Below, one piece after another: positions 1 through 64,000 of a DNA stretch of 64,000 nucleotides. The DNA comes from Siphonodentalium dalli (taxonomy: Eukaryota > Mollusca > Scaphopoda > Gadilida > Siphonodentaliidae), in NCBI GenBank assembly GCA_032622095.1, contig CP136061.1, forward strand, positions 45,949,797 through 46,013,796, given 5' to 3'. The first letter of the stretch is position 1; the number at the start of each line of letters is the position of its first letter. A program made the position numbers and the translations under genes. The notes beneath the pieces are model-generated. The model saw only the letters and a program-made list of their open reading frames with translations, ran no database searches and was not told where the DNA came from.

Positions 1-1744
1 TAAATGATACGATATTTGTGTGTTTCCTCATGCCTCAAATTATAAACATGTTTTATACAAGTTGGAATAATGATGAATAAATTAGTACAAACGCCTCATC
101 AATATTCACGTCAAGATAATAAATGAGGCAGTTTTTATGATCCACGTTCCCATACTCTGAAGTAAATTGAACCAATGATATCTCCCTTGATAGGGAATTC
201 CCCATCAATCACGTGGGGGAATCCCGTGGAACTATTTGTGGGGTGTCACTATTTATGGTTTGTTCATGCTGTTATTTTTTTTTTCTGAAGATGGACTGTG
301 TCGATTCCATTTGGTCATTATTAATGAAAATAGGATTAGATATCATATTTAGCCTGCCGAGACAGACAAGACTGAATAAGTTTTTAATAACGTCATTTAT
401 TTGTGTATGAGCGGGATTTCATGGCAAAGCTAGGTCGGCAGGGGGAATGGGTCCGGGCGGCGGACCCGCAGCCGGCCTGGCGGAAACCCTGTGTTATAGT
501 ATGTTATTTGCTGGAAAAATTGGAACCTTTTGATGTCTCATCAATTGGGACAATCATTGTTCGGCAAAGTAGATGTTCAGGATCCTTACCTGTCACTATA
601 GGCTGTCAACATTGATAAATATAATGATAAATATGTATACGTTTTAATAAATTAATAAAAGGTCAGCAGACCACAGTGTCCCCCGACAACGTGGCAAGTC
701 GATGCCGCTTTGTTAAAGAAATTGAAAAAAGTCGAAAGGGTTATTAACTCCGTAAAAAAATAATTTTTCCGTTATCTATATACATGATGCACATCTTCAA
801 TAGATGGGCAACAATATTCTGAAGTTTCAAATCTCTGGGAGATGATTACATCATGAAGGTACTCAAAAGTGTGAAGGACGGATGGACAAATGGATGGATG
901 AACGGATGGACCTCGTTTCTAAAGTCCCCCTTTTCTTTCAGAACGTCGGGGGACAATGATGACAAACAGCTGTGAAATAGTCAGATCATCGATGTCTAAG
1001 AAAATACTGATAATTCTGTGTAGGTTTTTGATCATTCTATATATATAGTAGGCGTTTACTAGTCGACTAGTAGTCAAATAAGGGCAGCTGACTAGTTCAC
1101 TACGAAAACCCTAGTCGTTTCAACACTACAAAACAGGGACTTCTCCCCACTTTAAAACTCTAGGCTAGTCACTATACCCTTAATTCCCTCTCGATACGTC
1201 ACTGGTTACACTTCCATGGGAATCTAAATATTTTCATACTTTTTTTAGTTTGTTTGGTGGGATATATTCTTCCCTTTTCATGTTGCAAGCTTATTATCTT
1301 GTTAAGTGTCTTCGCCGACTCGAAAACTCTCATGCACTGTTATCCAAAAGAAGTCAATATCCAGATAATGCCATGTTGAAATAATAATGACCAGCAAAAT
1401 AATTACTACCTCATCGAAGATAATGTGTCAGTATCTTCAAGATTCCTCCAAATAATCCTCTATCGATAACAAAAGGGAGACCCGCAAATGAGTGTTAAGC
1501 AGTATGACAAAATCTATAGTACGTTATATTGATATCTCAACCTTCATTAGCATACTGCCTAGTCTACTTCTATATCAGTCAGAAGAAAATACTTTGGATA
1601 TGTTATCCACCACCAAATCAATCGAGAAAGTCTCTTAAAATTTAGTTTAGTACAATGTCCTCGACCTATAAGGCATATAATCAGGATTTTGATTTGATAT
1701 AACAACTAAATTACAATAACCATTCAACTGCATATGCAACTTAC
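1..1744. other. Intron 3' of E8
   Basis: Apart from the small element at 677-955 I see no exon or gene. A palindromic ACTAGTCGACTAGT lies near 1057-1070; short frames at 213-615 have no recognisable product. Confidence 0.6.
677..955. mobile_element. Small element with GTCCCCCGAC ends and a GGATGGAC tract
   Basis: The left end TGTCCCCCGACAACGT and right end AACGTCGGGGGACA are inverted repeats. The interior carries ACGGATGGACAAATGGATGG. Similar GGACGG-bearing repeats lie at about 3417-3842, 11440-11932 and 17190-17655. Confidence 0.65.
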
Positions 1745-1909
1745 TATTTGAAAATGGTGGTAAATTATCATTCGACACACATTGACATAACATGACATTA
1801 TCAAAGTGAGTGCCAAAAGGACATGGCATTGTAATCCAACTTCCGTGTACAAGAACCTGGTACTTAGCAGGATCCGTAGGGTGGATACGCTTGTCTGCTG
1901 GGCATCCAA
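1745..1909 (-). CDS. Exon E8: divergent chitin-binding-like module, gene continues beyond position 1
   Basis: This 165-nt exon has acceptor GTATCTTTCAG and donor GTAAGT, phase 1-1. It encodes about 55 residues: GCPADKRIHPTDPAKYQVLV, then GSWITMPCPFGTHFD and VMLCQCVSNDN. The D-P-x-K-Y-x-x hydrophobic segment followed by M-P-C-P-x-G-x-x-F-D matches the peritrophin pattern, but the cysteines that would normally flank K-Y-Q are absent (Leu and Val instead). One or more disulphides are therefore missing. It ends in phase 1, so at least one further exon lies outside the window; no stop codon or polyadenylation signal can be assigned here. Confidence 0.83.
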
Positions 1910-2325
1910 CTGAAAGATACAAAGGTAACACATATTAATTTTCCACCTCCTATGTCTAAAAATCAGGTACCTCGCAGGATATGTATGTTGTGCTTGTTGG
2001 GCATCTTATGGATCGGCCTGGTAGGAGAACATTTCAAAATTGGGATAAAAAATGTGAAATTCTTGAATTTGACTTGCATTAATGATCAGTTGTGAGACAA
2101 TATTTTGGTTTAAATGTTTTAGGTATTTAGTGATGCAAAGAATAAATCCAAGATGGCTGCTGGCAGACATGTTTTTGATTGACTAGCATTCAAATTTGAT
2201 AGCTCCCATCTAGAAGTGATCCATTTTAATGAAAGTGTCAATGACACTGTATCTTAAACTGGAGATCTATACCTGAGATCAACCCAAAGGCCCATACAAG
2301 CCTGAGTTTAGTGTGCCTGTCATTT

Positions 2326-2408
2326 GCAGAATGAGGTCCCCAGAGGGTGAATTAGTGATGCTATCCCACATATATCACCAAATTCACCCTCTAGGGACCT
2401 CATTCTGC
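2326..2408. repeat. M3 repeat (foldback GAGGTCCCC family)
   Basis: GCAGAATGAGGTCCCCAGAG and its inverse enclose a short loop. Other copies: 14186-14277, 20265-20357, 30238-30337; right halves only at 13928-13970 and 29250-29288. Confidence 0.75.
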
Positions 2409-2609
2409 ATGGCCTTTTCTGCTATGGGAGACATAGTTTCAGATTGAAGTTCCCAAATGGTGATTATTGTTATGTACACCCATTGGTCTGCCATTTTGAC
2501 AAACAATGTTACAGTGCCAACTAGCAATATCATTTACAGTATTACTGATTTACACACCACCTTTTTGCACTTTGAATCTACTTTTCTGTAATTTCACAGA
2601 ACTTGTTAA

Positions 2610-2993
2610 CCCTTTACCCAACAAAACGGCCAAAACCGGCCAAATAAAGCTTCAACAGCCTAAAATATCTTCGGTCTGTCTCAATAGAACCATACAAATA
2701 TGGATATCATTGGAACCGGCTCATTGACCACATTGTGATAGTTACAGTTATGCCCTGTGCCAATGCATTCTCTTATATATGCGAGTCGACCATAGGTCGC
2801 CTCGCATATATAAGAGAATGCATTGGCCTAAAAAAAACCTTTTTTTAACACTTTTTACCTTTTTTTCTTACATTCTTTAACAATTTTTAATGTGTTAAGC
2901 CAATGCATTCTCTTATATATGCGAGGCGACCTATGGTCGACTCGCATATATAAGAGAATGCATTGGCACAGGGCCCTTCTGTTGGGTAAAGGG
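2610..2993. mobile_element. M2 MITE, TTAA target duplication, two large palindromes
   Basis: The termini CCCTTTACCCAACA and TGTTGGGTAAAGGG are flanked by TTAA at 2606-2609 and 2994-2997. Two 69-bp palindromes (2759-2827 and 2899-2967) are inverted copies of each other; each has arms GCCAATGCATTCTCTTATAT and inverse around a GTCGAC/CCTAGG-like centre. It is a non-autonomous piggyBac-type element by target site. Confidence 0.88.
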
Positions 2994-3185
2994 TTAAACG
3001 ATATGACAATTTTGATATCAGCATTCAATCAACAACTTGCTTATTATTAAGTTCATACGGCTCTTGCTGCTAGCAGGGCTATGGTGGGTTATCATGTTAT
3101 GGCTATATCCCTCTACTGGGCACTTATCGGTTTCAGGTGGGGGGGGGGGGGGGGGGAGACATCTTGTTACTATAGTATATGAATA

Positions 3186-3400
3186 TGGATAGTAACTTCG
3201 TTGCCTTGTGGCAATTATTGCCCTCCACCTTCTTGACAATATATTTTGTTCACGTTGACTAATTGGTTGTTTATAATATAAACAGCCCATTTGAATCTGA
3301 ACTATGTGTTTGTTGTCAATGAACAATCTTATCCTTTGAGTGCCGCTCTTGTCCTTGTGTATAGCCATACTTAAGATTCTGAAGAACATAAAATCACGAT
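3186..3400 (+). repeat. Second, uninterrupted copy of dispersed repeat M6
   Basis: This is the reference for the empty site: it contains the M6 sequence that flanks the LINE at 4205-4339 and at 10197 without interruption. It begins near GTGGCAATTATTGCCC and runs to about GCCATACTTAAG. Confidence 0.7.
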
Positions 3401-3416
3401 TATAAAAACAAGAGGT

Positions 3417-3842
3417 GCTAGCATACCCCCACCATGGCAAATTCAACCCGCATTATCCGTAAACCCAACAAAAAAGATTTTTAACTTTAAAGAAAAATTC
3501 GGACTAATAATATCGATATGGCGTCACAAGAAGCTTGTACAGAAAAAATTATTCAAATTGGTTCATATTTGTTAAAGTTTTTAAGTCGGACAGAATTTTC
3601 TGAGTCAAAATAAGTCGAAAATGAAGCATAACTTAAAAAACAAAAGTAGGACCGAACCGCAATTAGCATCATGCGGAGAGGCAGTCCTAAGGAGATTGCA
3701 TACAAAAAATTATTGAAATCGGTTTATAGTTGTTCGAGTTATGAGGTCGGATGGACGGACGGACACACAGAGGGAGAAAGCATGACGGACAGACACAGTC
3801 AATCCAGTATACACCCCATTTTCTTCGAAATTGGGGGTATAA
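3417..3842. repeat. GGACGG-type dispersed repeat with ATACCCCC / GGGGGTAT ends
   Basis: It starts near CATACCCCCACCATGG, contains GTCGGATGGACGGACGG and ends near AAATTGGGGGTATA. Same design as 677-955 but different sequence at the ends. Confidence 0.5.
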
Positions 3843-4204
3843 TAATATTGTTTATGATAAAAGAAATTGATTAAAATAGATAGAGGGGTTCCCCACATGT
3901 TGTAATGACGTATGTTACATACATGCATGCGAAGTATTGAGATTAATTTACGCCATCTTAATTGTTAATTACGAAAATACTTTGTTTTTTGGCAAATATA
4001 AGTCCAAAATTTCTTTGATTACAAAGATTATTTTCCCACCCTCCCTCCCCAATATTCTGTTAGCAGCTTGAGATATATGTTCCATCTCACACTAATTAGT
4101 TTTCTTGAAGTTCACAACTTCTTTTATAGCTGTGATAATCATAATTAATACCATATGTTATTGATGCTAGATATGTTTATTGATCATAGTTACATATTAT
4201 AAAG

Positions 4205-4339
4205 TGGGAGAGGCAGTTATTGCCCACCACCATCTTGACAATTAATATATTTTGTTCACGTTGACTATTGTTGTTTACGTTTATAGTAATAAACAGCCCA
4301 TTTGAATTTGTTGTCAATGAACAATCTTATCCTTTGAGT
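4205..4339 (+). repeat. Left part of dispersed repeat M6, split by the LINE
   Basis: It is similar to 3197-3375 (shared TTTTGTTCACGTTGACTA, AAACAGCCCATTTGAAT and CAATCTTATCCTTTGAGT). The similarity stops at about 4339 and resumes at about 10197 with CTTGTGTATAGCCATACTT, which places a single insertion between the two halves. Confidence 0.75.
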
Positions 4340-4647
4340 CACCTTCTTCTATATGCGGATGACTCTGCCCTTTTGGTTTCAGGTTGTGATGTCCGCGCTA
4401 TTGAGCAGAGGCTCAGTTCAGAAATGAATAAACTGAAATTATGGTTGGTTGACAACAAATTGTCCTTACATTTAGGGAAAACAGAATCAATTCTGTTTGG
4501 GTCTGGAAAGAAACTTGTAAAACACTCTGAACTGAGGGTCTGCTGCGATGGCGTTGACATCGCACCAACTAAATCTGTTAAATATCTGGGGGTGTTCCTC
4601 GATCAGAGGCTTAATGGTGAAATGATGGCAGAGCATGTTCTAAGTAA
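4340..4647 (+). mobile_element. LINE fragment, reverse transcriptase palm (YADD), 5'-truncated
   Basis: The frame on the plus strand reads HLLLYADDSALLVSG, containing the YADD catalytic box of reverse transcriptases. It continues with a helix and NKLSLHLGKTESILFG, typical of the RT of Jockey/CR1-like non-LTR elements. The preceding residues of the open frame (from 4268) belong to the M6 repeat and are fused by chance. The frame is broken at 4648 by a TIR transposon and continues in frame at 8855. Everything 5' of the YADD box is missing, the usual result of incomplete reverse transcription. The exact clade needs a phylogeny. Confidence 0.85.
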
Positions 4648-7600
4648 CAGGGCCTGGAACCTACGTCATAAAACAAAGTTTTTCACCGAAAAATGGCGGC
4701 TGCTCGGTGCGACTCGAAGTTAGTATTTATCGTTTTTGCAAACTATTTTCATAAACCACTAAAAAAATCATTGCTTATGAGCTGTAAAACATTGTTTTCT
4801 AGCTCACAGTCATCTATACCGAGATATATATGTGACGGTTGTAAAGATTATCGCGTTCAGGTGGTTTCCGTCACCAATTTTCGAGGCATGTTTCAGAGTT
4901 TTGAAATTGTAACGCCGACATTGACTTTTAAAACTGGAATTGTGACATAAATGGTAACGCCTACATATAGTCAACATTTGATTCCAAAATCGGCAATTTG
5001 GCTGAATTATTTCTTTCACTTGCCGAATATCACAATTAGTTTTAGGACTAGTGAGTAGTGTATGCCTTCACAGTTAATGGAACTTATGGAAGCGCAAGAG
5101 TATAATTCTTCCCTCACTATAAGATCCCCGAAATTGGCCGAATATTGCCGAGGCGAATCGGTATACATCGGCTCAAAAGTAGACTACTTCACTTGTGGCA
5201 GGCTAATTAATACGTTTTTCACGGAATAACTATCACAAGACAAATGAATAAAATAATAAGTAATTATATGACCTTTATATATCAATATTATTATAGGGAA
5301 TAAGAAAAAGGGTCATTCTGGTTGATGCATCATATACATGTATAATTATAGGCTAAAATAAACAAAACTTTGATAAATGAATAAATCGCAATATCGCCAC
5401 TGCTTGAGTTGAACCAGGAAGAAGCTTTAAGTTGTATTATTAAATTTTTGTTTCAAATTCAAATGTTTCTGAAATTAATAAAAGAAAAAACTTTTAAAGT
5501 GATGTGAAACACTCCGGTAAGGTGATCGAATAGAAGTGGAGAATAATCTTGTTCAAAGTAGTTATTTTTACAAATGTTATATCTAAATTGACAACACACA
5601 CCGTCATTCTTATATACTAATTAAATGCAGTGACTGCCGATGGCGAAATCGTTTATTTCGACACGACTCAGTCTCATTTCGCTGACATTTGTCAATATAC
5701 TGTATGCACATAACATGTAGAATTTAAGGTAATAGAACATAGTTTGACATATTATATACCAATACTATCGGATTCAGCATTCAATGATGTATGCATATAT
5801 CGCAAGATGCCAGTGTGTATAGCCGTCTGAAGTCGACAGAAGTCGCAATGTAACTTATACCGATTGTAAAACCAGCGGGTGTCTATAACCGGGTATTAGG
5901 AAAATTTCGGAAACGAAATACTCTGAATTATAACGTCTCAGCGGCAGCCGACTGAGCCGCCATATTTCGTCAGCCACGAACGTCGTGACTAAGCCGGCTT
6001 AGCTAGATAACCAGCTACGAAAATTGGTTGAGCAAGCCGGGGGGGGGGGGGGGGGGGGTCTGGAAAAAAATTGCATGTTTTTATCAAAATTTCAGATTTT
6101 TTTTTTGTCGTTCTTCAATAACTGTGTTAACTGTCTTACTAATTGGTAAACACAGATCAGATAAAAACGAAAAATAAACTGTATTTCCAGACGTTTCCTG
6201 GTGTTTTCAGTATCTAACAACAATAATAAAGCATTGTGTATGTACACTATATGTCACAAATCGCCCAAGACCACATTATAGCCTTAATAAATCGAGTGTG
6301 TTGTGTCTGACAGAGAACAATGACCAGTTTAAATAGTGGTAAACAGGTCAGGGGTTCCACAATTATTTGTACATGACCAAAGAACTCTTTTAAGTCTTCT
6401 CCACCGGGGTGGGGTGGGGGGAGGGGAATTGTTTTGGTTAGGTATACACATAGATATATGGTTATTATACCGCCCAATATTAGTCGGCGGGTATATAGTT
6501 GACGTCTCGAGCCGTCCGTCCGTACAATCATTTTGCATTATAACTCAAGAGTCGGTTGTCATATTTTTATGCCCTATGGCATGGCGACGGACCAGAAATA
6601 GGGAACCAATATGCATAATATCACGGGTTGTGACTATTAATGCCTACCAGAGTTATGGGCCCTGTTCGACTTCATGAAATTCAGTCCGTACAAAGCTTTT
6701 GCAATATAAGTTAAGTGTCGGTTGTCAAATTTTGATGTGGTTTAGTATGGTGATAGACCAGAATTAAGAATTGAATGTCATTTCTTAATGCATCTGAATG
6801 CATCACTTTATTTCAGTTCATCTATTTGTAAGTGATAACAGTATACAATTATTATTTTAGTTTAGTCTTGTTGAGCAGTAAAGCTCCAAGATGAAGTTCG
6901 GAAATTCAATGAGAATAGAGTCACCTTCAGTTGGGATTGTCTGAGCAGTAAACAGCAAACGGTCATTCATCATGACCAATTCAGTTTTATTTGGATAATT
7001 GTTGCAAATTAACATTACTTGCAATCATTCAAGATGAGAAATAACCAGAAGGAATGAATTTGATTACATGCCAGGACAAGACAGTGTTTCAGACATTAGA
7101 AATGTATGAGATACCCTTTTCAATTTCATGTTATGCAACAATCATGTTAATGATATATAGTCATCATTGAGTATTCACCATGTAGTATCCAATTTGTGAT
7201 ACAGTTTTTATGTTTTATTACTTTTATTCAAGTAATACAACTGGGTAATATATTAATTGTGTTAATAAATATTTCTTCCGCTGATTATAAGTTTCCTGAA
7301 CGCTATTACGGTGGTCCACTGTGAAGTGGTCCGGGATCCTGTGAAATCCAGAATGTTGCTAAATCTGAGGCTAAAGAGTCACTTTAGCTGCTATATATAG
7401 CTATATAGAAAAAAAATACAAGCACGATTTTTTCCGTCTCTGGACCACCCACCCACCCCGGCCCTATATACGGAATTTCTTTTGTAGACCCCCCCCCCCC
7501 TCTTAGACGACACAACAAGCCTCTTTTTGTTGTAATTTTTTCTTCTATTCAACTTTAAGTTAGTTTTTTTCCTTGTATATATATCATTTTTGTATGCAAA

Positions 7601-8854
7601 AGTATTCAATAAACGGAATATCCAGTTTATATAAAATTGTGTAATATATAATGTTAAACATAACCAAACTAAATGAATATCCAGCCACATGAACCATATT
7701 ATGTTCACAATTCACTATATGACCTGCTATAGTTAATATATATGTGACCAATTAGTTTTTGGGACTTGAGTACCTAAATATACTTTATGATTATTGACTG
7801 ATGATGGGACAGGGTGTTTGAAAATGTATTTATCCGTTACATATATCCCGGTGTTTTGGTTTTGGATTGCGAATATAATTGATGCGTGACCAGATTAATT
7901 GTTTGACAACGAACGATCCTGGACCGAATAACCCATTCAATTCATTATCAATAAACATGGGTAAACAATGAATGTTAGTAATAGAATATAATTAAAGAAA
8001 TCTTTATTGTATGATAATGTTTTAACGACAACTATCAGACGAAACTGGAAATATGAACAAATTAACATGGATTCAACCAACGGAAATAGACTGGAATAAC
8101 ACAGTAATACTACAATGAATATGGAATAAGAGAACGAATGACATGACATACACTTAATTAAACTACCGAATATACAACGAGAACATAAAAACAATGATTA
8201 TCCCTGATTATGCCATGAATTTATGTTCGTCTTTATATATAGTATTATCAAATAGTATATTGGCATCTCTATAACAGCCATTTGTGTATTGTAACGCATT
8301 TAACAGAGTGTGTATTTGTGAACACGATCGTTAATAGTTCATCTACCGGATTATACGGATGGTGACTCAATTGTTAGTGCAAACAGGCCAATATTATGTG
8401 AGCGTCAACGCGATGCGGGCGTTACCATTAATAGACAAATTCATAAAAATTCTTTGTGTCTTAAGAAATTTACAAACAAACCACGGAGAAGTGAATTTTT
8501 TGTTATTGATTCAAATTTTAGCATTTATAATATCCCGAAACTTAATGTATACGGTTTTTAAATGAGTTTAGGGCGCGGAGAACATGAAATGTTGGCGTTA
8601 ACACCTGCACGAAAATAGGAAATCGGACGCGATTTTGAATTGCGAACGCGAAATTCTCATTATAAGCAATTCTTTCCGATTTTCGGTTTCTGTATTTGTT
8701 GAGATTTGCAGGTCGCATAGCTCCTTTGCTTATAATACTACATCGAAATCGATTGTATTTATTTAAAAAACGATGTCGAAGTAGCGAGTCGAACTTTATT
8801 TACAGTTATTTTGATGTAGGGTTATCCTTCCGGTGACGTAGGTTCCAGGCCCTG
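4648..8854. mobile_element. 4.2-kb TIR DNA transposon inserted in the LINE, hAT-like ends
   Basis: The ends are a perfect 21-bp inverted repeat (CAGGGCCTGGAACCTACG at the left, its reverse complement at the right), flanked by the 5-bp duplication AGTAA at 4643-4647 and 8855-8859. CAGGG termini resemble hAT elements, but the duplication is 5 bp, not the usual 8; a hAT5-type group is one possibility. Inside, no transposase was recognised. The interior holds a G20 run (6039-6058), a CCGTCCGTCC repeat fragment (about 6470-6760) and a segment (5499-5680) also found inverted near 61.6 kb. It is probably non-autonomous or degenerate. Confidence 0.85.
5499..5680 (+). repeat. Dispersed repeat shared with 61545-61706 (inverted)
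   Basis: It contains GTGAAACACTCCGGTA, AATCTTGTTCAAAGTAG and TTGACAACACACACCG, all present as reverse complement at 61545-61706 with few differences. It lies inside the hAT-like element here and in intron 1 of the gene there. Confidence 0.7.
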
Positions 8855-10196
8855 AGTAAGGTAAATGCAAAACTGAAATTTTTGTACAGAAAAGCAAACT
8901 ATCTGAATGAAAAATGCAGAAAACTTCTAATTAATGCTCTTATTCAATGTCATTTTGACTACTCAAGTGGTTTTTGGTTCTCTAGTCTGACAATAAAAAC
9001 CAAAAAGCGTCTTCAAGCATCTCAAAACAGACTTGTCAGATTTATCATGAAACTAGATCGCATGATTCATATCGGTTATAATGAATTTAAACATGTTAAA
9101 TGGCTTCCAGTGAGTGATAGGGTAGACTTCAGAAAAATACTGATGGTACTAAAAATCGCGGAAAAGAAAGCTCCAGCATATCTAGATAATAATTTTCTAT
9201 TAGCTAGTACTCATTGTACATATGTAACTCGATCAGGGACCCTGAAATACTCATTACCCTCTGTCAAATCCAAGGGCATCCACAGTTTCTATTATACAGG
9301 AGCGAAACTGTGGAATGGTCTAGATAAAGTATACCATACTCGTACCCCTTTTTATCTCAAACACTGGAAATTTTGCATTAAACAACACCTACTAGAGAAA
9401 TTGATGAAAAGAGAAGAAAATCCATTTGCCTTTTACTAGGAACAATCTATTTTATCATCTTTTAACTAGAATTTCCTCAATACAGCAGTTCAACTTATAT
9501 TGTAATGTACAATGACAGTATTTGGCCAGTTGCATATATTGTTACTGCTGCCTGTATTTCGGGTTTCCATCTTTCGGTCATGGACAGACCAGTCCAAAGC
9601 CGACCATACATGGCAGTGGTGCGTATATGCAAGTGGCGAAGGGCTGTTGAAGTTGCATTACTTGCGCATTGACTTATTTTATTAGCTTTTCCTCTCCATA
9701 TAAGTCTCATTCTGAAATGGCTTTTATTTAATTTATATTTTAAATACCTTTATACATTGTGCTCCGAAGTTTCGAACTTCACTCACTGCCCATGTGCCGA
9801 AAGCCACCAGGGACCGCAATGGATTTAAGTTCTCATTAGAGAACTTTTTGCGTTATCCCTGATGGTCTCAGGTCACATGAGTATTTCTATTTTTATACAG
9901 ATTTCTGCCACATAATTTACCTTATATTCTGACGGCAACCTCTATAAAATAAAATAAATTAATTCTTGAGAAAATTGATATATCCTCTTACGGTATATAT
10001 CAATTATTTACACAGTCTGAACTCTAACTGTCTCATCAGAACCCAACATATAACATATTTATATTTAATATAAACTATTATAATTATAATATGTATATAC
10101 TGTTGTGTATTATATTGATTCTACTTGTAAACATACCCATAATATGTATTCATGTACACATGTATAAACTGAACTGTCAAAATAAATCTAATCTAA
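8855..10196 (+). mobile_element. LINE fragment, RT C-terminal region and 3' UTR
   Basis: The frame from 8855 to the TAG at 9437-9439 encodes the region after the RT core: ALIQCHFDYSS..W, then LQASQNRLVRF, LPVSDRVDFRK, and the KLWNGL..V motif near the C terminus. These are hallmarks of non-LTR elements of invertebrates. It joins 4340-4647 in frame once the inserted 4,207 bp and one 5-bp duplicate are removed (4,212 nt, divisible by 3). The 3' UTR runs to about 10196, ending in AAATAAATCTAATCTAAA at the junction with M6. No long target duplication is visible (only AGT). Confidence 0.85.
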
Positions 10197-10240
10197 AGTG
10201 CCCCCTTCTCCTTGTGTATAGCCATACTTTTTATCACCAT
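10197..10240 (+). repeat. Right part of dispersed repeat M6
   Basis: It resumes the alignment with the copy at 3197-3375 (CTCCTTGTGTATAGCCATAC) immediately after the LINE 3' end. Its right limit is approximate. Confidence 0.65.
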
Positions 10241-11222
10241 TGCTCATAAATATTGATGATCATTAGTGTGCAAAACACATGGTTTCTAACATATCCCTGT
10301 GAAAAGTAGTGACCATGAAGTGACAGCTGTCTCAAAAGTTAAAACCCCAGGTGTGTGTCAGATGGGTTGTGGATTGATGGGCATGATTTTTGCGATTTTA
10401 ATTTCCTGAGAGTGGATCTCAGGCCTGCTTTATGATTGGTTTGGGATTTATGGAACATACAAACAGTTTCAACAGACATGATGGGCATATAAAGAGGTTA
10501 TCACCACATATGTTAGGGATATAGCTACTGTTTCCAAAAACCAGGCATGCTGGGTTGGGTGCACTGGCTACCTCCACAATAGTAGTCACAATACAAGTAC
10601 CAGTATAATGGCGGTATTATGGGTAAAATTCTTATAAAATATTAGTGAATCAATTTCATACCAAGTTTATAGCCAAAAATCATGAAAATATGGTATAATA
10701 AAATACACACTTAAGTATAAAGTATGGTTGACCTTTTATTCAATCTTAATGTATATTTCCACTGTGTTGTTCTATTAATACTTTCCCCATAACACAAGTT
10801 GGTATTTTATGTCACTTCTGTCAAGCTAGTTCAATATTTCTGCAGCTGGATAAAAAATATTTAAAAAAAAAAAAAAAAAAAAATTCCTACATTGTTGGAT
10901 GGTTAATAATTTCTAAACTGATCAATCAATCAATACCAAAAACTATACAGGTGAGGGGTGTATCAAACATCCACATAAAATATGGACGCAATCCATTCAA
11001 AACTACTTTAGTTATCACGTCGGATAGCATGTACCAACGGACAAATGAACAGATTAACGACGAATGGTTGATCCGGACGTCAGCTCTATGTGTGTCATAC
11101 ATGGTATGGGTCACCATAAAAAACAATTGTATTTTCAAAATAAATTTTGGCCCAAGAATAATTTAGCATTTCATAATCCTAGGTCAACTCTGACAAGCAG
11201 TCGCAGACGGCGGTATCCCCCG

Positions 11223-11305
11223 CCGAAATGTGCAGTTGGGGATGTGCATTCTCAATAATGTTTGCATTTTCCACCGAAATGTGCAGTTGGGGAAGTGCAT
11301 TCTCA
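11223..11305. repeat. Short direct duplication
   Basis: CCGAAATGTGCAGTTGGGGA and the following GTGCATTCTCAA occur twice, 50 bp apart. No other function seen. Confidence 0.8.
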
Positions 11306-11439
11306 ACAAGAGGTTGGATTTTGTCAAAAAGCCTGGCTTGCGAACTCATTTTAGGACTGACATTTGTGGAAATTAGCCATGTGATATCGTCCATTTGCAC
11401 TAAAAATAATAAAGTCCAATAACTCTGCTGAAAATATCC

Positions 11440-11932
11440 GGCCGGCAAACCTGGTTTCTAGATACTGGTCATGTGAACTCATATATAAAAAATCTTTGAA
11501 ATCCGTGGACATTTGTGGAAATGAGCCCTGTGACGTCGTCTATTTGCTATTTGGTCAATTTGACAAAAATAATAAACAAAGTCCAATAACTCCGGTAAAA
11601 ATATTCGATCACACCTGGCTTGCAAACTCATTCTAGGTAATGGTCAGGTGAACTCATATACCCAATATCTTTGAAATCCGTTGAGATTTGTGGAAATGAG
11701 CCCTGTGACGTTGTCTATTTGCTATTTGGTAAATTCGACAAAAATAATAAACAAAGTCCAATAACTCCGGTAAAAAGGTTAATCCATATACCACAAATCT
11801 TTGAAATACGTTGACATTTGTTCAAGTTATGACTCTTACAAATTCGGGATGGACGGACAGACGGCTCGACGGACGGACGGAACCCATTCCTATATATATA
11901 TCCCCCGCAAATTTTCAATTTGGCGGGGGATA
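11440..11932. repeat. GGACGG-type dispersed repeat with internal tandem duplication
   Basis: Segments around 11470-11600 and 11610-11770 repeat each other (GTGGAAATGAGCCCTGTGAC, AAACAAAGTCCAATAACTCC). It ends in ACGGACGGACGG and ATCCCCCGC...GCGGGGGAT. Confidence 0.6.
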
Positions 11933-11974
11933 AAAATGGCTATGAGCAATTATTTATTCTCATTCAATACTTAC

Positions 11975-12172
11975 TTGGGCTAAAGGTGACAATAATAGGG
12001 CGACAAGTAACACATATGCAGGTGCTATCCATGACACATTTTTTGGCAGGTGCACTGTAGCGGTACCCAACATCACAGCAGTGACTGATAGAGAATTGAT
12101 TAACACACTCCCAGTACGTACAGCAATCATTATCATCCACATATTTATCAATCGAAGTATCCAAGCAAACCT
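11975..12172 (-). CDS. Exon E7: chitin-binding module (peritrophin-A/CBM14-like)
   Basis: This 198-nt exon has acceptor TTTATACTTTTCAG and donor GTAAGT, phase 1-1. It encodes about 65 residues beginning VCLDTSIDKYVDDNDCC, then TYWECVNQ, HCCDVGYRYSAPAKKCV and a C-terminal Cys-rich tail (DSTCICVTC). The C..C..YWEC..C-x-x-G-Y..C order fits the peritrophin-type chitin-binding fold, with additional cysteines compared with E6. Adjacent-exon phases match E6 and E8. The intron sequence just upstream of its acceptor resembles sequence near 2226-2265, which lies upstream of E8, suggesting that the exon plus flank was once tandemly duplicated. Confidence 0.9.
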
Positions 12173-12291
12173 CTGAAAAGTATAAATGAAGGTGTCAATG
12201 ACACTGAAGCTCAACCTGGAGAGAGAATAATGACATACATTATAGTCAATGGAGCGCTAAGGAATGCGAAAAGTTAAAATGTTTAAGAAAT

Positions 12292-12437
12292 CAGGGTTTC
12301 CACCAGGGAAAATAAATGTGTCCGTATTCAGCCATATTTGGAAAACAATAAACGAACCATGGTCAGCCTGTCGTGTTATTTGCTTCCCCAATATGGCTGA
12401 ATAAGGACTCATTTATTTTCCCCTGGTGGAAACCCTG
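12292..12437. mobile_element. Small foldback element with CAGGG ends
   Basis: Terminal inverted repeats of about 27 bp (CAGGGTTTCCACCAGGG at left, inverse at right with one extra C). No matching duplication is visible in the flanks. hAT-like by ends only. Confidence 0.7.
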
Positions 12438-12553
12438 CTATTACGACCTGGAAGTGAAATTTTTCAATGTATGAACCTGGAAATGGATCCTAAACAGGAC
12501 CCACTGCCCCTTTAGCAGAAACCCTACCTAAGTTGACCTGAAAAATTGTCACC

Positions 12554-12621
12554 GTACTAGAGGACAGGGTTCGTGCTTATCATCTGGATCACAATACAGA
12601 CCCACACTACACGTCATCACC
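12554..12621 (-). pseudogene. Relic of a duplicated chitin-binding exon (E6 3' half)
   Basis: On the minus strand this stretch reads VMTCSVGLYCDPDDKHEPCP, which parallels VMACSVGLYWDQ...NKHDPCPS of E6. The DNA matches the E6 segment 13185-13275 with one in-frame 24-nt deletion, so the reading frame is still open. The 5' half of the exon and its acceptor are not visible. The donor position reads AG|TACGG instead of G|GTACG, so the splice site is broken. It sits in the intron between E6 and E7. I read it as a decayed exon duplicate rather than a used exon. Confidence 0.65.
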
Positions 12622-13186
12622 AGGGCCTGATATGTCCCTTTGAAGCCTTTCTATGTGAAGCTTGTGTTTTTCAAAAGTAACTTTCACCAACAATTATAAG
12701 GATCATCTAAAATCTGAATTAAACGATTGAACTCTCGATTGAATATCCTCATAGTAGTGAACATCCATACCAAATTTCATTGTGATCCAATCACAACAGT
12801 TGAAGTTATGACATGAACAGACATCGGACGAACCAAAAAACCAACATTTCTAAATAAACAAAGATTAATAACTCTAGAATGGAAAATCTGAACAAAATGA
12901 TTGAACCCTCTACTGAATGTCCTCATAGTAGTGAACATCCATACCAAATTACATTGATATTTGAGCACTACTTTTCAAGTGTTATGACATTAACAGACAT
13001 CGGAAGGCAGATGGATGGATGGACAAATGCAATAACAATATAGCACCCATGCACCCCGCCCCCCTTTGGCTTAATCATTTTTTATTTTCTCAGCAGAGTG
13101 AAATAATGCAGTTGGTGCATTCGTAATCCATAAAATCGAATGACATGGCCTAAATGTGCTGGTTTTTTTTACCTATAACAACGTAC

Positions 13187-13402
13187 CAGAAGGACAGGGA
13201 TCATGCTTATTCACCGGCTCCACACACGTCATGATAAACTGGTCCCAATACAGACCCACACTACACGCCATCACTGTGGGGTCCTCAATGAGCACTCGGT
13301 TAGCACCACGAGGGTCATCAAATCTACACAGAAGATACTTGTCGCATCTGCATGGATGTTCTGCAATCCAAGCACCATTCAATTCACGGCAGTCAGCACA
13401 TG
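13187..13402 (-). CDS. Exon E6: chitin-binding module (peritrophin-A/CBM14-like)
   Basis: This 216-nt exon has acceptor TTTGAATTTCAG and donor GTACGT, phase 1-1. It encodes about 71 residues: ACADCRELNGAW, then PCRCDKYLLCRF, DPTVMACSVGLYWDQ and a final TCVEPVNKHDPCPS. The spacing of cysteines with an aromatic K-Y-x-x-C segment and a C-x-x-G-x-x-[FYW] segment is the peritrophin-A/CBM14 pattern, a disulphide-bonded chitin-binding fold. Symmetrical phase 1-1 exons are typical of shuffled extracellular modules. A decayed copy of the 3' half of this exon is present about 0.6 kb downstream in transcript direction (12554-12621). Confidence 0.9.
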
Positions 13403-13471
13403 CTGAAATTCAAAGATATAGACAAAAGTTAAAGATGACCTGTCTGATTTGACACAACAAAACGACCACCT

Positions 13472-13673
13472 ATAGTAATGCATGAAGTATATGACCCTTT
13501 AACAACAGGAGAATTATATGAAATTTTTAAGGATTTAGTCGGAAATATGACTTGTTGAGAGCTCGGTGAGAGCTTTCCATTGAATGGCAACAAGGCATAT
13601 TTCCGACTAAATCCTGAAAAATTTCATATAATTCTCCTGTGGTTTAGGGGTCGATTATTTAGAACATTACTAT
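13472..13673. mobile_element. M1 MITE (divergent subtype)
   Basis: Foldback element of about 200 bp with the M1 arms GGATTTAGTCGGAAATATG and its inverse, but a different outer part (CCTTTAACAACAGGAGAATT). The same subtype is seen at 63731-63901. Confidence 0.85.
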
Positions 13674-13927
13674 ATAACCAAAAGTAATTGGATCGGACCC
13701 ACAAGAGGAAGTTTTTATACGTTTTAAATTATTGTCAGCCTAGCAAAAATTCCAATGATTGCCTCTTATAAAGAGCGTCTATGTTTCTGTCGCCCAAAAG
13801 CGGCAGCTAACAAAGAGCGTTCTCAATTATGAGCTTTTGTGATCGTTATCGACATATTACTTATGGATACAGCGGATTTTCGAGATTTCTGTGCTTTATG
13901 AATGGTGGTGATTGTATCCCACACAGT

Positions 13928-13970
13928 GGGCTAGCATCACTAAATTCACCCTCTGGGGACCTCATTCTGC
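13928..13970. repeat. M3 repeat, right half
   Basis: AAATTCACCCTCTGGGGACC followed by TCATTCTGC; no left arm. Confidence 0.65.
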
Positions 13971-14185
13971 TTTGGCCTCATCTTCTCTGGAAAGTATCTT
14001 TATTATCAAATTAACAAGTTTTTTTAGTTTCTTTAGAATGTCTCTTTTACTTTTTTAGTTTAGTTTCTCTATATCTCCAAATTGGCAGACGACACATTGC
14101 ATAATCAACAATTACCCACATCACAATATTCACCATCTGGCAACTTGAATTTGAGTCTAGATCTCCTACAGCAGATGAGCCCTAA

Positions 14186-14277
14186 GCAGAATGTGGTCCA
14201 CAGAGGGTGAATTTAGTGATGTAGCCCACCGTGCATGGTACCTTCATTAAATTCACCCTTTGGGGACCTCATTCTGC
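14186..14277. repeat. M3 repeat copy
   Basis: Inverted arms GCAGAATGTGGTCCACAG and TGGGGACCTCATTCTGC; immediately followed by the 17-bp tandem repeat. Confidence 0.75.
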
Positions 14278-14304
14278 AAATGTTCAGCACTATATCACAG
14301 ACCG

Positions 14305-14507
14305 GATTACACGCTTGTTCAGATCACGCTTGTTCAGATTACACGCTTGTTCAGATTACATGCTTGTTCAGATTACACGCTTGTTCAGATTACACGCTTG
14401 TTCAGATTACACGCTTGTTCAGATTACACGCTTGTTCAGATTACATGCTTGTTCAGATTACACGCTTGTTCAGATTACATTCTTGTTCAGATTACATGCT
14501 CGTTCCT
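14305..14507 (+). repeat. 17-bp tandem repeat, about 12 units
   Basis: The unit TACACGCTTGTTCAGAT is repeated about 12 times with few changes. Because 17 is not a multiple of 3 and the unit has no stop in any of the plus frames, all three frames stay open and give the same 17-residue cycle; there is no reason to consider it coding. Confidence 0.95.
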
Positions 14508-14586
14508 ATAATTACAGTGCTCTTGTTGGTCCATTTTTACAAATCTGCTTTTTGTTTATGCATCCAGTTGACATCTCAATGATGAG

Positions 14587-14807
14587 TACAGTTATGCCCT
14601 AATTAATCGACTGCTTAACCACAGCAGAACTATGGGTAACTTTTCAGGATTTAGTTGGAAATATGGCTTGTTGCCATTCATCGAAAAGCTCTCCACGAGA
14701 ACTTTCCAATGAATGGCAACAAGCCATATTTACGACTAAATCCTGGAAAGTTACCGATAATTCTGCTGTGTTTAGTTAAGCAGTCGATTTATTAGGGCAT
14801 TACTGTA
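14587..14807. mobile_element. M1 MITE, full length
   Basis: Near-perfect foldback of about 220 bp: TACAGTTATGCCCTAA at one end and TTAGGGCATTACTGTA at the other, arms meeting at the CCGATGAATGGCAACAAGCC segment. The TA at each tip suggests a TA target duplication, mariner-type. Confidence 0.9.
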
Positions 14808-15756
14808 AATGTTCCCCTCAACCATGAAATCGGAACTATAAAATAAAAGCATAATCCCACATGACAAAACAAGCCCTGTTTGTACCTGAATAAACCTTGC
14901 AAGTCTATGTTTTAAATTCACAGATTCTAGGATGGGTGGCAATGTAATAAGTAAGAACATGTTTTTCAGAAAATCTACCAACACATACTTTTCCCAATGT
15001 GTGGAATTCGATTAACTCCAAAATAAAAATTTGTAAGTTTAATTATGTATTCAAAAAATTATTATCTACTGAACTAATAGGTAAATATTCGGCTACATGT
15101 AACATCAAATCATGCTACATTTGCGATAGATAATCATCATATCACTTGCCTCAAGCAACTTACAACTTAGAGTTATCACCTGAACATCCGCCCTTCCAGA
15201 CAGCCCTGTGACATACACGGCGGCGTCCGTGAATTTTTAAATTGAAATGTTATATATGATAAGGCAAATTATGTACGGCATTATGCTGTCATAAAAAATC
15301 TAACTTATTGCCTGGTATCCGCCGTCCACTCTGATTATTTCAAAAACTACATTATATAGGGCCGTCGCGACCTCACAATGTTATTCCGATTTAGCTTTTC
15401 TAACTTGTCCATCAAACGCAATAGTATATAAGATATATACTCTTAAGTTCACAATTTATACCATTTTCAATTAAAATTATCAATATAGTTAAATTATTTA
15501 ACATTTAACACCAACCAGCAAACCTGAAACTACATATGCCATCATATTTTCTTATTGTATTATTGATTGAGGGGCAGCAGGAAGACGGCCAGTAGGTCAT
15601 GCTGCTCCTGTACAATACCATTAATTCATATATCAATGCTTTGTTATCTATTCTTATCTATTGTACAAATAAACATCTACATCTACATAAACACAGAATG
15701 ACATATGTGTACTGGGTCTGTTGATACAGCATTTGTGCGGTATTGACTATAACCCA
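14807..15756. other. Intron sequence between E6 and E5
   Basis: No exon or strong repeat recognised except the possible LINE 3' tail at 15555-15690. Confidence 0.5.
15555..15690 (+). mobile_element. Possible LINE 3' end relic
   Basis: A short AT-rich tail TTGTACAAATAAACATCTAC with repeated ATCTAC hexamers follows a GC-rich stem-loop (GGCAGCAGGAAGACGG); this looks like a non-LTR 3' terminus, but no coding sequence is attached. Confidence 0.35.
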
Positions 15757-15760
15757 TTAA

Positions 15761-16194
15761 CCCTTTCAGTGCCAGGGGCCGATCTTATCGGCCCTAATTT
15801 AGTCTGTAAAATCGGCCCTAAAAAATAAAAAAAAATAAAAAATAAATAAATTAGATTTTTTTGGGTTGAATGTTTTTTTGGGTATGCTTAAGCATGGTAT
15901 AGCGAATTTAAAAACAAAATGGATAAACCTTAGGGGCATGTTATAACTCAAAACTATCACCAAGTATTCATAGTAATAATTTTGATGCCCATGAAAAACG
16001 TAAGATTCCCTGGCACTAAACCTACAAAATAAGTCTGTTAAAGAATATAAGAAAAAATTATTAAAATTGTAAAAAATAATAACAAATGATGAAAAATTGT
16101 TAGGCCAATGCACTCTCTTATATATGCGAGGCGACCTATGCATTGGCACAGTGTATATGGGTTGATACAAAAATCGGACCTGGCACTGAAAGGG
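15761..16194. mobile_element. TTAA MITE related to M2
   Basis: The ends CCCTTTCAGTGCCAGG and CCTGGCACTGAAAGGG are perfect inverted repeats with TTAA at 15757-15760 and 16195-16198. It also contains the CTCTTATATATGCGAGGCG palindrome module of M2 (about 16104-16149). Confidence 0.87.
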
Positions 16195-16399
16195 TTAACA
16201 CAGTTGTGTAATTCTGTGTAGGTCCACACTGTTCATCAATGATAAGGCCATTGGTCTCAGCATATTTCATAAGTCTATTTAATCAAGATAGCAATAATTT
16301 GCTGCATGCATTCTATAGAGAGATTCCTCTAAAATAATTTGGTATTATTTTTAATCACATTTGTAGAGCGCCTATTTCACGAAATTGTGTTCATAGGCA

Positions 16400-17058
16400 C
16401 TTCATAATATATATGTGTTGTCAACTAAATGTTATACATGTAAATCTATTATATATTTTGAAAGATCCGTGTGTGTGTGTATCTGTCTGTGTGTGTGTGT
16501 GTAATCGATGAACTCGAAAACGACCGACCCGATTTCGATGAAACTTCGTATGTGGGGGTATTTTCGGGTCAGGAGTAACATAGGCCTATTGATTTTCAGA
16601 TCCGAGGTCAACTTTTCACGTGCCGAGGTCAAATCTGTTTTTACGCCGTTTTGCGCTAATATATTTCAGTTCGGTGCTCACAAATCGATTCGATATAGCG
16701 CGAATAATAAATTGCCAGTCATATAATTTGCACGGTTAGAATCTGTGGCGCTTCATCTTTCCAATGATGTACGTATCACACGCCTGTGTACGTTTAAAGT
16801 TTCTACCTTAATTATCGGGAAGAACGCAGGACCATGCTTCGCTCAACGAAAATCATTGCGTAAATATATTACGCCATCAACATATCGTGACGTGATCGCG
16901 TTAACTCTTAACCGGCCGATGTCGCGTTAACTCATCACCGGCCGAGGTATCCGCAAATGACATTGGGCTATATATCTCGGAAACGGGTGGAGCTATCGAC
17001 TTGAAATTTGGTATGTGAATGTATCTTGCCCCGGATACGAATTTTATCGGGTCGCCGA
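16400..17058. other. Intron sequence with GT-rich microsatellite, possible diverged repeat
   Basis: It holds a GTGTGTGT tract (16470-16502) followed by sequence with phrases such as GATTTCGATGAAACTTCG and TTGAAATTTGGTATGTG that resemble common invertebrate repeats. No coding feature identified. Confidence 0.4.
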
Positions 17059-17062
17059 GCTG

Positions 17063-17170
17063 GGAGAGCTTTCCGATGAATGGCAACAAGCCATATTTCC
17101 GACTATATCCTCAAAAGTTACCCATAATTCTGCTGTGTTTAAGGAGTCGATTAATTAGAGCATTACTGTA
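17063..17170. mobile_element. M1 MITE, right half only
   Basis: Only the right arm is present, from GAGAGCTTTCCGATGAATGG to GCATTACTGTA. Confidence 0.8.
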
Positions 17171-17189
17171 GGTGAGAAAAGTTGGGGAT

Positions 17190-17655
17190 GGGCATTTTCA
17201 AAATATGCTAAAAATAATTGAAATCATTAATATCTGTTTGAGGTTGGTTCAGAGTTGTTTTAGTTTGGGCTTAAATTTAAATTTCAATGCCAAAAAATTA
17301 CAATCAAATGGCCATAACTCGTTTACGAACTCATTTCAGAAAGTCCTCTTGTGAACTCCACCAAAAATCTTTCAAATCCATTGATAATTGTTCGAAATAA
17401 ACCCTGGACAACTTTTCATGGGTGCTAAACGCCAAAAAATGACAATCAAATGGTCTTAACTCTGGTGAAAATGTACGGCCGGGCCTAGTTTGTGAACTCG
17501 TTTCAGAAACTCCTCTTGTGAACTCACATACCAAATATTCTTTAAAATATGTCGATAAAACTTTGAAATAACCCCAGACAACTTTTCGGGATGGACAGAC
17601 AGACGGACGGACGGAGCCATTCCTATATCCCATGCCGAAAAATGTTCGGGTGGTG
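17190..17655. repeat. GGACGG-type dispersed repeat
   Basis: Two related segments (about 17310-17400 and 17450-17570, both with TTTCAGAAA and TCCTCTTGTGAACTC) precede GACAGACGGACGGACGG and a palindromic end, parallel in design to 11440-11932. Confidence 0.5.
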
Positions 17656-17675
17656 TATAATAATGTATGTAATAC

Positions 17676-17876
17676 CGTCATGAATATTACACATCTCTTG
17701 TGTTGTTGTGGGTGTGGTGGTCGTGGTTGTGGGTGTGGTGGTCGTGGTTGATGTTGTGGTGGTCGTGGTTGATGTTGTGGTCGTGGTTGTTGATGTTGTG
17801 GTCGTCGTTGTTGGTGTTGTGGTCGTTGTTGTTGTGGGCGTTGTCGTTGTAGTGGTCGATGTGGTAGTAGTTGTAG
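17676..17876 (-). CDS. Exon E5: Thr/Ser/Pro-rich mucin-like linker
   Basis: This 201-nt exon, with acceptor TCTTCATTTATAG and donor GTATTA, is phase 1 at both ends. It encodes about 60 residues of almost pure threonine broken regularly by Ser or Pro (TTTTTTS and TTTTTTP runs), ending QEMCNIHD. Codons are mostly ACA, ACC and ACG mixed, so it is a coding repeat rather than a simple trinucleotide tract. Such linkers are expected to be O-glycosylated and extended, and they commonly separate chitin-binding modules in secreted animal proteins. The terminal Cys-containing segment leads directly into the first Cys of the chitin-binding module in E6. Homology-independent length variation between individuals is likely for a repeat of this type. 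Confidence 0.82.
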
Positions 17877-18076
17877 CTATAAATGAAGATGAAAGAAGAT
17901 TGTAATTCAAGTTAAATATTTGTTGATAAAACAAGCATTCTGATTGGTCCAAAGATGCTAACTTTAGTTTCCGATTCACCAGCATCATTCGATGAATCAT
18001 GCACAAATTGTGAATAGAGCATGCTGTTATTGTCAATGCGTGTCAATACTTCACCGCAGACAGGAGTCACATAATC

Positions 18077-18220
18077 TATAGTAATTCCCTAAATAATCGA
18101 CTCCTTAACCAGTGTAGAATTATGGGTAATTTTTCAGGATTTAGTCGGAAATATGGCTTGTTGCCATTCATCGGAAAGCTCTCAGTGAGAGCTTTCCGAT
18201 GAATGGCAACAAGCCATATT
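18077..18220. mobile_element. M1 MITE, interrupted by element M4
   Basis: Left arm and the start of the right arm are present up to CAAGCCATATT, where M4 (18221-18868) is inserted. Most of the right arm is not recovered beyond M4. Confidence 0.8.
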
Positions 18221-18868
18221 TTATGAGATATTGGATGGATTTTGATGAAACTTTCCACAAATGATTTGTGGTACCAAATACATAAAGTGGGCTAATTACT
18301 GTGCTGTGAGGTGAGATATGGTTGAGTGAGCACAAATTGAATGGAAGAGGAGCACTTTTCAAAAGTTGCAATAACACAGGTAGAGTGATCACAGACATTC
18401 AGCTGTGCCTTATTCCCCACTTCTCATACAGACTTGGAACATCCTTATCTGTTGGTACGTACCTCAATAGCCTACATGATGGGAAACATGATTTACTGAA
18501 AAATGGCTTCAAAGAGACTGATTTCAATAACTCTGTGTTGGTCACAGCATGAAACTTCAAGGTGTCATTCCAAAGGAATGTGATTAGACTGAATGACCTG
18601 GGCATGAAGCAGGAACATTGTGTCCCGATAATGACACGCATGTTATTGTGGACTCACAGTGTCACTTTTAGACCACATTTACAGCCAGTAACAACTTGTG
18701 TGAACAATGGAACAATGGAGTGACTTTTGAAAAGCACCCCTCTTCCATTCAATTCATACTCAGCCGGCCATAACATAACTCACAGGACGGTGTCTCACAC
18801 AGGTTGTGTATCAGATACCACTTAACATTTGTGTAAAGTTTCTTCAAAATCCATCCAATATCTCATAA
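18221..18868. mobile_element. Element M4: 648-bp foldback element
   Basis: Terminal inverted repeat of about 34 bp with one mismatch (TTATGAGATATTGGATGG at left, inverse at right), plus a second inverted pair further in (GAATGGAAGAGG...CTTTTCAAAAGT against ACTTTTGAAAAG...CTCTTCCATTC). It is flanked by CATATT at 18215-18220 and 18869-18874. Superfamily not assigned; a short minus-strand frame inside is not recognised. Confidence 0.75.
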
Positions 18869-19113
18869 CATATTACCGAATATATTAGGGGGGAACTTTC
18901 TTTTTTTGAGGTGTTTATATGATTTCATCAGCATTTGTATCATAAGTTCTTCTGTCTGCTAATATTTCCTTAACCCCCCTCCAGATGCATAACATGCAGA
19001 CCATTCCAATGTATACTTTTATATATGATTGGGAGATTCCATTTAGCAAATAAAGGTTTAAGCTTATAAAACCATGGAAGTTATAGTTTTTCAATAATTT
19101 AAATCATACTCAC

Positions 19114-19144
19114 TCGTAACAGGAAGACAGAAGTACATTCTGAT
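19114..19144 (-). CDS. Exon E4: 31-nt microexon closing the LamG-like domain
   Basis: This microexon is flanked by acceptor TTTTGTCATTGCAG and donor GTGAGTATG. Read in phase 0 after E3 it gives IRMYFCLPVT plus one nucleotide, and the following exon supplies the two nucleotides that complete a Thr codon. The joined E3-E4 peptide reads ...GQIDYIRMYFC, matching the usual LamG ending in which an I-D-x-hydrophobic strand is followed by Y-x-C. Size, phase at both ends and domain logic agree, so I consider it real although 31 nt alone carries little coding signal. The polypyrimidine tract of its acceptor forms the first unit of a short minisatellite (19145-19341). Confidence 0.78.
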
Positions 19145-19341
19145 CTGCAATGACAAAACACAAGCATAGTGTTACGGCATCATGCAATAGTCAGTATATA
19201 TAGTCAAGCAATGACAAAACACAAGTGTTACGACATCAAGAGGCAGTTGTCCAGCAATGACAAAAACACAATTGTTACGACATCATTAGTCAGTAGTCGA
19301 GCAATGACAAAAACACAATTGTTACGACACTAGTCGACTAA
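19145..19341. repeat. Short minisatellite next to the E4 acceptor, four units
   Basis: Units of 46-62 bp start CAATGACAAAA(A)CACAA and contain GTTACGACATCA. The first unit overlaps the polypyrimidine tract of exon E4 (minus strand GTTTTGTCATTGCAG). Confidence 0.85.
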
Positions 19342-19872
19342 AATTGGTTAGTTGTAAATTATATAATTTCATATCACTTTAGGTGGAGATCATTGGATAT
19401 GATGTTAAGTCAATTGTATTTTTTTTTTTAAAGAAACTTTAATTTCTGCATACATGTCACAGGCGCACACGTTCCAGAAGACCAGAGGCATTGTGCGTGC
19501 AGACGTCTAGCATACTGTCGTACCACTAACGGCGATAAAATAGCAACTGTAACTGATCACTTGCTGGTAGAATTGCCATGATCTTGACGTTGATATATAT
19601 GCCAAATTTTCTTCCACCAGACAGTGATCAAATCTCGTTCTTTAATTTAAAGGAGGTCAGAACAATTGGCAGATACATCTAATCTGTCTATCTAAGTTTA
19701 TGGTCAGTAGTTCATCAATTGTCACCGAGCAGCAGGATGATTCATATATTTTAATTTTAGTGGGCCATAAAAAGCACTCAGGCGGCAATATTTTTATGAG
19801 GAGGCAGGTGTCTGATAAACAAAATATTAGTTTTATACTATACATCAACTATATTTAAAAACATCAGTCATA

Positions 19873-20043
19873 TACAGTAATGCCCTAAATATTGACTCCT
19901 TAACGACCGGAGAATTATGGGTAACTTTTCAGGATTGAGAGCTTTCCGATGAATGGCAACAAGCCATATTTCCAACTAAATCCTGAAAAGTTACCCATAA
20001 TTCTGCTGTGGTTAAGGAGTCGATTATTTAGGGCATAACTGTA
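19873..20043. mobile_element. M1 MITE with shortened left arm
   Basis: Both tips are intact (TACAGTAATGCCC and GGGCATAACTGTA); the left arm lacks its inner part from GGATTTAG to the centre. Confidence 0.85.
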
Positions 20044-20264
20044 CATACACACAAGATACAGGTAGACTCCGGGAAATCTCACATGTTTCATCGAATCGAG
20101 CTTTGATTCAAATTAGGAAGGGGGCAAGATTTAGCATTGAATCAAATCTTGAATCCAAAAACTGTAATCGAAAGTTCAGCAACATCAGGCAACATTGGAA
20201 TAAACATGGAATGAGCATCAATTTCAGTCAAAGACCAATTAAGCCTTGAAATAGTCAGTCATTT

Positions 20265-20357
20265 GTAGAATGAGGTCCCCTGAGGGTGCACTTACTGATG
20301 CTATCCTGCACATTGGGCTAGCATCACCAAATTCACCCTCCGTGAACTTCATTCTGC
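20265..20357. repeat. M3 repeat copy
   Basis: Arms TAGAATGAGGTCCCCTGAG and GAACTTCATTCTGC around GGGCTAGCATCACC. Confidence 0.75.
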
Positions 20358-20936
20358 TTAGGCCTCAACTGCTATGGGAGACCTTGGAACAGATAAAAGT
20401 TCCCCAATTGAAGTAGTGATGTTCACTCATGAGTCCCCTCGATTATGTGTTTTTTATTACAGTCCTATGTGCGATTTCCATTCAAAACGCCATTAATTAA
20501 AAATGGTAATGTCACTAGTGAATTATGTCATTTCTCGTGACGTCATTGACGTTATGTCGCTTACTGATCTAGACTGAATTTTCGATGGTTGATCTGTCTC
20601 GACATTGAGACTTTCGTGCATTAATTCTGGGTGTTTTAATCATATTTGGTGAACCAAATTGATGCAGAAGTGTAATAAATAGAGTAATCAATTAGTTCCG
20701 AGAATTATGTTAAATAATTCACTCGAGGCGAGAGACATTTATGTAAGAAACTCGTGCGCTAATGTGTACTCGTTTCTTACCGACATCTCTCGCCTCTTGT
20801 GATTTATTTTACGTAATTCTCGAAACCATTTGATTACTCTCTATATATTCTGCAAATTAGGGGATATAGAAACTGAACAGAAGGGGAAAAGTAACTAAAA
20901 CAATGATAATTAGGTGAGGATGATCCTCCAAGGAGG

Positions 20937-20955
20937 TACAGTAATGCCTTAAATA
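20937..20955. mobile_element. M1 MITE copy 6, left tip (interrupted)
   Basis: TACAGTAATGCCTTAAATA is the left tip of family M1. The copy continues at 26011-26023 and at 27272-27356, after elements A and B (at the TA) and C (at the TTAA). Its right arm is missing. Confidence 0.85.
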
Positions 20956-21314
20956 TAACATTTTCAAATAGAAAATACATATTCCCTAATAAGATACTTA
21001 CACACTGAACTACATGGTATATTCATTTTTATTCACAAAGGAGGGATCTATGAGACTCGTTTAAAATTTATTATTTTGGTACGAAATACCTCAAGTACGT
21101 TATTATATGACGTAGCACTTTTGGTCAGATGCCATCTAGCTATATATAATAGCATGTTGGCAGAGCTATCTTTCTCTTTTCATCCTCTTACAAGATTCGA
21201 GGGGTGTGACCGAGCAGCGGGGAGGGGAATTTAAATCCCAATTTGGGAGGGACATGTGAGTTCAGTGTGTAAGTATCTTATTATGGAATATGTATTTTCT
21301 ATCTGAAAATGTTA
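20956..21314. mobile_element. Element A: 359-bp MITE, TA target duplication
   Basis: Its ends TAACATTTTCAAATAGAAA and the matching inverted right end extend inward for about 60 bp (to TTACACACTGAAC). It is flanked by TA at 20954-20955 and 21315-21316. Its inner left half (about 21000-21190) equals the right arm of element B (25800-26000) in inverted orientation, although the outer 40 bp differ from those of B. It is mariner-like by duplication; no coding sequence. Confidence 0.8.
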
Positions 21315-21316
21315 TA

Positions 21317-24300
21317 TTCCCGTCAAAGATACGTTACACACTGAACTACATGGTAGAATCAACTCATAGGAGCAGGCAGCGAGGAATGAGATACTATTGT
21401 ATTTTGGTTAAGATCAATTCTTTTGAACCTGCTGAGTAGCAACAAATGGATCCAAAAGGTACCGATTTGCAGATTTGATTGATGATACAAGGTAAAGTGG
21501 ATAAAGTGGAAAAATGAGCCCAATGGCTGAATCTTTGCCCCCCCCCCCTTTTTTTGTCCTGAAGTCAGGCAAACCAGTAAATTTGAAGGACCCATTTGGT
21601 AGAAATCGCCCAAAGGTCATATGCAGGTACACGCATGTGCCATCTCCTCTCTCTATGGAGCAAGCTGGTCATATGCAGAATTAAGTATATACCACTCTGA
21701 TCCATGGTATGTGACTGTACGAACCAAGATATCCCGACGTTTTGACACCAGAGGAAGGAAATCTATTGCTACCTGAATGGTCAATCTAGACGTAAAATGA
21801 GGATATGGCAAATGCAAACACGATTGGAAACATACCAAGACCTCATTTCTGGCGAAGAAAACCTAGATTTCAATAGCCATGATTGTGAGTTTTATGACAT
21901 ACTGTCAGCAAAGGTGCAAATAAATATGTGACAAACTGGTCAAGGCTCAAAATAATTATTATTATTAGTCAATGAGGTGCACATTTTAGTGAGCGTCCAA
22001 TTGCTACCTAGGAAAAACCCATGTTATTTTTGTTTTCAAAAGTTCAAAAACTTTACGTCGATTAATAAATACAATGCAATTCGACATAATTATATTCACT
22101 ATGAATTGATCTGAAATTAACAAAAAGAACTTTCAATGTCCTATTTGGCCAGATTTGGCTCCTTGGACAAATACAGATTGTTTAAAGAATTGCATAATTG
22201 GACAAAATGTCCGATAGAAACAGAAGAGGACTGGACCTAAGCTATTTTCCATCGGACAATGATCGTGACCGGCCACTTATTTTGAGCCTTGAAACTTGTT
22301 GGAAAAATCCCTGTTTGTAAACTAAGTTCATCACGAGCGTTATAGAATTTAGAAATTCCTAAAATGTTTTCTGGTATCGAAACAATCAAGAAGAGTCCCG
22401 AGTTGTAAACTAGTGCTACCTCCACAGCCTGTCGATCCAATCGAGTGTATTCAGTTACATTGATAGAATGGGACACTTGGCAGCCTGGATGTAATATGTT
22501 ATAAAATGTGCTCGGGCCTTTCATAAGGCTTATTTGAGCACAGAAGGAGATTTCAACCGGACTCATTGGTCGAAACAGGCAGTGTTTGGAAGGAGAATGC
22601 CGGAAAGGACGAACAGGCTGTGGATGATGAAGGACTAAGAACAACCAGAATGTTGATAACAAGAAGATTGTGTCTTCTTGTTATTCACTGATTGTTCTTA
22701 ACAGACGAAGGGCCCGGATCCAAGAGCTGTTAGTGTTTTCAGGGCACCGCAGCCACTAAGGAGAAGGTATACACTCGTTCGTCATGCCAGTGATGTGGAA
22801 GGAAGGCGAAATCACTGAAGACCAGTCAAATGCGCATGTTCCCATGGAACAGGTTATTTATTTCTTACCAGCCACCCCAGAAGATTGTGTATTCAATTAT
22901 CCATATCGTAACCCTATAAGCGAACCCAAACTGTAAAAGCCATGATATCGTGCGAGGATAGATCTAAGCCTGGTACTACATGTGAACAACTCACTGGGAA
23001 TTCAAATTTTTCAATTTATCCGACCCAAACTTTGGAGGTAATGTAATATTCCCACGGAATCTTGCTCATTGGGAATTTCAAAGGCTGGAGAGCCAAATGC
23101 TAATGAATGCTCTACGCAAATAGAAACGTGATTCGCAGCTTGGTTCTCGGAAAAGCAGCCGATCACTGCAGAAAGCCAGATCGACTCTCGCAAATTTGTT
23201 GGAATGATTTCAAGGCCTGGTGTTCCACCACACGGAAACCTTTAGTAAGGGCAAAGATGATCTGTGTAATGAGGAGAATTTACATTCAGAAGAATCGATC
23301 GGTCACCCATAAACAAAGTACAATGCCAATCAGTGACAAGTGGAAAGGTGAATAAGTTTGAGCCCTGGTAAAACACCATGGTAACCATGATAAAACAAAT
23401 TGAGTGTCTGTTAAAAGTCTCTGCCCAGGCCAATAACTGCGCTATGTTCACTGTTATGTACAGCACCTGAGATTACCCGGCGCACTGTCTGATGGCCCAA
23501 TGCTTGGTTCCCCCTCGAGCCTCCCGGGACACATACCGGAGGAGAGAACTGCGTTTGATTCCCTCGATGCCCTGCAATTTTCTCTTTTTACTTTTTCCCA
23601 CACAGACACAAGAAATAGCAGCAAGTGCTTCCGAAATCCAAAGTGAGAATCTTTATTTGCGTCGGATGGCAAGCAGCCCTGTTAATTAGAATTGGAAACT
23701 AGATGTCAGATCGTCAGACCCAACCAATGGTTTTTTCTGTAAAGTAAAAACTGAATAAACAGGGCTGGTAAGGCCTGGAAAAAGGCATCTAGGGATGATT
23801 AAGGTGCAGCTGTTTCCCCCTAACCCAGAGCCAGCGCAAAACCTGACGAGAATCAGAACCATGCTGTGCAGCCATCAGGATAATTGACCAACGAAATGAT
23901 ACAGATCACGATACACTCCACTAGTGTTTCCAAATGGATACTATCGGCATTATCAGAAACAACCCGTTGAGGATGTAGAGTTCAGTTAAACTAAAATGGA
24001 GTTTAATTGTTGGCCAGATCAGTCAAAGATACATAGAATACACCTAAACTTTGGGTTACATTGGTCCAGAGATCTGCAGATAGTAATCGATATGTGTATC
24101 GCAATACATGGATCACTCCATGGAAATTGACGATGAATCGCCACAGCCCCAGCTGCCATACTTGCTATAATTAGCCTCTCGCCAAATTTTATGCATTTTA
24201 AGGCCATGCAGGTGTCCCAAGAAGTGGTCGTAGTCAGCAATTGCACCCGAGGGTGTGCTGAAAGATTGTTGTTCAGTCCACCAGCTTAGAAAGGAAAGGT

Positions 24301-26008
24301 GGAATGACGTGAATCATTGGCAGTTCCAGCAGGAACGGGTTAACATGGTAAGAGCTGTGTACACTGGAACTACCCTCGGAACAGTGTGGCGCCTTGTGCC
24401 TACAGTGACATCACAGTGTATGTGGCAGGGCCACCCCAAGGTCTGCATGGAATGAGGAATTGGATTAGCCTGAGCCTGCTTGACATTGGGGTTACTGAAG
24501 CCGTGGGCCAATCGAGGAAGAGAATAGCCAGACCTCTGTTAACCCTTTACCCAACAAAACGGCCAAAAACGCCCAAATAAAGCTTCAACAGCCTAAAATA
24601 TCTTCGGTCTGTCCCAATAACACCATACAAATATGGATATCATAGGTCGCCTCGCATATATAAGAGAATGCATTGGCCTAAACAAAATCTTTTTTTAACA
24701 CTTTTTACCATTATTTCTTACATTCTTTAACAATTTTATAATTTTTTCTTACATTTTTTATAATATTTTTCTACATTCTTTGACAATTTTATCATTTTTA
24801 ATATGTGTTAAGCCAATGCATTCTCTTATATATGCGAGGCGACCTATGGTCGACTCGCATATATAAGAGAATGCATTGGCACAGGGCCGTTCTGTTGGGT
24901 AAAGGGTTAAGGATCAGGAAAGGGAACCTCAAGATTTACCATGAAAGTGGGTGACTGATGTGTCACGTTATGACTTGTGTCAGAGCGATTTAATCACTTG
25001 TCACAAGTTATTTGTTGGTAAACAACCTCAGTGTGTAGCGTAAACGAGTTCACTAGTGAACTATAAATCAAGCAAACTACACAAAAGTGAGTTAATTCAT
25101 AGATAAACAAAATTAGGCCCTTCAAACTGATCCTTAATTTGCAGGCAGCAAATTACTTTTGAAATTTTGATTATCATCAAATAACCGCACAATGACATGA
25201 TTATAGATATCATTGTTCTAAAATCATAGCAAAGTCATACCAAATTGCATAGCTATTATCGATCCAAATCTGGTTAGCAAATTGCGATGCGATGCCAGTT
25301 AATTTGCTCCCTGCGTATTCGCTACTTTTGTCAACATGAAACATTGTGAGTGACAATTTCAATGTAAACAAAGTTACAAATCCAATGTTGTCTCACTAAT
25401 CGAAGGTTCGAAATAATACTTACATTCTAAAACCACGTGAACAGAGATAACATAGCAATTGGACGGCGTAAACAGTGTTCTGGAAGAGAGTTCTACACGC
25501 GAAAGCCGGAAAGGCGAATTTGTTAAACCACGTGCGGTGACTGGAAGTTGGGAAATTTTCCCACAATTCTCAACAGAACAATGATATTTTTTACGTAACA
25601 GACAAATAAAAATCAAAGTGAAACTGAATTTGAATGAAATTGTCACTCTGATAATAATTTAATAATTAAGTGTCGTTTCCCAAATTGAAATGAAGTCACA
25701 ACAAGTTAAAAACTCAGAACGGGTTAAAAGAAACAATGAACCGGACGACAATGTTTGGTTCATTGTTACTCATAGCTTTACATCCCTGCAATCTTGTCGT
25801 CACAAAGATGAAAGATAAGATAGCTCTGCCAACATGCTGTTATATATAGCTAGATGGCATGTGACCAAACGTGCTACGTCATATAATAACGTACTTGAGC
25901 TATTTCGTACCAAAATAATAAATTTTAAACAGGTCTCATATATCCCTCCTTTGTGAATAAAAATGAATACTCCATGTAGATCAGTGTGTAACGTATCTTT
26001 GACGGGAA
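21317..26008. mobile_element. Element B: 4.7-kb TIR element, TA target duplication
   Basis: The termini TTCCCGTCAAAGATACGTT and GTATCTTTGACGGGAA form an inverted repeat of about 37 bp continuing through CACACTGA and CTACATGG, flanked by TA at 21315-21316 and 26009-26010. The interior has only short frames, e.g. a minus-strand frame at 22237-22662 (141 codons, hydrophobic start, no recognised motif) and a plus-strand 50-codon frame at 22784-22936. No DDE/D transposase was recognised, so this could be a non-autonomous element with unidentified cargo. An M2 MITE is nested at 24543-24906. Confidence 0.8.
24543..24906. mobile_element. M2 MITE nested in element B
   Basis: Same termini as the copy at 2610 and TTAA on both sides (24539-24542 and 24907-24910). 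The left palindrome is reduced to its right half; the right palindrome is complete. Confidence 0.87.
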
Positions 26009-26010
26009 TA

Positions 26011-26023
26011 ATCGACTCCTTAA
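26011..26023. mobile_element. M1 MITE copy 6, middle piece
   Basis: ATCGACTCCTTAA continues the tip at 20937-20955 exactly and ends at the TTAA used by element C. Confidence 0.85.
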
Positions 26024-27271
26024 CACATTGACTGCCACTATGAGTTAACTCGTAGTAAATATCAACAGAAACCGAGAGCAATGTAAGTTTATGCATCAAT
26101 CCATGCCCAACGATCACATTGATTGATTGTATATGTATAATTACAATGGCTTGAGATACAACGATTCCCACATCCCGATCAAGGGTTGGGGTGCAGTTTG
26201 AAATCTTGCGATGACACTCCATTTTACCAGGACCTCTTCTGTATGTCCCTGACCCATGGTAGACACATGCATATTTACCTTTCCCCGATATCATAGAGGG
26301 CTTTCATTGCATAAATCAATACTCAGTTAGCTCTAGATTGTTCAGGTTTCATTTGAAGCTTTTGGCTATATAGTGATAATATACCCCATTGTTTGAGGGA
26401 TGGGTGCAATCCACTGAAGGTCCACTAAATATCTAAACTTGGCTGTGTAACATATAAGAGAACAACAAATACATGTATGTTGAGATTAGTTAGAAATCAG
26501 CACCCTGCTTGAGTGCCCTAATGTCTAAATTCTAACAAATCTTATTATAGGCTGTAGTTCTATGTTTATTACACATCTCGTACTTATAACTGGATAAATT
26601 CTGACAGTAGAAGAATTCGGATATAGTGTCAGAGGCTGCTGGAAACTCGAGCTAGACCAACATCAAGTGTATGCACAAGCAGATACATGTGGCTTGTTTA
26701 ATCATGCACGCAATTCAGTTCATTTCCCTGGCAATGGGTGTACAAGTGTGTAAATGCATTTATCATGTTCTATAGAACTTTAGTCGACCAAAATTGGGTT
26801 ATATGATGTTGAAATGTTTTATAAAGCTACTACGAGATAACTCGTAGTCGGCACCTGGGACGGAATTTACCAGTGGTCATCGCTGGTGCCAACATATTAC
26901 GTTTTTGACGTCTTAGGCGACATAGAGTGTACCGATGATTGTGTATAAATTCATTTACCGCATCTTATACACGATATGCTTGTATCTGTATACCACTCTT
27001 CCGTCATCTAAGTCGTTGAAAACATAATTGTATTTACCTACGAGATAACTCGTAGCTGGCACCAGCGATGAAACACTGATAAATTCCATCCCAGTTGCCG
27101 ACTGCAAGTTATCTCGTAGTAGCCTTATGACATGTTTCAGCATCACATAACCCAATATTGGTCAAACCATCACTTGCACATACATAATACACCAACTACT
27201 ATTGGCAAAACATGCAATCCAATGTTGGCATACGGGATGGAATTACCCATTGGTTTTTGGCAGTGAACGTG
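26024..27271. mobile_element. Element C: 1.25-kb TTAA element (piggyBac-like target site)
   Basis: It is flanked by TTAA at 26020-26023 and 27272-27275. The ends CACATTGACTGCCA and TGGCAGTGAACGTG are imperfect inverted repeats. The interior contains a long inverted repeat (arms about 26782-26896 and 27045-27165) and several copies of the palindrome-like CTACGAGATAACTCGTAG. No transposase frame. TTAA duplication is the hallmark of piggyBac-type integration. Confidence 0.8.
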
Positions 27272-27356
27272 TTAACCACAGCAGAATTATGGGTAATTTT
27301 TCAGGATTTAGTCGGAAATATGGCTTGTTGCCATTCATCGGAAAGCTCTCACTGAG
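27272..27356. mobile_element. M1 MITE copy 6, rest of left arm
   Basis: It starts TTAACCACAGCAGAATTATG and runs through the M1 left arm to the central CTCTCACTGAG; the right arm is absent. Confidence 0.85.
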
Positions 27357-27497
27357 GTTTCTGACAGAACAAAATTGTCTCAACTTGGTAAATTGCTTGG
27401 TAGATATGTACATATAGCAGACAGTGGTCGTGTGACCTTTTCAAAGATGGTCATAAGAAGATCAGCCATATCATGCGCTAATCAATTACCAACACCT

Positions 27498-27689
27498 ACA
27501 GCAGTGCCCTAAGTAATCGACTCTTTAACTACAGCAGAATTATGGGTAACTTTTCAGGATTTAGTCGGAAATATGGCTTGTTGCCATTCGATGAATTGCA
27601 ACAAGCCATATTTCCGTAGCCATAAATCCTGAAAAGTTACCCATAATTCTGCTGTAGTTAAAGAGTCGATTACTTAGGGCATTACTGTA
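27498..27689. mobile_element. M1 MITE, full length
   Basis: Foldback of about 190 bp with both tips and a shortened centre (CCATTCGATGAATTGCAAC). Confidence 0.88.
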
Positions 27690-28217
27690 TTAGCAATATT
27701 GAAACAAAATACAAGAAGCTACCACATACAATATTTACATTAGCCATTTATTCCATTGTAAGCCTGCATATATCTGAAATGCAGACATGCTGGTGCAAAT
27801 TCAAGATGATCATCATGACCACGAAAACCCTATGGGTGGTCAAATGTGGCAAATCATGGCCATATAGGTCATGTGATATTCATACCTGAACATAACACCA
27901 GAAAATGTAGCAGATGCAACAAATAAAATGCAACATACCTGCATAAATCCACCCCATTCAGAGGTGGTCATGATATAAATTATAAAGGTAGGATGTGTGT
28001 CACCACCTACAATATATCAACTGATAATAACACAATAATATTCAAAATGCAACAGTGCAGCTCCCGTCATGGAAGTTTAAAGCAATATTGTTTAATAAAA
28101 TGGTGTTTATTGTCATTTTGACCAGCCAAGGTGATAGAGAAACACCCACAGGTAGATATGCTGATAAATATAAACATGTATTTACTATTAAGTATTATAT
28201 ATCTTGATAAAACTCAC
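27690..28217. other. Intron 3 sequence beside E3
   Basis: AT-rich. Several donor-like CAG|GTATG sites on the minus strand (e.g. near 27890 and 27940) but no exon with consistent phase. Confidence 0.5.
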
Positions 28218-28297
28218 ATAGTCTATCTGTCCTTTGAAGTAATCAAGGTTGTGTCCATACCCAACAAATAACGCACATGACTGTACTTCTATCTTTC
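28218..28297 (-). CDS. Exon E3: C-terminal part of LamG-like domain
   Basis: This 80-nt exon has acceptor TTGTGTTTCAG and donor GTGAGT. It accepts phase 1 from E2 (split Gly codon) and ends in phase 0. It encodes about 26 residues including SCALFVGYGHNLDYFKGQID, the characteristic end of LamG-like domains in which a Cys and an F-V/I-G-Y core precede a G-x-hydrophobic-D strand. About 33 kb of intron, mostly minisatellite, separates it from E2, so it would be missed by a scan for long ORFs. It was found by looking for the missing end of the domain with the right phase. An M1 MITE carrying a nested TTAA element starts only about 18 bp upstream of the exon in transcript direction. Confidence 0.85.
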
Positions 28298-28314
28298 CTG
28301 AAACACAAAATCTT

Positions 28315-28888
28315 GTACTGTAATGCCCTAAGGAATCGACTCCTTAACCGTTTACCCAACAAAATGGCCAAAAACGCCCAAATAAAGCTTCAACAGCCTA
28401 AAATATCTTCGGTCTGTCTCAATAACACCATACAATTATGGATATCATTGGAACCGGTTCATTGACCACATTGTGATGGTTACAGTTATGCCCTGTGCCA
28501 ATGCATTCTCTTATATATGCGAATCGAGAATGCATTGGCCTAATTTTTTCTTACATTTTTTAACAATTTTTATAATATTTTTCTACATTCTTTGACAATT
28601 TTATCATTTTTAATATGTGTTAAGCCAATGCATTCTCTTATATATGCGAGGCGACCTATGGTTGACTCGCATATATAAGAGAATGCATTGGCACAGGGCC
28701 GTTCTATTGGGTAAAGGGTTAACCACAGCAGAATTATGGGTAACTTTTCAGGATTTATTCGGAAATATGGCTTGTTGCCAGTGAGAGCTTTCCGATGAAT
28801 GGCAACAAGCCATATTTCCGACTAAAGCCTGAAAAGTTATCCATAATTCTGCTGTGGTTAAGAAGTCGATTATTTAGTGCATTACTGT
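28315..28888. mobile_element. M1 MITE split by M2 at its TTAA
   Basis: The M1 left tip at 28315-28347 (ATGCCCTAAGGAATCGACTCC) continues at 28719-28888. Between them is a complete M2 element with TTAA at both borders. Confidence 0.88.
28348..28718. mobile_element. M2 MITE, TTAA target duplication (piggyBac-like)
   Basis: The ends CCGTTTACCCAACA and CTATTGGGTAAAGGG are inverted repeats, and TTAA flanks both sides (28344-28347 and 28719-28722). One inner palindrome is shortened compared with the copy at 2610. Confidence 0.85.
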
Positions 28889-29969
28889 CTTCAGCCGTGT
28901 TAACCTCTTCACTGATAATGACATAATGTCGTGCGCTGGGTCGTTGATGTTATGGCTATTTTTCAGTGGAAAAATATAACGGGAATATGACAAAAACTAT
29001 AAAACAGACTCAGTTGAAAGGCTGTTAGCACTCACAATCGTGAAACATCATATACTGTTTGAAACGTCGAGATAGAGTTGTTCCAATGCACCAATCTCTG
29101 AGTTCCAGTTGCGAATAAAGGCCGAAAGCTAGTGTGCTGAAGTAGGTCCATACTCAGTACAGACTTATAGCACACGGCGTGACATTTTATGTCCGTACTC
29201 AGTACTGATGTATAGCAGCCAATTTTTTCTCTAACTGTGTGGGGTACGTAGCATCACTAAATTCACTCTCTGGGGACCTCATTCTGCAAATATTTGGCAC
29301 CATATTTTAAGGCCTGGGAATTTAGGTATTTTGGCCTGATTGTGAGTATGTATCGTGTCCGTAAAAATACATATAAAAAACAAAATTTCTGTTGTGCTCA
29401 ATGTTCTGATCAAAACTGAAACATACAAACATTTTATCAGTGTAAGGATATCGAATTATGACAGCATATGCGAATGGGCAAAGAGCTATAGGACGGCCGT
29501 AATTTGCTAATCTTCTGGGACGTTAAACTGATCAAATGAAAGGCCTATTCAAAAATCATAAAAGGCCAAATGGAGGCTCAGTAATATTATATTAGCTAGC
29601 CAAGGCGGATGTTGAGTGCTTCATCGGCATGTGCCCCAGAAATAACAATAATATAAAGTGCAAGCATGTATGATTTTCAAATTTTTTGGCATGAGAAACA
29701 GGAAATTGGCTTAATTGTTCCAAAATCAATCCTGCTTGAAAATTGTCCAAACTGCTAATCATTTCATTTCTGTAAGTTCCAATTTTTTAATTAGCGGTCG
29801 CGGAAAAAATGCACATGTAGACGATGGGAAGAAAATCTAGAGTTGGCATCACTCTGAAATTTAACGTTTATGCCACTAAATAATTTTGATGATGAAAATG
29901 AAGAGAAAGCAGTGTGAGATGTATTTAAATAGTTTCATGTTAAGCGAACACAATATTTTATCTGGACAG
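28889..29969. other. Intron 2 sequence distal to the minisatellite
   Basis: Contains only an M3 half at 29250-29288; otherwise nothing recognised. Confidence 0.5.
29250..29288. repeat. M3 repeat, right half
   Basis: GCATCACTAAATTCACTCTC then GGGGACCTCATTCTGC; left arm absent. Confidence 0.65.
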
Positions 29970-30163
29970 TACAGTAATGCTCTAATTAATCGACCTCTTA
30001 ACCACAGCAGAATTATGGGTAAATTTTCAGGATTTAGTCGGAAATATGGCTTGTTGCCATTCATTGGAAAGCTATCACTGAGCCATATTTCCGACTAAAA
30101 CAAAGAAAAGTTACCCATAATTCTGCTGTAGTTAAGGGGTCGATATCTTAGGGCATTACTGTA
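29970..30163. mobile_element. M1 MITE, full length
   Basis: Both tips (TACAGTAATGCTC and GGGCATTACTGTA) with a reduced centre. Confidence 0.88.
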
Positions 30164-30237
30164 CCTACATTCATTTCTTACATTTATATAAGGGCCTTGC
30201 AAGTATTTGCGATTAATTCCTTGTCTAGGTATCGCAT

Positions 30238-30337
30238 AGCAGGATGAGGTCTTTAGAGGATGAATTTGATGATGCTAGCCCGCTGTGCATGTCTGTTCTG
30301 TCGGACTAAATTCACCCTCTGGGGACCTAATTCTGCA
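30238..30337. repeat. M3 repeat copy
   Basis: Arms AGCAGGATGAGGTC and GGGGACCTAATTCTGC with the family loop GATGCTAGCCCGCTGTGC. Confidence 0.7.
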
Positions 30338-30513
30338 AATGTCCGGTACCATATTTTTAGGCCTGTTTTAAACTAAAACAATAATGTTGTCGTTAGACAC
30401 ATTTTGGTGAACTGCCTTGTGAGGTGGTATACATGAAGCATGGGTTTATACTGATCTCTCTGTGAGGTATATATATATATACCTGAAGCCTGGGATTATA
30501 CTGATCTGTGAGG

Positions 30514-30727
30514 TACTGTAATGCCCTAAATAATCGACTCCTTAACCACAGTAGAATTATGGGTAACTTTTCAGGATTTAGTCGGAAATATGGCCTGTTG
30601 CCATTCAATGGAAAGATCAGTGAGAGCTTTCCGATAAATGGCAACAAGCCATATTTCTGACTAAATCCTGAAAAGTTACCCATAATTCTGCTGTGGTTAA
30701 GGAGTCGATTATTTAGGGCATTACTGG
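30514..30727. mobile_element. M1 MITE inserted in the distal edge of the minisatellite
   Basis: A full-length foldback element; recognisable decayed minisatellite units lie on both sides (30420-30513 and from 30728), so the insertion is younger than that part of the array. Confidence 0.9.
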
Positions 30728-33700
30728 ATATACATACCTGAAGCCTGGGTTGATTTGTAAGGGATATGATATATACCTGAGCCTGGGTTTATACTGATCT
30801 GTGAGATATATATATACCTGATGCCTGGGTTTATACTGATCTGTGAGGTATATATATACCTGATGCCTGGGTTTATCTGTGAGGTATATATATATATATA
30901 TATACCTGATGCCTGGGTTTATACTGATCTGTGAGGTATATATATATATATACCTGATGCCTGGGTTTATACTGATCTGTGAGATATATATATACCTGAT
31001 GCCTGGGTTTATACTGATCTGTGAGATATATATATACCTGATGCCTGGGTTTATACTGATCTGTGAGGTATATATATACCTGATGCCTGGGTTTATACTG
31101 ATCTGTGAGGTATATATATATATATATATATATATACCTGATGTCTGGGTTTATACTGATCTGTGATGTATGTATATACCTGAAGCCTGGGTTTATACTG
31201 ATCTGTGAGGTATGTATATATATACCTGATGGCTGGGTTTATACTGATCTGTGAGATATATATATACCTGATGCCTGGGTTTATACTGATCTGTGAGGTA
31301 TATATATACCTGATGCCTGGGTTTATACTGATCTGTGAGGTATGTATATATATACCTGAAGCCTGGGTTTATACTGATCTGTGAGGTATATATATACCTG
31401 ATGCCTGGGTTTATACTGATCTGTGAGGTATGTATATATATACCTGAAGCCTGGGTTTATACTGATCTGTGAGGTATATATATACCTGATGCCTGGGTTT
31501 ATACTGATCTGTGAGATATGTATATATATACCTGATGCCTGGGTTTATACTGATCTGTGAGGTATGTATATATATACCTGAAGCCTGGGTTTATACTGAT
31601 CTGTGAGGTATATATATACCTGATGCCTGGGTTTATACTGATCTGTGAGATATATATATATACCTGATGCCTGGGTTTATACTGATCTGTGAGGTATATA
31701 TATACCTCATGCCTGGGTTTATACTGATCTGTGAGATATGTATATATATACCTGATGCCTGGGTTTATACTGATCTGTGAGGTATATATATACCTGATGC
31801 CTGGGTTTATACTGATCTGTGAGATATATATATATACCTGAAGCCTGGGTTTATACTGATCTGTGAGGTATATATATACCTGATGCCTGGGTTTATCTGT
31901 GAGGTATATATATACCTGATGCCTGGGTTTATACTGATCTGTGAGGTATATATATACCTGATGCCTGGGTTTATCTGTGAGGTATATATATACCTGATGC
32001 CTGGGTTTATACTGATCTGTGAGGTATATATATACCTGATGCCTGGGTTTATACTGATCTGTGAGGTATATATATATATATATACCTGATGTCTGGGTTT
32101 ATACTGATCTGTGATGTATGTATATACCTGAAGCCTGGGTTTATACTGATCTGTGAGGTATGTATATATATACCTGATGCCTGGGTTTATACTGATCTGT
32201 GAGATATATATATACCCGAAGCCTGGGCTTATACTGATCTGTGAGGTATATATATACCTGATGCCTGGGTTTATACTGATCTGTGAGGTATATATATACC
32301 TGATGCCTGGGTTTATACTGATCTGTGAGGTATGTATATACCTGATGCCTGGGTTTATACTGATCTGTGAGGTATGTATATACCTGATGCCTGGGTTTAT
32401 ACTGATCTGTGAGGTATGTATATATATACCTGAAGCCTGGGTTTATACTGATCTGTGAGGTATATATATACCTGATGCCTGGGTTTATACTGATCTGTGA
32501 GGTATATATATATATATATACCTGATGCCTGGGTTTATACTGATCTGTGAGGTATATATATACCTGATGCCTGGGTTTATACTGATCTGTGAGATATGTA
32601 TATATATACCTGATGCCTGGGTTTATACTGATCTGTGAGGTATATATATACCCGATGCCTGGGTTTATACTGATCTGTGAGGTATATATATACCTGATGC
32701 CTGGGTTTATACTGATCTGTGAGGTATGTATATACCTGATGCCTGGGTTTATACTGATCTGTGAGGTATATATATACCTGATGCCTGGGTTTATCTGTGA
32801 GGTATGTATATATATACCTGATGCCTGGGTTTATACTGATCTGTGAGATATATATATACCTGATGCCTGGGTTTATACTGATCTGTGAGGTATATATATA
32901 CCTGATGCCTGGGTTTATACTGATCTGTGAGGTATATATATATATACCTGAAGCCTGGGTTTATACTGATCTGTGAGGTATATATATACCTGATGCCTGG
33001 GTTTATACTGATCTGTGAGGTATATATATACCTGATGCCTGGGTTTATACTGATCTGTGAGGTATGTATATATATACCTGATGCCTGGGTTTATACTGAT
33101 CTGTGAGATATATATATACCTGATGCCTGGGTTTATACTGATCTGTGAGGTATGTATATATATACCTGAAGCCTGGGTTTATACTGATCTGTGAGGTATA
33201 TATATACCTGATGCCTGGGTTTATACTGATCTGTGAGATATGTATATATATACCTGATGCCTGGGTTTATACTGATCTGTGAGGTATATATATACCTGAT
33301 GCCTGGGTTTATACTGATCTGTGAGGTATATATATACCTGATGCCTGGGTTTATACTGATCTGTGAGGTATGTATATACCTGATGCCTGGGTTTATACTG
33401 ATCTGTGAGGTATGTATATATATACCTGATGCCTGGGTTTATACTGATCTGTGAGGTATGTATATATATACATGAAGCCTGGGTTTATACTGATCTGTGA
33501 GGTATATATATACCTGATGCCTGGGTTTATACTGATCTGTGAGGTATGTATATATATACCTGATGCCTGGGTTTATACTGATCTGTGAGGTATATATATA
33601 CCTGATGCCTGGGTTTATACTGATCTGTGAGGTATATATATACCTGATGCCTGGGTTTATACTGATCTGTGAGGTATATATATACCTGCTGCCTGGGTTT

Positions 33701-34878
33701 ATCTGTGAGGTATATATATATACCTGATGCCTGGGTTTATACTGATCTGTGAGGTATGTATATATATACCTGATGCCTGGGTTTATACTGATCTGTGAGG
33801 TATGTATATATATACCTGAAGCCTGGGTTTATACTGATCTGTGAGGTATGTATATATATACCCGAAGCCTGGGTTTATACTGATCTGTGAGGTATATATA
33901 TACCTGAAGCCTGGGTTTATCTGTGAGGTATATATATATATATAAACCTGATGCCTGGGTTTGTACTGATCTGTGAGGTATGTATATATATACCTGATGC
34001 CTGGGTTTATACTGATCTGTGAGGTATGTATATATATATATACCTGATGCCTGGGTTTATACTGATCTGTGAGGTATATATATACCTGATGCCTGGGTTT
34101 ATACTGATCTGTGAGGTATATATATATATATATACCTGATGCCTGGGTTTATACTGATCTGTGAGGTATATATATACCTGATGCCTGGGTTTATACTGAT
34201 CTGTGAGGTATGTATATATATACCTGATGCCTGGGTTTATATTGATCTGTGAGGTATGTATATATATACCTGATGCCTGGGTTTATACTGATCTGTGAGG
34301 TATGTATATATATACCTGATGCCTGGGTTTATACTGATCTGTGAGGTATATATATACCTGATGCCTGGGTTTATACTGATCTGTGAGGTATGTATATATA
34401 TACCTGATGCCTGGGTTTATACTGATCTGTGAGGTATATATATACCTGATGCCTGGGTTTATACTGATCTGTGAGGTATGTATATATATACCTGATGCCT
34501 GGGTTTATATTGATCTGTGAGGTATGTATATATATACCTGATGCCTGGGTTTATACTGATCTGTGAGGTATGTATATATATACCTGATGCCTGGGTTTAT
34601 ACTGATCTGTGAGGTATGTATATATATACCTGATGCCTGGGTTTATACTGATCTGTGAGGTATGTATATACCTGATGCCTGGGTTTATACTGATCTGTGA
34701 GGTATGTATATATATACCTGAAGCCTGGGTTTATACTGATCTGTGAGGTATATATATACCTGATGCCTGGGTTTATACTGATCTGTGAGGTATATATATG
34801 TATATATATACCTGATGCCTGGGTTTATACTGATCTGTGAGGTATATATATACCTGATGCCTGGGTTTATACTGATCT

Positions 34879-37800
34879 GTGAGATATGTATATATATACC
34901 TGATGCCTGGGTTTATACTGATCTGTGAGGTATATATATACCTGATGCCTGGGTTTATACTGATCTGTGAGGTATGTATATACCTGATGCCTGGGTTTAT
35001 ACTGATCTGTGAGGTATATATATACCTGATGCCTGGGTTTATCTGTGAGGTATGTATATATATACCTGATGCCTGGGTTTATACTGATCTGTGAGATATA
35101 TATATACCTGATGCCTGGGTTTATACTGATCTGTGAGGTATATATATACCTGATGCCTGGGTTTATACTGATCTGTGAGGTATGTATATATATACCTGAT
35201 GCCTGGGTTTATACTGATCTGTGAGGTATATATATACCTGATGCCTGGGTTTATCTGTGAGGTATGTATATATATACCTGATGCCTGGGTTTATACTGAT
35301 CTGTGAGGTATATATATACCTGATGCCTGGGTTTATACTGATCTGTGAGATATATATATACCTGAAGCCTGGGTTTATACTGATCTGTGAGGTATATATA
35401 TACCTGATGCCTGGGTTTATACTGATCTGTGAGGTATATATATACCTGATGCCTGGGTTTATACTGATCTGTGAGGTATGTATATATATACCTGATGCCT
35501 GGGTTTATACTGATCTGTGAGATATATATATACCTGATGCCTGGGTTTATACTGATCTGTGAGGTATGTATATATATACCTGAAGCCTGGGTTTATACTG
35601 ATCTGTGAGGTATATATATACCTGATGCCTGGGTTTATACTGATCTGTGAGATATGTATATATATACCTGATGCCTGGGTTTATACTGATCTGTGAGGTA
35701 TATATATACCTGATGCCTGGGTTTATACTGATCTGTGAGGTATATATATACCTGATGCCTGGGTTTATACTGATCTGTGAGGTATGTATATACCTGATGC
35801 CTGGGTTTATACTGATCTGTGAGGTATGTATATATATACCTGATGCCTGGGTTTATACTGATCTGTGAGGTATGTATATATATACCTGAAGCCTGGGTTT
35901 ATACTGATCTGTGAGGTATATATATACCTGATGCCTGGGTTTATACTGATCTGTGAGGTATGTATATATATACCTGATGCCTGGGTTTATACTGATCTGT
36001 GAGGTATATATATACCTGATGCCTGGGTTTATACTGATCTGTGAGGTATATATATACCTGATGCCTGGGTTTATACTGATCTGTGAGGTATATATATACC
36101 TGCTGCCTGGGTTTATCTGTGAGGTATATATATATACCTGATGCCTGGGTTTATACTGATCTGTGAGGTATGTATATATATACCTGATGCCTGGGTTTAT
36201 ACTGATCTGTGAGGTATGTATATATATACCTGAAGCCTGGGTTTATACTGATCTGTGAGGTATGTATATATATACCTGAAGCCTGGGTTTATACTGATCT
36301 GTGAGGTATATATATACCTGAAGCCTGGGTTTATCTGTGAGGTATATATATATATATAAACCTGATGCCTGGGTTTGTACTGATCTGTGAGGTATGTATA
36401 TATATACCTGATGCCTGGGTTTATACTGATCTGTGAGGTATGTATATATATATATACCTGATGCCTGGGTTTATACTGATCTGTGAGGTATATATATATA
36501 CCTGATGTCTGGGTTTATACTGATCTGTGAGGTATATATATATATATATACCTGATGCCTGGGTTTATACTGATCTGTGAGGTATATATATACCTGATGC
36601 CTGGGTTTATACTGATCTGTGAGGTATGTATATATATACCTGATGCCTGGGTTTATATTGATCTGTGAGGTATGTATATACCTGATGCCTGGGTTTATAC
36701 TGATCTGTGAGGTATGTATATATATACCTGATGCCTGGGTTTATACTGATCTGTGAGGTATGTATATATATACCTGATGCCTGGGTTTATACTGATCTGT
36801 GAGGTATGTATATACCTGATGCCTGGGTTTATACTGATCTGTGAGGTATGTATATATATACCTGAAGCCTGGGTTTATACTGATCTGTGAGGTATATATA
36901 TACCTGATGCCTGGGTTTATACTGATCTGTGAGGTATATATATGTATATATATACCTGATGCCTGGGTTTATACTGATCTGTGAGATATGTATATATATA
37001 CCTGATGCCTGGGTTTATACTGATCTGTGAGGTATATATATACCCGATGCCTGGGTTTATACTGATCTGTGAGGTATATATATACCTGATGCCTGGGTTT
37101 ATACTGATCTGTGAGGTATGTATATACCTGATGCCTGGGTTTATACTGATCTGTGAGGTATATATATACCTGATGCCTGGGTTTATCTGTGAGGTATGTA
37201 TATATATACCTGATGCCTGGGTTTATACTGATCTGTGAGATATATATATACCTGATGCCTGGGTTTATACTGATATGTGAGGTATATATATACCTGATGC
37301 CTGGGTTTATACTGATCTGTGAGGTATATATATATATACCTGAAGCCTGGGTTTATACTGATCTGTGAGGTATATATATACCTGATGCCTGGGTTTATAC
37401 TGATCTGTGAGGTATATATATACCTGATGCCTGGGTTTATACTGATCTGTGAGGTATGTATATATATACCTGATGCCTGGGTTTATACTGATCTGTGAGA
37501 TATATATATACCTGATGCCTGGGTTTATACTGATCTGTGAGGTATGTATATATATACCTGAAGCCTGGGTTTATACTGATCTGTGAGGTATATATATACC
37601 TGATGCCTGGGTTTATACTGATCTGTGAGATATGTATATATATACCTGATGCCTGGGTTTATACTGATCTGTGAGGTATATATATACCTGATGCCTGGGT
37701 TTATCTGTGAGGTATGTATATATATACCTGAAGCCTGGGTTTATACTGATCTGTGAGGTATATATATACCTGATGCCTGGGTTTATACTGATCTGTGAGG

Positions 37801-40800
37801 TATATATATGTATATATATACCTGATGCCTGGGTTTATACTGATCTGTGAGGTATATATATACCTGATGCCTGGGTTTATACTGATCTGTGAGATATGTA
37901 TATATATACCTGATGCCTGGGTTTATACTGATCTGTGAGGTATATATATACCTGATGCCTGGGTTTATACTGATCTGTGAGGTATGTATATACCTGATGC
38001 CTGGGTTTATACTGATCTGTGAGGTATATATATACCTGATGCCTGGGTTTATCTGTGAGGTATGTATATATATACCTGATGCCTGGGTTTATACTGATCT
38101 GTGGGATATATATATACCTGATGCCTGGGTTTATACTGATCTGTGAGGTATATATATACCTGATGCCTGGGTTTATACTGATCTGTGAGGTATGTATATA
38201 TATACCTGATGCCTGGGTTTATACTGATCTGTGAGGTATATATATACCTGATGCCTGGGTTTATCTGTGAGGTATGTATATATATACCTGATGCCTGGGT
38301 TTATACTGATCTGTGAGGTATATATATACCTGATGCCTGGGTTTATACTGATCTGTGAGGTATATATATACCTGATGCCTGGGTTTATACTGATCTGTGA
38401 GATATATATATACCTGAAGCCTGGGTTTATACTGATCTGTGAGGTATATATATACCTGATGCCTGGGTTTATACTGATCTGTGAGGTATATATATACCTG
38501 ATGCCTGGGTTTATACTGATCTGTGAGGTATGTATATATATACCTGATGCCTGGGTTTATACTGATCTGTGAGATATATATATACCTGATGCCTGGGTTT
38601 ATACTGATCTGTGAGGTATGTATATATATACCTGAAGCCTGGGTTTATACTGATCTGTGAGGTATATATATACCTGATGCCTGGGTTTATACTGATCTGT
38701 GAGATATGTATATATATACCTGATGCCTGGGTTTATACTGATCTGTGAGGTATATATATACCTGATGCCTGGGTTTATACTGATCTGTGAGGTATATATA
38801 TACCTGATGCCTGGGTTTATACTGATCTGTGAGGTATGTATATACCTGATGCCTGGGTTTATACTGATCTGTGAGGTATGTATATATATACCTGATGCCT
38901 GGGTTTATACTGATCTGTGAGGTATGTATATATATACCTGAAGCCTGGGTTTATACTGATCTGTGAGGTATATATATACCTGATGCCTGGGTTTATACTG
39001 ATCTGTGAGGTATGTATATATATACCTGATGCCTGGGTTTATACTGATCTGTGAGGTATATATATACCTGATGCCTGGGTTTATACTGATCTGTGAGGTA
39101 TATATATACCTGATGCCTGGGTTTATACTGATCTGTGAGGTATATATATACCTGCTGCCTGGGTTTATCTGTGAGGTATATATATATACCTGATGCCTGG
39201 GTTTATACTGATCTGTGAGGTATGTATATATATACCTGATGCCTGGGTTTATACTGATCTGTGAGGTATGTATATATATACCTGAAGCCTGGGTTTATAC
39301 TGATCTGTGAGGTATGTATATATATACCTGAAGCCTGGGTTTATACTGATCTGTGAGGTATATATATACCTGAAGCCTGGGTTTATCTGTGAGGTATATA
39401 TATATATATAAACCTGATGCCTGGGTTTGTACTGATCTGTGAGGTATGTATATATATACCTGATGCCTGGGTTTATACTGATCTGTGAGGTATGTATATA
39501 TATATATACCTGATGCCTGGGTTTATACTGATCTGTGAGGTATATATATATACCTGATGCCTGGGTTTATACTGATCTGTGAGGTATATATATATATATA
39601 TACCTGATGCCTGGGTTTATACTGATCTGTGAGGTATATATATACCTGATGCCTGGGTTTATACTGATCTGTGAGGTATGTATATATATACCTGATGCCT
39701 GGGTTTATATTGATCTGTGAGGTATGTATATACCTGATGCCTGGGTTTATACTGATCTGTGAGGTATGTATATATATACCTGATGCCTGGGTTTATACTG
39801 ATCTGTGAGGTATGTATATATATACCTGATGCCTGGGTTTATACTGATCTGTGAGGTATGTATATACCTGATGCCTGGGTTTATACTGATCTGTGAGGTA
39901 TGTATATATATACCTGAAGCCTGGGTTTATACTGATCTGTGAGGTATATATATACCTGATGCCTGGGTTTATACTGATCTGTGAGGTATATATATGTATA
40001 TATATACCTGATGCCTGGGTTTATACTGATCTGTGAGATATGTATATATATACCTGATGCCTGGGTTTATACTGATCTGTGAGGTATATATATACCCGAT
40101 GCCTGGGTTTATACTGATCTGTGAGGTATATATATACCTGATGCCTGGGTTTATACTGATCTGTGAGGTATGTATATACCTGATGCCTGGGTTTATACTG
40201 ATCTGTGAGGTATATATATACCTGATGCCTGGGTTTATCTGTGAGGTATGTATATATATACCTGATGCCTGGGTTTATACTGATCTGTGAGATATATATA
40301 TACCTGATGCCTGGGTTTATACTGATATGTGAGGTATATATATACCTGATGCCTGGGTTTATACTGATCTGTGAGGTATATATATATATACCTGAAGCCT
40401 GGGTTTATACTGATCTGTGAGGTATATATATACCTGATGCCTGGGTTTATACTGATCTGTGAGGTATATATATACCTGATGCCTGGGTTTATACTGATCT
40501 GTGAGGTATGTATATATATACCTGATGCCTGGGTTTATACTGATCTGTGAGATATATATATACCTGATGCCTGGGTTTATACTGATCTGTGAGGTATGTA
40601 TGTATATATATACCTGAAGCCTGGGTTTATACTGATCTGTGAGGTATATATATACCTGATGCCTGGGTTTATACTGATCTGTGAGATATGTATATATATA
40701 CCTGATGCCTGGGTTTATACTGATCTGTGAGGTATGTATATATATACCTGATGCCTGGGTTTATACTGATCTGTGAGGTATATATATACCTGATGCCTGG

Positions 40801-41118
40801 GTTTATACTGATCTGTGAGGTATATATATACCTGATGCCTGGGTTTATACTGATCTGTGAGATATGTATATATATACCTGATGCCTGGGTTTATACTGAT
40901 CTGTGAGGTATGTATATATATACCTGATGCCTGGGTTTATACTGATCTTTGAGGTATATATATACCTGATGCCTGGGTTTATACTGATCTGTGAGGTATG
41001 TATATACCTGATGCCTGGGTTTATACTGATCTGTGAGGTATATATATACCTGATGCCTGGGTTTATCTGTGAGGTATGTATATATATACCTGATGCCTGG
41101 GTTTATACTGATCTGTGA
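34879..41118. repeat. Higher-order repeat of about 3.05 kb inside the minisatellite
   Basis: Identical combinations of variant units recur at fixed distance: pairs 34879/37889 and 35257/38267 are 3,010 bp apart, while pairs 35647/38699, 35953/39005 and 36981/40033 are 3,052 bp apart. The 42-bp difference is one extra unit in the second copy near 38.3 kb. This is a block-level tandem duplication on top of the unit array. Confidence 0.8.
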
Positions 41119-44100
41119 GATATATATATACCTGATGCCTGGGTTTATACTGATCTGTGAGGTATATATATACCTGATGCCTGGGTTTATACTGATCTGT
41201 GAGGTATATATATATATACCTGAAGCCTGGGTTTATACTGATCTGTGAGGTATATATATACCTGATGCCTGGGTTTATACTGATCTGTGAGGTATATATA
41301 TACCTGATGCCTGGGTTTATACTGATCTGTGAGGTATGTATATATATACCTGATGCCTGGGTTTATACTGATCTGTGAGATATATATATACCTGATGCCT
41401 GGGTTTATACTGATCTGTGAGGTATGTATATATATACCTGAAGCCTGGGTTTATACTGATCTGTGAGGTATATATATACCTGATGCCTGGGTTTATACTG
41501 ATCTGTGAGATATGTATATATATACCTGATGCCTGGGTTTATACTGATCTGTGAGGTATATATATACCTGATGCCTGGGTTTATACTGATCTGTGAGGTA
41601 TATATATACCTGATGCCTGGGTTTATACTGATCTGTGAGGTATGTATATACCTGATGCCTGGGTTTATACTGATCTGTGAGGTATGTATATATATACCTG
41701 ATGCCTGGGTTTATACTGATCTGTGAGGTATGTATATATATACCTGAAGCCTGGGTTTATACTGATCTGTGAGGTATATATATACCTGATGCCTGGGTTT
41801 ATACTGATCTGTGAGGTATGTATATATATACCTGATGCCTGGGTTTATACTGATCTGTGAGGTATATATATACCTGATGCCTGGGTTTATACTGATCTGT
41901 GAGGTATATATATACCTGCTGCCTGGGTTTATCTGTGAGGTATATATATATACCTGATGCCTGGGTTTATACTGATCTGTGAGGTATGTATATATATACC
42001 TGAAGCCTGGGTTTATACTGATCTGTGAGGTATATATATACCTGAAGCCTGGGTTTATCTGTGAGGTATATATATATATATAAACCTGATGCCTGGGTTT
42101 GTACTGATCTGTGAGGTATGTATATATATACCTGATGCCTGGGTTTATACTGATCTGTGAGGTATGTATATATATATATACCTGATGCCTGGGTTTATAC
42201 TGATCTGTGAGGTATATATATACCTGATGCCTGGGTTTATACTGATCTGTGAGGTATATATATATATATATACCTGATGTCTGGGTTTATACTGATCTGT
42301 GAGGTATATATATACCTGAAGCCTGGGTTTATACTGATCTGTGAGGTATATATATACCTGATGCCTGGGTTTATACTGATCTGTGAGGTATATATATACC
42401 TGATGCCTGGGTTTATACTGATCTGTGAGGTATGTATATATATACCTGATGCCTGGGTTTATACTGATCTGTGAGATATATATATACCTGATGCCTGGGT
42501 TTATACTGATCTGTGAGGTATGTATATATATACCTGAAGCCTGGGTTTATACTGATCTGTGAGGTATATATATACCTGATGCCTGGGTTTATACTGATCT
42601 GTGAGATATGTATATATATACCTGATGCCTGGGTTTATACTGATCTGTGAGGTATATATATACCTGATGCCTGGGTTTATACTGATCTGTGAGGTATATA
42701 TATACCTGATGCCTGGGTTTATACTGATCTGTGAGGTATGTATATACCTGATGCCTGGGTTTATACTGATCTGTGAGGTATGTATATATATACCTGATGC
42801 CTGGGTTTATACTGATCTGTGAGGTATGTATATATATACCTGAAGCCTGGGTTTATACTGATCTGTGAGGTATATATATACCTGATGCCTGGGTTTATAC
42901 TGATCTGTGAGGTATGTATATATATACCTGATGCCTGGGTTTATACTGATCTGTGAGGTATATATATACCTGATGCCTGGGTTTATACTGATCTGTGAGG
43001 TATATATATACCTGATGCCTGGGTTTATACTGATCTGTGAGGTATATATATACCTGCTGCCTGGGTTTATCTGTGAGGTATATATATATACCTGATGCCT
43101 GGGTTTATACTGATCTGTGAGGTATGTATATATATACCTGATGCCTGGGTTTATACTGATCTGTGAGGTATGTATATATATACCTGAAGCCTGGGTTTAT
43201 ACTGATCTGTGAGGTATGTATATATATACCTGAAGCCTGGGTTTATACTGATCTGTGAGGTATATATATACCTGAAGCCTGGGTTTATCTGTGAGGTATA
43301 TATATATATATAAACCTGATGCCTGGGTTTGTACTGATCTGTGAGGTATGTATATATATACCTGATGCCTGGGTTTATACTGATCTGTGAGGTATGTATA
43401 TATATATATACCTGATGCCTGGGTTTATACTGATCTGTGAGGTATATATATATACCTGATGCCTGGGTTTATACTGATCTGTGAGGTATATATATATATA
43501 TATACCTGATGCCTGGGTTTATACTGATCTGTGAGGTATATATATACCTGATGCCTGGGTTTATACTGATCTGTGAGGTATGTATATATATACCTGATGC
43601 CTGGGTTTATATTGATCTGTGAGGTATGTATATACCTGATGCCTGGGTTTATACTGATCTGTGAGGTATGTATATATATACCTGATGCCTGGGTTTATAC
43701 TGATCTGTGAGGTATGTATATATATACCTGATGCCTGGGTTTATACTGATCTGTGAGGTATGTATATACCTGATGCCTGGGTTTATACTGATCTGTGAGG
43801 TATGTATATATATACCTGAAGCCTGGGTTTATACTGATCTGTGAGGTATATATATACCTGATGCCTGGGTTTATACTGATCTGTGAGGTATATATATGTA
43901 TATATATACCTGATGCCTGGGTTTATACTGATCTGTGAGGTATATATATACCTGATGCCTGGGTTTATACTGATCTGTGAGATATGTATATATATACCTG
44001 ATGCCTGGGTTTATACTGATCTGTGAGGTATATATATACCCGATGCCTGGGTTTATACTGATCTGTGAGGTATATATATACCTGATGCCTGGGTTTATAC

Positions 44101-47100
44101 TGATCTGTGAGGTATGTATATACCTGATGCCTGGGTTTATACTGATCTGTGAGGTATATATATACCTGATGCCTGGGTTTATCTGTGAGGTATGTATATA
44201 TATACCTGATGCCTGGGTTTATACTGATCTGTGAGATATATATATACCTGATGCCTGGGTTTATACTGATATGTGAGGTATATATATACCTGATGCCTGG
44301 GTTTATACTGATCTGTGAGGTATATATATATATACCTGAAGCCTGGGTTTATACTGATCTGTGAGGTATATATATACCTGATGCCTGGGTTTATACTGAT
44401 CTGTGAGGTATATATATACCTGATGCCTGGGTTTATACTGATCTGTGAGGTATGTATATATATACCTGATGCCTGGGTTTATACTGATCTGTGAGATATA
44501 TATATACCTGATGCCTGGGTTTATACTGATCTGTGAGGTATGTATATATATACCTGAAGCCTGGGTTTATACTGATCTGTGAGGTATATATATACCTGAT
44601 GCCTGGGTTTATACTGATCTGTGAGATATGTATATATATACCTGATGCCTGGGTTTATACTGATCTGTGAGGTATGTATATATATACCTGATGCCTGGGT
44701 TTATACTGATCTGTGAGGTATATATATACCTGATGCCTGGGTTTATACTGATCTGTGAGGTATATATATACCTGATGCCTGGGTTTATACTGATCTGTGA
44801 GATATGTATATATATACCTGATGCCTGGGTTTATACTGATCTGTGAGGTATGTATATATATACCTGATGCCTGGGTTTATACTGATCTTTGAGGTATATA
44901 TATACCTGATGCCTGGGTTTATACTGATCTGTGAGGTATGTATATACCTGATGCCTGGGTTTATACTGATCTGTGAGGTATATATATACCTGATGCCTGG
45001 GTTTATCTGTGAGGTATGTATATATATACCTGATGCCTGGGTTTATACTGATCTGTGAGATATATATATACCTGATGCCTGGGTTTATACTGATCTGTGA
45101 GGTATATATATACCTGATGCCTGGGTTTATACTGATCTGTGAGGTATATATATATATACCTGAAGCCTGGGTTTATACTGATCTGTGAGGTATATATATA
45201 CCTGATGCCTGGGTTTATACTGATCTGTGAGGTATATATATACCTGATGCCTGGGTTTATACTGATCTGTGAGGTATGTATATATATACCTGATGCCTGG
45301 GTTTATACTGATCTGTGAGATATATATATACCTGATGCCTGGGTTTATACTGATCTGTGAGGTATGTATATATATACCTGAAGCCTGGGTTTATACTGAT
45401 CTGTGAGGTATATATATACCTGATGCCTGGGTTTATACTGATCTGTGAGATATGTATATATATACCTGATGCCTGGGTTTATACTGATCTGTGAGGTATA
45501 TATATACCTGATGCCTGGGTTTATACTGATCTGTGAGGTATATATATACCTGATGCCTGGGTTTATACTGATCTGTGAGGTATGTATATACCTGATGCCT
45601 GGGTTTATACTGATCTGTGAGGTATGTATATATATACCTGATGCCTGGGTTTATACTGATCTGTGAGGTATGTATATATATACCTGAAGCCTGGGTTTAT
45701 ACTGATCTGTGAGGTATATATATACCTGATGCCTGGGTTTATACTGATCTGTGAGGTATGTATATATATACCTGATGCCTGGGTTTATACTGATCTGTGA
45801 GGTATATATATACCTGATGCCTGGGTTTATACTGATCTGTGAGGTATATATACCTGCTGCCTGGGTTTATCTGTGAGGTATATATATATACCTGATGCCT
45901 GGGTTTATACTGATCTGTGAGGTATGTATATATATACCTGAAGCCTGGGTTTATACTGATCTGTGAGGTATATATATACCTGAAGCCTGGGTTTATCTGT
46001 GAGGTATATATATATATATAAACCTGATGCCTGGGTTTGTACTGATCTGTGAGGTATGTATATATATACCTGATGCCTGGGTTTATACTGATCTGTGAGG
46101 TATGTATATATATATATACCTGATGCCTGGGTTTATACTGATCTGTGAGGTATATATATACCTGATGCCTGGGTTTATACTGATCTGTGAGGTATATATA
46201 TATATATATACCTGATGTCTGGGTTTATACTGATCTGTGAGGTATATATATACCTGAAGCCTGGGTTTATACTGATCTGTGAGGTATATATATACCTGAT
46301 GCCTGGGTTTATACTGATCTGTGAGGTATATATATACCTGATGCCTGGGTTTATACTGATCTGTGAGGTATGTATATATATACCTGATGCCTGGGTTTAT
46401 ACTGATCTGTGAGATATATATATACCTGATGCCTGGGTTTATACTGATCTGTGAGGTATGTATATATATACCTGAAGCCTGGGTTTATACTGATCTGTGA
46501 GGTATATATATACCTGATGCCTGGGTTTATACTGATCTGTGAGATATGTATATATATACCTGATGCCTGGGTTTATACTGATCTGTGAGGTATATATATA
46601 CCTGATGCCTGGGTTTATACTGATCTGTGAGGTATATATATACCTGATGCCTGGGTTTATACTGATCTGTGAGGTATGTATATACCTGATGCCTGGGTTT
46701 ATACTGATCTGTGAGGTATGTATATATATACCTGATGCCTGGGTTTATACTGATCTGTGAGGTATGTATATATATACCTGAAGCCTGGGTTTATACTGAT
46801 CTGTGAGGTATATATATACCTGATGCCTGGGTTTATACTGATCTGTGAGGTATGTATATATATACCTGATGCCTGGGTTTATACTGATCTGTGAGGTATA
46901 TATATACCTGATGCCTGGGTTTATACTGATCTGTGAGGTATATATATACCTGATGCCTGGGTTTATACTGATCTGTGAGGTATATATATACCTGCTGCCT
47001 GGGTTTATCTGTGAGGTATATATATATACCTGATGCCTGGGTTTATACTGATCTGTGAGGTATGTATATATATACCTGATGCCTGGGTTTATACTGATCT

Positions 47101-49000
47101 GTGAGGTATGTATATATATACCTGAAGCCTGGGTTTATACTGATCTGTGAGGTATGTATATATATACCTGAAGCCTGGGTTTATACTGATCTGTGAGGTA
47201 TATATATACCTGAAGCCTGGGTTTATCTGTGAGGTATATATATATATATAAACCTGATGCCTGGGTTTGTACTGATCTGTGAGGTATGTATATATATACC
47301 TGATGCCTGGGTTTATACTGATCTGTGAGGTATGTATATATATATATACCTGATGCCTGGGTTTATACTGATCTGTGAGGTATATATATATACCTGATGC
47401 CTGGGTTTATACTGATCTGTGAGGTATATATATATATATATACCTGATGCCTGGGTTTATACTGATCTGTGAGGTATATATATACCTGATGCCTGGGTTT
47501 ATACTGATCTGTGAGGTATGTATATATATACCTGATGCCTGGGTTTATATTGATCTGTGAGGTATGTATATACCTGATGCCTGGGTTTATACTGATCTGT
47601 GAGGTATGTATATATATACCTGATGCCTGGGTTTATACTGATCTGTGAGGTATGTATATATATACCTGATGCCTGGGTTTATACTGATCTGTGAGGTATG
47701 TATATACCTGATGCCTGGGTTTATACTGATCTGTGAGGTATGTATATATATACCTGAAGCCTGGGTTTATACTGATCTGTGAGGTATATATATACCTGAT
47801 GCCTGGGTTTATACTGATCTGTGAGGTATATATATGTATATATATACCTGATGCCTGGGTTTATACTGATCTGTGAGGTATATATATACCTGATGCCTGG
47901 GTTTATACTGATCTGTGAGATATGTATATATATACCTGATGCCTGGGTTTATACTGATCTGTGAGGTATATATATACCCGATGCCTGGGTTTATACTGAT
48001 CTGTGAGGTATATATATACCTGATGCCTGGGTTTATACTGATCTGTGAGGTATGTATATACCTGATGCCTGGGTTTATACTGATCTGTGAGGTATATATA
48101 TACCTGATGCCTGGGTTTATCTGTGAGGTATGTATATATATACCTGATGCCTGGGTTTATACTGATCTGTGAGATATATATATACCTGATGCCTGGGTTT
48201 ATACTGATATGTGAGGTATATATATACCTGATGCCTGGGTTTATACTGATCTGTGAGGTATATATATATATACCTGAAGCCTGGGTTTATACTGATCTGT
48301 GAGGTATATATATACCTGATGCCTGGGTTTATACTGATCTGTGAGGTATATATATACCTGATGCCTGGGTTTATACTGATCTGTGAGGTATGTATATATA
48401 TACCTGATGCCTGGGTTTATACTGATCTGTGAGATATATATATACCTGATGCCTGGGTTTATACTGATCTGTGAGGTATGTATATATATACCTGAAGCCT
48501 GGGTTTATACTGATCTGTGAGGTATATATATACCTGATGCCTGGGTTTATACTGATCTGTGAGATATGTATATATATACCTGATGCCTGGGTTTATACTG
48601 ATCTGTGAGGTATGTATATATATACCTGATGCCTGGGTTTATACTGATCTGTGAGGTATATATATACCTGATGCCTGGGTTTATACTGATCTGTGAGGTA
48701 TATATATACCTGATGCCTGGGTTTATACTGATCTGTGAGATATGTATATATATACCTGATGCCTGGGTTTATACTGATCTGTGAGGTATGTATATATATA
48801 CCTGATGCCTGGGTTTATACTGATCTTTGAGGTATATATATACCTGATGCCTGGGTTTATACTGATCTGTGAGGTATGTATATACCTGATGCCTGGGTTT
48901 ATACTGATCTGTGAGGTATATATATACCTGATGCCTGGGTTTATCTGTGAGGTATGTATATATATACCTGATGCCTGGGTTTATACTGATCTGTGAGATA
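40033..49000. repeat. Higher-order repeat of about 3.94 kb inside the minisatellite
   Basis: A rare variant unit with GATCTTTGAG occurs at about 40945, 44885 and 48823, and its surroundings recur at 40903, 44843 and 48781 (3,940 then 3,938 bp). Other pairs, 42277/46215, 42601/46539, 42907/46845 and 43977/47915, are exactly 3,938 bp apart. The 2-bp change is visible as one missing TA before the CTGCTGCC unit at about 45850 compared with about 41910. At least two full copies and part of a third are present. Confidence 0.85.
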
Positions 49001-52000
49001 TATATATACCTGATGCCTGGGTTTATACTGATCTGTGAGGTATATATATACCTGATGCCTGGGTTTATACTGATCTGTGAGGTATATATATATATACCTG
49101 AAGCCTGGGTTTATACTGATCTGTGAGGTATATATATACCTGATGCCTGGGTTTATACTGATCTGTGAGGTATATATATACCTGATGCCTGGGTTTATAC
49201 TGATCTGTGAGGTATGTATATATATACCTGATGCCTGGGTTTATACTGATCTGTGAGATATATATATACCTGATGCCTGGGTTTATACTGATCTGTGAGG
49301 TATATATATACCTGATGCCTGGGTTTATACTGATCTGTGAGATATGTATATATATACCTGATGCCTGGGTTTATACTGATCTGTGAGGTATATATATACC
49401 TGATGCCTGGGTTTATACTGATCTGTGAGGTATATATATACCTGATGCCTGGGTTTATACTGATCTGTGAGGTATATATATACCTGATGCCTGGGTTTAT
49501 ACTGATCTGTGAGGTATGTATATATATACCTGATGCCTGGGTTTATACTGATCTGTGAGGTATGTATATATATACCTGATGCCTGGGTTTATACTGATCT
49601 GTGAGGTATGTATATATATACCTGAAGCCTGGGTTTATACTGATCTGTGAGGTATATATATACCTGATGCCTGGGTTTATACTGATCTGTGAGGTATGTA
49701 TATATATACCTGATGCCTGGGTTTATACTGATCTGTGAGGTATATATATACCTGATGCCTGGGTTTATACTGATCTGTGAGGTATATATATACCTGCTGC
49801 CTGGGTTTATCTGTGAGGTATATATATATACCTGATGCCTGGGTTTATACTGATCTGTGAGGTATGTATATATATACCTGAAGCCTGGGTTTATACTGAT
49901 ATGTGAGGTATATATATACCTGAAGCCTGGGTTTATCTGTGAGGTATATATATATATATATAAACCTGATGCCTGGGTTTGTACTGATCTGTGAGGTATG
50001 TATATATATACCTGATGCCTGGGTTTATACTGATCTGTGAGGTATGTATATACCTGATGCCTGGGTTTATACTGATCTGTGAGGTATATATATACCTGAT
50101 GCCTGGGTTTATCTGTGAGGTATGTATATATATACCTGATGCCTGGGTTTATACTGATCTGTGAGATATATATATACCTGATGCCTGGGTTTATACTGAT
50201 CTGTGAGGTATATATATACCTGATGCCTGGGTTTATACTGATCTGTGAGGTATATATATATATACCTGAAGCCTGGGTTTATACTGATCTGTGAGGTATA
50301 TATATACCTGATGCCTGGGTTTATACTGATCTGTGAGGTATATATATACCTGATGCCTGGGTTTATACTGATCTGTGAGGTATGTATATATATACCTGAT
50401 GCCTGGGTTTATACTGATCTGTGAGATATATATATACCTGATGCCTGGGTTTATACTGATCTGTGAGGTATGTATATATATACCTGAAGCCTGGGTTTAT
50501 ACTGATCTGTGAGGTATATATATACCTGATGCCTGGGTTTATACTGATCTGTGAGATATGTATATATATACCTGATGCCTGGGTTTATACTGATCTGTGA
50601 GGTATATATATACCTGATGCCTGGGTTTATACTGATCTGTGAGGTATATATATACCTGATGCCTGGGTTTATACTGATCTGTGAGGTATGTATATACCTG
50701 ATGCCTGGGTTTATACTGATCTGTGAGGTATGTATATATATACCTGATGCCTGGGTTTATACTGATCTGTGAGGTATGTATATATATACCTGAAGCCTGG
50801 GTTTATACTGATCTGTGAGGTATATATATACCTGATGCCTGGGTTTATACTGATCTGTGAGGTATGTATATATATACCTGATGCCTGGGTTTATACTGAT
50901 CTGTGAGGTATATATATACCTGATGCCTGGGTTTATACTGATCTGTGAGGTATATATATACCTGCTGCCTGGGTTTATCTGTGAGGTATATATATATACC
51001 TGATGCCTGGGTTTATACTGATCTGTGAGGTATGTATATATATACCTGAAGCCTGGGTTTATACTGATCTGTGAGGTATATATATACCTGAAGCCTGGGT
51101 TTATTTGTGAGGTATATATGTATATATAAACCTGATGCCTGGGTTTGTACTGATCTGTGAGGTATGTATATATATACCTGATGCCTGGGTTTATACTGAT
51201 CTGTGAGGTATGTATATATATATATACCTGATGCCTGGGTTTATACTGATCTGTGAGGTATATATATACCTGATGCCTGGGTTTATACTGATCTGTGAGG
51301 TATATATATATATATATACCTGATGCCTGGGTTTATACTGATCTGTGAGGTATATATATACCTGATGCCTGGGTTTATACTGATCTGTGAGGTATGTATA
51401 TATATACCTGATGCCTGGGTTTATATTGATCTGTGAGGTATATATATACCTGATGCCTGGGTTTATACTGATCTGTGAGGTATGTATATATATACCTGAT
51501 GCCTGGGTTTATACTGATCTGTGAGGTATATATATACCTGATGCCTGGGTTTATACTGATCTGTGAGGTATGTATATATATACCTGATGCCTGGGTTTAT
51601 ACTGATCTGTGAGGTATGTATATATATACCTGATGCCTGGGTTTATACTGATCTGTGAGGTATGTATATATATACCTGATGCCTGGGTTTATACTGATCT
51701 GTGAGGTATATATATACCTGATGCCTGGGTTTATACTGATCTGTGAGGTATGTATATATATATACCTGATGCCTGGGTTTATACTGATCTGTGAGGTATG
51801 TATATATATACCTGATGCCTGGGTTTATACTGATCTGTGAGGTATGTATATATATACCTGATGCCTGGGTTTATATTGATCTGTGAGGTATGTATATATA
51901 TACCTGATGCCTGGGTTTATACTGATCTGTGAGGTATGTATATATATACCTGATGCCTGGGTTTATACTGATCTGTGAGGTATGTATATATATACCTGAT

Positions 52001-53559
52001 GCCTGGGTTTATACTGATCTGTGAGGTATGTATATACCTGATGCCTGGGTTTATACTGATCTGTGAGGTATGTATATATATACCTGAAGCCTGGGTTTAT
52101 ACTGATCTGTGAGGTATATATATACCTGATGCCTGGGTTTATACTGATCTGTGAGGTATGTATATATATACCTGATGCCTGGGTTTATACTGATCTGTGA
52201 GGTATATATATACCTGATGCCTGGGTTTATACTGATCTGTGAGGTATGTATATACCTGATGCCTGGGTTTATACTGATCTGTGAGGTATATATATACCTG
52301 ATGCCTGGGTTTATCTGTGAGGTATGTATATATATACCTGATGCCTGGGTTTATACTGATCTGTGAGATATATATATACCTGATGCCTGGGTTTATACTG
52401 ATCTGTGAGGTATATATATACCTGATGCCTGGGTTTATACTGATCTGTGAGGTATATATATATATACCTGAAGCCTGGGTTTATACTGATCTGTGAGGTA
52501 TATATATACCTGATGCCTGGGTTTATACTGATCTGTGAGGTATATATATACCTGATGCCTGGGTTTATACTGATCTGTGAGGTATGTATATATATACCTG
52601 ATGCCTGGGTTTATACTGATCTGTGAGATATATATATACCTGATGCCTGGGTTTATACTGATCTGTGAGGTATGTATATATATACCTGAAGCCTGGGTTT
52701 ATACTGATCTGTGAGGTATATATATACCTGATGCCTGGGTTTATACTGATCTGTGAGATATGTATATATATACCTGATGCCTGGGTTTATACTGATCTGT
52801 GAGGTATGTATATATATACCTGATGCCTGGGTTTATACTGATCTGTGAGGTATATATATACCTGATGCCTGGGTTTATACTGATCTGTGAGGTATATATA
52901 TACCTGATGCCTGGGTTTATACTGATCTGTGAGATATGTATATATATACCTGATGCCTGGGTTTATACTGATCTGTGAGGTATGTATATATATACCTGAT
53001 GCCTGGGTTTATACTGATCTGTGAGGTATATATATACCTGATGCCTGGGTTTATACTGATCTGTGAGATATGTATATATATACCTGATGCCTGGGTTTAT
53101 ACTGATCTGTGAGGTATGTATATATATACCTGATGCCTGGGTTTATACTGATCTGTGAGGTATATATATACCTGATGCCTGGGTTTATACTGATCTGTGA
53201 GGTATATATATACCTGATGCCTGGGTTTATACTGATCTGTGAGGTATGTATATATATACCTGAAGCCTGGGTTTATACTGATCTGTGAGGTATGTATATA
53301 TATACCTGATGCCTGGGTTTATACTGATCTGTGAGGTATGTATATATATACCTGATGCCTGGGTTTATACTGATCTGTGAGGTATGTATATATATACCTG
53401 AAGCCTGGGTTTATACTGATCTGTGAGGTATGTATATACCTGATGCCTGGGTTTATACTGATCTGTGAGGTATATATATACCTGATGCCTGGGTTTATAC
53501 TGATCTGTGAGGTATGTATATATATACCTGATGCCTGGGTTTATACTGATCTGTGAGGT

Positions 53560-56500
53560 ATATATATACCTGCTGCCTGGGTTTATCTGTGAGGTATATA
53601 TATATACCTGATGCCTGGGTTTATACTGATCTGTGAGGTATGTATATATATATACCTGATGCCTGGGTTTATACTGATCTGTGAGGTATGTATATATATA
53701 CCTGATGCCTGGGTTTATACTGATCTGTGAGGTATGTATATATATACCTGATGCCTGGGTTTATACTGATCTGTGAGGTATATATATACCCGATGCCTGG
53801 GTTTATACTGATCTGTGAGGTATGTATATATATACCTGATGCCTGGGTTTATACTGATCTGTGAGGTATATATATACCTGAAGCCTGGGTTTATACTGAT
53901 CTGTGAGGTATGTATATATATACCTGATGCCTGGGTTTATACTGATCTGTGAGGTATATATATACCTGAAGCCTGGGTTTATACTGATCTGTGAGGTATG
54001 TATATATATACCTGAAGCCTGGGTTTATACTGATCTGTGAGGTATGTATATATATACCTGATGCCTGGGTTTATACTGATCTGTGAGGTATGTATATATA
54101 TACCTGATGCCTGGGTTTATACTGATCTGTGAGGTATGTATATATACCTGATGCCTGGGTTTATACTGATCTGTGAGGTATGTATATATATACCTGATGC
54201 CTGGGTTTATACTGATCTGTGAGGTATATATATACCTGATGCCTGGGTTTATACTGATCTGTGAGGTATATATATACCTGATGCCTGGGTTTATACTGAT
54301 CTGTGAGGTATGTATATATATACCTGATGCCTGGGTTTATACTGATCTGTGAGATATGTATATATATACCTGATGCCTGGGTTTATACTGATCTGTGAGG
54401 TATATATATACCTGATGCCTGGGTTTATACTGATCTGTGAGGTATGTATATACCTGATGCCTGGGTTTATACTGATCTGTGAGGTATGTATATATATACC
54501 TGATGCCTGGGTTTATACTGATCTGTGAGGTATGTATATATATACCTGAAGCCTGTGTTTATACTGATCTGTGAGGTATATATATACCTGATGCCTGGGT
54601 TTATACTGATCTGTGAGGTATGTATATATATACCTGATGCCTGGGTTTATACTGATCTGTGAGGTATATATATACCTGATGCCTGGGTTTATACTGATCT
54701 GTGAGGTATATATATACCTGCTGCCTGGGTTTATCTGTGAGGTATATATATATACCTGATGCCTGGGTTTATACTGATCTGTGAGGTATGTATATATATA
54801 CCTGAAGCCTGGGTTTATACTGATCTGTGAGGTATATATATACCTGATGCCTGGGTTTATACTGATCTGTGAGATATGTATATATATACCTGATGCCTGG
54901 GTTTATACTGATCTGTGAGGTATGTATATATATACCTGATGCCTGGGTTTATACTGATCTGTGAGGTATATATATACCTGATGCCTGGGTTTATACTGAT
55001 CTGTGAGGTATATATATACCTGATGCCTGGGTTTATACTGATCTGTGAGATATGTATATATATACCTGATGCCTGGGTTTATACTGATCTGTGAGGTATG
55101 TATATATATACCTGATGCCTGGGTTTATACTGATCTGTGAGGTATATATATACCTGATGCCTGGGTTTATACTGATCTGTGAGATATGTATATATATACC
55201 TGATGCCTGGGTTTATACTGATCTGTGAGGTATGTATATATATACCTGATGCCTGGGTTTATACTGATCTGTGAGGTATATATATACCTGATGCCTGGGT
55301 TTATACTGATCTGTGAGGTATATATATACCTGATGCCTGGGTTTATACTGATCTGTGAGGTATGTATATATATACCTGAAGCCTGGGTTTATACTGATCT
55401 GTGAGGTATGTATATATATACCTGATGCCTGGGTTTATACTGATCTGTGAGGTATGTATATATATACCTGATGCCTGGGTTTATACTGATCTGTGAGGTA
55501 TGTATATATATACCTGAAGCCTGGGTTTATACTGATCTGTGAGGTATGTATATACCTGATGCCTGGGTTTATACTGATCTGTGAGGTATATATATACCTG
55601 ATGCCTGGGTTTATACTGATCTGTGAGGTATGTATATATATACCTGATGCCTGGGTTTATACTGATCTGTGAGGTATATATATACCTGCTGCCTGGGTTT
55701 ATCTGTGAGGTATATATATATACCTGATGCCTGGGTTTATACTGATCTGTGAGGTATGTATATATATATACCTGATGCCTGGGTTTATACTGATCTGTGA
55801 GGTATGTATATATATACCTGATGCCTGGGTTTATACTGATCTGTGAGGTATGTATATATATACCTGATGCCTGGGTTTATACTGATCTGTGAGGTATATA
55901 TATACCCGATGCCTGGGTTTATACTGATCTGTGAGGTATGTATATATATACCTGATGCCTGGGTTTATACTGATCTGTGAGGTATATATATACCTGAAGC
56001 CTGGGTTTATACTGATCTGTGAGGTATGTATATATATACCTGATGCCTGGGTTTATACTGATCTGTGAGGTATATATATACCTGAAGCCTGGGTTTATAC
56101 TGATCTGTGAGGTATGTATATATATACCTGAAGCCTGGGTTTATACTGATCTGTGAGGTATGTATATATATACCTGATGCCTGGGTTTATACTGATCTGT
56201 GAGGTATGTATATATATACCTGATGCCTGGGTTTATACTGATCTGTGAGGTATGTATATATACCTGATGCCTGGGTTTATACTGATCTGTGAGGTATGTA
56301 TATATATACCTGATGCCTGGGTTTATACTGATCTGTGAGGTATATATATACCTGATGCCTGGGTTTATACTGATCTGTGAGGTATATATATACCTGATGC
56401 CTGGGTTTATACTGATCTGTGAGGTATGTATATATATACCTGATGCCTGGGTTTATACTGATCTGTGAGATATGTATATATATACCTGATGCCTGGGTTT

Positions 56501-56850
56501 ATACTGATCTGTGAGGTATATATATACCTGATGCCTGGGTTTATACTGATCTGTGAGGTATGTATATACCTGATGCCTGGGTTTATACTGATCTGTGAGG
56601 TATGTATATATATACCTGATGCCTGGGTTTATACTGATCTGTGAGGTATGTATATATATACCTGAAGCCTGTGTTTATACTGATCTGTGAGGTATATATA
56701 TACCTGATGCCTGGGTTTATACTGATCTGTGAGGTATGTATATATATACCTGATGCCTGGGTTTATACTGATCTGTGAGGTATATATATACCTGATGCCT
56801 GGGTTTATACTGATCTGTGAGGTATATATATACCTGCTGCCTGGGTTTAT
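53560..56850. repeat. Duplicated block of about 2.1 kb in the E2-proximal part of the minisatellite
   Basis: The rare variant GCCTGTGTTT occurs at 54551 and 56667 (2,116 bp apart). CTGCTGCC short units at about 53571/55685 and 54718/56833 repeat the same spacing. This is a second, independent higher-order period in the array. Confidence 0.65.
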
Positions 56851-59800
56851 CTGTGAGGTATATATATATACCTGATGCCTGGGTTTATACTGATCTGTGA
56901 GGTATGTATATATATACCTGAAGCCTGGGTTTATACTGATCTGTGAGGTATATATATACCTGAAGCCTGGGTTTATTTGTGAGGTATATATGTATATATA
57001 AACCTGATGCCTGGGTTTGTACTGATCTGTGAGGTATGTATATATATACCTGATGCCTGGGTTTATACTGATCTGTGAGGTATGTATATATATATATACC
57101 TGATGCCTGGGTTTATACTGATCTGTGAGGTATATATATACCTGATGCCTGGGTTTATACTGATCTGTGAGGTATATATATATATATATACCTGATGCCT
57201 GGGTTTATACTGATCTGTGAGGTATATATATACCTGATGCCTGGGTTTATACTGATCTGTGAGGTATGTATATATATACCTGATGCCTGGGTTTATATTG
57301 ATCTGTGAGGTATATATATACCTGATGCCTGGGTTTATACTGATCTGTGAGGTATGTATATATATACCTGATGCCTGGGTTTATACTGATCTGTGAGGTA
57401 TATATATACCTGATGCCTGGGTTTATACTGATCTGTGAGGTATATATATACCTGATGCCTGGGTTTATACTGATCTGTGAGGTATGTATATATATACCTG
57501 ATGCCTGGGTTTATACTGATCTGTGAGGTATGTATATATATACCTGATGCCTGGGTTTATACTGATCTGTGAGGTATATATATACCTGATGCCTGGGTTT
57601 ATACTGATCTGTGAGGTATGTATATATATACCTGATGCCTGGGTTTATACTGATCTGTGAGGTATGTATATATATACCTGATGCCTGGGTTTATACTGAT
57701 CTGTGAGGTATGTATATATATACCTGATGCCTGGGTTTATATTGATCTGTGAGGTATGTATATATATACCTGATGCCTGGGTTTATACTGATCTGTGAGG
57801 TATGTATATATATACCTGATGCCTGGGTTTATACTGATCTGTGAGGTATGTATATATATACCTGATGCCTGGGTTTATACTGATCTGTGAGGTATGTATA
57901 TACCTGATGCCTGGGTTTATACTGATCTGTGAGGTATGTATATATATACCTGAAGCCTGGGTTTATACTGATCTGTGAGGTATATATATACCTGATGCCT
58001 GGGTTTATACTGATCTGTGAGGTATGTATATATATACCTGATGCCTGGGTTTATACTGATCTGTGAGGTATATATATACCTGATGCCTGGGTTTATACTG
58101 ATCTGTGAGGTATGTATATACCTGATGCCTGGGTTTATACTGATCTGTGAGGTATGTATATATATACCTGATGCCTGGGTTTATACTGATCTGTGAGGTA
58201 TATATATACCTGATGCCTGGGTTTATCTGTGAGGTATGTATATATATACCTGATGCCTGGGTTTATACTGATCTGTGAGGTATATATATACCTGATGCCT
58301 GGGTTTATCTGTGAGGTATGTATATATATACCTGATGCCTGGGTTTATACTGATCTGTGAGATATATATATACCTGATGCCTGGGTTTATACTGATCTGT
58401 GAGGTATATATATACCTGATGCCTGGGTTTATACTGATCTGTGAGGTATATATATATATATACCTGAAGCCTGGGTTTATACTGATCTGTGAGGTATATA
58501 TATACCTGATGCCTGGGTTTATACTGATCTGTGAGGTATATATATACCTGATGCCTGGGTTTATACTGATCTGTGAGGTATGTATATATATACCTGATGC
58601 CTGGGTTTATACTGATCTGTGAGATATATATATATACCTGATGCCTGGGTTTATACTGATCTGTGAGGTATGTATATATATACCTGAAGCCTGGGTTTAT
58701 ACTGATCTGTGAGGTATATATATACCTGATGCCTGGGTTTATACTGATCTGTGAGATATGTATATATATACCTGATGCCTGGGTTTATACTGATCTGTGA
58801 GGTATGTATATATATACCTGATGCCTGGGTTTATACTGATCTGTGAGGTATATATATACCTGATGCCTGGGTTTATACTGATCTGTGAGGTATATATATA
58901 CCTGATGCCTGGGTTTATACTGATCTGTGAGATATGTATATATATACCTGATGCCTGGGTTTATATTGATCTGTGAGGTATGTATATATATATATACCTG
59001 ATGCCTGGGTTTATACTGATCTGTGAGGTATATATATATATATATACCTGATGCCTGGGTTTATACTGATCTGTGAGGTATGTATATATATACCTGATGC
59101 CTGGGTTTATACTGATCTGTGAGGTATATATATACCTGATGCCTGGGTTTATACTGATCTGTGAGATATGTATATATATACCTGATGCCTGGGTTTATAC
59201 TGATCTGTGAGGTATGTATATATATACCTGATGCCTGGGTTTATACTGATCTGTGAGGTATATATATACCTGATGCCTGGGTTTATACTGATCTGTGAGG
59301 TATATATATACCTGATGCCTGGGTTTATACTGATCTGTGAGGTATGTATATATATACCTGAAGCCTGGGTTTATACTGATCTGTGAGGTATGTATATATA
59401 TACCTGATGCCTGGGTTTATACTGATCTGTGAGGTATGTATATATATACCTGATGCCTGGGTTTATACTGATCTGTGAGGTATGTATATATATACCTGAA
59501 GCCTGGGTTTATACTGATCTGTGAGGTATGTATATACCTGATGCCTGGGTTTATACTGATCTGTGAGGTATATATATACCTGATGCCTGGGTTTATACTG
59601 ATCTGTGAGGTATGTATATATATACCTGATGCCTGGGTTTATACTGATCTGTGAGGTATATATATACCTGCTGCCTGGGTTTATCTGTGAGGTATATATA
59701 TATACCTGATGCCTGGGTTTATACTGATCTGTGAGGTATGTATATATATATACCTGATGCCTGGGTTTATACTGATCTGTGAGGTATGTATATATATACC

Positions 59801-61224
59801 TGATGCCTGGGTTTATACTGATCTGTGAGGTATGTATATATATACCTGATGCCTGGGTTTATTCTGATCTGTGAGGTATATATATACCCGATGCCTGGGT
59901 TTATACTGATCTGTGAGGTATGTATATATATACCTGATGCCTGGGTTTATACTGATCTGTGAGGTATATATATACCTGAAGCCTGGGTTTATACTGATCT
60001 GTGAGGTATGTATATATATACCTGATGCCTGGGTTTATACTGATCTGTGAGGTATATATATACCTGAAGCCTGGGTTTATACTGATCTGTGAGGTATGTA
60101 TATATATACCTGAAGCCTGGGTTTATATTGATCTGTGAGGTATGTATATATATACCTGATGCCTGGGTTTATATTGATCTGTGAGGTATGTATATATATA
60201 TACCTGATGCCTGGGTTTATACTGATCTGTGAGGTATGTATATATATACCTGATGCCTGGGTTTATATTGATCTGTGAGGTATGTATATATATATACCTG
60301 ATGCCTGGGTTTATACTGATCTGTGAGGTATGTATATATATACCTGATGCCTGGGTTTATATTGATCTGTGAGGTATGTATATATATACCTGATGCCTGG
60401 GTTTATATTGATCTGTGAGGTATGTATATATATACCTGATGCCTGGGTTTATACTGATCTGTGAGGTATGTATATATATATATACCTGATGCCTGGGTTT
60501 ATACTGATCTGTGAGGTATATATATACCTGATGCCTGGGTTTATACTGATCTGTGAGGTATGTATATATATACCTGATGCCTGGGTTTATACTGATCTGT
60601 GAGGTATATATATACCTGATGCCTGGGTTTATACTGATCTGTGAGGTATGTATATATATACCTGATGCCTGGGTTTATACTGATCTGTGAGGTATATATA
60701 TACCTGATGCCTGGGTTTATATTGATCTGTGAGGTATATATATACCTGATGCCTGGGTTTATACTGATCTGTGAGGTATATATATACCTGATGCCTGGGT
60801 TTATACTGATCTGTGAGGTATGTATATATATACCTGATGCCTGGGTTTATATTGATCTGTGAGGTATATATATACCTGATGCCTGGGTTTATACTGATCT
60901 GTGAGATATATATATATACCTGATGCCTGGGTTTATACTGATCTGTGAGGTATATATATACCTGATGCCTGGGTTTATCTGTGAGGTATATATATATATA
61001 TAAACCTGAAGCCTGGGTTTATACTGATCTGTGAGGTATGTATATATATACCTGAAGCCTGGGTTTATACTGATCTGTGAGGTATATATATATACCTGAA
61101 GCCTGGGTTTATACTGATCTGTGAGGTATATATATACCTGAAGCCTGGGTTTATACTGATCTGTGAGGTATATATATACCTGATTCCTGGGTTGACTTTG
61201 ATTTGTAATGGATATGATATATAC

Positions 61225-61315
61225 CTGAGGCAGCTATTGAATTTGATCCACCATTAGATACGGATCCGGAGAGAAGATTACCATCCATCTGCATCACTAT
61301 AGTCTTCCAGCCATC
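61225..61315 (-). CDS. Exon E2: middle of LamG-like domain
   Basis: This 91-nt exon lies between acceptor TTTTCTTCAG and donor CAG|GTATAT. It starts in phase 0, matching the end of E1, and ends in phase 1. It encodes about 30 residues starting DGWKTIVMQMDGNLLSGSV, the typical LamG pair of strands (W-x-T-hydrophobic run followed by a D/N-G turn). Its donor is unusual: the intron continues GTATATATCATATCC, and this is the first, divergent unit of the 31-kb minisatellite that fills intron 2. The donor itself is therefore part of the repeat pattern. Phase agreement with E1 and E3 and the continuity of the LamG fold make the call firm despite the short length. Confidence 0.85.
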
Positions 61316-61544
61316 CTGAAGAAAACATCCAGGAGCAAGAATTAAAGACATATTATGTACTTGTTCGGGTGTGTGAAACTGATGATTCAGGTGCTATGCC
61401 AACTGGAGGAATGTAGCATTCTACTAACATCACCGAAAATTTCAAGCAAATCGACCGTACCATTCCATAGAAAACATTGTCTGAACTACGCTATATTGTA
61501 AATATTTACTACTCGAATCGGGACGCTTCTATCGGCGATAAACT

Positions 61545-61706
61545 GACAAAAACAATTTCGCAATCAACAGTCACTGCATTTAATTAATATATAAGAATGT
61601 CGGTGTGTGTTGTCAATTTAGATATACTATTTGTAAAAATAACTACTTTGAACAAGATTATTCTCCATTTCTATTTGATCACCATACCGGAGTGTTTCAC
61701 ATCACT
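61545..61706 (-). repeat. Dispersed repeat shared with 5499-5680 (inverted)
   Basis: This is the reverse complement of the segment inside the hAT-like element at 4648-8854. It lies between E1 and E2, followed by a truncated TTAA-type end (61733) and a half M1 MITE (61781). Confidence 0.7.
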
Positions 61707-61732
61707 AACAAATGTCAGATCTGTCACTTTAA

Positions 61733-61770
61733 CCCTTTCATGACAGGGGCTGCGCTGGTGCAACATTAAA
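61733..61770. mobile_element. Truncated TTAA-type element end
   Basis: TTAA followed by CCCTTTCATGACAGGGGC resembles the left end of the TTAA family at 15761; no right end is found before the half M1 at 61781. Confidence 0.5.
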
Positions 61771-61780
61771 GATCTTGTGC

Positions 61781-61891
61781 CAGTGAGAGCTTTCTGATGA
61801 ATGGCAACAAGCCATATTTCCGACTAAATCCTGAAAAATTACCCATAATTCTGCTGTGGTTAAGGAGTCGATTATTTAGGGCATTACTGTA
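61781..61891. mobile_element. M1 MITE, right half only
   Basis: It runs from CAGTGAGAGCTTTCTGATG to GGGCATTACTGTA, in intron 1 about 60 bp from E1. Confidence 0.85.
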
Positions 61892-61951
61892 CTTTTAGTA
61901 GCGAATGGGAGAATTAATTCAGTATAGAAATGGTTAAGCACTAAAACTCAC

Positions 61952-62304
61952 TTCGTCATTAACTGTTAAAACTTTGGGAGGATCGTTCGTCGTATCCACA
62001 GTAAAGGCTACACCGCTGTTTTTAACAGTAATTGCTAGAGTTGGATCTAAGTCGCAGTCTTTGTTTGTCAACAAAGCAAGTTCATAGTTGCCTGTTGGTT
62101 TGTCTTCTTTGAATCTGATTTCGATGTACACAGTATCTGGCCACCACTTTTCTCTGAAAGCCGGAATTGAGATGCTGGATGTTGCTCCATTGAAATTCCC
62201 AATACCACCTTGGATGTCAACATCCTTGAAATCTGCCCAAACATTAGCTCCGCCCCCATTGGCAACGGTGTCATCAAATGTGATTTCCAACTCAGGTTTG
62301 CAAA
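61952..62304 (-). CDS. Exon E1: N-terminal part of LamG-like domain, Pif/BMSP-like extracellular matrix protein
   Basis: This 353-nt internal exon follows a pyrimidine-rich acceptor (TTTCTTTATTTTAG) and ends at donor GTGAGT. It enters in phase 1, using two nucleotides to complete a codon, and leaves in phase 0. It encodes about 117 residues beginning CKPELEITFDDTVANGGG, followed by GGIGNFNG and a WWPDTVYIEIRFK strand. This is the beta-sandwich pattern of LamG-like (concanavalin-like) domains, including those of molluscan Pif/BMSP shell proteins. The segment is rich in Asp/Glu, as expected of a mineral-matrix protein. The domain continues in E2 and E3. No start codon belongs here; the methionine-initiated reading that begins upstream of the acceptor is intronic. 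Function as a secreted shell or cuticle matrix component is inferred from domain composition; the LamG-like assignment rests on pattern recognition, not a profile search. Confidence 0.85.
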
Positions 62305-62335
62305 CTAAAATAAAGAAAATAGTTTCAGTTGGGCC

Positions 62336-62873
62336 AGGGTTGCCAAAGTATCGACAGTACAACAACTTTCGGTACCGGTTCTGTACTGATGTTCAGTACC
62401 GCAAACCAGGTCGGTATCGGTACTCATTGAGTGGACTTTTATACTGCAAATAACTTTTTAACGGTTTTTGGCAAGTTGCAAAGGGAGGATTTTTTTAAAA
62501 ACGGAATACAGAGTGGAACGAATGTAGACATGTATGTTTGACTACTGGGTCGGTTTAAGAAATACAGTTATCACAAGCGCCCATACAATGTACGCATTCT
62601 GTCAAATTTGTGACAAGTTGTCATAGTGCGGTATACTGAGCCTTTGAACGTTTGAATGTGCTGACGATATCACGTTAACCCATCGCAGTCGTGTTTGGCG
62701 TTACATTGAACTGCTTAATTAACCCTTTATATTCGTTAAGAGGTATATTAATAGAAATCAACAATCAGTACCGAGAACCATCGGTACTCGACATCAGAAC
62801 TGGTACCGATTTAATTCCTGATTACTGCCGATTCCGGTACTGGTACCGGTACCAGTACCTATTGGCAACCCTG
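62336..62873. mobile_element. hAT-like MITE, 8-bp duplication, next to E1 acceptor
   Basis: The ends (C)AGGGTTGCCAA and TTGGCAACCCTG are flanked by GTTGGGCC at 62328-62335 and 62874-62881. The 8-bp duplication plus CAGGG ends fit hAT. The interior is rich in GGTACCG-type palindromes. The left boundary lies 24-32 bp from the first base of exon E1. Confidence 0.82.
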
Positions 62874-62881
62874 GTTGGGCC

Positions 62882-63730
62882 CAGGAACAAGCCTCGAGGT
62901 TTCAAATTGGGAAAATTCACTTCTTCCTGTTTGGTTATTAGAGAAGTGGACTTGTTAGGGAAAAGTCATGACTAATAAATGGTAAATATCTGTGTAAAAT
63001 TTCGTAACAATTAACCCTGTCTATACTAAATACTCATTGCTGAGAAGTTCCTAATTTATAGTATATGTCATGGTACATGTAAAGATGGGTTAACCTGGAA
63101 GAAATGGGTGGAGACGCAGGAGAGTGGTTGGGCACGAAGAACCTGGGATGGTCGAAAAGATCAAGTGATCTTCTCCTTTACTCCTTCATCTTCAGGTGTA
63201 ACATACTTTACTCATATTTAAATGCGTGTAGTACTACTTTCCGCGCACACACCAATGCATGAATTTAAAACTGAACGAAAAATAGTAGACTCTTGAGTTT
63301 AAACTAATTGACCACAGGGAAAACAAGATCCAGGGTTATGTTGATGAGTTACACATGTACATTATAAAAAGATTGGATGGACAGTGAATAGACAATTACA
63401 CCATTACATGTAAGCCTATATTTACATTTGATCAACCACTATATAAAATTCAAAACCATTACTCAATGCCAAGGCATGTATATATTACATTCATGGCATC
63501 GTCAACGATGTTCAAATGCTTGTAAGAAATACAAATATTCTAGACTTCATGTGCATGACAGCACGTCCCACTATTCTCCACCCTGGAGTGGCACAGTACA
63601 GCCAGAGTTAGCTATAGTTAATTATGTCATCACAACCCACAGCCGAGTGTTGTTTTTTCTGAAGTCAGTTGCCCTCGCGGTCTTGGTATTCTGTTTTTGA
63701 GTTGATTTCATTGATTTGCAGTCCACAACT
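62882..63730. other. Intron 5' of E1
   Basis: No exon with chitin-binding, VWA or LamG features is visible on the minus strand; a short plus-strand frame at 63428-63700 has no recognisable product. Confidence 0.5.
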
Positions 63731-63901
63731 GCAGTAATGCCTGAAGTATATGACCCTTTAACCACAGAATAATTATGGGAAATTTTTCAGGATTTATTCG
63801 GAAATATGGCTTTCCGATGAATGGCAGCAAGCCATATTTCCGACTAAATCCTGAAAAAATCTGCTGTGGTTTAGGGGTCGGTTATTTAGTACATTACTGT
63901 A
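63731..63901. mobile_element. M1 MITE (divergent subtype)
   Basis: It shares the CTGAAGTATATGACCCTTTAA outer segment in part with the copy at 13472, and M1 arms inside. Confidence 0.82.
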
Positions 63902-64000
63902 TTTCAATATCATCATAATTATCTGGAGTATATAAATGTCCATCGTCGCAACGAAATGCTGAAACTGTTATCAGATCCAAGACTTTTAAGAAAACATTTT

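Follow-up and report, generated by a model that had tools for sequence, protein, structure and literature searches.

A minisatellite anchored at a 5' splice donor in two paralogous introns

The intron behind exon E2 of a gene on contig C1 carries a minisatellite of about 680 units, mostly 42 or 46 bp long (30420..61224, minus strand), that is anchored at the 5' splice donor of this exon, and a shorter array is anchored at the same donor in the paralogous intron on contig C8. The window analysed here is the 64,000-nt stretch C1:45949797-46013796 of a 2.227-Gb, 9-contig assembly, and positions are window positions unless a contig is named. As an overall explanation, we consider it rather probable that the minisatellite was born at the donor before the gene was duplicated and was re-amplified in the window, with its donor copies (decoys) mostly skipped and the array neutral. 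According to this explanation, tandem duplication of sequence at and just downstream of the donor would have created the minisatellite in the common ancestor of the two segmentally duplicated genes. The C8 copy has about 63 units, and the window copy would have been re-amplified to about 680, in part because blocks of kb size from a variant bearing CAG|GT were duplicated. During splicing, the proximal donor would close the normal 91-nt exon (exon definition), and the decoys would be more sequestered than the true donor by a predicted GGUAUAUAUAUACC hairpin.

The gene and its donor-anchored array

The gene model comprises three exons on the minus strand. E1 (61952..62304, 353 nt) has an open frame and splice sites that were read directly, E2 (61225..61315, 91 nt) ends with CCTCAG in phase 1, and E3 as proposed (13187..13402, 216 nt) is in phase with E2 and matches the Pfam domain CBM_14 (E 1.1e-5). 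Spliced together, they keep phase and give one uninterrupted reading frame of 219 residues, both in the window gene and in its C8 paralog. A distant paralog (exon at C1:46058331; 46% identical in E1) has a homologous exon that ends at the same codon and in the same phase (CTCTCTG|GTAAGG). The open joined frame, the same donor in C8 and the shared exon end and phase in the distant paralog indicate that the E2 donor is likely genuine. With these exons and no further small exons between E2 and E3, the coordinates give an E2-E3 intron of 47,822 bp, of which about 30.8 kb are array; its C8 counterpart measures 19,250 bp.

Based on CBM_14 in E3, the gene is predicted to encode a protein with a chitin-binding domain. 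Searching E1 and E2 against Pfam returned no family above cut-off (the best, Kre9_KNH with E 0.12, was below its cut-off), a PDB sequence search gave no matches up to E 1, and the AlphaFold model of E1 had a mean pLDDT of 46. We can only guess that the product is a Pif/BMSP-like shell protein of molluscs: this family has VWA, CBM_14 and LG domains according to the excerpt available from PMC11291548, and neither a VWA nor an LG domain was found in the four proteins searched with Pfam. The E1 protein is 91% identical to that of the C8 paralog and 46% and 31% identical to those of two further paralogs, and E2 differs from its C8 counterpart by 3 substitutions in 91 nt. Comparison of E1-E3 between the window gene and the C8 paralog gave dN 0.038 and dS 0.097. 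Because E1 alone gave dN 0.049 and dS 0.069, constraint on the gene appears only modest.

On the minus strand, E2 ends ...GCTGCCTCAG, the intron starts GTATATATCATATCC, and AATCAG|GTATATATATACC comes 45 nt on. At 61180..61224 (45 nt, minus strand), the sequence thus contains the true 5' splice donor, CAG|GTATAT, together with the first unit of the repeat, which is divergent, in agreement with the sequence-only reading, which had placed the end of E2 at CCTCAG and found a divergent unit followed by AATCAG after about 45 nt. Tandem Repeats Finder reported one dominant array (31123-61193) with 685.6 copies of about 42-46 bp and an extra block at 30728-31120. Among 683 parsed units, 323 were 42 bp long, the length originally given for the unit, and 260 were 46 bp long. 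Over the whole window, the minus strand has 673 copies of the 9-mer CAG|GTATAT (CAGGTATAT), true donor included, and the plus strand has none; the initial estimate was 700 look-alikes. All 673 copies fall inside 61315-30400. The shorter CAGGTAT is present 674 times in this interval, and the rest of the window has three more on the minus strand. The array is about 63% AT. Its tandem units lie within the range of about 10-100 bp and it reaches kb size, as in a minisatellite or VNTR, and its units carry splice-donor sequence contiguous with a real donor, as in a minisatellite that supplies donors.

Near its 3' end, the array is interrupted by a palindromic MITE-like element of about 210 bp (read from sequence at ~30516..30725, minus strand, approximate borders), which is absent from the aligned place in the C8 array. 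Further window copies of this element, which has long inverted repeats, lie at about 61892-61781, 30164-29970, 28888-28719, 20043-19873 and 14807-14586, among others. Tandem Repeats Finder additionally detected a 175-bp tandem pair and a GTT/GTG-rich array at 11456-11776 and 17702-17874.

One satellite in two introns, and the direction of its growth

A search of the whole 2.23-Gb assembly with a 24-nt core of the unit (both strands, up to 3 mismatches, reversed-pattern control; more diverged or masked copies lie beyond its reach) gave 649 reverse and 63 forward matches, equal to the 649 of the window and the 63 of the C8 locus. Likewise, a 27-nt pattern, for which at most 2 mismatches were allowed, gave 647 and 21 matches genome-wide, again the counts of window and C8. 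As reversed-pattern controls for both core motifs yielded 0 and 0 matches, chance is ruled out for the array motifs. With the 24-nt core and up to 3 mismatches, no copy of the satellite was detected assembly-wide outside the window intron and the paralogous C8 intron, and the sequence comparisons point to a single origin of the array. Abundance of the satellite at unrelated loci had been named at the outset as grounds against seeding by the donor; with matches in the two introns alone, the seeding idea withstood this check. We also rejected a dispersed satellite family or transposon-borne repeat, since at up to 3 mismatches the two introns fully explain the core counts of 649 and 63.

The C8 array is followed by a 102-bp 3' flank (C8:183187577-183187678) that is itself a dispersed repeat found on several contigs; among the best candidates, copies with 74-81% identity occur at at least 8 places besides the two arrays. 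Four of these eight copies were examined, and in them no same-strand alignment extended into the repeat unit, with one 10-bp opposite-strand match seen. On the evidence of these four copies, the unit does not appear to derive from the flank repeat.

The C8 array spans 2.78 kb (63.4 copies of 44 bp), shares donor and first unit with the window array at its start and has a homologous 3' flank, and collinear stretches flank the E2-E3 intron on both sides at the two loci. Because donor, first unit and the collinear stretches on either side are shared, the array is older than the segmental gene duplication. The two arrays differ about 11-fold in size, with 63 units in C8 versus about 680 in the window. 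They also differ in diversity, since 650 C1 units contain 23 distinct 36-mers versus 44 among 63 C8 units, and the C1 array harbours exact direct repeats of 3,459 bp (at a distance of 3,938 bp) and 2,220 bp (at 2,116 bp). The few distinct 36-mers together with the long exact repeats argue for recent amplification in C1. Judged from these comparisons, the window array was re-amplified about 11-fold after the duplication, in part through recent kb-scale copying.

The same exact repeats would be expected if the assembler had over-expanded the repeat, and the array length was read from one assembly. However, the window contains no N and minority unit types are scattered through the array, and we regard such an artefact as highly improbable; as C8 has the same satellite at the same donor, it could affect the length at most.

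Most units of the sister array have lost their donor-likeness. Of 58 scored C8 units, 9 keep CAG|GTATAT and 41 read CATGTATAT, so that the notion of an array that requires or preserves donor-likeness is not borne out. Behind the homologous exon of the distant paralog (C1:46058331), there is no array, and the start of its intron shows no likeness to the first unit by eye. The C7 paralog has no recognisable E2 in the 11.7 kb inspected. A paralog at C1:45947948 has an E1-like exon, with no array unit in 9.9 kb and no E2 found in the part inspected, and was left out of the comparisons.

The first unit was traced with a 27-nt motif across the whole genome, allowing up to 3 mismatches. It was found at three places, all exact, namely the two true donors (C1 and C8) and a site near the 3' end of the window array (30738..30776, minus strand), which represents a second copy of the first-unit type; inexact matches alone mean little, since the reversed control gave 2 and 2. 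The divergent unit therefore does start the array at the donor, as first described, and recurs near the opposite end. The same motif search revealed no 3' copy in the C8 array. Both the 3' copy and the C8 first unit carry C where the C1 first unit carries A, which fits with the 3' copy being old. Array ends tend to retain old unit types. The presence of first-type units at both ends thus suggests the donor-proximal sequence as the old type. Moreover, E2 ends in 7 bases of which 6 agree with the unit tail. This match is weak and suggestive, as 27 of 683 control CAG sites (about 4% by chance) agree equally well over the 4 bases that precede CAG. The first-type units at both ends and the exon tail would fit growth of the array out of donor-proximal sequence.

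Alternatively, the edge of an array that arrived or grew in the intron could have replaced the original donor, which would make the first unit a captured repeat unit instead of a seed. In line with this, the first unit aligns with the array consensus along its full length (35 of 45 columns identical, a score reached by 0 of 500 mononucleotide shuffles), and the GTATAT donor may be derived, given that CTG|GTAAGG, the donor of the distant paralog, is unrelated to it. This alternative is less easily reconciled with the finding of first-type units at the two array ends and nowhere else, with the lack of any source locus among the satellite matches and, weakly, with the similarity of exon tail and unit tail, and we consider it unlikely. 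The intron start of the distant paralog, being unlike the first unit, does not decide between a donor that seeded the array and an array that supplied the donor. Of the donor-seeded satellite originally proposed, the anchoring at a likely donor stands, the satellite was not found at unrelated loci, and the direction is inferred: the founder was probably donor-proximal sequence rather than an array edge turned donor.

Predicted strength and use of the decoys

U1 duplex energies were computed, against the U1 5' end, for 682 C1 unit starts of the form TC[AG][GT]GT[AT]T. Exactly CAGGTATAT is read at 658 of them; the form omits the true donor and 14 units that end with GCAGCAG, which are included in the count of 673. 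The true donor scored -7.6 kcal/mol and 616 of the 682 unit starts scored -8.2 kcal/mol. In total, 618 had energies no higher than -7.6 kcal/mol and 628 energies no higher than -7.5 kcal/mol, compared to 9 of 58 C8 units at or below -7.5 kcal/mol. Isolated hairpins had energies of -1.0 kcal/mol at the C1 true donor and -1.4 at the C8 true donor, versus -4.8 for the 42-bp unit, -4.9 for the 46-bp unit and -1.2 for the C8 unit. The C1 decoys are thus predicted to pair with U1 about as well as the true donor and to lie in stronger hairpins. The two properties are not independent, because one base at -1 alters both.

Local folding of 125 C1 decoys from the first 5.7 kb was predicted in windows of 80, 120, 200 and 300. 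At window 200, the true donor was more accessible than 124 of the 125 decoys, and one was as accessible. Decoys that equalled or exceeded the true donor in accessibility made up a fraction of 0.13, 0.03 and 0.00 at windows 80, 120 and 300; the contrast was thus weaker in the short window, and absolute accessibilities were tiny throughout. In C8, 0.47-0.78 of the units were at least as accessible as the true donor over the four windows, i.e. there was no contrast.

Reading on from the start of E2, donors are located at offsets 91 (true), 136, 178 and onward, and the first stop at offset 162. Use of the first decoy would add 45 nt, in frame and stop-free, encoding 15 residues (GIYHIHYKSKSTQES). 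Later decoys include the stop at about intron position +72, and their use is therefore predicted to lead probably to message decay. Both outcomes would suit a functional array, in which donor copies bind U1 or drive regulated mis-splicing (a poison extension of E2) and array length tunes the output. The U1 energies of the 618 unit starts at or below that of the true donor point the same way, as does human IFI6, in which, according to the part of PMC4526556 available, downstream repeat units are used as donors. Against such a function, the sister array has mostly lost donor-likeness, and nothing indicative of selection was visible in the donor columns of the array, which by eye vary at least as much as its other columns. 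We rate a functional array as very unlikely; the array itself is most likely neutral.

Pyrimidine fractions were 0.71-0.76 before three real acceptors versus 0.41-0.53 before the AGs of the 42-bp consensus unit. Given these poor pyrimidine tracts, microexons appear unlikely. Recursive-splicing ratchet sites were rejected, with a fraction of 0.41 before CAG|GT in the 42-bp consensus unit versus 0.71-0.76. Exon definition, the predicted hairpins, the poor pyrimidine tracts and the stop codon together suggest that the decoys are probably mostly skipped by splicing.

The two paralogs might even tolerate their donor copies in different ways, the short array disabling most of them via the -1 base (CAT|GT) and the long array masking near-perfect copies in GG...CC-closed hairpins that are absent at the true donor. 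We regard this as quite unlikely. If true, the -1 base would restore U1 pairing and close the mask together, and splicing fidelity would shape satellite evolution.

Relation to known repeats

The minisatellite of human IFI6 reportedly has a 12-bp unit in few copies, and the array described here differs from it by units of 42-46 bp, about 680 copies, a length of 31 kb and a second array in a paralog. IFI6 (6-16, G1P3) is a precedent for what the sequence-only reading had thought undescribed, as its minisatellite supplies multiple splice donors (Turri et al. 1995, described in the available part of PMC4526556). In both cases minisatellite units carry donor sequence; those here are candidate donors, and in IFI6, by the same account, downstream units serve as donors. 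A minisatellite that supplies donor copies is thus already known in kind, and size and the paralogous array set the present case apart. Among titles and abstract starts in a non-exhaustive literature search, no donor-anchored array of such size was found.

The tandem duplication of an AG|GT segment multiplies splice signals also in a model of intron gain (Rogers 1989; Hellsten et al. 2011), with 24-bp AGGT repeats in fission yeast (PMC4974935). In that model, as far as the excerpts describe it, duplicated exonic sequence gives rise to new introns, whereas the intron here pre-existed and the unit is mostly intronic. We rejected intron gain by this route, as exon end and phase are common to a paralog without array. 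FRA10B and FRA16B, AT-rich minisatellites of 42 and 33 bp that expand to many kb, resemble the array in a unit near 42 bp, AT-richness and length, but are 91% AT compared to about 63% here, and donor anchoring is not mentioned in the excerpt (PMC9714581). Similarly, CeRep25B of C. elegans is a palindromic minisatellite largely within introns and near alternative exons, but forms clusters at many loci, and the excerpt mentions no donor copies (PMC4039745).

A single intron thus contains its own donor 9-mer some 670 times, the C8 intron offers a paired natural control of the same intron and array origin with few full donors, and a further paralog lacks the array. Such a set-up allows a direct test, within one species, of whether the spliceosome relies on proximity, exon definition or RNA structure when it selects one donor among hundreds of identical ones.

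The duplicated locus also carries a second tandem array upstream of E1. It lies just outside the window at C1:46019593-46021664 (34-bp unit, 60.8 copies) and is longer than its C8 counterpart at C8:183175221-183175974, which has about 22 copies (754 bp matched).
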